Source of the DNA: an uncultured Prevotellaceae bacterium
GTDB lineage: Bacteria; Bacteroidota; Bacteroidia; Bacteroidales; Bacteroidaceae
Reading direction: 5' to 3'
DNA: 44,674 nt
NCBI GenBank assembly: GCA_900320565.1
Contig: ONSR01000007.1
Coordinates: 1 to 44,674, forward strand
Position numbers and translations under genes: made by a program. The notes under the pieces were generated by a model that was given only the letters and a program-made list of their open reading frames with translations, searched no databases and had not been told where the DNA came from. Below are positions 1 through 44,674 of this stretch, in pieces (position 1 is the first letter of the stretch; each line of letters begins with the position of its first letter).

Positions 1-3000
1 CTCTTCGTGGTGCTCTGCTCTTTGACGGCCTGGGCACAAATCCAGCCGGACGGCCGCTTCCTGCAGGACGGCATCTACTATCGGTTGAACAATGAGACCA
101 TGACGGCGAGCGTAACGCCAGTAACTCGCACGGGCAGTGCCTCACTTACCGGCGACATCGTCATCCCCGAAACCATCACCACCGAAGAGAACAAGACTTA
201 TGTCGTAGACGGGATTGAGGAAAGAGCATTTAATGCATCAAAAATCACCTCGTTCACTTGCGGCAGGAATATCAAGAAGATAGCAAGCCCGGGCTTCTCC
301 AACTGCAAGCAGCTCACTTCCGTCAGCATGGACTGCGCCGTAGTAAACATACAGGGCAGCGCAGAAGAATACTCTTTCCAGATGGGAGGTCTCCCTGCAG
401 ACTTGTTTAGCGGCAACACCACCCTGGAGAGCATCACCCTGGGGCCTGCCGTAAAGGCCATCGCCGACCTCTCTTTCTCTGGCTGCACCAATCTCCGCGA
501 AGTAAACCTCTCCGACTCGCTGCTGGTAATTGGCGAGTATGCGTTCTCAGGATGCAAGAGCCTGACGGAGCTGGTGTTCCCGGAGTCGCTGATGCTCATT
601 TGTAACAGGGCTTTCCAAACCACAGGCCTGACTTCAGTCTCCATTCATCCCAAGCACGGCCGATTCTCCTCAGAAGAAGGTGGCCGCAGCTACAAGGACA
701 TGCTCTACAATGAGGTTTTCAACGAATTTACCGACTGCGAGATTCTCCCTATGGCTTTCAACGGATGCAGAAATTTAGAGAACATCAGCCTTGGAGATAA
801 CATCACCGTCACTCACTATGCTTTCGGAGACACGAAATGGTATGAGGCACAGCCCGAAGGCCTTCTCTACATCGACGACATCTTGTTGGACTACAAGTTT
901 AGCGGACAGCTTCCCGACACTGTCATTGTGAAAGAGGGAACACGGCGCTTGAGCGGCGAGGTGTTCAGCAGCGACTATGGAATATGCTCTAGCTATAGCT
1001 CTAGCTATAAGCCGAGAAACATCGTATTACCCCAGTCGTTAGAGATCATCGACTACAAGTCGTTCAACGGAGCACACTACTTAAGGGAGATTACCATCCC
1101 TTCACAGGTCAAACTACTCTCCTACATGTCGTTCGCGGGCACGTCCTTTAATTGCATCTTCATGCGCCCCATCACTCCCCCCAGCAACAACGATGCCGGC
1201 ATACAGGAATCTGCCATCTATGTGCCGTCGGCGAGTCTTGCTGCCTATCAGGACGCATGGAAAGGTTACTCTGACAACTTCATCCGACCGATGGACGGAA
1301 TCGATGCCGCCACAGGCATCTTCTATGCCGTAAACGAAGCAGACGGCACGGCCACCATTGTAGAGGCCGTCGGCTCTGACCTGAACATCCCGTCCGCCAT
1401 CACGCACGAGGGAAAGACATACACCGTAACAACCATCTACGCAAACAGCATCACAGCCTGGGGCAAGCTTACCCTGCCCGAGACGCTGAAGACTATCTGC
1501 CCCAGAGCCATCGTTTTCGCCAAGGAAGCACCCGGAACGGAGTGGGTAGACGGCAGCGTCATTATTCCCGCTTCGGTGGACAGCATTGGCGGACAAGCCA
1601 TCATCGGCGCCTGCTTCATCTCTGTTGCACAGGATAATCCCTTCTTCGACAGCCGCGAGGGCTGCAACGCCATCATCCACACAGCCACAAACACTCTGCT
1701 GGTAGCCGGAACGGAGGACCCGCGCATTCCTGCTTCCGTCAAGGCCATTGCCTCATTTGCCTATGCAAGAAACAGGAACCTGAAGAACCTGCAGTTGCCG
1801 GAAGGCCTGACCTCTGTCGGCATAGCCGCCTTTGCTGCCTGCGACAGCCTCACGAGCCTGCACATTCCTGCCTCGCTGACCAGCATTGGCACATGTGCCT
1901 TCTCAAACTGCAACTGGCTCACCGACATCACGGTCGAGGCGCAGAACCCCGTCTATGAAAGCTTCGAAGGATTCCCCGCCATCATCGAGAAGGCCACAAA
2001 GACACTGGTGCAGGGCTGCGCCCCCGTGCCTTACACAGACGAGGAGGGCCACACACGGTACAGCCAAATGCTCGTCATTCCGGGCGGCATCAAGCGCATC
2101 GGCGACTATGCCTACGGAATATATGAATATGTCAGGAGCTATACCAGCAATCCTGCAATGAAGCAGCTGCGCACCATCGTCCTGCCACCGACCTGCACCA
2201 GTGTCGGAAGCAGCGCATTCACAGCTTTCACGGGACTGCAGTTTCTCACTGTGAGAACAAAAGAATGCCTGCGCACGGAGACAATATACGAAGATTGGGT
2301 CTGGCACGACGTGAGTGACCTCTTTTACTATGAACTCTCCGATCGTGTTTCTATCAATGTACCCGTAGGAACGCTTGCTCTGTACGACGGCAGCAGACTG
2401 TCTTCGCTTGTCGGCGGACGCATACAAGAGAATTATGGCAATGACTACTACAGCTTCAACGATGCAGACATGACTGCCACCGTCATCAAGGGATGGATGG
2501 ACGAGGACAGCTGCTTCAGCGTGCCTGCCACGGCAAATGGCTATTACGAAGGCGAAGAGTACGCTGTCACAGAGATTGGGAGAAGGGCTGGTTATTCGTT
2601 GTCGCTTGACGCGACAAGGGTAGTCCTTCCCGCTACCGTCCGCCGCATCAATGCATACGCCTTCAACAGATGCACTGCACTGACTTCTGTCATTCTGCCC
2701 GAGGGACTGGAATATATCGGCGCTTTCGCTTTCGCCGGATGCTCTGCCCTCGAAAGTTTGAGCCTGCCCGCAAGTGTGAATCATGTAGGCTATCGGGCTT
2801 TCAACAACGTGCCCATCACAGAGGAAGAGGAGAATGGGCTGAGATACTTCGAGGGCATTCTCTACAGCAATACGCGCCAGACACTCCAGGACACCATCAT
2901 CATCCGCGAGGGCACGACCGTTATTGCCGACCAGCAATTCGGATCTCCCTCAGGTGCTCAACGAAAAAACAAATACACAATCGAATTGCCGCAAAGCCTC

Positions 3001-4356
3001 AAGAGTATTGGTGTGCGTGCATTCAGCTCAAACAGAACCTACACGATAACAGCCAACGTCATCTCTCGCGCCAAGGAAGCTCCCATAGCAGAGTACAGCG
3101 ATGAGGACGGCAACATCTGGCCGCAAAACTTCGTGAACATCGACACACTCTATGTGCCTGCTGGCAGCAAAGAGTCCTACATGACGCAAGGTTATATGGG
3201 CGAGGGTGGTGTCTTCCGCCAGACTTGGCAGGCGAACACCGTCATCGAAGAGGGAGGACATACGACGGACGAAGGCATCCACTACGCTCTGAACGCCGAC
3301 GGAACTGCCACGCTCACAGGCGTTGACACCACTTATCATGACGCACTCGTCATTCCCGAGACACTGACGGTGGACGGCGTTACCTACACCGTGACAGCCA
3401 TCGGTGCCTATGCCTTGGATTCATGTTCGCTGGAATCGGTCAGCATTCCTGCCACGATCGAGCATATCGGACAGGGAGCCTTCCAAGGGCTTGATGTGAG
3501 CAGTGTGGAATTGCCCGAGACTGCGACGGAAGTTGCACCTTTAGCCTTCGCCGGGAGCGACATCGAGACCATCACGCTGCCTGAGAACATCACTACGATA
3601 GGCGAGGGAGCCTTCCGGGACTGTGCAAATCTGCGCTACGTCATCCTGCCCGATTCGGTGGAGACTATCGGCGACTATGCCTTCAAGGGCTTAGGCACGA
3701 ATGTCGGGAGCGATGCACCAGGCCAGGCTTCGACCCGCAGAAAAGCCCACGAGGTAAATCCCGAAGATGAACTGCTTGCAGGGAAGACTTTCGTGACATT
3801 GCCAGAGGCGGTAAGGTTCATCGGCCGTGACGCCTTGGCTGATGTAGACGTAGTAGAGTCTTTCATCCGTAAACCCGAGGAAGTGCAGACGGCCGACCAT
3901 GTCTGTCCTGTCATAAAAGGCATCTGCCGCGTTCCATTCGGACTTGCCGCCCACTATGGCGACGCACGCTGGTCGGCAGCACAGTTCGTCGAGCGCGACC
4001 CCGAAAGCTTCGTTCTTGTCTTCATCCTCGACGGAGAAGTCTACAGCGAACAGACGCTTCTGGAAGGCGAGCAGATAGGAAGTCTGCCTGTGCCCGAAGA
4101 GCGCGAGGGCCTTACCTTCACAGGATGGACAACAGACGCAGGCGAGGAGGCCGACGAAAACATGCAGATGCCATACGGCGGCCTGACCCTGTACGGCAGC
4201 TACTCCAACGTCGACGGCGTGAACGGTATCTCTGGCAGCACGGCGACGGCAGTCTCTATCTATAGTGCCGACGGGCAGAGGCTCTCGGGCATCGCACGTG
4301 GCATCAACATCCTGCGCATGGCCGACGGCACAACACGCAAGATATTCGTGAAGTAA
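1..4356 (+). CDS. BspA-like leucine-rich-repeat surface protein (5' end off window)
   Basis: The frame is open from base 1, and the first residues (LFVVLCSLTAWAQ) are the end of a signal peptide with a likely cut after AWA, so the true start lies upstream. Nearly the whole protein is made of LRR_5 (BspA/Treponema pallidum type) repeats with the pattern 'aF..C.sL..v.lP.sv..Ig'. They fall in several blocks separated by less regular stretches. Around residues 1334-1401 (counted from base 7) there is a segment resembling the Listeria-Bacteroides repeat, with an FTGWTTDAG core. The last 34 residues (from VSIYSADGQRL to RKIFVK) match the tail of the GH85 protein in this window and may be a secretion/anchoring signal. 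Such proteins are surface adhesins or scaffold proteins; the ligand cannot be told. A 12-bp in-frame duplication near 986-1009 gives SSYSSSY. The family call is secure, the role is inferred. Confidence 0.85.
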   Translation, partial: LFVVLCSLTAWAQIQPDGRFLQDGIYYRLNNETMTASVTPVTRTGSASLTGDIVIPETITTEENKTYVVDGIEERAFNASKITSFTCGRNIKKIASPGFSNCKQLTSVSMDCAVVNIQGSAEEYSFQMGGLPADLFSGNTTLESITLGPAVKAIADLSFSGCTNLREVNLSDSLLVIGEYAFSGCKSLTELVFPESLMLICNRAFQTTGLTSVSIHPKHGRFSSEEGGRSYKDMLYNEVFNEFTDCEILPMAFNGCRNLENISLGDNITVTHYAFGDTKWYEAQPEGLLYIDDILLDYKFSGQLPDTVIVKEGTRRLSGEVFSSDYGICSSYSSSYKPRNIVLPQSLEIIDYKSFNGAHYLREITIPSQVKLLSYMSFAGTSFNCIFMRPITPPSNNDAGIQESAIYVPSASLAAYQDAWKGYSDNFIRPMDGIDAATGIFYAVNEADGTATIVEAVGSDLNIPSAITHEGKTYTVTTIYANSITAWGKLTLPETLKTICPRAIVFAKEAPGTEWVDGSVIIPASVDSIGGQAIIGACFISVAQDNPFFDSREGCNAIIHTATNTLLVAGTEDPRIPASVKAIASFAYARNRNLKNLQLPEGLTSVGIAAFAACDSLTSLHIPASLTSIGTCAFSNCNWLTDITVEAQNPVYESFEGFPAIIEKATKTLVQGCAPVPYTDEEGHTRYSQMLVIPGGIKRIGDYAYGIYEYVRSYTSNPAMKQLRTIVLPPTCTSVGSSAFTAFTGLQFLTVRTKECLRTETIYEDWVWHDVSDLFYYELSDRVSINVPVGTLALYDGSRLSSLVGGRIQENYGNDYYSFNDADMTATVIKGWMDEDSCFSVPATANGYYEGEEYAVTEIGRRAGYSLSLDATRVVLPATVRRINAYAFNRCTALTSVILPEGLEYIGAFAFAGCSALESLSLPASVNHVGYRAFNNVPITEEEENGLRYFEGILYSNTRQTLQDTIIIREGTTVIADQQFGSPSGAQRKNKYTIELPQSLKSIGVRAFSSNRTYTITANVISRAKEAPIAEYSDEDGNIWPQNFVNIDTLYVPAGSKESYMTQGYMGEGGVFRQTWQANTVIEEGGHTTDEGIHYALNADGTATLTGVDTTYHDALVIPETLTVDGVTYTVTAIGAYALDSCSLESVSIPATIEHIGQGAFQGLDVSSVELPETATEVAPLAFAGSDIETITLPENITTIGEGAFRDCANLRYVILPDSVETIGDYAFKGLGTNVGSDAPGQASTRRKAHEVNPEDELLAGKTFVTLPEAVRFIGRDALADVDVVESFIRKPEEVQTADHVCPVIKGICRVPFGLAAHYGDARWSAAQFVERDPESFVLVFILDGEVYSEQTLLEGEQIGSLPVPEEREGLTFTGWTTDAGEEADENMQMPYGGLTLYGSYSNVDGVNGISGSTATAVSIYSADGQRLSGIARGINILRMADGTTRKIFVK

Positions 4357-4380
4357 CCCGCCTGCATCGTTACAACACAA

Positions 4381-4419
4381 CAGCCAGCCCGCTTACAATG
4401 CGGACTGGCTGTTTTCTGT
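4381..4419 (+). terminator. Intrinsic terminator after LRR gene
   Basis: Two 12-base arms (CAGCCAGCCCGC and GCGGACTGGCTG) with one C/A mismatch enclose a 7-base loop and are followed by TTTTCTGT. The hairpin starts 25 bases after the stop codon of the LRR gene. Confidence 0.8.
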
Positions 4420-4505
4420 ATGCTTTTTCCCTCAAGATGTGAAGGTATTCGTCCTCTTTCTTCTTCTATCTACTTCTAACTTCTTCTTTATACTTAACAT
4501 CTCCT

Positions 4506-5405
4506 TCAGACCAGATGGCTTATTATCTGCTCGCGGTCGCCAGGCAGGTAGTCGATGACTGGTATCTCAATCATCGTGTAGGCTCCGGGCTGCTGCTTCA
4601 TCGTGGCACGAGCTGCATTCACCAGCACCTGAGCAGTAAGGGCTGGATTGTTGATCTTCATGTTGAACTCGAAGAGCTGGTTGTGCGTCTGACCGCTCAC
4701 GCCCTTGCGAACGAGGTTCACACCGTGGCCGACATCGTTCAGGGCATCAACGCTCTCCACCTGGAAGACGTGTGTCTCGTCGTTGGCAAAGTATGGGTCG
4801 GCCTTGATTTCCTTTGTCACCTCATCCAGGCTCACACCGTCTTCCAACTCGACATACACCATGCGACGATGTATGCCTTCGCCCACAGGAATAGTCATTG
4901 AGAGGGCATCCTTCACGCCCTTCTTGCTGCGAACGCAAACGCTGTGTCCCATGCTGCGGCCAGGACCGAAATTCGTGTAGGTAAGACCCTTTGGAGCAAG
5001 GCTCTCCATCAACGTGCGGACAATGCTGTCACTGCCTGGATCCCAGCCTGCAGAGATGATGCTCACAGCACCATACTGCTTTGCTGCAGCCGACAGACTG
5101 CGACGCAGGTCAAGAATAGATGTGTGAATATCGAAGCTGTCCACCGTGTTGATACCCAAAGCCAGGCATTTCAACGCGTGTTCCTCGACAGAACGCGTCG
5201 GCGTTGCCAATATCGCAACATCCACTTTGCCCAACTCTGTGATGTCCTTCACCACTTTATACTCAGCCAGTTCGGCTGGCTTATCGGCTGCACCATTACG
5301 ACGAACAATGCCCACAATCTCCATATCCGGAGCTGCTTGCAACGCCTGAACTGTGTACTTCCCAATATTTCCGTATCCAACGACGGCGATTCTTAACTTA
5401 TCCAT
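4506..5405 (-). CDS. ddh: meso-diaminopimelate D-dehydrogenase
   Basis: The 299-residue product should catalyse reversible NADP-dependent reductive amination of L-2-amino-6-oxopimelate to meso-diaminopimelate, a one-step branch of lysine and peptidoglycan-precursor synthesis in the cytoplasm. The N-terminal Rossmann motif GYGNIG is at residues 10-15, and the conserved substrate-domain segment SAGWDPGSDS is at 118-127. The length fits the shorter Bacteroides-type enzymes. The gene is monocistronic: it has its own promoter and converges on the LRR gene, whose terminator lies between them. The start ATG is the first in frame and sits about 40 bases after the -7 box. Confidence 0.93.
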   Translation of the reverse strand: MDKLRIAVVGYGNIGKYTVQALQAAPDMEIVGIVRRNGAADKPAELAEYKVVKDITELGKVDVAILATPTRSVEEHALKCLALGINTVDSFDIHTSILDLRRSLSAAAKQYGAVSIISAGWDPGSDSIVRTLMESLAPKGLTYTNFGPGRSMGHSVCVRSKKGVKDALSMTIPVGEGIHRRMVYVELEDGVSLDEVTKEIKADPYFANDETHVFQVESVDALNDVGHGVNLVRKGVSGQTHNQLFEFNMKINNPALTAQVLVNAARATMKQQPGAYTMIEIPVIDYLPGDREQIISHLV

Positions 5406-5447
5406 ACCTTTCTATACTTTTAGTTACTTTTATCCTGTATTCGGCAA

Positions 5448-5478
5448 CAAAGGTATAGCTTTTTACCAAAACAAGCAA
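5448..5478 (-). promoter_or_regulatory. Bacteroidota-type promoter for ddh
   Basis: On the minus strand TACCTTTG (5455-5448) matches the -7 consensus TAnnTTTG. It is preceded by TTG (5478-5476) with exactly 20 bases between them, the usual sigma-ABfr layout. Confidence 0.75.
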
Positions 5479-5683
5479 CAAAATGTTCACTTTTTATTGT
5501 AAAAAAGATAAGAATGTATAGCAAGAACCTCTCTCCTTGTCTTCATTCAACACAAAAGGTCTCACGTCGAACCTTAAACATTGAACCCAAAATCGCTCTC
5601 ATTATACATATATAATATTGGCATTTATCACGTAAAAATCACCCTCTTCCAGCACACACCCTCACGAATGTTCTAAAGGAACA

Positions 5684-5810
5684 AAAAGTTTTCCAATAGA
5701 AACAACGAACTATCAAGCAGAAATATCCTTTTTGGGAAACTTTTTGTTTGGTCACCAATACTTATGTACCTGCTAATTAACTACTTGACTTTTTGTTTTG
5801 GAAAACTTTT
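5684..5810. promoter_or_regulatory. Inverted 13-bp sites upstream of nrdD
   Basis: AAAAGTTTTCCAA at 5684-5696 has its exact reverse complement TTGGAAAACTTTT at 5798-5810. A third related site, GGGAAACTTTTTGTTT, lies between them near 5734-5749. The right-hand arm ends about 30 bases before the -33 region of the nrdD promoter. The remaining intergenic sequence (5480-5680) is AT-rich; I see nothing else in it apart from a small palindrome TGTTC-N5-GAACA ending at 5683. A role in control of nrdD is inferred from position only. Confidence 0.4.
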
Positions 5811-5839
5811 ATTTTTTTCTGAAAATTTTCTTGGTTTGT

Positions 5840-5871
5840 TTTGGTCAACTCGAAAAAAGTTTCTACCTTTG
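5840..5871 (+). promoter_or_regulatory. Bacteroidota-type promoter for nrdDG
   Basis: TTTG at 5840-5843, a 20-base spacer and TACCTTTG at 5864-5871 match the -33/-7 consensus. The leader to the nrdD ATG is about 50 bases. Confidence 0.78.
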
Positions 5872-5926
5872 TAGTCGTTTTCCGAGAGGATACAGTTGAG
5901 ACTTAAAATTAACACACTATAACATC

Positions 5927-8089
5927 ATGATCGTAATTAAAAGAGACGGCTCGCAGGAAGAGTTTAACAGAGCCAAAATCAAGAATGCCCTCATGGGGGC
6001 GTTACAGTCGGTGAACAAGTTGGATGAGGAGAAGATCAAAAGCGTAGCCACCGACTTGAGTGAGAGCATCTCCGTACGCGACGGATTTACCGTCGAAGAG
6101 ATACAGAACCGTGTAGAGCTTGCATTGATGCAGAACGGCTACTACGACGAAGCCAAGGCTTACATCCTTTATCGCCAGCAGCATGCCGAGGCTCGCTTCA
6201 TAAAGGAGCGCATCGACTACATGAACGAGTACAGCCACAGCAGCGACAACGCTGCCACAGCTTCGGAGACAGACGCCAATGCCAACGTCACGATGAAGAA
6301 CGTGGCAAACCTGGAGGGCGAGGTTTATAAGACCACGAACCGCGTCATCCAGCGCCAGCGCATGAAGGACAAGCTCAACCAGATGTACCCCGAGGTGTCT
6401 AAGCAGTACGAGGCAGACCTCAACCATCACATCATCTACACACACGACGAAGCCTCCACACCCGTGCTTAAGCAGTACTGCATGGCCGTCAGCCTCTATC
6501 CCCTCATGACAGAAGGCGTGGGCAACATCGACGGCGTTACACCTGGCCCGCCAAATGACCTGCAATCTTTCTCCGGACAGATAACGAACCTTACCTTCCT
6601 TCTCTCTTCCCAGTGTAAGGGTGCCGTTGCCTTCGGCGAATACTTCGTTGTGCTGAACTACTATATCATCTCGGAGTTCGGCCAGAAGTGGTACGATCAT
6701 CTTGACGATATAGCTACCACCACCGACATCTGTCTGCAGGAGCGCACTGTTCGCGACCACATCCTGAAGGCCTTCAAGCAGTTCATCTGGGGCATCAACC
6801 AGCCTGCAGGCAACCGCTCTTATCAGTCTCCCTTCACGAACGTCTCTTATTACGACCACACATATTTCAACAGTCTCTTCGCCGACTTCTGCTATCCCGA
6901 CGGAACAAGACCCGAATGGAAAGCCATCGACACCTTGCAGCGCATGTTCATGAAGTGGTTCAACAAGCTTCGCCTGAAGCAGTTGCTCACCTTCCCTGTC
7001 GAGACAATGGCTATGGTATATGACCCCGAAACGAAGGACATCATCGACAAGGACTACAAGGACTTCACAGCTGAGATGTATGCTGAAGGTCATTCCTTCT
7101 TCACTTATATCTCGGATAGTGCCGACTCCCTCGCATCGTGCTGCCGCCTGAAGAACGAGTTGACAGAAAACACCTTCAATCCCACATCTGGCCTGACAGG
7201 CGTAATGACTGGCTCGTGCAACGTCATCACCCTGAACATCAACCGCATCGTGCAGGACGCCAAGCGCACCGTTGCTGCTGCAGAAGGCAACTTCGACTTC
7301 TACGCTTTCCTGCGCCTTTACCTGACCACCATCCTGGAGCGCGTCTATAAGTATCACATCGCATACAAGACCATGCTCTACGAAATGGAGGACCGCGGCA
7401 TGTTCGCTGCATCAAATGGCGGCTACATCTACATCAGCAAGCTCTACTCCACAATCGGCATCAACGGACTGAATGAGGCTGCTCGATTCCTTGGAATGAA
7501 GGTGGGCAACAATCCCGAATACATCGAGTTCTTGCAACTCATCCTGGGCACCATCAAGGAAGAGAACAAGCGCCACAGCATCCACGACAAGAAGAAGCCC
7601 TTCCTCTTCAACTCCGAAGTTGTGCCTGCCGAAGGTCTTGGCGGCAAGAACTACCGTTGGGACAAGGAGGACGGCTACTGGGTACCAGAGGACGAGAACC
7701 TTTACAACTCCTATTTCTACGATGCTCACGACGATACACGCGTGCTCGACAAGTTCATCCTGCATGGTCGTCAGACCTATCAGTACACCGACGGCGGCAG
7801 CGCTCTGCACTGCAACCTGCAGGACCACCTGTCGAAGGAGCAGTACCTCAAGCTCATCGACTTCGCCATCGAAAACGGTACCTCGTACTACACCTTCAAC
7901 ATCCCCAACTCGAAGTGCGAGGATTGTGGTCACATCATCAAGAAGCCCATCGAGGTTTGTCCCTGCTGCGGCAGCTCGAACATCACGCAGTACACCCGCA
8001 TCATCGGTTATCTACGACCCATCCCTGCCTTTGGCAAGGACAGACAGATTGAGGCTGCCAAGCGAACCTACAGTAATGGCTTGAATTAA
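5927..8089 (+). CDS. nrdD: Anaerobic (class III) ribonucleoside-triphosphate reductase
   Basis: The 720-residue glycyl-radical enzyme reduces ribonucleoside triphosphates to deoxynucleotides without oxygen, using formate as reductant in the family. Residues 1 to about 95 form the ATP-cone allosteric domain, which starts MIVIKRDGSQEEFNRAKI. The central barrel carries SCCRL with the active-site region cysteines. Near the end a zinc site of two Cys pairs (C664/C667 and C678/C681) precedes the glycyl-radical motif RIIGY, with the radical Gly at about 694. All parts expected of an active enzyme are present. The activase gene nrdG follows after an unusual terminator-like hairpin. Confidence 0.96.
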   Translation: MIVIKRDGSQEEFNRAKIKNALMGALQSVNKLDEEKIKSVATDLSESISVRDGFTVEEIQNRVELALMQNGYYDEAKAYILYRQQHAEARFIKERIDYMNEYSHSSDNAATASETDANANVTMKNVANLEGEVYKTTNRVIQRQRMKDKLNQMYPEVSKQYEADLNHHIIYTHDEASTPVLKQYCMAVSLYPLMTEGVGNIDGVTPGPPNDLQSFSGQITNLTFLLSSQCKGAVAFGEYFVVLNYYIISEFGQKWYDHLDDIATTTDICLQERTVRDHILKAFKQFIWGINQPAGNRSYQSPFTNVSYYDHTYFNSLFADFCYPDGTRPEWKAIDTLQRMFMKWFNKLRLKQLLTFPVETMAMVYDPETKDIIDKDYKDFTAEMYAEGHSFFTYISDSADSLASCCRLKNELTENTFNPTSGLTGVMTGSCNVITLNINRIVQDAKRTVAAAEGNFDFYAFLRLYLTTILERVYKYHIAYKTMLYEMEDRGMFAASNGGYIYISKLYSTIGINGLNEAARFLGMKVGNNPEYIEFLQLILGTIKEENKRHSIHDKKKPFLFNSEVVPAEGLGGKNYRWDKEDGYWVPEDENLYNSYFYDAHDDTRVLDKFILHGRQTYQYTDGGSALHCNLQDHLSKEQYLKLIDFAIENGTSYYTFNIPNSKCEDCGHIIKKPIEVCPCCGSSNITQYTRIIGYLRPIPAFGKDRQIEAAKRTYSNGLN

Positions 8090-8100
8090 GTATCAACAAC

Positions 8101-8153
8101 AAGATGGGAGTTCGAGTGGCAGCGAGCCGCTTGTCAACTCCCATCTTTTTTTG
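8101..8153 (+). terminator. Intrinsic terminator/attenuator between nrdD and nrdG
   Basis: AAGATGGGAGTT (8101-8112) pairs perfectly with AACTCCCATCTT (8136-8147). The intervening 23 bases can form a smaller GGC/GCC stem, and a run of seven T follows the stem's CATC. The hairpin lies 12 bases after the nrdD stop and 14 bases before the nrdG ATG, and no separate nrdG promoter fits in that gap. nrdG would therefore be made by partial read-through. Confidence 0.75.
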
Positions 8154-8166
8154 CACCTATAGCTAT

Positions 8167-8619
8167 ATGAAATACGTCGACGTTAAAGAGGTCTTTGCGG
8201 AGATACCCGATGAGATAACCTTAGCCATCAGCATCAGTGGCTGCCCCATACATTGTCCGGGTTGTCACAGCCAATATCTTTGGTCAGACGTTGGTGTTCC
8301 CTTGACAACCGAGGCTTTGGCTTCGATGTTGAAGGACCACATCGGAATCACATGCATCTGCCTGATGGGAGGCGACCAAGACCCTGCCGAGATTGACCGG
8401 CTGGCCTGCTGGGTGAAGCAGAACTCGAAGGTTCGGACTGCTTGGTACAGCGGTCGGAACGAATTGCCGCAGGAGATAACGTTAGCCAACTTCGACTACT
8501 TGAAGACAGGCCCTTATGATGCAGCCTGCGGGCCGTTGAACGTCAGGACCACCAACCAAAGGCTTTACCGCGTAGAGCAAGGAAAACTCACAGACATCAC
8601 ATCCCGCTTCTGGAAGTAA
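8167..8619 (+). CDS. nrdG: Anaerobic ribonucleotide reductase activating protein (radical SAM)
   Basis: NrdG uses S-adenosylmethionine and a [4Fe-4S] cluster to generate the glycyl radical on NrdD. Its cluster motif C-x3-C-x2-C is visible as C26, C30 and C33 in SGCPIHCPGCHSQ. The chosen start (ATG 8167, 150 residues) gives the usual short NrdG N terminus. A longer reading from 8104 would start inside the stem of the upstream terminator and add 21 unrelated residues. The segment CLMGGDQ corresponds to the SAM-binding GG(E/D) region. Confidence 0.92.
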   Translation: MKYVDVKEVFAEIPDEITLAISISGCPIHCPGCHSQYLWSDVGVPLTTEALASMLKDHIGITCICLMGGDQDPAEIDRLACWVKQNSKVRTAWYSGRNELPQEITLANFDYLKTGPYDAACGPLNVRTTNQRLYRVEQGKLTDITSRFWK

Positions 8620-8649
8620 AACGCAAGACTTCGTTTACAGCTCTGTAAG

Positions 8650-8715
8650 ACCTTACCAAAGGAATGCTAATACCTTGGCCAATGAATACTAATTCCTTGA
8701 CCAAGGTATTATAGT
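8650..8715. repeat. Three-unit 22-bp palindromic array (ACCTTnnCCAA type)
   Basis: Units begin at 8650, 8672 and 8694, exactly 22 bp apart. Each reads ACCTT (TCCTT in the third)-NN-CCAA followed by a GNAT-like segment and, in the first two, CTAAT. Units two and three together form a 14-bp stem (8669-8682 with 8697-8710, one mismatch), so the array could also terminate the convergent nrdG and M60 transcripts. Confidence 0.8.
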
Positions 8716-8752
8716 GTTTTGAGAAAGGTATCTGCAATTATTCTTTGCTCCC

Positions 8753-11700
8753 CTACTTCATCAGGAACTTCTTGCCGCCACGGATGTAGATGTGGCCTGG
8801 CTTGAGGTCGGTGACGCGACGGCCTGTGAGGTCGTATGTTTCATTGACCATTGACCGTTGACCATTGACCATTTCCTCTTCCTGGACAGCCTCGATGCCA
8901 TCGATTATCTCGTCCGTGAGGTCGCCCACAATGGTGCCGAAGGTTGCCCACTTCGATGCCTGATACTTCGAAAGCGCGCTGGCATAGACATGAATCGTGG
9001 GATTGCTGTTGAAGATGTAGTCCGAGAGGGTCGGCGGGGTTAGCGCTTTGACATAGACATCCTTGACGGGCGAGTTGTAGAAGACGCCCTGACTCAACGA
9101 GTTGACCTTCTTGCCGATGATGACTGTCGTAAGTCTGTCGCTACCGCCAAAGGCTTCGAGACCAATCGTCGTGACGGCATCGGGAATATCTATCATTCCG
9201 AGTCCGGAGAAGCGGAAGGCTCTGGCGCCTATCTTGGTTATCGTGAGCGGCAAACGCATCGAGACGAGTTTCTTGAAGCTGTCGAAGGCATAGTCACCCA
9301 TCACATTGAGGGTGGTCGCATAACTCGAATAGTAGTAGCCGCCGCCGGTGGTTATCTTGGCACCCATGAGGTCGATCGACTGGAGGTTCCCCTCGCTGAT
9401 GAGTTGGCGCAAACACTTTATATCCTTTGCGTTAATCCTGCCGCTTATGGTCGCCTTTATGACTGAAGGCGAGAGGGAATCTGCCAAGACGCCGGCTTTC
9501 GGCATTTCAACATACGCCGCGCCACTGCCGGCACGGGTGATTTTGTGCAGCGAGCCGTCGGCATCGAACGAGTAGAGCGTGAGACCTGTACCTGCACTTC
9601 TGGGAATACAGAAAGTCTTCGAGTTGGCAACAAACCGGAGGTCGTCGTTCCTATCGAGTGCCACGAAGCCCAAGCCTCCTTCGCCATCGAGGGCATAGAG
9701 CGAGTCAGCCTGCAGATAGGAATACTCCGAGGCGGAGCAAGCACCCGGCATATAGTCGGTGAACTGGCCTACGTCGCCGCACTGCCCGACCTGTTCCGAC
9801 TCGCGACGATGCTGCCCGGCAGTGGTGAGGAAGTCAGTCGTAGGCACATAGTCCACGCGGTCCTCGATGAAGATTATCTCGCGATTCTTGACGGGATACT
9901 TGGCTATCTCTGCCAGTGTCTTGTTGATGTCGGACTGCGTCACCGTCATCGAGTGAGCGCCGTAATCATTGACTGTATAGTTCGTGAGCGGCTCGAAGAA
10001 GCCCCATATGCGGAAGAAATCGGTCAGGTCCTCCCCTGCAATCTCACACACTTTGCGGACAAACTTCAGGCAGCCTGTGTTGGAGCCATACGGCGTCAAC
10101 GGGTCGTTGCGAAGGGCATTGAAGAGCGTCGGATAGAACGACGTGTTCCGCTGTGCAAGGTGGTAGTATAGGTAGAGTTGCCAATACATGCGCATCTGGC
10201 TGTTGAGCGGGCGAGTGAAGAAAGGTTCGTGGCGTGCATACTCGTCCATAATAGTGGAAAGCGGCGAACCACTCGAGGTGATGAGACCCGTGTGGAAGCG
10301 TACGTAGTTCGAGAAGAGGTTATTGGAGACCTCGGTTCCGCCTTCCACGGTGATTGGTCTCTGGTTGTTGTGCCCACTCTCATGCGCGCAGCACCAGTCG
10401 TCGAAGGTCGTTGGCTTGCCCACATTAAAGGAGCTTTCGACGCAACCCATCGTGTTATACATTGTCCGGAAGGATGCCGAGTTGGCAAAGCCGCCATCGG
10501 TCTCCTCCCCTTCTATAGCGAAGTTTGGATTGTTGTAATATAGTGGGAAGTACGACTCGCCACCCGTCAGGTAGTAGGGAGCGCCGGCACGTTTACCCGA
10601 GGCCACAGACTCGCTGATGCCTGCCAACTCCTTCTCCCAGACAGTCACGCTGTCGTACCAGCAGATGCTCTTGTCGATGGTTGTCGGCCAAACGCTTCTG
10701 TATGTGCTCGTCTTGAAGTTGAAGAGCGCCTGCCCGCCCTTGACGGTGAACCGTTCGTGCGTGGCTTTGGAGAGGATTGCCTTGTAGTCTGCGTTGCTCT
10801 TGCGTGCCACATCGTAGTAACCATTCACGATGCCTCCCTCGATGTGAATCTTTATGTCGGGCCATTCGCCGAGGGTCTTGGTCATTGCCTTCGTGTCGGC
10901 CGTATAAATAATATAGAAGAGGGCATTCGTTTTGCCGTCCACAACGTTCAGTCCCTTCTTGAGCATCTTGCCCTGCTTGGCAGAAGAGACGAGGTCGTTG
11001 CCTGCACAACCGGCTATGTATAGCGTGGCATCCGATGGGATGTCGCTGTCCACGAAGACGTACAAGGGGTCGCTGTCTGCTGTGTAAATGCCGGTCGGAT
11101 TGCCCATGAAGGAGCCTCCGGTAGTCCTCAACTTACTGTTCCAGTAGCCGGCATCGCTGTAGGGCTTGTAGGCGTGGATGCGGAAGTCCTTCTCGTAGGC
11201 TGCCCAATCTTCGTTCTTCAGCTTGAGGGCAATGTTCACCATATACTCCGGCATACCCGCTTCGACGAGGCTCTGCGTCAACTGCTCATCGCTCATCGAC
11301 TGGAACTCGACTTTCAACTGAGTGCATGCAACGTCCTCGAAGAAGTTACCAGCCTGCTCGTTGACGATGTCGCTATAGTCCGACTCCTCTGGATAATAGT
11401 TCTCCAACTTGCCGACAATGCTGCCATACTGGCTCCAGCTCGATGCCTTATAGTCTTCGAGAACACTGGAATAGACACGAATCGTCGGCCTGGCCGTGAA
11501 CATGTAGGCATCGAGCGAAGGCGGTGTCTTGGGCTTCACGGAGACAGTCGTGATGGCGGACGAGTTGTAGAAGACAGCCTGGTCGAGTCTGGAGACCTTC
11601 TTGCCGATGACAATCGTCTTGAGGGAACTGCAATTGGCAAACGCCGCGCCGCCCAAGTGAGTGACGCCGTCGGGAACTTCCACCTTGGTGATGCCTGACA

Positions 11701-12091
11701 ATTGGAAGGCTGACTTGCGAATGTCGGTGACTGTGGTGGGCAGAGTTACGCCAGTGAGTTTGGAACAGCTATAGAACATCGAGTCGCCGATGACGTCGTT
11801 TTCCGTGTAGTGCGAGCTGAAATATGCCTCGCCGCCACTCACGATGCGAACATCGGAAAGGTCGAGCCTCGACAGTCTCCCCGCACTAATCCTTTCGCGG
11901 ATGGACTTTATGTCTGTGCCGTTGATGTAGCCCGTCAGCTTTACCTGCCGCGCTGCTGTCTCCAATAGGGATGGTAAGGTTCCAGCCGATGCCACATGAA
12001 TCGTGTCTTCCGCCCAAGCGTTCGACACAAAGAAGCACGCCAAACCGACCATCGTCGCACGAAACATTCCCTTGAACCGTATGTCTTTCAT
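8753..12091 (-). CDS. Secreted M60-like zinc metallopeptidase with flanking LRR domains (copy 1)
   Basis: The product is 1112 residues from the chosen start. A signal peptide (MKDIRFKGMFRATMVGLACF... ending NAWA) is followed by a BspA-type LRR_5 domain (about residues 35-235). The M60-like/enhancin-type region is centred on the zinc motif HESGH at about 570-574, with the third ligand probably the E of ITVEGG. A second LRR_5 domain follows (about 880-1070), and the tail TYDLTGRRV to GGKKFLMK resembles a type IX sorting tail. M60 peptidases cleave glycoproteins such as mucins. ATG 12091 is preferred over an upstream ATG at 12127 because AGGAGG lies just before it. Copy 2 is immediately upstream on the same strand. 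A 7-bp tandem repeat (8842-8876) encodes MVNGQRSMVN just before the tail. Confidence 0.85.
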   Translation of the reverse strand: MKDIRFKGMFRATMVGLACFFVSNAWAEDTIHVASAGTLPSLLETAARQVKLTGYINGTDIKSIRERISAGRLSRLDLSDVRIVSGGEAYFSSHYTENDVIGDSMFYSCSKLTGVTLPTTVTDIRKSAFQLSGITKVEVPDGVTHLGGAAFANCSSLKTIVIGKKVSRLDQAVFYNSSAITTVSVKPKTPPSLDAYMFTARPTIRVYSSVLEDYKASSWSQYGSIVGKLENYYPEESDYSDIVNEQAGNFFEDVACTQLKVEFQSMSDEQLTQSLVEAGMPEYMVNIALKLKNEDWAAYEKDFRIHAYKPYSDAGYWNSKLRTTGGSFMGNPTGIYTADSDPLYVFVDSDIPSDATLYIAGCAGNDLVSSAKQGKMLKKGLNVVDGKTNALFYIIYTADTKAMTKTLGEWPDIKIHIEGGIVNGYYDVARKSNADYKAILSKATHERFTVKGGQALFNFKTSTYRSVWPTTIDKSICWYDSVTVWEKELAGISESVASGKRAGAPYYLTGGESYFPLYYNNPNFAIEGEETDGGFANSASFRTMYNTMGCVESSFNVGKPTTFDDWCCAHESGHNNQRPITVEGGTEVSNNLFSNYVRFHTGLITSSGSPLSTIMDEYARHEPFFTRPLNSQMRMYWQLYLYYHLAQRNTSFYPTLFNALRNDPLTPYGSNTGCLKFVRKVCEIAGEDLTDFFRIWGFFEPLTNYTVNDYGAHSMTVTQSDINKTLAEIAKYPVKNREIIFIEDRVDYVPTTDFLTTAGQHRRESEQVGQCGDVGQFTDYMPGACSASEYSYLQADSLYALDGEGGLGFVALDRNDDLRFVANSKTFCIPRSAGTGLTLYSFDADGSLHKITRAGSGAAYVEMPKAGVLADSLSPSVIKATISGRINAKDIKCLRQLISEGNLQSIDLMGAKITTGGGYYYSSYATTLNVMGDYAFDSFKKLVSMRLPLTITKIGARAFRFSGLGMIDIPDAVTTIGLEAFGGSDRLTTVIIGKKVNSLSQGVFYNSPVKDVYVKALTPPTLSDYIFNSNPTIHVYASALSKYQASKWATFGTIVGDLTDEIIDGIEAVQEEEMVNGQRSMVNETYDLTGRRVTDLKPGHIYIRGGKKFLMK
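8842..8876. repeat. Heptad repeat in coding sequence (CATTGAC)
   Basis: Units at 8842, 8849, 8856 (CGTTGAC) and 8863, plus a partial fifth, repeat every 7 bp. They lie inside M60 copy 1, in the linker before the C-terminal tail. Copy 2 has a different, non-repetitive linker at this place. Confidence 0.85.
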
Positions 12092-12098
12092 ATCTTTT

Positions 12099-12104
12099 CC
12101 TCCT
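12099..12104 (-). promoter_or_regulatory. Shine-Dalgarno AGGAGG of M60 copy 1
   Basis: A perfect AGGAGG ends 7 bases before ATG 12091. Strong Shine-Dalgarno sequences are rare in Bacteroidota, and this one decides the start over the in-frame ATG at 12127. Confidence 0.6.
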
Positions 12105-12163
12105 ATCTTCTTTTTTCTTGCTGCCAACCTGTCGTCAGCATGCTTAGCAGTGTGTGTGTTACT

Positions 12164-12251
12164 CCCCTATAGAGGAGTTGTCATTCCCCTATAGGGCGTT
12201 GCTCATTCCCCTATAGGGCGTTGGCTCTTCCCCTATAGGGCGTTGGAAGAC
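12164..12251. repeat. Four-unit 22-bp array with CCCCTATAGGG core
   Basis: Units start at 12164, 12186, 12208 and 12230, exactly 22 bp apart. Three contain CCCCTATAGGGCGTTG unchanged, and the first is a variant (CCCCTATAGAGGAGTTG). The centre CCCTATAGGG is a 10-bp palindrome. The array fills most of the gap between the two M60 genes. Its last unit overlaps a GGGCGT/ACGCCC hairpin whose T-run points to the plus strand, toward no gene. The same unit recurs at 30579. Confidence 0.9.
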
Positions 12252-12260
12252 GCCCTCTTT

Positions 12261-15200
12261 TTACTTGGTCATCATGAACTTCTTGCCGCCACGGATATAA
12301 ATGCCACCCGGCTTCAGCTCGGTTACTCTGCGGCCCATCAGGTCGTAAGTAGCATCGCCGAATACAGAGGTTTGAGCATCGTTCGTATCTTGGTCTGCTT
12401 CAATCGCTTCAATGCCATCGGCCATCTCATCAGTAAGGTCGCCCACGAGGGTGCCGTATTGGTCCCAACCTTTATCCTTATATGCGCTGAGGGCACTCTC
12501 GTAAACATGGATGGTGCGGTTCTTATTAGTGAAGAGATATCCTGCGACGCCCGTAAGAGTTGGCGGTGTGGTAGCCTTGATATAGACTTCCTTGGCGGGT
12601 GTGCTATAGAAGACGCCTTGGTCCATCGTCTTGACGCCCTTACCAATAAGCACAAGATTCAGTTGGTCGCAATAAGCGAAAGCATCGCCGCCTACCGAAG
12701 TTACCTTATCAGGAATTACAATCTGCTTGATGCCAGACCTGGAGAAGGCATTCGAACCGATTGCGGTAATCGTTTCAGGCAACTTGATGGAGGCAAGCTT
12801 CTTGAAGCCATGGAAACAATAGTTGCCCATGTTGTTCGAGGACGTGACATAGCTCTGGTAATACGCTCTGCCGCCCGCAACAACTCTGACATCCGTAAGG
12901 TCGATGCTCAGGAGGTTGCTCTCGTTGATGAGCTGACGCATGTACTTGATGTCGGTTGCGTTAATTCTTCCTGTAAGGACAAGCTTGATGACCTGGTCGT
13001 TCGTCAGCGTTGCCTGGAGTCTTCCAGCGGTTGGAACATTGACAATCTCTGTGCCGCCGCCCAACTTCTTAACTTCGTGCAGGCTGCCATCGGCATCATA
13101 AGAATAAATGGTAAAGTCTTTCCACGGCTTTCCCACAATCGACGGGATGCAAATGTTCTTGGCATTGGCGGCAAACTTAATGTTGTCGTCAGCATCGAGC
13201 ATCAGGAAGCCCAAGCCTCCGCTGCCCTCGAAAGCAAAGAGAGAATCAGACCACAGATAGCCATACTCCGATGGCTCGTAGTTCTCTGCCCAATAATCCC
13301 AGAACTGACCAAGGTCGCCACATTGACCCACCTGGTCTGAGCCGTTCCTCTGCTGACCCACGGGCGTGAGGAAACCTGTCGAGGGGACATAATCGGCACG
13401 GTCTTCCACGAAGATAATCTCGCGATTCTTCTTCTCGTATTTCGCAATATAGTTCTTCGTGGACGTAATGTTGGTATTGAGGACGGTAAGGTCGTGCATG
13501 CCATAATCCTCAATCTTTGTACCCTTCTTGATGGGCTCGAAGAATCCCCATATATTGAAGAAGTCTGTCAGGTCCTCCTTAGCCACATCGCAGACCTTAC
13601 GCACGAACTTCAAGCCGCCGCTATTGTTGTTCGAGGCGTTATAAAGCGTCAGCGGGTCTTTGCGAAGTGCCTTGAAGAGTTCCGGATAGAAGGATGTGTT
13701 CTTCTGCCCCAGGTGGTAATAGAGGTAGAAGTCCCAATACATGCGAAGCCTACTATTCACGTCCCTGAAATAGAACGGCACGCGACGAGCGAATTCGTCC
13801 ATGACGGTAGCCAACGTCGAGCCGCCAGATGCATTGAGCCCATCAAGGTAGCGAACGAGGTTCGAGAAGACGTTGTTCGACGCCTCGGTGCACCCCTCCA
13901 CGTTGATAGCCCTCTGGTTGTTGTGGCCGCATTCGTGACCTGCGCACCAGTCGTCCATGTTGGGATTCAGAGCATTGAGGCAATTCTTGATGCAGTCAAT
14001 GCCGTTATAGCTCGTCCTGTAAGGCGTGGAATTAGCATAGCCTGCATCCTCTGGCTCACCCTCAATAGCGAAGTTCGGGTTGTTGTAGTAGAGGGGATAG
14101 ATTGCTTCGCCGCCCGTCAGATACCACGGGTAGCCTGCCTTCTTGCCGGTCGCCACAGCCTCGGTCATACCCATCAGATCCTTCTCCCATACAGCAACGC
14201 TATCGAACCAGCAGATGCTCTTGTCGATGGTGTTGGGGAAGACGGTCTTGAAGGAAGCCGTCTTGAGGTGGAAGAGGGAATGTTCGCCGCGAATAGTGAA
14301 GCGACCAAGTGTGGATGCATTGCGGAGGGCTTTGTACTCGGCGTCGCTGTGACGGCTGATGTCGTAGTAGCCATTCACCTTGCCGCCCTCGATATGTATC
14401 TTGATGTCGGGCCATTCGCCAAGGGTCTTGGTCATGCTCTTCGTGTCGGCTACATATACAACATAGTAGAGGGCATTCTTCGTGCCGTCGATGATGTTGA
14501 GGCCTTTCGTCAGTTTGGTTCCCGTCTTGGCATTCGTGACAAGCTGGTTATCCACGCAGCCAGCCAGGTAGAGCGTTGCACCGCTCGGCACATCATCATC
14601 TACGAAGACATATATTTCGTCGCCATCGTTCTGGGCATAGATGCCTGTAGGGTTGCCCATATAGGAGCCGCCGCTGCTCATCATCTTGTCGTTCCAGTAG
14701 TTGGCGTCGCTGTAGGGCTTGTAGTCGTGGATGCGGAAATCCTGCTCATAGCTTGCCCACGTCTGGTTCTTAATCTTGATGGCAATGCTGACCATAAAAT
14801 CAGGCATGCCGACAGCAGTGAGGGCTGCCGTCAGTTCCTCGTCGCTCATCGCCTGGTATTCGGCCTTCAGCTGGGTGCAGGCAGCATCCTCGAAGAAGTC
14901 GCCGCACAGCATCCCCACCACTTCGTTGGGGTCGAGCTCCACGGGATAGGTATTCTCCAAACCGCCGTAGATGGTGCCATAATCCTTCCAGCTGGATGTT
15001 CTGTAATCGGCTAAAGACTCGCTATAGACATAAATCTTCGGGCTCGAAGAGAAGAGGTACGCTGGCGTGCTGGGAGGCGTGGCAGGCTTCACGTAGGCTG
15101 TCTTGACGTTGGAGCTGTAGAAGACGCCTTGGTAAAGCTGGCTCACCTTACGCCCGATGACGACAGTCTCCAGCGCGCTGCAATAGGCGAAAGCGTCGCC

Positions 15201-15641
15201 GCCAAGCACCCTGACCGTGCTGGGGATGTCGATGGCCTTCAGTCCCGTTCTGGCGAACGCATTGGTCTGGATGGCCGTGATGCCTTGGGGCAGCACCATC
15301 GATTCGAGTTTCGAGCATTCGTAGAACATTTGTTCGCCTATCTCGTCGGCTTTCGTCACGAAGCTACCTGTATAGGCCTCGCCGCCAGCCACGATGCGAA
15401 CGCCCGACCAGTCGAGCTTCGTCACCGTGCCCGCCGAGACGAGCTGACGCATGTACTTAATGTCCGAACCGTTGATGACACCCGTCACCTTCAGCTCCTT
15501 ATCGGTGCTCGTAAGCAGGGAGGACAGCGTACCGGCCGTCTCGACGTTGATTTCTGTTACGGCCCAGAGGTTGGCAGACAACAGACCACAGACAACAGAC
15601 AATAGTAGTCTAAGGCATTTTGTGTAGATTTTCCGATTCAT
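12261..15641 (-). CDS. Secreted M60-like zinc metallopeptidase with flanking LRR domains (copy 2)
   Basis: The 1126-residue product is a paralogue of the adjacent protein, alignable along its length. It has a signal peptide ending NLWA, an N-terminal LRR_5 domain (about 50-245), an M60-like region with the zinc motif HECGH at about 569-573, a second LRR_5 domain (about 880-1075) and the tail TYDLMGRRV to GGKKFMMTK. Many positions shared by the copies lie in the peptidase region, for example GNPTGIY, EWPDIKIHIEGG and PLYYNNPNFAIEGE. It has its own promoter and is read before copy 1. The signal-peptide residues LLSVVCGLLS are encoded by a 7-bp tandem repeat. Substrate is inferred to be host or dietary glycoprotein. 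Confidence 0.86.
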   Translation of the reverse strand: MNRKIYTKCLRLLLSVVCGLLSANLWAVTEINVETAGTLSSLLTSTDKELKVTGVINGSDIKYMRQLVSAGTVTKLDWSGVRIVAGGEAYTGSFVTKADEIGEQMFYECSKLESMVLPQGITAIQTNAFARTGLKAIDIPSTVRVLGGDAFAYCSALETVVIGRKVSQLYQGVFYSSNVKTAYVKPATPPSTPAYLFSSSPKIYVYSESLADYRTSSWKDYGTIYGGLENTYPVELDPNEVVGMLCGDFFEDAACTQLKAEYQAMSDEELTAALTAVGMPDFMVSIAIKIKNQTWASYEQDFRIHDYKPYSDANYWNDKMMSSGGSYMGNPTGIYAQNDGDEIYVFVDDDVPSGATLYLAGCVDNQLVTNAKTGTKLTKGLNIIDGTKNALYYVVYVADTKSMTKTLGEWPDIKIHIEGGKVNGYYDISRHSDAEYKALRNASTLGRFTIRGEHSLFHLKTASFKTVFPNTIDKSICWFDSVAVWEKDLMGMTEAVATGKKAGYPWYLTGGEAIYPLYYNNPNFAIEGEPEDAGYANSTPYRTSYNGIDCIKNCLNALNPNMDDWCAGHECGHNNQRAINVEGCTEASNNVFSNLVRYLDGLNASGGSTLATVMDEFARRVPFYFRDVNSRLRMYWDFYLYYHLGQKNTSFYPELFKALRKDPLTLYNASNNNSGGLKFVRKVCDVAKEDLTDFFNIWGFFEPIKKGTKIEDYGMHDLTVLNTNITSTKNYIAKYEKKNREIIFVEDRADYVPSTGFLTPVGQQRNGSDQVGQCGDLGQFWDYWAENYEPSEYGYLWSDSLFAFEGSGGLGFLMLDADDNIKFAANAKNICIPSIVGKPWKDFTIYSYDADGSLHEVKKLGGGTEIVNVPTAGRLQATLTNDQVIKLVLTGRINATDIKYMRQLINESNLLSIDLTDVRVVAGGRAYYQSYVTSSNNMGNYCFHGFKKLASIKLPETITAIGSNAFSRSGIKQIVIPDKVTSVGGDAFAYCDQLNLVLIGKGVKTMDQGVFYSTPAKEVYIKATTPPTLTGVAGYLFTNKNRTIHVYESALSAYKDKGWDQYGTLVGDLTDEMADGIEAIEADQDTNDAQTSVFGDATYDLMGRRVTELKPGGIYIRGGKKFMMTK
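15574..15601. repeat. Heptad repeat in signal-peptide coding sequence (ACAGACA)
   Basis: Four 7-bp units at 15574, 15581, 15588 and 15595 (GCAGACA, ACAGACC, then ACAGACA twice) lie in the codons for the hydrophobic core of the M60 copy 2 signal peptide. Confidence 0.85.
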
Positions 15642-15670
15642 ATTTGTGTTAGTTTATAGTTTCTCGCACG

Positions 15671-15701
15671 CAAATTTACTTTTTTCTGATGAACCCTGCA
15701 A
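15671..15701 (-). promoter_or_regulatory. Bacteroidota-type promoter for M60 copy 2
   Basis: Minus-strand TAAATTTG (15678-15671) is preceded by TTG (15701-15699) with 20 bases between. The leader is about 25 bases. Further upstream (15742-15778) an imperfect hairpin, TGCCC.TGAGG pairing with CCTCA..GGGCA, has no assigned role. Confidence 0.75.
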
Positions 15702-15801
15702 GAGAAAGGGGCAAAAATAACAGGAAAAGGGGAAGAATGAATGCCCTGAGGTTCAGGTCAGCGCCTCATCGGGCAAAGGGTACCGGGGCTTTATTCACAA
15801 C

Positions 15802-15829
15802 AAAAAAAGGAGCCTCAACGGCTCCTTTT
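15802..15829 (-). terminator. Intrinsic terminator of the DUF177-purN operon
   Basis: AAAAGGAGCC (15805-15814) and GGCTCCTTTT (15820-15829) form a perfect 10-bp stem with a 5-base loop. Read leftward it ends in TTTTTTT and starts 20 bases after the purN stop codon. Confidence 0.88.
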
Positions 15830-15848
15830 ATTATTCTACTTCTTCTCT

Positions 15849-16424
15849 CTATTTCTCTAACTCGGATATTACCTTTTCTACGACATGGGGGAAGTGCTCC
15901 ATCTCCAGCCGGTGCTCTTTCTCTGCTATGTCATCGACACTATCAGAAGGGGAGAGGCTTGTGCGGAACTGAGCAATGATTTCGCCTGAGTCGCAAACGG
16001 GGGTAACATAATGAACCGTCATGCCTGTCTCGCTCTCGCCGGCAGCCTTCACGGCTTCGTGGACATGATGTCCCCACATGCCCTTTCCGCCGAACTTGGG
16101 CAGCAGGGCTGGATGCAGATTTATTATCTTGCGGGGGAAGGCCTCGATGAGGTAGGCAGGAACGAGCGGCAGGAAGCCTGCCAGCACGATGAATTCGATG
16201 CCGTAGCTCTCGAGCAAGGGCAGCGTCTCATCAGGATTGCCAAGCTGTGCTTTCGTGATGACAGCCGTGGGTACGCCCAGTCGCTCAGCTCGCACCAAGG
16301 CATAGGCGTCGGGCTTGTTGCTGACGACCAACGCACATTTCACCACATCGGAATGCTCGAAATGGCGTATCAGGTTCTCACAATTGGTGCCGCTGCCGGA
16401 CACGAAAATAGCGATGCTTGTCAT
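15849..16424 (-). CDS. purN: Phosphoribosylglycinamide formyltransferase (GAR transformylase)
   Basis: The 191-residue enzyme transfers a formyl group from 10-formyltetrahydrofolate to glycinamide ribonucleotide, the third step of purine synthesis. Visible features are the N-terminal SGSGTN (9-14), the catalytic N102 and H104 in INLHPALLP, and D145 in VTPVCDSGEII. It is the last gene of a leftward operon. The 31 bases between the era stop codon and this ATG consist wholly of 7-bp repeats. Confidence 0.94.
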   Translation of the reverse strand: MTSIAIFVSGSGTNCENLIRHFEHSDVVKCALVVSNKPDAYALVRAERLGVPTAVITKAQLGNPDETLPLLESYGIEFIVLAGFLPLVPAYLIEAFPRKIINLHPALLPKFGGKGMWGHHVHEAVKAAGESETGMTVHYVTPVCDSGEIIAQFRTSLSPSDSVDDIAEKEHRLEMEHFPHVVEKVISELEK

Positions 16425-16459
16425 TTGTCCGTTGTCTGTTGTCTGTTGTCCGTTGTCAG
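16425..16459. repeat. Heptad array filling the era-purN gap (TTGTCTG)
   Basis: Five units (TTGTCCG, TTGTCTG, TTGTCTG, TTGTCCG, TTGTCAG) run from the base next to the purN ATG to the era stop codon. The era TGA (16458-16456) lies in the last unit. Confidence 0.9.
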
Positions 16460-17337
16460 TCCAAATTATATCCGTATGCCTTCATGGCTCTGTCGCTCTG
16501 TCGCCAGTCTTTATCGACCTTGACGAAGACCTCGAGGAAGATACTCTTGCCGAAGAACTTCTCCAGGCTCTTGCGTGCCTCGGTCGAGACGCGCTTCAAG
16601 GCAATGCCTTGATGACCGATGATGATGCCCTTCTGCGACTCCCTTTCCACGAAGATAACCGCGCTGATGCGGATGTTCCGGTCCGTCTCCTTGAACTGTT
16701 CGACAACAACTTCCACACTATAAGGTATTTCCTTATCATAATAGAGGAGTATCTTTTCGCGGATGATTTCGGTGACGAAGAAGCGGGCAGGCTTGTCAGT
16801 CCACTGGTCTTTGTCGAAATAGGCTGGCGACTCGGGCAGGAGTTCCTGTATGCGCTTCAGCACATTATCAATATTGAACTTGTGCAAAGCGCTGATGGGA
16901 ATAATCTCCGCCTCGGGCAATGCCTCGTGCCAAAGCTCGACCTTCTCGGTCAGGGCCTTCTGGTCGCTGAGGTCTATCTTGTTGATGAGTACAAGGATGG
17001 GTGCCTTCTGCTTCTTCACCTTCTCTAGGAAGTCGCTGTTCTTGTCGGGCGTCTCCACCATATCGGTGACGTAGAGCAAGACGTCGGCATCCTGCAAGGC
17101 ACTCTCGCTGAACTGGAGCATCTGCTCTTGCAGCTTGTAGTTGGGCTTCAAGACGCCTGGAGTGTCGCTGAAACATATCTGCATCTCGGGCGTATTAAGG
17201 ATGCCCATGATGCGATGTCGAGTGGTCTGTGCCTTGAAGGTAGCAATAGAAATGCGCTCACCAACCAAAAGGTTCATGAGCGTTGACTTCCCGACGTTCG
17301 GGTTACCTACGATATTAACAAAGCCAGACTTAAACAT
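16456..17337 (-). CDS. era: GTPase Era, ribosome assembly factor
   Basis: Era is a 293-residue GTPase that binds the 3' end of 16S rRNA and helps mature the small subunit. The P-loop GNPNVGKST is at residues 11-19, with G3 SDTPG and G4 NKID further on. The C-terminal KH domain is visible from its IIGHQGIALKRV segment. The start codon overlaps the last bases of fabH by 8 bp, which indicates translational coupling. Confidence 0.96.
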   Translation of the reverse strand: MFKSGFVNIVGNPNVGKSTLMNLLVGERISIATFKAQTTRHRIMGILNTPEMQICFSDTPGVLKPNYKLQEQMLQFSESALQDADVLLYVTDMVETPDKNSDFLEKVKKQKAPILVLINKIDLSDQKALTEKVELWHEALPEAEIIPISALHKFNIDNVLKRIQELLPESPAYFDKDQWTDKPARFFVTEIIREKILLYYDKEIPYSVEVVVEQFKETDRNIRISAVIFVERESQKGIIIGHQGIALKRVSTEARKSLEKFFGKSIFLEVFVKVDKDWRQSDRAMKAYGYNLD

Positions 17338-18415
17338 TTTGGCGAAGCTTGTACCATTCTTCCCTAGTCATCAGTCCTTCTTTATAGAACTGTGCAGGCT
17401 CCTTGGCTGCTTCTTTCGCACCATCGTAACCCCATATCATGTAGCTCGCGCCCCAGGTGAAGCCAGCGCCAAATGCTGTGAAGACGAGCTTGTCGCCCTT
17501 CTTGAGCTGCGGCTCGTACTCCCAAAGACAAAGGGGAAGCGTGCCGCCACTGGTGTTGGCCATGTGGTCGATGTTTATCATGATATGGTCTTTCTCGATG
17601 CCTATGCGCTGAGCGACGGAAACCTCGATATTGATATTGGCCTGATGAGGCACAACCCAAGCGATGTCTTCCTTCGTCAGATTGTTGCGCTTGACGATGG
17701 TCTTGACGGCGCTCGTCATGTCGAGAACGGCATGCTTATACACCGCACGGCCTTCCTGATAGACGAAATGTTCGCGGGCATCTACGGTCTCGTGGCTCGG
17801 CATCTTGGCAGAACCGCCTGCTGCCATATGGAGAGGCTGGTAGCCTTTGCCATCAACACGGTAATAACCATCCATAAGGCCAACCTGCTCCGTCGTAGCT
17901 TCCATCATGACGCAAGCAGCGCCATCGCCGAAGATAGGACATGAATTACGGTCCTCATAATTGGTCATCGAGCTCATGTGGTCGCCGCCACAAATGATGA
18001 TGCGCTTGTAGCGACCCGAACGGATATAGGCCGCTCCTGCCTCCATTCCATAAAGGAAACTTGCACAGGCTGCCTCCATGTCGTAACCGAAAGCATTGTT
18101 CAGCCCACAATTGCCAATGACAAGCGACGCCGTAGAAGGGAAGTGATAGTCGGGCGTCGTGGTGGCGCAGATGACGAGCTCAATGCTGTCGGGATCTGCC
18201 CCAGTCTTACGCAAAAGCTGAGCAACGGCCCTCGTCATCATGTACGAAGTACCGCTGCCTTGCTCAGGCTTGAGGATGTGGCGTGTCTTGACGCCAATCC
18301 TCTCCATTATCCATTCATCGCTGGTATCTACAATCCTCGACATCTCTTCGTTGTCGAGGATGTAGTCGGGCACGTATCCGCCCACACCAGTTATGACGGC
18401 ATTAATCTGTTCCAA
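17330..18415 (-). CDS. fabH: Beta-ketoacyl-ACP synthase III
   Basis: FabH condenses acetyl-CoA (or another primer) with malonyl-ACP to start fatty-acid synthesis. The catalytic triad is visible as C117 (EAACASF), H257 (VVPHQAN) and N287 (HMANTSGGT). At 361 residues it is about 25 longer than the typical enzyme because of a charged C-terminal extension after YMIWGYDG. It follows rpmF, in the widespread DUF177-rpmF-fab order, and overlaps era. Confidence 0.95.
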   Translation of the reverse strand: MEQINAVITGVGGYVPDYILDNEEMSRIVDTSDEWIMERIGVKTRHILKPEQGSGTSYMMTRAVAQLLRKTGADPDSIELVICATTTPDYHFPSTASLVIGNCGLNNAFGYDMEAACASFLYGMEAGAAYIRSGRYKRIIICGGDHMSSMTNYEDRNSCPIFGDGAACVMMEATTEQVGLMDGYYRVDGKGYQPLHMAAGGSAKMPSHETVDAREHFVYQEGRAVYKHAVLDMTSAVKTIVKRNNLTKEDIAWVVPHQANINIEVSVAQRIGIEKDHIMINIDHMANTSGGTLPLCLWEYEPQLKKGDKLVFTAFGAGFTWGASYMIWGYDGAKEAAKEPAQFYKEGLMTREEWYKLRQNV

Positions 18416-18418
18416 TCT

Positions 18419-18598
18419 TTAAGCCTCTTTCTCGATGGCCACCTTGCCGCGATAGTAACCGCAAGCAGGGCAAACAGTGTGATAGATGTGGAACTCGCCG
18501 CAGTTAGGACATACTGCCAATGCGGGAGCTACTGCCTTGTCGTGAGTTCTTCTCTTGAGAGTCCTGGTCTTGGACTGTCTTCTTTTTGGATGTGCCAT
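18419..18598 (-). CDS. rpmF: 50S ribosomal protein L32
   Basis: This 59-residue protein begins MAHPKRRQSKTRTLKRRTHD, the conserved L32 start. It keeps the zinc-ribbon cysteines in two CxxC pairs (C30/C33 and C43/C46). The gene is too short for most ORF cut-offs but is fixed by its product and by its place between DUF177 and fabH. Confidence 0.95.
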   Translation of the reverse strand: MAHPKRRQSKTRTLKRRTHDKAVAPALAVCPNCGEFHIYHTVCPACGYYRGKVAIEKEA

Positions 18599-18640
18599 AA
18601 TTCGATTTACTATTTAATTATTTACGATTTAGTGTTTACT
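18599..18640. repeat. Heptad-like array between DUF177 gene and rpmF
   Basis: Read leftward, units of the type TAAATCG/TAAACAC/TAAATAA/TAAATCG recur at 7 bp, with one 8-bp step, across the end of the DUF177 gene and the 23-base gap. The TAA stop (18624-18622) lies inside the array. Confidence 0.6.
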
Positions 18641-19107
18641 AGTTCCCTCAGCGCTTCCCATCTTGGGTCGCTTTCCTTCTCTTCTTCCATCGAGGTCAGA
18701 GAGGGGCAGTCGGGATGCACGTGACGCAGAGGTATCTGCAGAGCTGCGAACTCATAGATGTTCCAAGCCACGTTGATGATGCCTTCCCGCTCCGGGATGG
18801 TGACGACATCGCCGTCGTCGGCATACTCTTCGCCCATCTTGACACGCAACGTGCACAGGGCGTCGATGGGTTGGGACATTGGTTCAAGGCAGCGGTCGCA
18901 AGTTACTTCCACCTCGCCCTTCAGCTGGAACTCCAGCTCAAAGGTGCCAGATGTCTGTTTCACCCATAATGCAACATCGAGCGAACCAGCCTTGATTTCA
19001 AGTCCCTGAACGGCGGAGAAGAAGTCATTATCAGCCTTCCAATGGTACGACACAGTATCAGAGGAAAGACCTTTCAAATCAACTATATAACCGTCCAGTT
19101 TTCCCAT
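18622..19107 (-). CDS. DUF177 (YceD-family) protein
   Basis: The 161-residue product has the DUF177 pattern, with the CDRC pair in 'VTCDRCLEP' and the later acidic motif. The family is linked to 23S rRNA accumulation and is almost always encoded just before rpmF, as here. It starts the operon DUF177-rpmF-fabH-era-purN. The promoter -7 box ends only 7 bases before the ATG. Confidence 0.88.
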   Translation of the reverse strand: MGKLDGYIVDLKGLSSDTVSYHWKADNDFFSAVQGLEIKAGSLDVALWVKQTSGTFELEFQLKGEVEVTCDRCLEPMSQPIDALCTLRVKMGEEYADDGDVVTIPEREGIINVAWNIYEFAALQIPLRHVHPDCPSLTSMEEEKESDPRWEALRELVNTKS

Positions 19108-19114
19108 CGGGCTG

Positions 19115-19122
19115 CAAAATTA
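19115..19122 (-). promoter_or_regulatory. -7 box of the DUF177-purN operon
   Basis: Minus-strand TAATTTTG fits TAnnTTTG. A TTG lies 22 bases upstream, slightly more than usual. The start codon follows after 7 bases, so the transcript would be leaderless or nearly so. Confidence 0.6.
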
Positions 19123-19171
19123 GTAAAAAAATCAATTACTTGTGCAACTTTGGCACGAAAAAAATGCCTTA

Positions 19172-20329
19172 TCAGCGCTTTTTGAGTTCTACACGGAACG
19201 TTGTACCCTTTCCAATCTCGGAATTCTTTACGAAAATACGTCCATCGTGATACTCCTCGACAATACGTTTGGCAAGTGAAAGTCCTAAGCCCCAGCCACG
19301 TTCCTTGGTCGTGTAACCTGGCATAAAGACTGAACTGAAGCGATTCTTGGGAATGCCTTTGCCTGTGTCACAGACTTCCACACTGATGCAATCGAGCTCT
19401 TCCTTTGCCGTAAGCGTAATGCTTCCCTTGCCTTCCATTGCGTCGATGGCGTTCTTGCAGAGGTTCTCTATCACCCATTCGAACAGGGGAGCACTGACAG
19501 GAGCAATGAGTGGCTCAGCAGGCAAGTTGCACTTCATCGTGATGCGGTTGCTTGTTCTGCGGCTTATGTATTGCATCACGTTGCCCAACACCTCATTGAG
19601 GTTCTCGGGCTTTGGTTCTGGTTGAGAGCCAATCTTGCTGAAGCGTTCTGCGATGCGTTGCAGGCGTTTGATGTCCTTCCCCATTTCGGGAAGAAGTTCG
19701 TCATCCGGATATGTTTCCCGAAGGACTTCGTGCCAAGCCATAAGACTGCTGATGGGAGTGCCAAGCTGATGTGCCGTCTCCTTGCTCAGGCCTACCCACA
19801 CCTTGTTCTGTTCTGCTCTTTTACTGCTTAGCAGAGCAAAAATGGCAACCACAACGAAGATGAGCACGACACCAAGTTGCACGTAGGGCCACCACGCAAG
19901 ACGCGTCAGAATGAGACTGTCGGCATAGCATATCTCCATATAATCGTTGTCGCCGAAGTTGATGCGGATTGTCCTTCCTGCCTGCTTCATAGACAGAGCC
20001 TCGTAAAGCACCAAGGAGTCGAGCGATGCACCAGACGTTGCTCCTACCTCCATGTTACGATAGTCCTGCACACGTCCTTCGCTATCGAGCACAACAACAG
20101 GAATGGTATTATTGCTGTTCAGCACTCTCCACACGAGGGTAAGGTCGGTCGTCTCATCCGCATTATTCAACGAACGCAGAGCCTCGGCCCATATCTCCAT
20201 CTTGCGTTGTTCTTCGACCTTGAGGTCACGCACAAGGAAGTTAGAGACCACGAGCGATGCCACGCAGAGCACAACTGCCAAGATTATCAAGACAATCTTA
20301 ACCTGACGTATTCTGTTTATCCATTGCAT
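19172..20329 (-). CDS. Orphan membrane sensor histidine kinase
   Basis: The 385-residue protein has transmembrane segments at about 11-33 and 149-167 enclosing a periplasmic sensor region of about 115 residues. The H box is KETAHQLGTPISSL with H187, the N box NLCKNAIDAM with N293, and the G boxes DTGKGIP (321-327) and GWGLGL (345-350). All residues needed for ATP binding and autophosphorylation are present. No response regulator gene is adjacent, so the partner is unknown. No clear TAnnTTTG box was found upstream. Confidence 0.9.
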   Translation of the reverse strand: MQWINRIRQVKIVLIILAVVLCVASLVVSNFLVRDLKVEEQRKMEIWAEALRSLNNADETTDLTLVWRVLNSNNTIPVVVLDSEGRVQDYRNMEVGATSGASLDSLVLYEALSMKQAGRTIRINFGDNDYMEICYADSLILTRLAWWPYVQLGVVLIFVVVAIFALLSSKRAEQNKVWVGLSKETAHQLGTPISSLMAWHEVLRETYPDDELLPEMGKDIKRLQRIAERFSKIGSQPEPKPENLNEVLGNVMQYISRRTSNRITMKCNLPAEPLIAPVSAPLFEWVIENLCKNAIDAMEGKGSITLTAKEELDCISVEVCDTGKGIPKNRFSSVFMPGYTTKERGWGLGLSLAKRIVEEYHDGRIFVKNSEIGKGTTFRVELKKR

Positions 20330-20383
20330 AACAGTATAATAACGGAAAGAAATGCCTGCTTATTGCATCAAAAAAGAAAAAAA

Positions 20384-20418
20384 CTTTAAACTTTAAACTT
20401 TAAACTTTAAACTTTTTC
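20384..20418. repeat. Heptad array (CTTTAAA) upstream of C11 protease gene
   Basis: Four perfect CTTTAAA units at 20384, 20391, 20398 and 20405 are followed by CTTTTTC. The array abuts the -7 box of the next gene and occupies the place where its -33 element would be. Confidence 0.9.
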
Positions 20419-20419
20419 G

Positions 20420-20427
20420 TACCTTTG
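20420..20427 (+). promoter_or_regulatory. -7 box in front of the C11 protease gene
   Basis: TACCTTTG fits the consensus exactly and ends 4 bases before the ATG. A -33 element is not recognisable; heptad repeats occupy its place. Confidence 0.55.
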
Positions 20428-20431
20428 CGGC

Positions 20432-21604
20432 ATGAAACGTTTCGGCCTATACATTATTATATTATATAATATGCTTCTGCTGGCAGGATGTAGTCGCGAC
20501 ATGATTGTCACTCCTGAAGAACAACCTCGGGCAGAGGCTGAGCGTACTGTCATTATCTATATGGCTGCCGACAATTCTCTATCTTCACAGGTCAGGAAGG
20601 ACACGATGGAGATGGCGAAGGCTAAGAACCTTATTCCCGAGGATGTCAACGTCATCGTCTATGTTGATGACAAAACTAACAAACCAGCTATATACGAGTT
20701 GTCGGCAAAGAAGGGCATGCAGAGATGGAGGCTATACAACTCTGAAATGTGCAGCACCAGTCAAGATGTGATGCTCAATGCTCTTCAACAGATAGAGCAT
20801 TACTTCCCTGCCCGTCATTATGGCATCACGTTCTGGTCGCATGCAACAGGCTGGAATCCACGTCACAACACCTTTGGCAAAGACGAGACACCAGGCACAG
20901 CCACAAGAGAAGTTGAGATGGAGATTCCTGTCCTTCACGATGTGCTTGCCCAGTTGCCAGCGTTTGATTACATCTTCTTTGATGCTTGCTTCATGCAGTG
21001 CATCGAGGTGGCTTACGAATTGCGAGACGTCACTCGCTATATAGTAGGCTCTCCTGCAGAGATTCCCGGGCCAGGAGCACCTTACGACAAAGTCATGGGA
21101 GCTCTTTGTGCAGGCGATGTCAACGGCATCATCAATGAATATAACAGCGGATATCCTACTGGCATTTATACTGGCGTACTGCTTTCCTGCATCGACTGCA
21201 CGCAGCTCGAGGCACTTGCAGAAGCCACAGGAAGGTTCTTGATTCCACGTTACATGGAACATGTCGAGCCCAGCGCTTCTGGATTCCAGGCCTATTGCAG
21301 TCGTCTGGTCAAGTACAATTATTACTTCGACATGCGTACCACAATGTGCCGACTGCTTAGTGAAGACGATTATGCCGCCTGGATGGAATACTTCGACAGG
21401 GCTGTTCCCACAAAGACATTCTCCTCGACCAGGACTTGGTACAGCAATAACTTGTGCAACTTCCCGTACATCGAAGATACAGAATGTTACGGTGGAGTCT
21501 CTATGTTTGTGCCGTTACAGGCATATGAACCCTATGGCTGGAATGCTGATTTCCAGAAGACTTCGTGGTACGAAGCCTTAGGTTGGGCCGAGACAGGCTG
21601 GTAA
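20432..21604 (+). CDS. Clostripain-family (C11) cysteine peptidase, lipoprotein
   Basis: The 390-residue product carries a lipoprotein signal (MLLLAGC, lipidated C20). The C11 catalytic dyad is visible as H137 in FWSHATGW and C186 in FFDACFMQC, flanked by the usual beta strands (TVIIYMAADNSL). C11 peptidases cut after Arg or Lys and are often exported; this one is probably anchored in the outer membrane. It converges on the DUF3298-like gene with only 3 bases between stop codons. Confidence 0.88.
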   Translation: MKRFGLYIIILYNMLLLAGCSRDMIVTPEEQPRAEAERTVIIYMAADNSLSSQVRKDTMEMAKAKNLIPEDVNVIVYVDDKTNKPAIYELSAKKGMQRWRLYNSEMCSTSQDVMLNALQQIEHYFPARHYGITFWSHATGWNPRHNTFGKDETPGTATREVEMEIPVLHDVLAQLPAFDYIFFDACFMQCIEVAYELRDVTRYIVGSPAEIPGPGAPYDKVMGALCAGDVNGIINEYNSGYPTGIYTGVLLSCIDCTQLEALAEATGRFLIPRYMEHVEPSASGFQAYCSRLVKYNYYFDMRTTMCRLLSEDDYAAWMEYFDRAVPTKTFSSTRTWYSNNLCNFPYIEDTECYGGVSMFVPLQAYEPYGWNADFQKTSWYEALGWAETGW

Positions 21605-21607
21605 GGC

Positions 21608-22372
21608 TTACGGCCTCGCGACAGTCACGCTTATCAAACCAGCTGCATAAGGCGCTATCTCATACTGGTTGAAGAGGAACAAGATGCTGTCGTTCTTCAG
21701 TAGGAAGTTATTGGTCAGGTAGAGGTCGCCCAGCATTGTGATGCCGGTTTTCTCTTGCAGGTCGGCCAAGTCCTTTGCTTCCCAGTCCTTGCAGAGCTGT
21801 TCTTCCATTGCCCTCATCACCAGCATCTCCTTATCTGCAGGCACGATGTCTTTTATGTTGAGCAGTTTGCCTGTGTTCTTGTCGAAGTTATAATAGCCCA
21901 CCACATAACTGCCGTGAGCGCCGCCGAGGTAGCAGTCGAGGCTCGTTTGATAGGAGAGAATGCTGTCATTACCGTTTTCGACTGGACTGCCTTCTATGTT
22001 GTAGTTGTACTGAAACATGTCCCTGTACTCCGGATCATATGCCAGTTGTTCTGCGATTTCTGCTTTCCATTCGGTCTCGAGGCTGTCTGCAAGTGCTGCC
22101 ATCGTCTCTTCGATTGTGGCATATCCATGCAGGTAGAGCACACTGTCGCGCAGGATGGCAGCCAGTTGAGTTGCCAGTGCTCCGTCGCCGGAAAGTGTGT
22201 CGAGGTTGAACTCGATGTGATAGCAGAGGCTGTCACCTTCGGCAATTGGGTTATCGATACACAAAGATGCTTTCCCCCATTCAGGTTCAGTTTGGTCATC
22301 ACCAGTGATTTTCCAGTCTTCGCAAGCGCAGAAGAAGACGGCCGCAGAAAGGATAAAGAGATACTTTTTCAT
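21608..22372 (-). CDS. DUF3298/RsiV-like lipoprotein
   Basis: This 254-residue protein has a lipoprotein-type N terminus (MKKYLFILSAAVFFCAC). Its core resembles the DUF4163-DUF3298 fold, with the YLGGAHG motif at about residue 152 followed by a G-x-L-L-N-I-K-D segment. Related domains occur in RsiV and PdaC-type proteins that bind lysozyme or peptidoglycan. Whether this one binds anything is unknown. It is cell-envelope located and monocistronic. Confidence 0.72.
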   Translation of the reverse strand: MKKYLFILSAAVFFCACEDWKITGDDQTEPEWGKASLCIDNPIAEGDSLCYHIEFNLDTLSGDGALATQLAAILRDSVLYLHGYATIEETMAALADSLETEWKAEIAEQLAYDPEYRDMFQYNYNIEGSPVENGNDSILSYQTSLDCYLGGAHGSYVVGYYNFDKNTGKLLNIKDIVPADKEMLVMRAMEEQLCKDWEAKDLADLQEKTGITMLGDLYLTNNFLLKNDSILFLFNQYEIAPYAAGLISVTVARP

Positions 22373-22407
22373 TTGTAGTTGGGTTGTTAGGTTGGTTTAT
22401 TTGCAGG

Positions 22408-22438
22408 CAAAATTAGCATATTTTTCCAAGAACGGCAA
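22408..22438 (-). promoter_or_regulatory. Promoter of the DUF3298-like gene
   Basis: Minus-strand TAATTTTG (22415-22408) with TTG (22438-22436) 20 bases upstream. The -33 regions of this promoter and of the divergent GH43 promoter overlap. Confidence 0.72.
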
Positions 22439-22457
22439 GGAATACATCTTTTTTTCG

Positions 22458-22473
22458 TATATTTGCATGCAAA
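22458..22473 (+). promoter_or_regulatory. -7 box of GH43 gene overlapping a 12-bp palindrome
   Basis: TATATTTG at 22458-22465 fits TAnnTTTG. TTTGCATGCAAA at 22462-22473 is a perfect palindrome that covers the end of the -7 box and the likely start of transcription, as an operator would. Confidence 0.55.
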
Positions 22474-22500
22474 AGATGATTAGTTAAAGGTAACACAGAC

Positions 22501-23568
22501 ATGAACCGAATCTCACTTTTCCTGCTTCTCCTTTGTTTGGGAAGCCTGGCCGCAAAGGCTCAGACAGAGCGTCAAATCGCCGACAAGACCCTGTTTGAAC
22601 TCAGAAAAGAAATGCCCGACAAGACCGTCGCGATGAATCCTGTGACCGATTTCGACTGCCCAGATCCATCGATAGTGCAGGTCGGAGAATGGTTCTACTG
22701 CTTCAAGACGGGCTTCCCTATCAAGATTTATCGCAGCCGAGACCTGTGCAACTGGACCTACTATCGCGATATGTTCCCTGGCCCGAACCCGCATGATCCG
22801 TTTGGCGACGGCAAGCTCGACCCCATGAAGACTGGGGCTGGCAAACAGAACATCAACTTCTGGGCTCCCTCTCCGGCACTCATCGAGGGCAAACTCGTCG
22901 TGTACCTCACCCTCTTTGTCTCAATGGAGAACGACCGGCAGGTGGTACTCGTGGCCGACGACATCGATAGTCCCTTCCGCTATGCCAACACCTTGAACGT
23001 CGGCACGCCTGAACATCCGACCCCGCAAGACGGGCAGTACTTCCTCGACGACGACGGCAAACAGTACCTCGTCTATGGCGACGTGAACAGCAAGGGCAAC
23101 TTTATCCGCGAACTTTCAAAGGACGGACTGACCTACGCGAAAGGCAGCAAGCCCCATTACATCACGACGGCCTACGAAGGAGGATACATCTATAAATATA
23201 AAGGGCTGTACTACTTCTACTGCTCCAAGAACCATTTCAACAACTATGAGTACACCCTTTGTCTGAGCACATCCAGCAATCTCTTCTCGGGCTGGAGCGA
23301 GCCCGAGCCCGTTCTTACCTCCGAAAGCCCCGATGCGATACTGAACGGAGCCGGTCACAACGGGGAAATCATTACGGATCGGGCTGGCCGCATGTTCATG
23401 ATCATGCACTCCCATTGCGAGGGACTCATTCCTCGTCGAGGCGATTACCGTCCTCGTCCGATGATTTTGATGGAGCTGAAGGACATAGACGGCAAGCTTA
23501 CTTTTGTCGATCATAAGGGCAATCCGACCAACCACCCGTGCTGGATTGTCAATCGTCCGCAGTTCTGA
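22501..23568 (+). CDS. Secreted glycoside hydrolase family 43-like protein
   Basis: The 355-residue product has a signal peptide (cut near AKA-QT, residues 20-21) and a single five-bladed propeller of GH43 type. The likely catalytic base is D55 in CPDPSIV, the pKa-modulating acid is near D177 (PQDGQYFLDDDG), and the proton donor is E226 in AYEGGYIYK. WAPSP and GHNGEI are other family landmarks. GH43 enzymes act on arabinans, xylans or galactans; the substrate here is not predictable. There is no second domain and no SusC/D partner next to it. Confidence 0.85.
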   Translation: MNRISLFLLLLCLGSLAAKAQTERQIADKTLFELRKEMPDKTVAMNPVTDFDCPDPSIVQVGEWFYCFKTGFPIKIYRSRDLCNWTYYRDMFPGPNPHDPFGDGKLDPMKTGAGKQNINFWAPSPALIEGKLVVYLTLFVSMENDRQVVLVADDIDSPFRYANTLNVGTPEHPTPQDGQYFLDDDGKQYLVYGDVNSKGNFIRELSKDGLTYAKGSKPHYITTAYEGGYIYKYKGLYYFYCSKNHFNNYEYTLCLSTSSNLFSGWSEPEPVLTSESPDAILNGAGHNGEIITDRAGRMFMIMHSHCEGLIPRRGDYRPRPMILMELKDIDGKLTFVDHKGNPTNHPCWIVNRPQF

Positions 23569-23605
23569 AGGTCAAATCGATGCAGTCCTCAAAAAAAACT
23601 ATTAT

Positions 23606-23682
23606 GAGAAAACTCCAGTACTCTCGTGTGAGTACTGGAGTTTTCTCGTGTAGGTACTGCAGTACTCACACGAGAGTACTGG
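23606..23682. repeat. 22-bp palindromic array with AGTACTGCAGTACT core and 18-bp stem
   Basis: Units start at 23609, 23631, 23653 and 23675, exactly 22 bp apart. Each has a 14-bp AGTACTGCAGTACT-like core and an 8-bp spacer (CTCGTGTG, or its inverse CACACGAG). Bases 23606-23623 and 23630-23647 form a perfect 18-bp stem with a 6-base loop. Bases 23616-23637 recur inverted and unchanged at 23661-23682. It lies 38 bases after the GH43 gene and could end its transcript, though no T-run follows the stem. Confidence 0.85.
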
Positions 23683-23766
23683 CGATGCGACTGCATACGT
23701 TTGAAAGGTTAACATTATTTTTCTTCTCGGATTAAACTTTTCGTCGTTTCAGGCGTCTTAATAAGT

Positions 23767-26682
23767 GTGAAGAATCGACTAACTATATACATTGCCTCGC
23801 TTCTGCTGTTGCTTGCTACCACCCTGAGTTATGCCCAGCAGAAGCAGGCGATGTTGCTTAATATCCGCGGTACAGTCTTCGAAAACGAAAAGCTGCAGCC
23901 GATGGAGGGTGCTACCGTGAAGCTATACAACGAGCGCGACTCGATGATTACCGGCGCGACGACCAAGCAGAACGGGCAGTTCCTGTTGCCTGGCATTCCG
24001 TCGGCCACTTATACGCTTCAAGTGTCGTTCATGGGCTTCAAGACGCAGAAGTTCAAGCTCGCGCTGCCCCAAAGATCCGGCAACTTCAAGGTGGCCGACG
24101 TCATGATGCGCGAGGATGCGACGGTAATGGCTGAAGCCGTCGTCGAAGGCAAACTGCCGGAAATGACGGTCATCGACGATACGGTGGCCTACAACGCTGA
24201 TGCCTTCAAGTTGCCCGAAGGATCGATGGTGGAGGACCTCATCAAGAAGTTGCCCGGCATCGTGCAGGACGAGAACGGAAACTACACGTTCAACGGCAAG
24301 AACATCAGTCAAATCCTTGTTGACGGAAAAGAATTCTTCGGCAACAACCGCAACCTGGTTCTGCAGAATCTGCCTGCCGAGATTGTCGATAAGGTGAAGG
24401 CTTACGACCGAAAGAGCGATATGGCTCGCATCACAGGCATCGACGATGGAAACGAAAGAACTGTGCTCGACCTCGCTATCAAAAAGGATCGGAAGAAAGG
24501 ATTCTTCGGCAACGCAAGCGGAACCTACGGCACTCACGACCGATACAGCGGGCGAGTAAACATGAACAGCTTCATCGGAGACCAGAAGTACAGCGGTTTC
24601 GCCAATGCCGGAAACACAAATGGCAACGGCCTCTCGGACAATCAAAGCCTTGGCGCGACGATGAACTGGCAGAACAAGAAAGTGGAGCTGAACGGCAGCA
24701 TGAACGGCAGCTTCAGCCAGTCGAGCAATGCCTCCGAGTCGAACTCCCAGAACTTCGAACTGAAGAACTCTGCCTACTCGGCCAGCAGGAACCATAGCAA
24801 CAGTCACAACGGCAACTTCGGATTCCAATATCGCGTAGAGTGGAAGCCCGACTCGACGTGGAACATCCAGTTCCGACCTGAGCTTAACTTCAGCAGAACC
24901 CATGGCGAAGGCGGCAACGAGTCGGCCACTTGGAACGATAATCCCTTCCTGCTCTCCCCCACTCCGCTGGCCGACTATCTCGAACTCTCCAGGCAAATCG
25001 GCGTGAACCACCGCCTGGGCGATAACTGGAACAGTTCGAAGAACATCAGCGCATCTGCCTCCCTGCAGGTCAACAAGCGCCTGAAGAAGCCCGGCAGGAA
25101 CATCACTCTGGGCTTGGAAGGCGGCTATGGCGACTCGAACAACGAAGGCAACAGCTACTCGCAAACGGATTACTACCTCCTCGAGGCACTCAGCGGCGGC
25201 GACTCCGTCTATCATAAAGTGCAGTACAATCGTGGCTCGAACTACAACTACAACTTCCGCGTTCGCTTCAGCTACAGCGAGCCTATCGCCTATCAGACTT
25301 TCTTGCAACTCGATTACAACTATCGATACACCTTCCGCGACAACGACCGCGACGTCCGCTCCATCTTCGATCCGTACAACGACATACTTGGCGTGAACGC
25401 CTCTAACTATGATGATTTCTTCGATGCACCTTATGTAGTGCAAGACAAGCAACAGTGCAGTTACACGCGCAACATAGGTCAGAACCATAGTATCCGCACC
25501 CAGATACGCTTCAACCGCACCAAGTTCCGCCTGACTGTCGGTGCAACTGTGCAGCCGCAAATCAGTAAAGTGGATTACCACAAAGGTCGCATTGACACTT
25601 TACTGCGCCGAACCGTCGTCAACGCCTCGCCTGTCGTGAACTTTCAATACAGGTTCAGCCGTCAGGAACAACTCGAACTCCGCTACAACGCCGATACAGG
25701 TTGGCCCAACATCACAGACATGATTCCCGACACGCTGAGCGACGCCAACCCGCTTAACATTCGTATTGGTAACGCGGGACTCAAGCCGAGCTTCACCCAG
25801 AACGTCCAATTCGAGTATCGCCGCACGGTTATCGACTACCAACGCACCAATGCGGTCAGCCTTCAGTTCCATACGACGAGGAACAGCACCACGAACCGAA
25901 CGGAATATAATGAGGTGACGGGCGGTCGCGTATCGATGCCTGTCAACGTGAACGGCAACTGGAATGCGTCGGCAAACTACAACTTCAACACCGCCCTCGA
26001 CAGCAAAAAGCATTGGCGCTTCGATATGAATACGTCGCTCAGCACCAGCAAAAACATCGGTTACCTGTATCGAAGCAAGGACAAGATGACGGTGGAGAAC
26101 ATCACGCGAAGCGGCAACTTCGGTCAAAGATTACGCTTCACCTTCCGACAAGACTGGGAGAGTGGCTGGCAAGTGGAAGCCAACGTGAACGGCAGATTCA
26201 ATTATAACCTCAATCGCAGCAATAATGCGACGGCCTCGAACCTCGACCATTACAACTTCAACTACGGCGGAAGTTTCGTCCTGACCTTCCCTTGGGGGAT
26301 GACTATCAGCAGCGACATCGAGCAACAAAGCCGCCGTGGTTACTCGGACGAGGCTATGAACACGAACCACTTGATATGGAACGGCAGCATCAGCCAAAGG
26401 TTCCTTCCCTACAAACAGCTGACGATAAGCCTGCGTGCAGTTGACATCCTCGATGAACGCGACGACGTGAACCGCAACGTGAGTGCTGTTAGCCGCACCG
26501 ACACAAGGAATGACATGGTTCGCAGCTACGTGCTGCTCTCGGCCAACTGGCACTTCGGTCGCTTCGGCGGACGCGGCATGATGGGTCGTGGCCGCGGCGA
26601 AGGTGGCCGCGGAGAGGGTGGTTCTCGAGGAGGCGGAGGCGGTGGCCGAGGCGGCTTCGGTGGCGGAGGTGGAAGATTTTAG
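23767..26682 (+). CDS. Outer-membrane beta-barrel receptor (TonB-dependent-like) with Gly/Arg-rich tail
   Basis: The 971-residue product starts at GTG, the only start giving the full signal peptide (VKNRLTIYIASLLLLLATT to SYA). A carboxypeptidase-regulatory-like domain follows (about 30-115), then a plug-like segment (IKKLPGIVQDENGNYTFNGK and ILVDGKEFFG at about 158-195), then a long barrel rich in Asn and aromatic strands, of the OMP_b-brl_3 type. The last 40 residues are almost only Gly, Arg and Met (GGRGMMGRGRGEGGRGEGGS and onward), ending GGGGRF. No SusD homologue follows. The cargo is unknown. A 22-bp repeat array follows 20 bases after the stop. Confidence 0.85.
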   Translation: MKNRLTIYIASLLLLLATTLSYAQQKQAMLLNIRGTVFENEKLQPMEGATVKLYNERDSMITGATTKQNGQFLLPGIPSATYTLQVSFMGFKTQKFKLALPQRSGNFKVADVMMREDATVMAEAVVEGKLPEMTVIDDTVAYNADAFKLPEGSMVEDLIKKLPGIVQDENGNYTFNGKNISQILVDGKEFFGNNRNLVLQNLPAEIVDKVKAYDRKSDMARITGIDDGNERTVLDLAIKKDRKKGFFGNASGTYGTHDRYSGRVNMNSFIGDQKYSGFANAGNTNGNGLSDNQSLGATMNWQNKKVELNGSMNGSFSQSSNASESNSQNFELKNSAYSASRNHSNSHNGNFGFQYRVEWKPDSTWNIQFRPELNFSRTHGEGGNESATWNDNPFLLSPTPLADYLELSRQIGVNHRLGDNWNSSKNISASASLQVNKRLKKPGRNITLGLEGGYGDSNNEGNSYSQTDYYLLEALSGGDSVYHKVQYNRGSNYNYNFRVRFSYSEPIAYQTFLQLDYNYRYTFRDNDRDVRSIFDPYNDILGVNASNYDDFFDAPYVVQDKQQCSYTRNIGQNHSIRTQIRFNRTKFRLTVGATVQPQISKVDYHKGRIDTLLRRTVVNASPVVNFQYRFSRQEQLELRYNADTGWPNITDMIPDTLSDANPLNIRIGNAGLKPSFTQNVQFEYRRTVIDYQRTNAVSLQFHTTRNSTTNRTEYNEVTGGRVSMPVNVNGNWNASANYNFNTALDSKKHWRFDMNTSLSTSKNIGYLYRSKDKMTVENITRSGNFGQRLRFTFRQDWESGWQVEANVNGRFNYNLNRSNNATASNLDHYNFNYGGSFVLTFPWGMTISSDIEQQSRRGYSDEAMNTNHLIWNGSISQRFLPYKQLTISLRAVDILDERDDVNRNVSAVSRTDTRNDMVRSYVLLSANWHFGRFGGRGMMGRGRGEGGRGEGGSRGGGGGGRGGFGGGGGRF

Positions 26683-26701
26683 CTAAGCATATAAACAAAT
26701 T

Positions 26702-26780
26702 AGGCACGTCTAATTCGCAAACTAGACATGCCTAATTCATCAACGAGGCATGCCTAATTCGCAAACTAGGCGTGCCTCGC
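26702..26780. repeat. Four-unit 22-bp array with AGGCATGCCT core
   Basis: Cores start at 26702 (AGGCACGTCT), 26724 (AGACATGCCT), 26746 (AGGCATGCCT, a perfect palindrome) and 26768 (AGGCGTGCCT), exactly 22 bp apart. They are joined by 12-base linkers, AATTCGCAAACT twice and AATTCATCAACG once. Neighbouring cores pair to make two hairpins with the same loop. The array fills the gap between two convergent genes and may serve as a bidirectional terminator. Confidence 0.9.
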
Positions 26781-26795
26781 TTTATAGGTTAACGT

Positions 26796-27788
26796 TTACT
26801 TTACAGTCCAGATGTCGTTCGTCTCGAGCAACTCGGCGAAGTTGTGATACTTCTTAGCCGCTTTGACTTCCTCGATTTGGCTCCAAACGCAATCGTCATA
26901 GGTTGGGGCTTCGACATCACGAATCACGCCAAGAGCGACGGGCCACTCCATCTCGGCTAGCTTCAACTGCAGGGTGTTGTCCTCGCACTTCGCGTCGTGA
27001 ACCAGGACGTCGGCTTCTGTGTAACCCTCCTCACCAAGTTTAACGGCCTTGATGTTAAAGCCTTCCTGCACAATGCCGTACTCGTTGTTCTCTCCGAAAA
27101 GCATCTTCTCGCCGTGCTTCAAATAGATGGCATTCTTGGCGCGACCTTCCTTCGAATAGACTGCATCGTGCGTGCCGTTGTTGAAGATGACGCAGTTCTG
27201 CAGGATCTCGCACACGCTGGCGCCCTTGTGATTGTATGCCGCCTTTAGAATCTCCACGGTGCCTGGGGCATCGGTGGCAACAGCGCGGGCAAAGAAGTGA
27301 CCTCTCGCTCCGAAGCACAACTCGGCAGGACGGAAGGGATCCTCAACCGTTCCGTATGGCGACGACTTGCTGACGAAGCCACGCGGGCTGGTGGGGCTGT
27401 ACTGTCCCTTCGTTAAACCGTAGATTCTGTTGTTGAGCAGAATCATGTTCAGGTTGATGTTGCGGCGGTTGGCGTGTATGAAGTGATTGCCTCCGATAGC
27501 CAGTCCGTCGCCATCACCACTGACTTGCCAAACGGTCAGATTGGGGTTAGCAACCTTGCAACCAGTAGCAATCGCAGCCGCACGGCCGTGAATCGTGTTC
27601 ATGCCATACGTCGCCATATAGTGCGGCAGACGGCTGGAACAACCAATACCGCTGATGACAGCAGTCTGCGACGGCGCCACACCTATCTCTGCCATCGCTT
27701 TATGCAGGTTGGCGAGGAAGAAATGGTCACCACATCCAGGACACCAACGCGGTTGTCCCTTCTTATAATCATTACTCGTATATGCCAT
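26796..27788 (-). CDS. korB: 2-oxoacid:ferredoxin oxidoreductase, beta subunit
   Basis: The 330-residue subunit binds thiamine diphosphate and a [4Fe-4S] cluster and, with KorA, decarboxylates a 2-oxoacid (probably 2-oxoglutarate) to acyl-CoA and reduced ferredoxin. Family features are RWCPGCGD (C16, C19), ISGIGCSSRL and the diphosphate-binding VSGDGDGLAIGGNH with later NNRIYGLTKGQ. It is read after korA, but a GxxExxY gene lies between the two. Confidence 0.92.
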   Translation of the reverse strand: MAYTSNDYKKGQPRWCPGCGDHFFLANLHKAMAEIGVAPSQTAVISGIGCSSRLPHYMATYGMNTIHGRAAAIATGCKVANPNLTVWQVSGDGDGLAIGGNHFIHANRRNINLNMILLNNRIYGLTKGQYSPTSPRGFVSKSSPYGTVEDPFRPAELCFGARGHFFARAVATDAPGTVEILKAAYNHKGASVCEILQNCVIFNNGTHDAVYSKEGRAKNAIYLKHGEKMLFGENNEYGIVQEGFNIKAVKLGEEGYTEADVLVHDAKCEDNTLQLKLAEMEWPVALGVIRDVEAPTYDDCVWSQIEEVKAAKKYHNFAELLETNDIWTVK

Positions 27789-27859
27789 AATACTTGGATT
27801 TTATTTTCTTTTCAACAACGGATTGAATGAGCTATCATTATGACTGAGATATTTTGCGA

Positions 27860-27886
27860 CAACTGATTAAACGGATTAAACGGATT
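27860..27886. repeat. 9-bp array left of the GxxExxY gene
   Basis: CAACTGATT, AAACGGATT and AAACGGATT repeat at 9 bp and end next to the stop codon of the GxxExxY gene (27888). The related array on the other side of the gene is in inverted orientation. Confidence 0.8.
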
Positions 27887-27887
27887 T

Positions 27888-28259
27888 CTATCCTATGGGA
27901 AAGCGTTCTTTTACGAGGGAAGATTCGCCGAAATTGATAAGCAATGATAGTTTGAAACCTGCAACTTTGGCATAATTTATGGCTTGTGAGCGATGCACAT
28001 CATCCAGTTCCCTGACTGCTTTTAGTTCGACGATTATCTTGTCGTAGCAAATAAAGTCTGGGATGTATGTCCCTTCTAATACGACACCTTTATATGTTGC
28101 ATGAATCTCCTTCTCTCGTTCGAAAGGTATTCCCTGTTCAGCAAACTCTATTGCCAAAGCTTCTTGGTAAACCTTTTCAGTGAACCCCGGACCAAGAACA
28201 CGATGCACTTTCATCGCTGCGCCAATGATTTGGTAAGTCTCGTCTTCGTATCTAAGCAT
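27888..28259 (-). CDS. GxxExxY family protein (PD-(D/E)XK-like)
   Basis: The 123-residue product carries the defining G25-x-x-E28-x-x-Y31 motif (GFTEKVY) after the conserved 'ETYQIIGAAMKVHRVLGPG' start. It also has a nuclease-like core: D68 in IPDFICYD and E78-L-K80 in VELKAV, as in PD-(D/E)XK folds. Family function is unknown; nuclease activity is possible from the residues but unproven. The gene interrupts the korA-korB pair, in the same direction, and is bracketed by inverted 9-bp arrays, which suggests insertion as a cassette. Confidence 0.85.
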   Translation of the reverse strand: MLRYEDETYQIIGAAMKVHRVLGPGFTEKVYQEALAIEFAEQGIPFEREKEIHATYKGVVLEGTYIPDFICYDKIIVELKAVRELDDVHRSQAINYAKVAGFKLSLLINFGESSLVKERFPIG

Positions 28260-28265
28260 TGCCTT

Positions 28266-28292
28266 AATCCGTCAAATCAGTTCAATCCGTTG
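28266..28292. repeat. 9-bp array right of the GxxExxY gene
   Basis: AATCCGTCA, AATCAGTTC and AATCCGTTG repeat at 9 bp, starting 7 bases upstream of the GxxExxY ATG. They are the inverse of the left-hand array (AACGGATT and CAACTGATT). Confidence 0.8.
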
Positions 28293-28307
28293 TTTTGTAT
28301 TATATAT

Positions 28308-30146
28308 TTACTCCTTGTTTAATAACTTCCCGAACGCTTCGACTAACTCGGCAACCTTGAAGGGCTGACCTTTTACTTCATTGTACTGCTGGGGGACAAA
28401 CCCGTCGACTTTCATGCGGAGCCAGCCTGCGAGCTGTCCCATATTCTGTTCGGCTACTACGACCTTCGGGTAGCGACGCAGGACGTCGGCAGTGTTCCCC
28501 GGTAGGGGATTGATGTAGCGGAAGTGCGCGAGGGCAACCTTCTTGCCCTGGGCACGCAGTTCGTCCATCGCAGCATGCAGGTGACCATAGGTGCCGCCGA
28601 AGCCCACGATGAGCAACTCGGCATCGTCTTTGTCGCCAAGCACCTCGAGGTCGGGCACGGGAATGGCAGCTATCTTAGCCTGACGCTTGCGGGTCATCAG
28701 GTCGTGATTCTCGGGGTTCGTACTGATGGCACCCGTCTTGTCGTCCTTCTCGAGGCCGCCGAGGATGTGCTCGAAGCCTTCTCTGCCAGGCACAGCCCAG
28801 TAGCGAACGCCCTCGGCATTACGCATATATGGTGTCCAAGAGCCTTTCAAATCCTCTGGGACATAAGGCGGCGTGATGGCGGGATACTCGCTGAGGTCGG
28901 GCAGTTTGAATGCTGCGGAACCATTTGCAACGTAGGCATCCGTCATGAGAATGACGGGGGTCATATGCTCCAACGCCATCTTCGAGGCAGCGAAAGCCAT
29001 TTCGAAGCAGTCGGTGGGGCTTGCTGCGGCAACGACAGGCATTGGGCTCTCGCCGTTACGACCAAAGAGAGCTTGCAAGAGGTCGGTCTGTTCGCTCTTC
29101 GTTGGAAGACCCGTCGCAGGTCCGCCTCGCTGCACGTCAAGCACGACGATGGGCAGTTCCATGATGACTGCAAGGTTCATCGCCTCGCTCTTGAGGCAGA
29201 TGCCAGGGCCGGATGTGCTCGTTACGGCGAGTGCTCCAGCGAACGAAGCGCCTACTGCCGACGCGCAGCCTGCTATCTCGTCCTCGCATTGAACGGTAAT
29301 CACGCCGAGGCTCTTGTGCTTCGAGAGCTCGTGGAGGACGTCGGTAGCGGGTGTGATGGGATAAGATCCGAGGTAGAGCTTGAGCCCAGCCTTCTCGGCA
29401 GCAGCGATGAAGCCATACGCCGTAGCCTTGTTTCCGGTGATGTCCATGTATCGGCCGGGCACTTTGTGCTTCGTCTCGATGCGATAGACGTTGGCCACGC
29501 TGGAGTGCGTGTTGTGTCCGTAATCGTAGCCTGCCTGGATGACTTTAATGTTTGCTTCGGCAATTTCCGGCTTCTTGGCAAACTTCTCGCGAAGGAAGTT
29601 GAAGGCGACGTCGAGGTCTCTGTCGAACAGCCAGCACACCAGACCGAGGGCAAACATATTGCGGCATTTGCTCACGCTCTTGGCGTCCATCCCGCTGTCA
29701 GCCAGACAATCCTTCACCATCGTCGTGAGAGGGCAGGCAATTACCCTGTCCGGATTGATGCCCATCTCGCCGAGATAATCCTCGGTTTGAAACTGTGCCT
29801 TCTCCAAGTCTTTAGGCCCGAAGCTGTCGGTATCGATGATGATAGCGGCATCGGGCTTAGCGTAGCGATACTGCGTCTTGAGTGCTGCGGCATTCATTGC
29901 CACGAGGACATCGCAGAGGTCGCCAGGTGTATAGACCTGCTCGGCACCAATGTGGACCTGGAAACCGCTGACGCCCGTAAGCGAACCTTGCGGAGCGCGG
30001 ATGTCGGCAGGGTAGTCCGGGAACGTACTGATACTGTTGCCCACGGTGGCGGACACAGTAGAAAAAATATTTCCGGCGAGCTGCATGCCGTCGCCGGAAT
30101 CACCAGAGAACCTTACTACTACAGATTCTTTTTCCTTTATTTCCAT
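28308..30146 (-). CDS. korA: 2-oxoacid:ferredoxin oxidoreductase, fused gamma-alpha subunit
   Basis: The 612-residue subunit joins an N-terminal gamma domain (RFSGDSGDGMQLAGN, residues 12-26) to the alpha pyrimidine-binding domain (from NKATAYGF through YPITPATD, QCEDEIAG and STSGPGICLKSEA). Together with KorB it forms the oxidoreductase that supplies reduced ferredoxin and succinyl-CoA in anaerobes lacking the dehydrogenase complex. ATG 30146 is chosen. An upstream ATG at 30173 would add nine residues encoded by tandem repeat DNA. The tRNA-Arg gene precedes it on the same strand without a visible terminator. Confidence 0.92.
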   Translation of the reverse strand: MEIKEKESVVVRFSGDSGDGMQLAGNIFSTVSATVGNSISTFPDYPADIRAPQGSLTGVSGFQVHIGAEQVYTPGDLCDVLVAMNAAALKTQYRYAKPDAAIIIDTDSFGPKDLEKAQFQTEDYLGEMGINPDRVIACPLTTMVKDCLADSGMDAKSVSKCRNMFALGLVCWLFDRDLDVAFNFLREKFAKKPEIAEANIKVIQAGYDYGHNTHSSVANVYRIETKHKVPGRYMDITGNKATAYGFIAAAEKAGLKLYLGSYPITPATDVLHELSKHKSLGVITVQCEDEIAGCASAVGASFAGALAVTSTSGPGICLKSEAMNLAVIMELPIVVLDVQRGGPATGLPTKSEQTDLLQALFGRNGESPMPVVAAASPTDCFEMAFAASKMALEHMTPVILMTDAYVANGSAAFKLPDLSEYPAITPPYVPEDLKGSWTPYMRNAEGVRYWAVPGREGFEHILGGLEKDDKTGAISTNPENHDLMTRKRQAKIAAIPVPDLEVLGDKDDAELLIVGFGGTYGHLHAAMDELRAQGKKVALAHFRYINPLPGNTADVLRRYPKVVVAEQNMGQLAGWLRMKVDGFVPQQYNEVKGQPFKVAELVEAFGKLLNKE

Positions 30147-30155
30147 ATCTTTTTG

Positions 30156-30225
30156 TAGTTGACAAGTAAACAAGTTGACGAGTTGTTACCTTTAAACTCT
30201 TAACTTTGAACTATGAACTATGAAC
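30156..30225. repeat. 8-bp and 7-bp arrays between tRNA-Arg and korA
   Basis: Bases 30156-30187 repeat at 8 bp (AGTTGACA, AGTAAACA, AGTTGACG, AGTTGTTA). Bases 30191-30225 repeat at 7 bp (TTTAAAC, TCTTAAC, TTTGAAC, TATGAAC, TATGAAC). Together they fill most of the 90-base gap. Confidence 0.75.
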
Positions 30226-30236
30226 TTCCGAAGTAG

Positions 30237-30308
30237 TACTCCCGAGGGGAATCGAACCCCTATCTAAAGTTTAGGAAACTTCTATTCTATCCGTTGAACT
30301 ACAGGAGC
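30237..30308 (-). tRNA. tRNA-Arg (anticodon CCU)
   Basis: The minus strand folds into a 72-nt cloverleaf. The acceptor stem is GCTCCTG/CGGGAGT (with a G-U first pair), the D stem GTTC/GAAT, the anticodon stem GAAGT/ACTTT with loop TTCCTAA, and the T stem AGGGG/CCCCT with loop TTCGATT. The anticodon CCT reads AGG. CCA is not encoded. A TAnnTTTG promoter box lies about 40 bases upstream. Confidence 0.93.
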
Positions 30309-30348
30309 AACCTTGCGGGCTGATATTTCAAGCCTTCAAAATCGCGTG

Positions 30349-30356
30349 CAAAGGTA
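30349..30356 (-). promoter_or_regulatory. -7 box of the tRNA-Arg gene
   Basis: Minus-strand TACCTTTG fits the consensus exactly. No clear -33 element at 19-21 bases. Upstream of it, 30375-30402 is a 14-bp sequence (TGAAAAATTAAAGG) present twice in tandem. Confidence 0.6.
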
Positions 30357-30556
30357 CAACAAAATAATTAAAAATGAAAAATTAAAGGTGAAAAATTAAA
30401 GGAAGACGGGCGAAAAGAGGTGAAAAACCACCGGACAAATAGTAAGACAACACGCCGTTCTGCTTTCTTTTTGCTATTTCGAGAGTGAACGCAACAGGGA
30501 GGCAAAATGATTGAAAAAGGGGGAAATCGGGGACTTATGCAGGCAAGTTAATCAAC

Positions 30557-30622
30557 TCAGCAGGGAGGGTTTGAACATCCCCTATAGGGCGTTGACGATT
30601 TCGGCATAGGGCGTTGAGAAGA
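30557..30622. repeat. 22-bp array sharing the CCCCTATAGGGCGTTG unit
   Basis: CCCCTATAGGGCGTTG at 30579-30594 is identical to the unit at 12186. Exactly 22 bp later, TCGGCATAGGGCGTTG (30601) keeps the right half. A more decayed unit (TCAGCAGGGAGGGTTTGA) starts 22 bp before, at 30557. Confidence 0.8.
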
Positions 30623-30639
30623 AACCCGTGCCGAATCAC

Positions 30640-30942
30640 TCCACGAAACAGGTCGAAAAAGCCACTTTTTCACGCAAAATCGGGTCATTTTGCTGCCCGC
30701 GCCTGGACACGAAAAACTTAAGTCTCACAGCCTCAACGTGTTACAAAATTCGAGAAAATTGCGATAAATTTGGGGTCGGACACAGTTCTGCTGTTCCGAT
30801 GCCGTTTTTCGAGCATTTGGAAAATACAGAAAGTAAGCAAGTGTGGCATTTTCGCTTACATTTTATCAAAAGCCGCACGCACTCGGGAATGCCGTTCTTT
30901 TTCCGCTTTTTCGACTTTAGGGCAAAAGATATACAATATCGC
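30640..30942. other. Non-coding stretch upstream of susC with several hairpins
   Basis: No convincing gene is present: the two frames open across it have unlikely compositions and no family features. It holds GAAAAAG-N3-CTTTTTC (30655-30671), a TAAATTTG box (30765-30772) directly followed by a bulged hairpin (30776-30799) with a T5 run at 30805, and a GTAAGC/GCTTAC pair (30833-30859). A structured leader, small RNA or decayed gene are all possible. Confidence 0.35.
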
Positions 30943-30973
30943 TTGCTATAATAATAAATAATGTGTAACTTTG
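30943..30973 (+). promoter_or_regulatory. Bacteroidota-type promoter of the SusC/SusD/GH85 locus
   Basis: TTG (30943-30945), a spacer of exactly 20 bases and TAACTTTG (30966-30973). The leader to the susC ATG is about 25 bases. Confidence 0.8.
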
Positions 30974-31003
30974 TGGGGCAAATAGGACAAAATGACATAA
31001 ACA

Positions 31004-34000
31004 ATGGAAGAAAAACGAACAGCACAAGGATTGAACGGCCTCATCGTTCGATTCGCGTTGACGGCGCTGCTCTTGTCGCTTACCGCAACAGCCTACTCCA
31101 TCCCCACAAAAAGAGGGGAGAAAGAGCCCTCGCAGGTCACGCAGAACGACGAACCGCAGCAACCGAAGAGAAAGATTAGCGGACAACTCCTCGACGAGCA
31201 GGGCGAACCGCTCATCGGAGCCAGCATCTCCGTCAAAGGCACCAGCGAAAAAGCCATCACGGACATCAACGGAAACTTTCGCCTCATGACCGGCGAGGAC
31301 GCTCCCGTACTGGTCTTTTCCTACATGGGATTCCAGACGAAGGAAGTAGCCCTCAGCCAAAACTCGATGGTCGATGGCGGGTGGTCAATGGTCAATGTGG
31401 AAATGTCGGAAGACACAGCACAGCTCGAAGAAGTGGTCGTCACAGCGCTCGGCATCAAACGCGAGAAGAAGATGCTCGGCTATGCAGTCCAGGACCTCAA
31501 GGGCGAGCAGTTGAACCTGACGGGAGACCCCTCCGTCACCTCAGCCCTCTCTGGTAAAATCGCCGGTGTCGAAATGAATACCGCACCGACGGGACTGGGC
31601 GGCTCGACCAAGATAACCATTCGCGGCAACTCCTCACTCACGGACAACAACCAGCCGCTATGGATAGTGGACGGCGTTCCCTTCTCCGACAATCAGACGA
31701 GCGACGTGACGGCCTACGGCGGCTACGACAGAGGTGGAACCGTCTTCGACCTCAATCCCGACGACATCGAAAGCATTTCCGTGCTGAAAGGCCCTAACGC
31801 AGCAGCCCTCTACGGCGCCCGAGCCGGTAATGGCGTCATTCTTGTCACCACGAAGAAGGGTGCGAAGAAAGACGGCTGGGGCATCAGCTATTCCGGAACC
31901 TTCACTTGGAGTCAGGCCGCTCAGACCATCAAGTTGCAGGACAAATACGGTCAGGGCGATAATGGCACGAAGGAATATCTCTACGACGACGGCGGAAACA
32001 TCGTCAGCATGACTGGTCAGAACTCCTTCGGCCCCCTGCTCGACGGCAATGACGACGTCACCTGGAACGGCCAGATCATTCCCTACAAAGCCTACGGCAA
32101 CAAGCTGACCGACTACTTCAAGACAGGCTTCTCGCACTACCACTCCGTGGCTTTGGGCAAGCAGACCGATACGTCTCACTTCCGCCTCTCTTTCGGATAC
32201 AACGACAACCGCGGCATGTTCAAGGATGAAAGCCTGAACAAGATAAACATCGACCTCAATGCAGGACAAAAGATAAACAAGTGGTTCAGCGTGGACGGCA
32301 AGATATCTCTGTCCAGAACCAAGGCCGAGAACCGTCCGCAGACAGGACTCTGGGGCGAAGTCGGCCAGCTGCTCCTCATCCCAGCCAACATTCGCCTCTG
32401 CGACCTGGAACAGTACAGCACCCCACTCCGCCCGCATCAGAACTGGTTCGGGCCCGACATGAACTACCTCAACCCCTACTACATCCGCCATCAACTGCAG
32501 AACAGCGACGAAAGGCTCCGTGCCTTCGGATACTTCGCAGGCAACCTCGACATCAAACCCTGGCTGAAGTTCCAGGCAAAATATGCTTTCGACTACTATC
32601 GCACACGCATTCAGGAGACCAACCTCAGCCTTGCCCTTCAAGCCATCACTACAGGCGACGACACTTGGCAATCGAAGCTAACCGACGATGGCATGTACCG
32701 AGGAGAGACGAATCACTTCGAGCACAACATCTCCGCAATGTTCCTCGGCGACTATACCCTCAACGATAATTGGCGCTTCGGATACACCCTGGGCGGCAAC
32801 ATCATGTACCAGAAGTATGAACTCCTCGGGGCTTCCGTGCAGAACATGCTCGTCAAGGACACTTGGCTCTTCAATACCGCCGAGCGACTCAACAGCGCGA
32901 CAGATGCCGGCAGCGACAGGGCGATGTACTCCATCTTTGCCTCCGCTCAGGTGGCCTTCAGGGAATATCTCTCGCTCGACCTCACCGCAAGAAACGATTG
33001 GTCGTCCACCCTGCCCTCGAGCAACCGCTCGTTCTTCTATCCGTCGGCTTCGCTGAGCTACATCTTCTCCGACTTCATGAGCTCCATCGACAAGCCGCTC
33101 CCCAAATGGGTCACTTTCTCGAAGGTTCGCCTCTCGTGGGCCCAAGTCGGTAAAGACCCAGAGCCTTACAACCTCTACAACACCCAGTTGTACAGCTTCT
33201 CGAACGGCGTTCGCCAGTCCGCCGTGCAGACCATCAAGATGAACAACAACCTGAAGCCCGAAATCAAGACCTCCTACGAGGTGGGACTCGATATGAAGTT
33301 CCTGCAGAACCGTCTCGGCTTCGACTTCACATTCTATTACAATACCACAAAGAACCAGGCGATGCTGGTCGATGCCTCTTCCCCGTGGAGCCAGCAATGG
33401 GTGAACGCCGGCAAGATCAGCAATAGAGGTATCGAGTTCACACTCTATACGACACCCATCAAGACCAAGGACTTCACCTTCGACCTCAACCTGAACCTCG
33501 CTCACAACGTCAGCAAAGTCGATGAGTTGGCTGATGGCGTGAACCGCATCTACTTTGCCGGCGACTCGCACATGCCCGTCAAAGTCGGTGCCGTAACAGG
33601 CGGCAAGCTTGGCGACATCTATGCCAATAAGCTCATGAAACGCGACGCGGCAGGCAATCCCATACTCGATGCCAACGGACTTCCGCAGCCCGAAACCGGC
33701 GGCGGCAATCAGGAACAATGGCTCCTCGACCACCCTATCGGCAACATTCAGCCTAAGTTGTTGATGTCTTTGATGCCCACCTTCAACTATCGCGGCATTA
33801 TCCTCTCGGGCCTGATCGACGCAAAGATAGGCGGCGACATAGTCAGCGTCTCCGAAGGAATGGCGACGCTCGTGGGAACATCAGAGCGCACACTCGACCG
33901 CGACTTCCCCAATGCGGTGGATTATTACAAGACAATCGGACTCTATTCCAATACTCAAGGCTATGCCGAGGAGTTCGTGCACGACGCTTCCTACATTAAA

Positions 34001-34228
34001 CTGAAGGAACTTTCCATCGGCTACGACTTCCCGAAGAAGCTGTTCCTGAAGACTCCCCTCACTTCCTTGCGACTCTCTTTCGTTGCCCGCAATCTCTGCT
34101 TCCTCATGAAGAATGCCCCCGGCAACCCAGAAGGAGGCTACGACACAACGATGTTCTCGCAGGCACTCGACTTCCTCTCTGTGCCATATGCACGTACCTA
34201 CGGACTCACTCTAAACTTAGGATTTTGA
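31004..34228 (+). CDS. SusC-like TonB-dependent outer-membrane transporter
   Basis: The 1074-residue product has an N-terminal export signal, a carboxypeptidase-like extension (ISGQLLDEQGEPLIGASISV to NGNFRL, about 58-95), the SusC hallmark EEVVVTALGIKREKK (about 144-158), a plug domain (LWIVDGVPF, SVLKGPNAAALYGARAGNG) and a barrel ending in YGLTLNLGF. It imports oligosaccharides captured by the SusD lipoprotein encoded 4 bases downstream. A 7-bp tandem repeat (31366-31400) inserts Met/Val/Gly-rich residues (about 121-132) at the end of the N-terminal extension. No sensor or anti-sigma gene is adjacent. Confidence 0.95.
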   Translation: MEEKRTAQGLNGLIVRFALTALLLSLTATAYSIPTKRGEKEPSQVTQNDEPQQPKRKISGQLLDEQGEPLIGASISVKGTSEKAITDINGNFRLMTGEDAPVLVFSYMGFQTKEVALSQNSMVDGGWSMVNVEMSEDTAQLEEVVVTALGIKREKKMLGYAVQDLKGEQLNLTGDPSVTSALSGKIAGVEMNTAPTGLGGSTKITIRGNSSLTDNNQPLWIVDGVPFSDNQTSDVTAYGGYDRGGTVFDLNPDDIESISVLKGPNAAALYGARAGNGVILVTTKKGAKKDGWGISYSGTFTWSQAAQTIKLQDKYGQGDNGTKEYLYDDGGNIVSMTGQNSFGPLLDGNDDVTWNGQIIPYKAYGNKLTDYFKTGFSHYHSVALGKQTDTSHFRLSFGYNDNRGMFKDESLNKINIDLNAGQKINKWFSVDGKISLSRTKAENRPQTGLWGEVGQLLLIPANIRLCDLEQYSTPLRPHQNWFGPDMNYLNPYYIRHQLQNSDERLRAFGYFAGNLDIKPWLKFQAKYAFDYYRTRIQETNLSLALQAITTGDDTWQSKLTDDGMYRGETNHFEHNISAMFLGDYTLNDNWRFGYTLGGNIMYQKYELLGASVQNMLVKDTWLFNTAERLNSATDAGSDRAMYSIFASAQVAFREYLSLDLTARNDWSSTLPSSNRSFFYPSASLSYIFSDFMSSIDKPLPKWVTFSKVRLSWAQVGKDPEPYNLYNTQLYSFSNGVRQSAVQTIKMNNNLKPEIKTSYEVGLDMKFLQNRLGFDFTFYYNTTKNQAMLVDASSPWSQQWVNAGKISNRGIEFTLYTTPIKTKDFTFDLNLNLAHNVSKVDELADGVNRIYFAGDSHMPVKVGAVTGGKLGDIYANKLMKRDAAGNPILDANGLPQPETGGGNQEQWLLDHPIGNIQPKLLMSLMPTFNYRGIILSGLIDAKIGGDIVSVSEGMATLVGTSERTLDRDFPNAVDYYKTIGLYSNTQGYAEEFVHDASYIKLKELSIGYDFPKKLFLKTPLTSLRLSFVARNLCFLMKNAPGNPEGGYDTTMFSQALDFLSVPYARTYGLTLNLGF
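31366..31400. repeat. Heptad repeat in susC coding sequence (GATGGTC/AATGGTC)
   Basis: GATGGTC, GATGGCG, GGTGGTC, AATGGTC and AATGTGG follow each other at 7 bp. The units resemble the inverse of the CATTGAC array in the M60 gene. Confidence 0.75.
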
Positions 34229-34232
34229 CATT

Positions 34233-36098
34233 ATGAAACATCACATATATAATAAGGTAAGCCTCCTGCTTCTTACCTCATCCTTCTTCCTTCTTACCTC
34301 TTGCTACGACCTCACCGAAATGAGCCATAATCCCTATGCATTGGAGGGTAGCGGAGGAGCAGCCAACGGCGAGATTGTCGATGTGGACGACGATACGAAA
34401 TATGCCGACATCAACCTTAACTATGCCGTCACAGCAGAGGACTCTGCCATTTGGAAAGAGCAAATAAGTGCTGTGCCCGACAAGTTCCGTTCCTTCCTCT
34501 ATCAGAGTTACTACTCACAATACCAGCGAGCCACGAACCTGACGCACGATGTCTATTCCGGCTACGGCGCCTACAACCAGCCGAAGCACATGAATGGTTC
34601 GCCCAGATACGGCTATACGGATGGCTGGTCGGCTTATCGTTGGGAGGACTTCTACAACCAGCGTTGCACGGAATACCGTGAGATTCTGCGCGCCCTCAAG
34701 TTCAACGACAACCCGGAACGCTATAAGAACATGTTCTACAAGGTGCGCATCTACATGGCTTTCGTCCTGCTTGCTCACACAGATACCTACGGAGACATGC
34801 CTTGCAAGGAGTACGTGCAGGCCAAGATACCCGAGCAGAACAATGTGGCGTACAACACGCAGGAGGAAATCTACGATTGCATGTTTCGCATGCTCGAGCA
34901 GGCTGTTGACTCCATCAAGCCAAACGATGACAGTCAGTACAACATTACCGATGGCGATATCTGCTACTTTGGCGACGACCTGAAATGGCTTCGCTTTGCT
35001 AACACCCTGCGCCTCCGCATGGCACTTCGCATATCAAACGTCGACCCCGAGCGTGCCAAGGAGGAAGGCGAAGCAGCCCTCAACAACGAATACGGCCTGC
35101 TTGAGTCGAACGAAGACAACATGCAGACGGTTCCCAAATATGCCTCTACCAGTATAGGCGGCGAGGATTCCGGCGGCGACGAGAACGGCATAGCGATGTG
35201 TTCGGTTGCCTACAACGGCGAGTTCGTCCTGTCTTGGGACATGGAGCAGTTCTACAGGAACCTCTCGACAGGCGGTGCCGAGTACACCATCAAGACAGGC
35301 AGAACAGGTAGCACGACCAAGATAATCGACCCGCGCTGCCTGAAGTGCTGGTTCAGGGCAAAGATGACGTCGGAAACCCTTGCAGCAGGCGAAGAGTCGC
35401 TCCGCGAGGATTATGTGGGCTGTCACCGCAATGCGCAGGACGACGAAGTGTCGATGTCCGTCCTCAACTACAGCCTCACCAAGACGCAGCCAAAGCCTGC
35501 ATCGAAGGACTTGAACCCCGACTTCTACTTCAACTACTGCCGTCCGCACGTCTGGCTCAGTTATGCCGAGAGTCTCTTCCTCAAGGCCGAAGCCGTTCTT
35601 CGCGGCTGGAGCGGCACAGCGCTGACAATGGGCGTAGAAGATTATGTGCGTGCCGGCATACAGGCTTCCATGGATCATTATCAGGTGGATGCAGCCGAAG
35701 CACAGTCTTACATTGACGGCGTCGTCTGCTTCAACGATGGAACCTTCCAAAGCGGGGACAACGAACGCATCCTCGAAGCACTCATCACCCACAAGTGGAT
35801 GGCAGTTTTCCCGAACGGCAACGAAGGCTGGGCCGACTTCCGTCGCACAGACTATCCTGCCCTGGAGGGTATGTACAATACCGAGACAGGCGTCGTCACC
35901 AACACATCAGGCGACCCAATCCTTGACCATCACCTCATCAAACGACTCCTCTATCCCAATAGCGAGAGTCAGAACCAGTACTTCCAGAACAATGCCGAAC
36001 TGCAGGAAAAGAACCGGCAAAGCACACGTCTCTGGTGGGATGTGGACGATACGATGGATGACGAAGGACATCGCAAGACATACAACAACTTCAGATAA
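34233..36098 (+). CDS. SusD/RagB-like glycan-binding lipoprotein
   Basis: The 621-residue product has a lipoprotein signal (FFLLTSC, C24) and the alpha-helical TPR-like core of SusD proteins, with YKNMFYKVRIYMAFVLLAHTDTYGDMP and FANTLRLRMALRISNVDP as family landmarks. It sits on the outer face of the outer membrane and caps the SusC pore. It is translated 4 bases after susC and 23 bases before the GH85 gene, so the three form one operon. Confidence 0.93.
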   Translation: MKHHIYNKVSLLLLTSSFFLLTSCYDLTEMSHNPYALEGSGGAANGEIVDVDDDTKYADINLNYAVTAEDSAIWKEQISAVPDKFRSFLYQSYYSQYQRATNLTHDVYSGYGAYNQPKHMNGSPRYGYTDGWSAYRWEDFYNQRCTEYREILRALKFNDNPERYKNMFYKVRIYMAFVLLAHTDTYGDMPCKEYVQAKIPEQNNVAYNTQEEIYDCMFRMLEQAVDSIKPNDDSQYNITDGDICYFGDDLKWLRFANTLRLRMALRISNVDPERAKEEGEAALNNEYGLLESNEDNMQTVPKYASTSIGGEDSGGDENGIAMCSVAYNGEFVLSWDMEQFYRNLSTGGAEYTIKTGRTGSTTKIIDPRCLKCWFRAKMTSETLAAGEESLREDYVGCHRNAQDDEVSMSVLNYSLTKTQPKPASKDLNPDFYFNYCRPHVWLSYAESLFLKAEAVLRGWSGTALTMGVEDYVRAGIQASMDHYQVDAAEAQSYIDGVVCFNDGTFQSGDNERILEALITHKWMAVFPNGNEGWADFRRTDYPALEGMYNTETGVVTNTSGDPILDHHLIKRLLYPNSESQNQYFQNNAELQEKNRQSTRLWWDVDDTMDDEGHRKTYNNFR

Positions 36099-36121
36099 CA
36101 ATACTTCTAAATACTTATATT

Positions 36122-39100
36122 ATGAATCTAAAACAGTTTTCCCTTTCGGCAGCACTGCTGCTGACGGCAACGATGGGCTTTAGCCAACAGCCCTTCAACG
36201 TATGTTGCCACCCGCAAGACATCAGGAACTGGACGCCCGGCTCCAATCCCGACGACGCTTTCAACGTGGCAAAGGTTCCCCTTCAGGCACGTTTCAAGGA
36301 GCCTACATTGATGAAAGCTAACGCTAACCAATACTATGAAGGACAGATTTGTAACTCTACAATTCTGTATCCTACTTGTTCTCTTTGTCCTTCACAAGGT
36401 GAGCTGAACAACTTCCTGGGCTATCAGCCTACCTATTGGCAATATATGGACAAGCTGGTCTATTGGGCTGGTGCTGCATCGGAAGGCATCATCAACATTC
36501 CGCCAGCTGGCTCCACGGATGCAGCCCACCAGAGTGGCGTGAAGTCGCTGGGCAACATCTTCTTCCCCCCTGCTGCCTTTGGAGGCACACAGACTTGGGT
36601 TCGTGAGATGTTGGCTCAGGAAGGCGGTCACTATCCGATGGCTGTGAAACTGTATGAGATGGCTAAGTACTATGGCTTCGACGGCTGGTTCATCAACGAG
36701 GAGACTGGCGGTGGCTCGCAAAGTGAATGGGAAGCATTCTGCCGCGACTTCTATGCTGCTGCTATGGCCGACGACCCGAACACGCAGATGGAGATTCAGT
36801 GGTACAATGCCTCACGCTATCCCAACACAGGCATCCTTAAGACGCACGTCAACACATCCCAGTTCTTGGAGTATGGTGCTGTAGGCGACTACCGCGGCTA
36901 TGCTTCTCAACTTAACTGCACGGAAGCCCAGACTTTCTCGAAGATATACGCAGGCATCGAGTTGGCACAAGCAGGTCACCTCGGATGGACATCCGCTCTG
37001 AACAGTGCTATGCCCACCACAGGTCACGTAGGTTCGCTCGACCTCTTCTGTCCTGAGACGAAGATTTGGGAAGACCCTGCGAAGCGTGCCTTCAAGTCGG
37101 CAAGCGATTGTCATGGTGAGACAGCTTATCCCATTGCCAAGACCGTCTTCGACAATGAAGAGGATATGTGGGTGAATACCAATTCCAATCCCACTTCTAT
37201 TCCCACGAGTGGCTTCCCTGGCGTATCGAGCCGTGTCCTAGAACGTTCTGTCATCACATCCATGCCTTTCGTGAGCGACATGAGTGTCGGCAATGGCAAG
37301 CATCGCTTCGTCAAGGGAGAGATTCAAGGCACAACGGACTGGTACCATTCTGGCATGCAGAGCGTGCTGCCAACGTGGCGTTGGTGGATTGACCGCGGCT
37401 CAGGCCTGACCGTATCCATTGATTGGGACAATGCTTGGAACGTAGGTTCGAGCTTTAAGATTTCCGGTACACTTTCCTCTGGCGACCATGTAATGCGCCT
37501 GTACAAGACGCAGATTCCCGTCGTGAATGGTGGTGTCTTGCGCTTAGTGTATAAGTCATCGAGGCGTGTTACGATGCAGGCCAAGCTTTCTACAGAAAGC
37601 TCTGTTACGCCTAATGTATCATTGACAGGCACAGCAACCGAAGTGAATGGCTGGACTGTTTGCGACTTCGACCTTTCCTCATTGAATGGCAATACGATAT
37701 ACATGATTGGCTTTAACGTCAGGTCCACAGCGAATCTGAGCAACTATTCGCTGAACATCGGTCAGGTCGCTGTGCTTCCCGTGGACTACACGCCTGCTCC
37801 TGTTCAGGTGACGGACCTTTCAACGACAAGCACTTTAGGCGAGGAAAGTGGCGACATCCGCATCACGTGGAAGTACACGTGGAACAACAACTTCGACCAT
37901 TTCGATATCTACACGCAGACGATGGATGGCCAGAAGACGCTTGTCGGCCAGACGCGCGACGAGGGATTCTACATTCCTCCTTTCGACCGCAATGGTTCAG
38001 ACAGTTACATTTCCGTATTCGTTGTGCCAGTCATGAAAGATGGCGTGCAACAGGCTCCCAGCGAACTTCAAGTGAACTATCCTGCTCCCACTGCTCCGAA
38101 GGTAACATATTCTGTCTCTCCGAAGAGCTATATTCTGGTGGGCGAGACGGTTACCGTGACAGCGAACTGCACTGGCCACCCAACGGGCTACCTATGGACA
38201 TTGCCCGAGAGTGTTGAACTTGCAGGAGGAGACCTTACGAGCCAGTCGGTTACTGTCAGGGCAAAGCAAGAAGGCAAAATCAGCCTCACCGTTGCTGCCA
38301 CGAATGAAGTAGGCACGACGGAATATACTGCTGAGGCATTCGACGTCTTTGCCGATGCTGCAGCCCAGAATGCTGTCTATAACATCATCAAGGGGAAGAC
38401 GGTCGTCAGCTATAGCGGCTCGACGAACTCGACCGAGGTGCCTGGCAAGATCATCGATGGTGTGACGAATCCCTCTGCAACCTCTTCGAAATGGTGTAAC
38501 ATCTCTCCTGATAATGAAGTCGTCTTCGATGCGGAGGGAGCCTATCGCATTTATGGCTTCGTCATCTACGACGGCAATGCAGGCCCTGAATCAGGCGTCG
38601 ACCAGATTGACCGCTACACGATTGAACTCTCGCAAGACGGCGTAAACTGGCAGACGGTTGTCGATAACAACACGCCTGGCAACGAGAAGATTTCCATCAA
38701 GAGCGACTACATCGCTCCCGTCAAAGCCCGTTATGTCCGCCTTCGTCCGCACGTCAACGGAACCCTTCGCATCTGGGAGTTCGAGGTCTATGGTAAGGAG
38801 GACAATAACCTGACGATGACCGTCGATCCCAAGGAATTGACGCTGGCAGCCGGTTCTGATAGCGACATTAAAGTCCGCTACGATCTGGGAGGCGACAAGC
38901 GCGAGGACTACTTCGTCTGCACGGCAACTTCTGCTACAGGCAATTCCACCATTGGCAACATCACTGAGGATGTGGCCACACAGACCTTCACCGTTCCCAT
39001 CCACGCCGGTTATGCCTATGGAGTTGACAACATAACCATCACCATCAACAACGGTGGAGCTTACCAAGAGCGCACGCTCACCCTCACCATCGATTCTGAT

Positions 39101-40366
39101 ACGCAGCCCAACATCCTTGCCGGCAAGACGGCAACCGTGCGTCACTACAAGGCCGACTATTCTTACGAGGCAGCCTACAACACCTACAACGTTCAGACGC
39201 TAACCGATGGCGACAAACAGGCAGAAGGCCTACTCGAGATTGAGGACTTCTCCACTCACAAGCGCGACCTCTGGGCCATCTTCGAAGCACCGACATCTGC
39301 CGGATGGAATCTCTCCAAAGTGAACATCTACCTGCCCGACGGCAACTACGGAGAGAACGATAACGGCAACGAGGGCACCGTCACCAAGACCGTCGAGATT
39401 TGTGTCGGCAACGACCTGACGTCCATGCAGACCATCAAGACCTTCAACGACCTGGACGGCATCTCCGAGTTGTCCTACATCCTGCCCGAGTACAAGAACA
39501 CTAAGTACCTGGCCATCGTCTCTACCCTGAACGCCTACTTCTACCCCTCAATGGCCGAGGTTGAAGCCTTCGAGCAATACGAGAGCGCCATCCCCGTTAA
39601 CGCGGCGGTAGAGATTGCCAACTGGCCCGACGACGTTCTGGCGGAAGGCACACCCACCACATCCTACACCGATGCCACGCTCGACAATCAGGGCTGGTGC
39701 CTCTTCACGCCAGCTGTCAAGACAGCCGGAGCGCTGCCCATCACCGACGGCAAGCTGACGACCAACAGCGGCATAGAGTACACCATCAACCCATCTGCCA
39801 AGAATGCACTGGTGCTCAAGACCATAAATTCCCCCAAGAAGATTGAGTTCACGGAACCTGCTTTCTGCGAAGAACTTTACTTCATCGTCATCTCGGCAGA
39901 AGGTACATCCACGCTCAAGGCTGCTGTAGGCTACGAGGACGGCACATCAGGACCTGCCCGGACGTTCTCCATTAGCGACTGGTACGGTAACAGCAGCGGG
40001 CAGGGAGAAGCCATCTACGGCCTCGACCGCATCAAGCGCGACAGCGGCGCTGGCTACAGTGCCGACCATTTCGACGGACGCACACGCTTCCGCATCTTCG
40101 AATACGCACTGCCTGCCGACCGCAGCAAGCAGACGAACAGCATCACCTTCACCTCCACGACATCGGGCAAGATACCGACCATCCTCGGCATCGCCAAGAA
40201 GTCCTACGCACCCGACCCAGACGGCATCGAAAAGCCTGAGGCAACAGGAAGGGACAAGATAGTCGGCATCTACTCTATCGGAGGCCAGAAACTGGCAGGA
40301 CTGCAGCGCGGCATCAACATCATCCGCTTCGCTGACGGATCTGTCAGGAAGATTACCAAGAGGTAA
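36122..40366 (+). CDS. Secreted GH85-like endo-beta-N-acetylglucosaminidase, multidomain
   Basis: The 1414-residue product has a signal peptide (cut near GFS-QQ). Residues from about 90 to 450 match the GH85 barrel: YQPTYWQYMDKLVYW, then the catalytic YYGFDGWFINEETGG with N192-E193-E194, corresponding to the family's N-x-E pair (oxazoline-stabilising Asn and acid Glu), and later DWYHSG and WRWWID. GH85 enzymes cut the chitobiose core of N-glycans. A beta-sandwich region follows, then a PKD-like segment (about 660-745), an F5/8 type C (discoidin-like) domain (about 760-890), and further modules. The last 34 residues (VGIYSIGGQKLAG to KITKR) resemble the tail of the LRR protein at the window start. 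Third gene of the SusC/SusD operon. Confidence 0.87.
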   Translation: MNLKQFSLSAALLLTATMGFSQQPFNVCCHPQDIRNWTPGSNPDDAFNVAKVPLQARFKEPTLMKANANQYYEGQICNSTILYPTCSLCPSQGELNNFLGYQPTYWQYMDKLVYWAGAASEGIINIPPAGSTDAAHQSGVKSLGNIFFPPAAFGGTQTWVREMLAQEGGHYPMAVKLYEMAKYYGFDGWFINEETGGGSQSEWEAFCRDFYAAAMADDPNTQMEIQWYNASRYPNTGILKTHVNTSQFLEYGAVGDYRGYASQLNCTEAQTFSKIYAGIELAQAGHLGWTSALNSAMPTTGHVGSLDLFCPETKIWEDPAKRAFKSASDCHGETAYPIAKTVFDNEEDMWVNTNSNPTSIPTSGFPGVSSRVLERSVITSMPFVSDMSVGNGKHRFVKGEIQGTTDWYHSGMQSVLPTWRWWIDRGSGLTVSIDWDNAWNVGSSFKISGTLSSGDHVMRLYKTQIPVVNGGVLRLVYKSSRRVTMQAKLSTESSVTPNVSLTGTATEVNGWTVCDFDLSSLNGNTIYMIGFNVRSTANLSNYSLNIGQVAVLPVDYTPAPVQVTDLSTTSTLGEESGDIRITWKYTWNNNFDHFDIYTQTMDGQKTLVGQTRDEGFYIPPFDRNGSDSYISVFVVPVMKDGVQQAPSELQVNYPAPTAPKVTYSVSPKSYILVGETVTVTANCTGHPTGYLWTLPESVELAGGDLTSQSVTVRAKQEGKISLTVAATNEVGTTEYTAEAFDVFADAAAQNAVYNIIKGKTVVSYSGSTNSTEVPGKIIDGVTNPSATSSKWCNISPDNEVVFDAEGAYRIYGFVIYDGNAGPESGVDQIDRYTIELSQDGVNWQTVVDNNTPGNEKISIKSDYIAPVKARYVRLRPHVNGTLRIWEFEVYGKEDNNLTMTVDPKELTLAAGSDSDIKVRYDLGGDKREDYFVCTATSATGNSTIGNITEDVATQTFTVPIHAGYAYGVDNITITINNGGAYQERTLTLTIDSDTQPNILAGKTATVRHYKADYSYEAAYNTYNVQTLTDGDKQAEGLLEIEDFSTHKRDLWAIFEAPTSAGWNLSKVNIYLPDGNYGENDNGNEGTVTKTVEICVGNDLTSMQTIKTFNDLDGISELSYILPEYKNTKYLAIVSTLNAYFYPSMAEVEAFEQYESAIPVNAAVEIANWPDDVLAEGTPTTSYTDATLDNQGWCLFTPAVKTAGALPITDGKLTTNSGIEYTINPSAKNALVLKTINSPKKIEFTEPAFCEELYFIVISAEGTSTLKAAVGYEDGTSGPARTFSISDWYGNSSGQGEAIYGLDRIKRDSGAGYSADHFDGRTRFRIFEYALPADRSKQTNSITFTSTTSGKIPTILGIAKKSYAPDPDGIEKPEATGRDKIVGIYSIGGQKLAGLQRGINIIRFADGSVRKITKR

Positions 40367-40390
40367 CGTCCGGTTTCTTATCGGCTCTAC

Positions 40391-40430
40391 AAATCCCCGT
40401 CGTCCTGTAAAGGACAGCGGGGATTTTTTT
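40391..40430 (+). terminator. Intrinsic terminator of the SusC/SusD/GH85 operon
   Basis: AAATCCCCG (40391-40399) pairs with CGGGGATTT (40418-40426), with an inner TCCT/AGGA pair, and runs into seven T. Confidence 0.88.
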
Positions 40431-40440
40431 GCTGCAATGA

Positions 40441-40542
40441 CAGCCCCGCACAACACATCGACGCACCCAAATCGACATAGGGGATTGGCCTTCGATGAAG
40501 GGCGTATATGTGCATGACGGCAAGAAGGTAGTCATCAAGTAA
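40441..40542 (+). pseudogene. Remnant C-terminal tail of a secreted protein
   Basis: A 33-codon open stretch ends KGVYVHDGKKVVIK and TAA, the same kind of C-terminal tail as those of the M60 proteins here (GGIYIRGGKKFMM). Nothing upstream in frame resembles a protein: the frame is closed by TGA at 40438, inside the region next to the operon terminator. It is most simply the last piece of a deleted gene. Confidence 0.5.
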
Positions 40543-40566
40543 CTTACCAAAAAGAAATACTCTTGC

Positions 40567-40603
40567 AAAAAAGGGCCGGTTCCACAAGGAATCGGCCCTT
40601 TTT
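40567..40603. terminator. Bidirectional intrinsic terminator
   Basis: AAAAAAGGGCCG and CGGCCCTTTTT with an inner TTCC/GGAA pair form a strong hairpin with A/T runs on both sides. It lies 11 bases after the stop of the leftward NagX-like gene and would also stop rightward transcripts. Confidence 0.88.
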
Positions 40604-40613
40604 CGTTAGCTGT

Positions 40614-41720
40614 CTATACCTTCAGGAAGATGCGATTGCGGTAGAGAACATAGAGGAACAGCCAGCAAACAGCAATATAGGCCACTTGCGTAAAGAAGGC
40701 CCAAGAGTTCTCAGGCATCAGTTTCACCAGACCGCCAAAGAGTTTCTCAGACGTATAGGAGAACCTGATGAACTTCTGGGCAAGATAGATGGTGATGGAG
40801 TTCATGCCGATAACCGTGAAGAAGAACGTCCACCGGCGCCACTGCAATACATCTATTATATAATAGAAGAGGGCGAACATCAGCACAGAATAAGCGCCGA
40901 CGACCATCACGAACGAACTTGTCCACATCTTCTTGTTGATGGGGAACACTTCGTTCCAAAGCAAACCGATTGCCAGCATGATGATGCCGGCAAGTATCAT
41001 CCAAAGCACCGTCTTGCCCCCTGCTCCTTGCTCCTTGCTCCTTTTCTTCACCAATTCCCCTGTAAACATACCGAGCAGCGCTGTGCCAATAGCAGGAACG
41101 ACACTCAGGATGCCTTCGGGGTCGATGTTTCCATAATAGATTCGTCCTGGCAAGAGGATGCGGTCCACATAGCCCACGATGCTGCCCTGGGCGCTGAAGA
41201 TGTCCTCTCCTCCACCATCAGGAGCAGGAATGAAGCCAGCCACGAGCCAATAACCGACAAGCAGCAGAGCTGTAATGCCCACACGAGCCTTCCAACCGGT
41301 ATGAATAAAGATGAGGGCTGCAAACATCCAAGCAAGACCGATTCGTCCAAGAACGCTGGCATAGCGAAGGTTCTCGAAATCAAAATCGAGCAGCCCGTTA
41401 TAGACAACGCCCAAGAAGACAAGCATCAAGCCACGCACGATAACTTTCCTGTGAATGGCCCAAGCCGAGCGTCCTTTCTGACGTTGTTTTGCCAAAGAGA
41501 ACGGGAAGGAGATGCCTGCGATGAAAAGGAACAACGGGAAGATGGTGTCGTGATGCCGCAGCCCGTGCCACTCAACGTGATCCATCTGCTCAGCAAGTGC
41601 TTGTGTAAACGAACAAGGGAACCACTCAGCAAGCGCCACAAGCAGTGCCGCGCCACCCATGATGAACAACATATCAAAGCCACGAAGGGCATCGATGGAG
41701 AGCAATCTTTCGTCTTTCAT
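40614..41720 (-). CDS. NagX/DUF5009-like multi-pass membrane protein (acyltransferase-like)
   Basis: The 368-residue protein has about ten hydrophobic segments and starts RLLSIDALRGFDMLFIMGG, the motif of the heparan-alpha-glucosaminide N-acetyltransferase-like family (DUF5009, NagX in bacteria). HHDTIFPLFLFIAGISFPFSL is the second landmark. Relatives occur in GlcNAc-use loci, which would fit release of GlcNAc by the neighbouring GH85, but the link is inferred. A 7-bp repeat encodes RSKEQGAGG in a loop between membrane segments. Confidence 0.82.
   Translation of the reverse strand: MKDERLLSIDALRGFDMLFIMGGAALLVALAEWFPCSFTQALAEQMDHVEWHGLRHHDTIFPLFLFIAGISFPFSLAKQRQKGRSAWAIHRKVIVRGLMLVFLGVVYNGLLDFDFENLRYASVLGRIGLAWMFAALIFIHTGWKARVGITALLLVGYWLVAGFIPAPDGGGEDIFSAQGSIVGYVDRILLPGRIYYGNIDPEGILSVVPAIGTALLGMFTGELVKKRSKEQGAGGKTVLWMILAGIIMLAIGLLWNEVFPINKKMWTSSFVMVVGAYSVLMFALFYYIIDVLQWRRWTFFFTVIGMNSITIYLAQKFIRFSYTSEKLFGGLVKLMPENSWAFFTQVAYIAVCWLFLYVLYRNRIFLKV
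41017..41044. repeat. Heptad repeat in NagX-like coding sequence (CTCCTTG)
   Basis: CCCCCTG, CTCCTTG, CTCCTTG and CTCCTTT follow at 7 bp and encode a hydrophilic loop. Confidence 0.75.
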
Positions 41721-41841
41721 CTCTTACTAATTCAATATACAATTTACTATTTATTCTATAGGAGTTAGAAGAAGTTAGAAGAAGATATGCCGCTTCAGCG
41801 GCGAAGATAGAGGACGAATGCTTGGGGCGAGCCAGGAGGAG

Positions 41842-43500
41842 TCAGTACTTGAACGAGCTTCCTCCTGCAAACTCGCGGAGCAAGCTTGAAGGCGGCACCT
41901 GGTCGCCTGGGATGCCGTTGAAGTAGGCCAGGAACTTGCGCAGACGACTCGCCTCAGCATACTCGATGGCGCGTTCCGGCACTTGTTCGAGGATAGGCAT
42001 CACCTGCTCGCGTATCACGCCCAACTCGTAGAGCAAGGCACTGTTGAAGGTCGCATCGGCAAATCCTTGGAAGGGGAATATCCATTTCTCCTCGCCTGCG
42101 CTGACGCTTGGAGCGCGCTTGATGGTCTCGACAGCAGAGTAGCCGCGATGCTTGTAGTCGCGAAGGATGCGACGCAGCAAGCGGATGTCGGCCGTTGGAA
42201 TGTGATTGTGGTCGTCGAGCTGTATGGTGGTGAGCGTCGAGACATATATCCTGTACTTCTTCTCCTCGGGTATCTGTTGCGTCAGGATGGGGTTGAGAGC
42301 ATGATTGCCCTCAAGGATGATGACATCTTCGGGACCTATCTTCAGCTTTCTGCCCTCGAAGACACGCTCGCCCTTCTTGAAGTCGTAGCGCGGAAGCTCC
42401 ACCTCCTCGCCATTCAGCAAAGCGTTCATCTGTTTGTTGAAGAATGTCGTATCGACTGCTCCGATGCACTCGAAGTCATACTCTCCATTGGCATCCTTCG
42501 GCGTATCGACACGGTTGACGAAGTAGTCGTCGGTGCTGATGGTATGAGGTCGCAAGCCACAAGCCATCACGAGGACTGCCAGTCGCTTGGCCGTCGTTGT
42601 CTTACCGCTACTGCTTGGGCCGGCAAGCAAGACGATGCGGGCACCTCGTTCTGCAATCTCGTCGGCTATGTTACTGAGTTTCTTCGACTGAAGCGCCTCG
42701 CTGACATTGATGAGGTCGGTTGCATGCCCCTCCTTAATGGCATAGTTCAACTCGCCAACCGTCTGCACGCCAAGTATCTCCTGCCATCTGTGGTGCTCCC
42801 TGATGACGTCGAGCATCTTCTTGCTCTGGTCCATTATCTCTTCCAGTTGCGACGGGTTCTTCATGGAAGGAGCACGAAGCAGCATGCCGTCGTAGAACTT
42901 GATGAGGTCGAAGAGGTGCACCTGACTGGTGCGGGTGAGCAGGCAACTGTAGAAGTAATCGACTGTGTCGCCTAACTTATAATAATATGTATAGAGGTCG
43001 TCCTGGCTTTCCAGCAACTGCACCTTGCTCTTCATGCCTCGCTTCTCGAACATCTCGATGGCCTCTTCGATGGGGCACTGTATGCGATGTATGGGCATAT
43101 CGGCATCGATGATTTCCTGCATGCGCCCTTTGATGCGACGGACATCCTCGTCTTCCACAGGACGCCCCAGGCGAAGCTGGCAGTAATAACCACGGCACAC
43201 GGAGCCGCCAACGAGGAGTTGGGCATCGGGATAAGTATCTTCGACAGCCTTCGCCAAGATGAAGAAGAGCGTGCGGGTATAGGTGCGCATACCGCTTTCA
43301 TCAGAGAGCGACAGGAACTCCACATCCTTGTTGTTGTAGAAGCGGTAGTTCATGCCCTGCACCTTATTGTTGACGCGAGCAGCCACAGGCCCATAGTCCA
43401 TGTGGAAGTTCGCCTGGGCAAAGGCTTCATAGAGATTACTGCCAAAAGGCACACTTATCCTCTTTCCATTATTACGACAGCGTATTCTTAGTTCACTCAT
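41842..43500 (-). CDS. Nucleoside (uridine-like) kinase with N-terminal TGS/ThrRS-like domains
   Basis: The 552-residue product resembles the Bacteroidota 'nucleoside kinase' family: an N-terminal TGS-like domain (about 1-65), a threonyl-tRNA-synthetase-like second domain (about 70-190) and a C-terminal phosphoribulokinase/uridine kinase domain with P-loop GPSSSGKT at 294-301 and STDDYF soon after. It should phosphorylate a nucleoside such as uridine; the role of the N-terminal domains is unknown. ATG 43500 is preferred over a TTG at 43506 that lies in repeat DNA. Upstream on the same strand is the sirtuin gene, with only 7-bp repeats between. Confidence 0.87.
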   Translation of the reverse strand: MSELRIRCRNNGKRISVPFGSNLYEAFAQANFHMDYGPVAARVNNKVQGMNYRFYNNKDVEFLSLSDESGMRTYTRTLFFILAKAVEDTYPDAQLLVGGSVCRGYYCQLRLGRPVEDEDVRRIKGRMQEIIDADMPIHRIQCPIEEAIEMFEKRGMKSKVQLLESQDDLYTYYYKLGDTVDYFYSCLLTRTSQVHLFDLIKFYDGMLLRAPSMKNPSQLEEIMDQSKKMLDVIREHHRWQEILGVQTVGELNYAIKEGHATDLINVSEALQSKKLSNIADEIAERGARIVLLAGPSSSGKTTTAKRLAVLVMACGLRPHTISTDDYFVNRVDTPKDANGEYDFECIGAVDTTFFNKQMNALLNGEEVELPRYDFKKGERVFEGRKLKIGPEDVIILEGNHALNPILTQQIPEEKKYRIYVSTLTTIQLDDHNHIPTADIRLLRRILRDYKHRGYSAVETIKRAPSVSAGEEKWIFPFQGFADATFNSALLYELGVIREQVMPILEQVPERAIEYAEASRLRKFLAYFNGIPGDQVPPSSLLREFAGGSSFKY

Positions 43501-43501
43501 C

Positions 43502-43578
43502 TTCAATATTCAATTTTCAATTTTCAATCTTCAATCTTCAATTTTCAATGTTCAATCTTCAATGTTCAATGTTCAATA
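43502..43578. repeat. Eleven-unit heptad array (TTCAATN) between sirtuin and kinase genes
   Basis: Eleven consecutive 7-bp units TTCAATN run without a break from 43502 to 43578, varying only in the last base. The array contains the sirtuin stop codon (43561-43559), encodes that protein's last residues NIEH and reaches to one base before the kinase ATG. Confidence 0.95.
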
Positions 43579-44260
43579 ATTTCATCAGTTCCTTCATCCC
43601 TTCGCTTGCGCCCTTCATGATGTGATGGACAGGCACATCGCTGTTCCACTGGACAGGCTTCGGGTCGATGAGGTAGATGGGTGTGCCGGGACGGACACAT
43701 CTGGTCAGCCCTGCAGCGGGATAGACATTGAGGCTCGTGCCGATGACGATGAGCATATCAGCCTTCTCACATTCCTCCACAGCTCGGTCTATCTCGGGTA
43801 CAGCCTCGCCAAACCAGACGATGAAGGGCCTGAGCTGGCTGCCGTCGCCAGCAAGGTCGCCCATCTTCACTTCGATATGTTCTGGGTCGAGCGTCTTGAT
43901 GTAGCGCGGGTCATTGGGCGAGCGGCTGCTCGTCACCTTCATCAGTTCGCCGTGCAGGTGAATGACGTAGCTGCTGCCGGCACGTTCATGCAGGTTATCT
44001 ACATTCTGCGTCACAACCGTCACGGCATGTTTCTCTTCAAGCTTTGCCACAAGCTCGTGCCCGAGGCAAGGCTTCGTACCAAGCAATTCCTTACGGCGCA
44101 CATTATAGAACTCCGTAACGAGTTTCGGGTTGCGAGCCCAGCCTTCAGGCGTCGCCACATCCTCTACGTTGTACTGGTCCCACAGTCCGCCATTGTCGCG
44201 AAAAGTACTGATACCGCTTTCAGCGCTCATACCCGCTCCAGTCAACACTACTATTCTCAT
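43559..44260 (-). CDS. cobB: Class III-type sirtuin (NAD-dependent protein deacylase)
   Basis: The 233-residue product has GAGMSAESGISTFRD (8-22), QNVDNLH (85-91) and the catalytic H103 in HLHGE, then LRPFIVWFGE and GTSLNVYPAAG. Y52 and R55 in FYNVRR match the YxxR pair that in class III sirtuins (SIRT5, CobB) recognises succinyl- or malonyl-lysine. The two CxxC zinc pairs usual between HGE and LRP are absent; no Cys occurs there. ATG 44260 gives the standard N terminus, and a longer reading from 44395 adds 45 unrelated residues across the promoter. Confidence 0.9.
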   Translation of the reverse strand: MRIVVLTGAGMSAESGISTFRDNGGLWDQYNVEDVATPEGWARNPKLVTEFYNVRRKELLGTKPCLGHELVAKLEEKHAVTVVTQNVDNLHERAGSSYVIHLHGELMKVTSSRSPNDPRYIKTLDPEHIEVKMGDLAGDGSQLRPFIVWFGEAVPEIDRAVEECEKADMLIVIGTSLNVYPAAGLTRCVRPGTPIYLIDPKPVQWNSDVPVHHIMKGASEGMKELMKLLNIEH

Positions 44261-44288
44261 AAATGCCCGTTTTTTGATTAAAGATACG

Positions 44289-44296
44289 CAAATATA
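44289..44296 (-). promoter_or_regulatory. -7 box of the sirtuin-kinase operon
   Basis: Minus-strand TATATTTG fits TAnnTTTG and lies 28 bases upstream of the sirtuin ATG. No clear -33 element at the usual distance. Confidence 0.6.
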
Positions 44297-44387
44297 GCAA
44301 AAAATATGATTCGAGGAATGCAAAAGCGAAGAAAAAGGGAAGAAAAGCAAGAAAAGCGGAAAAGTATCGTCTCGCAAAGACTTCCCA

Positions 44388-44541
44388 AACTTCACTGCAG
44401 AAGCTTTAGCTCGACGCCAGTCAAGTTCGTAAACTTCACTGCAGAAGTTCGTAAACTTCTCTGCAGAAGTTGGCTAACTTCTCTGCAGAAGTTCGTAAAC
44501 TTCACTGCAGAAGTTTTAGCTCGACGCCAGTCAAGTTTTTA
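44388..44541. repeat. Seven-unit 22-bp palindromic array (AACTTC-N6-GAAGTT-N4)
   Basis: Units start at 44388, 44410, 44432, 44454, 44476, 44498 and 44520, exactly 22 bp apart. Five have AACTTC, a centre ACTGCA or TCTGCA, and GAAGTT (GAAGCT in the first). The units at 44410 and 44520 share a divergent form beginning CTCGACGCCAGT and ending CAAGTT. The pair 44498+44520 therefore repeats the pair 44388+44410, a higher-order duplication. It lies about 90 bases upstream of the sirtuin promoter. Confidence 0.93.
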
Positions 44542-44585
44542 CGTTTTTCTATAGCCTTGTTTTCTAACCACTTGTGAAACTCGGA

Positions 44586-44674
44586 AAATCCTGCAGAGGA
44601 TTTGCCCAAATCCTGCTGTGGATTTGATGAAATCCTCCTGTGGATTTTGCCAAATCCTCACGTCGATTTTAGGG
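44586..44674. repeat. 22-bp palindromic array (AAATCC-N6-GGATTT-N4), runs off window
   Basis: Units start at 44586, 44608, 44630 and 44652, exactly 22 bp apart. The first three have perfect 6-bp arms AAATCC and GGATTT, and the fourth has CGATTT. The first unit starts 66 bp (3 x 22) after the last unit of the preceding array, so both may lie on one 22-bp lattice. The array may continue past the window end. Confidence 0.9.

Follow-up and report, generated by a model that had tools for sequence, protein, structure and literature searches.

The window, that is, the whole stretch of 44,674 nucleotides analysed here (contig ONSR01000007.1), comes from an uncultured Prevotellaceae bacterium and carries short arrays whose units follow one another every 22 bp. 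Relatives of the host bacterium inhabit animal guts. A preliminary description had listed seven such arrays, and six of them were called by Tandem Repeats Finder at period 22 (8646-8704, 12163-12245, 23622-23663, 26696-26777, 44423-44515 and 44586-44658), the 44586 array being called also at period 44 and then reaching 44669. The seventh, at 30557-30622, received no Tandem Repeats Finder call and consists of only two cores recognised by eye, so it is a weak array. Their location outside genes was confirmed for the six called arrays, none of which falls inside a large ORF of the gene map, with short mechanical ORFs overlapping some ends. An Rfam search of the window gave nothing at gathering score except a tRNA. 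The features are as follows.

8646..8704, no strand: 22-bp array of about 2.7 units (TAATACCTTGACCAATGAATAC), 78% match, 5% indels
12163..12245, no strand: family A array of 4 units (ATTC-CCCTATAGGG-CGTT-NNNN), the first unit being the variant CCCCTATAGAGG
23608..23691, no strand: family D array (AGTACTGCAGTACT dyads), unit recurring elsewhere
26696..26777, no strand: 22-bp array AAAC-NN-GGCRYGCC-NN-ATTC, in a loose AAC-N12-RTT superfamily together with family B
30580..30616, no strand: degraded family A array with two cores at 22-bp distance (CCCTATAGGG at 30580, decayed CATAGGG at 30605)
44379..44541, no strand: sub-array E1 of a composite multi-copy element (GAAGTT-NNNN-AACTTC-WCTGCA), with in-register interruptions
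44586..44674, no strand: sub-array E2 of the composite element (AAATCC-N6-GGATTT-GNNN), the contig ending within the element

The 8646..8704 array sits between convergent ORFs. Interruptions of E1 at 44379..44541 are units of different sequence (GACTGGCGTCGAGCTAAAGCTT, minus strand) that keep the register.

Pitch, symmetry and unit families

Arrays of this kind are real and occur throughout the genome. Across 335 intergenic segments (87,687 bp) we found 98 period-22 arrays compared with 2 in 20 pooled rounds of dinucleotide-preserving shuffles, and the neighbouring periods 20, 21, 23 and 24 gave 3, 3, 0 and 1 arrays in the same segments, which bears out the 22-bp excess expected by the preliminary description. 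Their density is about 100 per Mb, mostly intergenic, and each has 2-6 units; genes were defined by simple ORF calling (longest ORFs, at least 80-110 aa), and 22 period-22 arrays were labelled genic on that basis. Ten of the 19 near-perfect arrays in this genome have period 22, and six of the remaining nine have periods of 15-20 bp. For CCCTATAGGG, 113 neighbouring pairs occur in the whole genome with spacers of 5-30 bases permitted, and in every pair among those listed the spacer is exactly 12 bases, giving the 22-bp pitch; pairs listed for five relatives under the same spacers are at 22 as well. The supposed absence of drift did not hold, since indels occur in 26 of 97 period-22 arrays, much as in other tandem repeats (23/77). 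CRISPR loci have identical repeats and unique spacers; the units here are contiguous at the 22-bp pitch, with four free columns per unit in families f3 and A.

The palindromic nature of the units was upheld. Of 107 symmetric arrays, 100 have their axis between two bases (115 to 112 after shuffling), and when the axis was set by inner bases only, outer complementarity was 0.35 versus 0.25 ± 0.01. At least seven of nine complementary pairs were present in 10 of 36 clusters versus 1.5 expected. Palindromes at P ≤ 0.05 numbered 34 of 64, compared with 8/23 intergenic and 9/35 genic among other tandem repeats of the same genome. Complementarity has maxima at 3-5 bp and at 9 bp from the axis with a dip in between, and therefore a model of a continuous 7-bp stem was dropped; counting each cluster once makes the dip shallower. 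Pairing in CACG-anchored units is also above that of shuffles, and half-sites are frequently mosaic.

Sequences had been thought specific to each locus. Clustering of units by sequence assigned 105 of the 130 arrays to 11 clusters, which makes them dispersed families, and the window follows this pattern: the arrays at 12164 and 30580 are of one family, the 23606 unit recurs, those at 44388 and 44586 belong to a single multi-copy composite element, and only the 8646 array is a singleton in the sample. Family counts were made in a 993-kb sample of this genome (89% complete), in which family A has 25 arrays. The f3 unit, TTGCA-NN-TACATGTA-NN-TGCAA, has 18 of 22 positions invariant; the sample holds 30 exact units and none with 1, 2 or 3 mismatches, and in other genomes 14 of 138 units carry 1-3 mismatches. 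Three units are present in 20 of 22 distinct f3 arrays, four in one and two in one. Another grouping gave three units in 35 of 54 groups, with shifted-register matches splitting some arrays, and of five single f3 units that were re-examined four were such shifted matches and one lay at a contig end.

Free positions tell the families apart. In f3 the NN letters of this genome are identical at 39% within arrays and 42% between, and in family A the 18 fixed columns agree at 94% and 93% and the free columns at 47% and 41% under a strict anchor. Because free positions differ equally within and between arrays, f3 arrays, and nearly so those of A, appear old and constrained. Under a looser anchor the free columns of A agree at 55% within arrays and 41% between, and those of B (55% and 38%) and E1 (52% and 39%) are likewise more similar within arrays, suggesting that local duplication shaped them. 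Moreover, the NN of f3 unit 1 is complementary to that of unit 3 in 83 of 140 cases (57 ± 6 by chance). Independent operators fit this less well than a 66-bp hairpin or a templated exchange would. Units rarely stand alone: in this genome a neighbour lies 22 bp away for 42 of 43 f3 units (the remaining one is at a contig edge), 49 of 50 A sites, 77 of 86 A cores and 22 of 24 E1 units, with a loose match accepted for the neighbours of A and E1 units. This near-absence of solitary units is a hint of cooperativity.

Turnover between species and carrier elements

Across species, an array may be identical, changed in its arms in register, contracted, replaced by another 22-bp array or absent. The 84 bp of 23608-23691 are identical at the orthologous locus of the relative L049/G101 with diverged flanks, in a species with about 85% identity across the syntenic 12 kb, and this identity may count as a sign of selection; in L054 the orthologous gap holds a different 22-bp array (GGTTAACC dyads). 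The 26696..26777 array is 76% identical to that of L049, gapless over four units, and the L049 intergenic region matching 30580..30616 contains another array (CAAATGCAACGTGTTGCGTTGG). A change in unit number, which the preliminary description had proposed to look for, was found in a comparison across species: L038:11928 has three units in this genome and one in G101, differing at 22 bp. A palindromic seed near it has four to five units in G101 and one in this genome, again at 22 bp, and G101 has three identical units at a locus where this genome has one. Since the seed and the internal spacers differ, the L038 pair is also explained by contraction in G101. The families are patchy, f3 being present in 16 of 139 congeners, A in 7 of 139 and B in 9 of 37, a distribution also expected of a mobile repeat. 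Nor is the pitch always 22 bp, as had been described, because some relatives have 23 bp; G152 carries both in one genome, and hence the idea of one pitch per genome was rejected.

Some arrays travel in larger repeats. The composite E element has 50 matches in this genome, several other copies of it run on into a third sub-array (AGGGACGCGTCCCTATGAGGAG), and flanks are common to 10 of 12, 7 of 9 and 6 of 7 arrays of its three families. A second carrier is a repeat of about 460-560 bp with a central 22-bp array and inverted repeats, AATGTAAGC/GCTTACATT, approximately located near its ends; it is found at 3 places in this genome and at 9 distinct ones in G101. Flanks were shared with the own family by only 4 of 25 A, 5 of 29 B and 0 of 10 f3 arrays, and 9 of 25 A arrays match array flanks when all families are considered. 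A Y1/RAYT transposase (PF01797) was found in 7 of 14 genomes searched, with 0 matches in this genome (89% complete) and 0 in G104, though G104 carries 22-bp arrays; RAYT was rejected as mover, as this genome has no PF01797 match.

Known systems and interpretation

The closest known system, as far as the available part of its description goes, is BrickBuilt, a 23-nt minisatellite/MITE of Porphyromonas gingivalis with one unit family, leader, tail, IS5-like terminal repeats and up to 22.8 units at 19 loci; 41-, 23- and 22-nt direct repeats are also cited there for strain W83 (PMC4596501). In organisation, the arrays here resemble this repeat of an oral relative and go beyond it. Both are intergenic at many loci in Bacteroidales, with spacerless short tandem units (23 nt there, 22 here) that are imperfect and have conserved and non-conserved positions, and dyad symmetry is mentioned there. 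However, in this genome the unit clusters with several members number at least 11, an array has 2-6 units and the density is about 100 per Mb; a common leader or tail, as the composite E has, is absent from most A and B arrays. A 188-bp intergenic repeat of the Prevotella lineage, compared by its description only and as far as that is available, is similar in that two strains have 177 and 184 copies of it, that it is patchy in related species and lacks terminal inverted repeats, and that no function is assigned to it there; it differs in being described as a single repeat. REP/REPIN sequences, in the accessible part of their account, are many-copy extragenic palindromes in clusters, with families per genome and RAYT transposases (PMC3116915). 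The arrays here share these features except that they are contiguous at 22 bp and that this genome has no RAYT match. The title of a REP/RAYT paper (PMC3733652) names GTAG/CGTC tags, which in REP/REPIN sequences sit at one end of the palindrome. BldC, in the part of its description considered, binds 9-bp direct repeats head-to-tail as a cooperative filament (PMC5859096). This is similar to a row of helically phased sites with a putative filament, whereas the units here are dyads that occur all over the chromosome at a 22-bp pitch. For 22-bp palindromic arrays with several families, no description appeared among the open PMC papers that the literature searches listed.

We tentatively favour the reading that the arrays are cooperative operator rows for several sequence-specific dyad-binding proteins at a two-turn pitch, some of them carried in MITE-like repeats. 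An array would comprise two to six complete dyad-symmetric operators spaced by 22 bp, about two helix turns, and dimers on adjacent sites would then lie on one helix face and in contact. Cooperative binding on phased repeats is known from the 22-bp iterons of R6K and from the end sites of TnsB and MuA. Several different proteins, probably one per unit family and each with its own site, may bind stably only to the whole row, and the rows, mostly intergenic and chromosome-wide, could be nucleation points for a nucleoprotein filament that organises the chromosome or regulates neighbouring genes. Protein binding, its cooperativity and this chromosomal role are what we infer from sequence patterns; no candidate for a cognate protein of the units was found. 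Unit number would shift by whole units, and the array of a locus could change arms or switch family, some arrays being carried by MITE-like elements and most of the two largest families free-standing. The preliminary description had suggested one cooperative, weakly specific architectural protein. The fixed pitch, the even axis and the almost never solitary units agree with a cooperative, symmetric two-turn docking array, but the weak specificity is not borne out: with 18 of 22 positions invariant in f3 and 93-94% agreement in the fixed columns of A, several sequence-specific factors are likelier than one loose protein.

A rather unlikely but possible alternative is that the arrays belong to mobile or selfish repeats that are not autonomous and are the Bacteroidales equivalent of BrickBuilt/MITE or REP elements. 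A transposase would move them in trans, and the array would be their body and have no host function. The two MITE-like carriers, the patchiness among congeners, the published precedent of BrickBuilt and two f3 copies of this genome with five of six NN dinucleotides in common are consistent with mobility, whereas most A and B arrays and all 10 f3 arrays have no flank common to their own family, the 993-kb sample holds no cloud of decayed f3 copies, and Y1/RAYT, the only transposases covered, gave no match in this 89% complete genome. Fixed pitch despite different sequences, together with the even axis, would also be accounted for by a ruler-type amplification, in which an enzyme would recognise a palindrome and nick both strands about 11 bp on either side of the dyad, and fill-in and ligation would duplicate exactly 22 bp, turning whatever palindrome it recognises into an array of that pitch. 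To our knowledge no such enzyme has been described, and we consider this unlikely. The earlier suggestion that one mechanism copies any palindrome agrees with the three identical G101 units, the ten near-perfect and thus young arrays, and the similarity within arrays of B, E1 and, under the looser anchor, A, and the unit numbers at L038:11928 and the neighbouring seed both differ at 22 bp. It does not extend to f3, whose free positions bear no trace of recent duplication, or to most of A, which bears little when strictly anchored; moreover, G152 has 22 and 23 bp within one genome, and the L038 pair fits contraction in G101 too.

RNA hairpins acting as terminators or 3′-end stabilisers of transcripts seem improbable. 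The units could fold, f3 units 1 and 3 pair, 37 of 55 arrays between co-directional genes are nearer the upstream stop, and divergent gaps were poorest in arrays in a first sample (4/29, compared with 30/82 co-directional and 10/27 convergent). However, the larger sample has 51 divergent gaps of 100 bp or longer, and 15 of its arrays lie in divergent gaps. The strand-specific, wobble-tolerant hairpins of a structured RNA or terminator did not appear in the counts: 208 CACG-anchored units have 97 G-T and 118 A-C mismatches over seven pairs, and the loop strand relative to gene direction is sense in 11 arrays, antisense in 7 and tied in 1. A bias of this strand, 18 to 4 units in the first sample, was gone at 11 to 7 arrays. 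The mismatch and strand counts favour double-stranded DNA over RNA. Furthermore, hairpins need no exact pitch, and Rfam found only a tRNA in the window. Least probable of all are ordinary minisatellites produced by replication slippage: indels as common as in other tandem repeats and the differing unit number at L038 would suit them, but not a histogram that peaks at 22 and is almost empty at 20, 21, 23 and 24, or dyads in arrays with fixed and free positions.

A bolder picture is conceivable but doubtful. Some Bacteroidales may have chromosome-wide phased nucleation sites, where several paralogous or unrelated proteins polymerise from their own 22- or 23-bp rows into a multi-component chromatin, the row of one protein being a 66-bp site, in most cases of three units, that has invariant and hypervariable letters, and site families would be born, swapped and lost between species with the two-turn pitch kept. 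A fixed two-turn pitch common to unrelated palindromes, with units rarely alone, offers a handle on DNA organisation or regulation in common gut bacteria. The f3 site, with 18 fixed and four free letters and in most cases three units, could serve at once as bait for its putative protein, and the replacement of arrays across lineages lets one ask whether selection keeps the pitch or the sequence.

Period and length of the arrays

Repeat periods were counted in the source genome (2.63 Mb in 122 contigs, 89% complete; the window is contig C47) in a sample of 61 stretches totalling 993,088 bp. Intergenic arrays of period 22 numbered 97, with eight of period 44 and one of period 66, and the neighbouring periods of 20, 21, 23 and 24 bp were represented by three, four, one and one; a simple ORF caller placed 22 more arrays of period 22 and two of period 44 over ORFs. 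The excess over chance is clear, with 98 arrays in 335 intergenic segments versus two in 20 shuffles together. Self-matching of intergenic DNA had maxima at lags 22, 44, 66 and 88 (with N masked, it was examined to lag 60). Seven arrays had been claimed in the window by the preliminary description; Tandem Repeats Finder called six at period 22, and the one left uncalled, at 30557-30622, consists of a pair of cores at 22-bp distance. Most arrays are short, 80 of the 97 holding 2.5 to 4.5 units. The description of these arrays as free of drift was too strong, because only 71 of the 97 are indel-free. The sole other large peak lies at period 7/14 (54 intergenic and 53 genic-labelled arrays) and is a separate one, made of heptads such as ATCTTCA inside genes and between them, with a window example at 43499-43577.

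Unit families, free letters and symmetry

Among 130 arrays, genic-labelled ones included, 105 fell into 11 clusters (sizes 29, 25, 12, 10, 9, 7, 4, 3, 2, 2 and 2) and 25 were singletons, some of which are perhaps another kind of repeat. Three families of 22-bp units are used below:

Family A (among the largest): ATTC-CCCTATAGGG-CGTT-NNNN
Family B (among the largest): AAC-arm-CACG-arm-GTT-linker, with variable arms
Family f3 (outside the window): TTGCA-NN-TACATGTA-NN-TGCAA, 18 fixed letters

The genome holds 113 CCCTATAGGG pairs, and the pitch was exactly 22 bp in every pair among those listed, with spacers of 5 to 30 permitted. Units in the source genome hardly ever stand alone: a neighbour was present for 49/50 A sites, 77/86 A cores, 42/43 f3 units and 22/24 units of E1, a sub-array family of the composite element at the right end of the window.

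Family f3 forms a 66-bp trimer of invariant and hypervariable letters in the source genome and relatives (e.g. L041:14689, L194:76 and L143:18905). Of 22 distinct f3 arrays, 20 have exactly three units. All 18 fixed letters were present in 30 units of the 993-kb sample, one to three mismatches in none and four in 20, and among 12 of these 20 listed, five were shifted readings of f3 arrays themselves; when every sampled genome is taken together, 124 of 138 units were exact. Conserved f3 columns are 100% identical by unit selection, and NN identity was 39% within versus 42% between arrays in the source genome and 38% versus 36% in all genomes. For family A under a strict anchor, agreement within versus between arrays was 47% versus 41% in free columns and 94% versus 93% in conserved ones; a loose CTATAG anchor gave 55% versus 41% and 91% versus 85%, respectively. 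In 35 f3 trimers, the NN letters of units 1 and 3 were complementary at 83 of 140 positions (57 ± 6 when shuffled, maximum 75 in 1,000; 64 ± 5.5 within genomes, maximum 81), and in many trimers unit 3 reads as the reverse complement of unit 1. Folding into a 66-bp hairpin, or template switching, may be involved.

Dyad symmetry was significant (P<=0.05 against column shuffles) in 34/64 period-22 arrays, versus 8/23 intergenic arrays of other periods and 9/35 genic ones. The axis fell between two bases in 100 of 107 symmetric arrays (115 to 112 in shuffled arrays), and outer-base complementarity was 0.35 versus 0.25 ± 0.01 expected when the axis was set from inner bases alone. In 208 distinct CACG-anchored units, arms were paired in 881 of 1,456 cells versus 699 ± 13 under a shuffle that preserves composition, not relatedness. 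Many units join half-sites from different families. Mismatches in CACG-anchored units were G-T in 97 cases and A-C in 118; an RNA-type wobble preference is therefore absent.

Arrays in related genomes

The nearest named relative, RGIG4467 (handles L049, G101 and G141), shares 12 kb of synteny with the source genome, at about 85% identity over that length. Nine arrays were flank-matched to its available sequence, two being window loci: array 23622 is identical and array 26696 is 76% identical, gap-free. Window 23608-23691 is identical in L049, and a third genome (L054) carries a 22-bp array of other sequence at this position. At L042:18426 arms have changed and register is kept (59%, no gaps). 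Unit number differs at L038:11928 (three family A units versus one in RGIG4467) and at a neighbouring palindromic seed (one unit versus four to five, all at 22 bp). For the family A array at L033:4690, the matching stretch has no CTATAG counterpart; it carries one other 22-bp array, of GTTTC-NCACGA-GAAAC dyads (L225:6548-6613), in the same intergenic region by position. The alignment has no counterpart array for L040:12347, and a 420-bp spacer at L038:5239 is absent from RGIG4467. Outside this set, L049 has another array in the window 30580 region.

In 80 named korB neighbourhoods (1.38 Mb), intergenic periods of 22, 21, 23 and 44 numbered 18, 3, 4 and 2, and in 1.97 Mb of other Bacteroidales sequence, partly chosen around known matches, diverged intergenic arrays of 22, 21 and 23 bp numbered 33, 9 and 6. 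Family B was found in 9/37 congeners, the source genome included, and in 0/24 genomes from other families of the order; f3 and A occur in 16/139 and 7/139 congeners. Pitch in A was 22 for all pairs among those listed in six of the seven A-bearing genomes and 23 in the seventh, G152 (CCTATAGG core; L237:9791, L238:4736), whose other arrays are at 22. Genome G105 (L081, L140, L141) has GGTCTGAGTCAGACC dyads at 23; in 81 kb of this genome, five arrays have that pitch and not one has a 22-bp pitch. Nor were period-22 arrays seen in 40 kb each of G010 and G016. One record named Roseburia (L096) looks mislabelled or contaminated, since its korB locus is of Bacteroidales type at 86% identity.

Genomic context and origin of the arrays

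Arrays lie in co-directional (55), convergent (18) and divergent (15) gaps and at edges (17), gaps of >=100 bp numbering 129, 52 and 51; in a first, smaller sample, arrays occupied 30/82, 10/27 and 4/29 gaps. By strand, the CACG loop is sense in 11 arrays and antisense in seven, with one tie. These orientation and strand counts do not favour terminators. In the window, a family A array is the sole separator of two adjacent proteins that carry BspA-type leucine-rich repeats as well as an M60 (enhancin-like) peptidase domain (8753-12127 and 12261-15641). A PD-(D/E)XK nuclease-family gene (PF13366; 27888-28259) lies between both subunit genes of 2-oxoacid:ferredoxin oxidoreductase.

The strongest rival explanation is a mobile repeat like BrickBuilt, the 23-nt minisatellite/MITE of Porphyromonas gingivalis (PMC4596501). 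Two carriers fit it. Arrays at the window end are sub-arrays of the composite element, which has 50 matches in the genome, and flanks are common to 10/12, 7/9 and 6/7 arrays in three composite-element families. The second carrier is a noncoding repeat of about 460-560 bp (L042:9545-10106, with copies in L045, L148 and L227-L235), present at three places in the source genome and nine distinct places in RGIG4467; it has a central 22-bp array, and close to its ends are the inverted repeats AATGTAAGC/GCTTACATT. Two of the nine flank-matched arrays, L042:9840 and L045:17417, lie in this repeat and are thus not orthologues; here a 14-bp spacer that separates two dyads is found in opposite orientations in different copies. 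However, stand-alone arrays do not fit a BrickBuilt-like repeat; a flank is shared with the own family in only 4/25 A, 5/29 B and 0/10 f3 arrays. A ruler-type enzyme may have duplicated units, chiefly in the young arrays and in B and E1. In B and E1, free-column identity is higher within than between arrays (55% versus 38% and 52% versus 39%), indicating local duplication.

No protein binding the units was found. We argue for the arrays as operator rows, because a fixed pitch and even-axis dyads are combined with invariant, contact-like letters around free ones, indications that f3 and A are old, and a scarcity of single units. Sequence-specific proteins, whose binding we infer, would occupy these rows cooperatively, at sites two helical turns apart.
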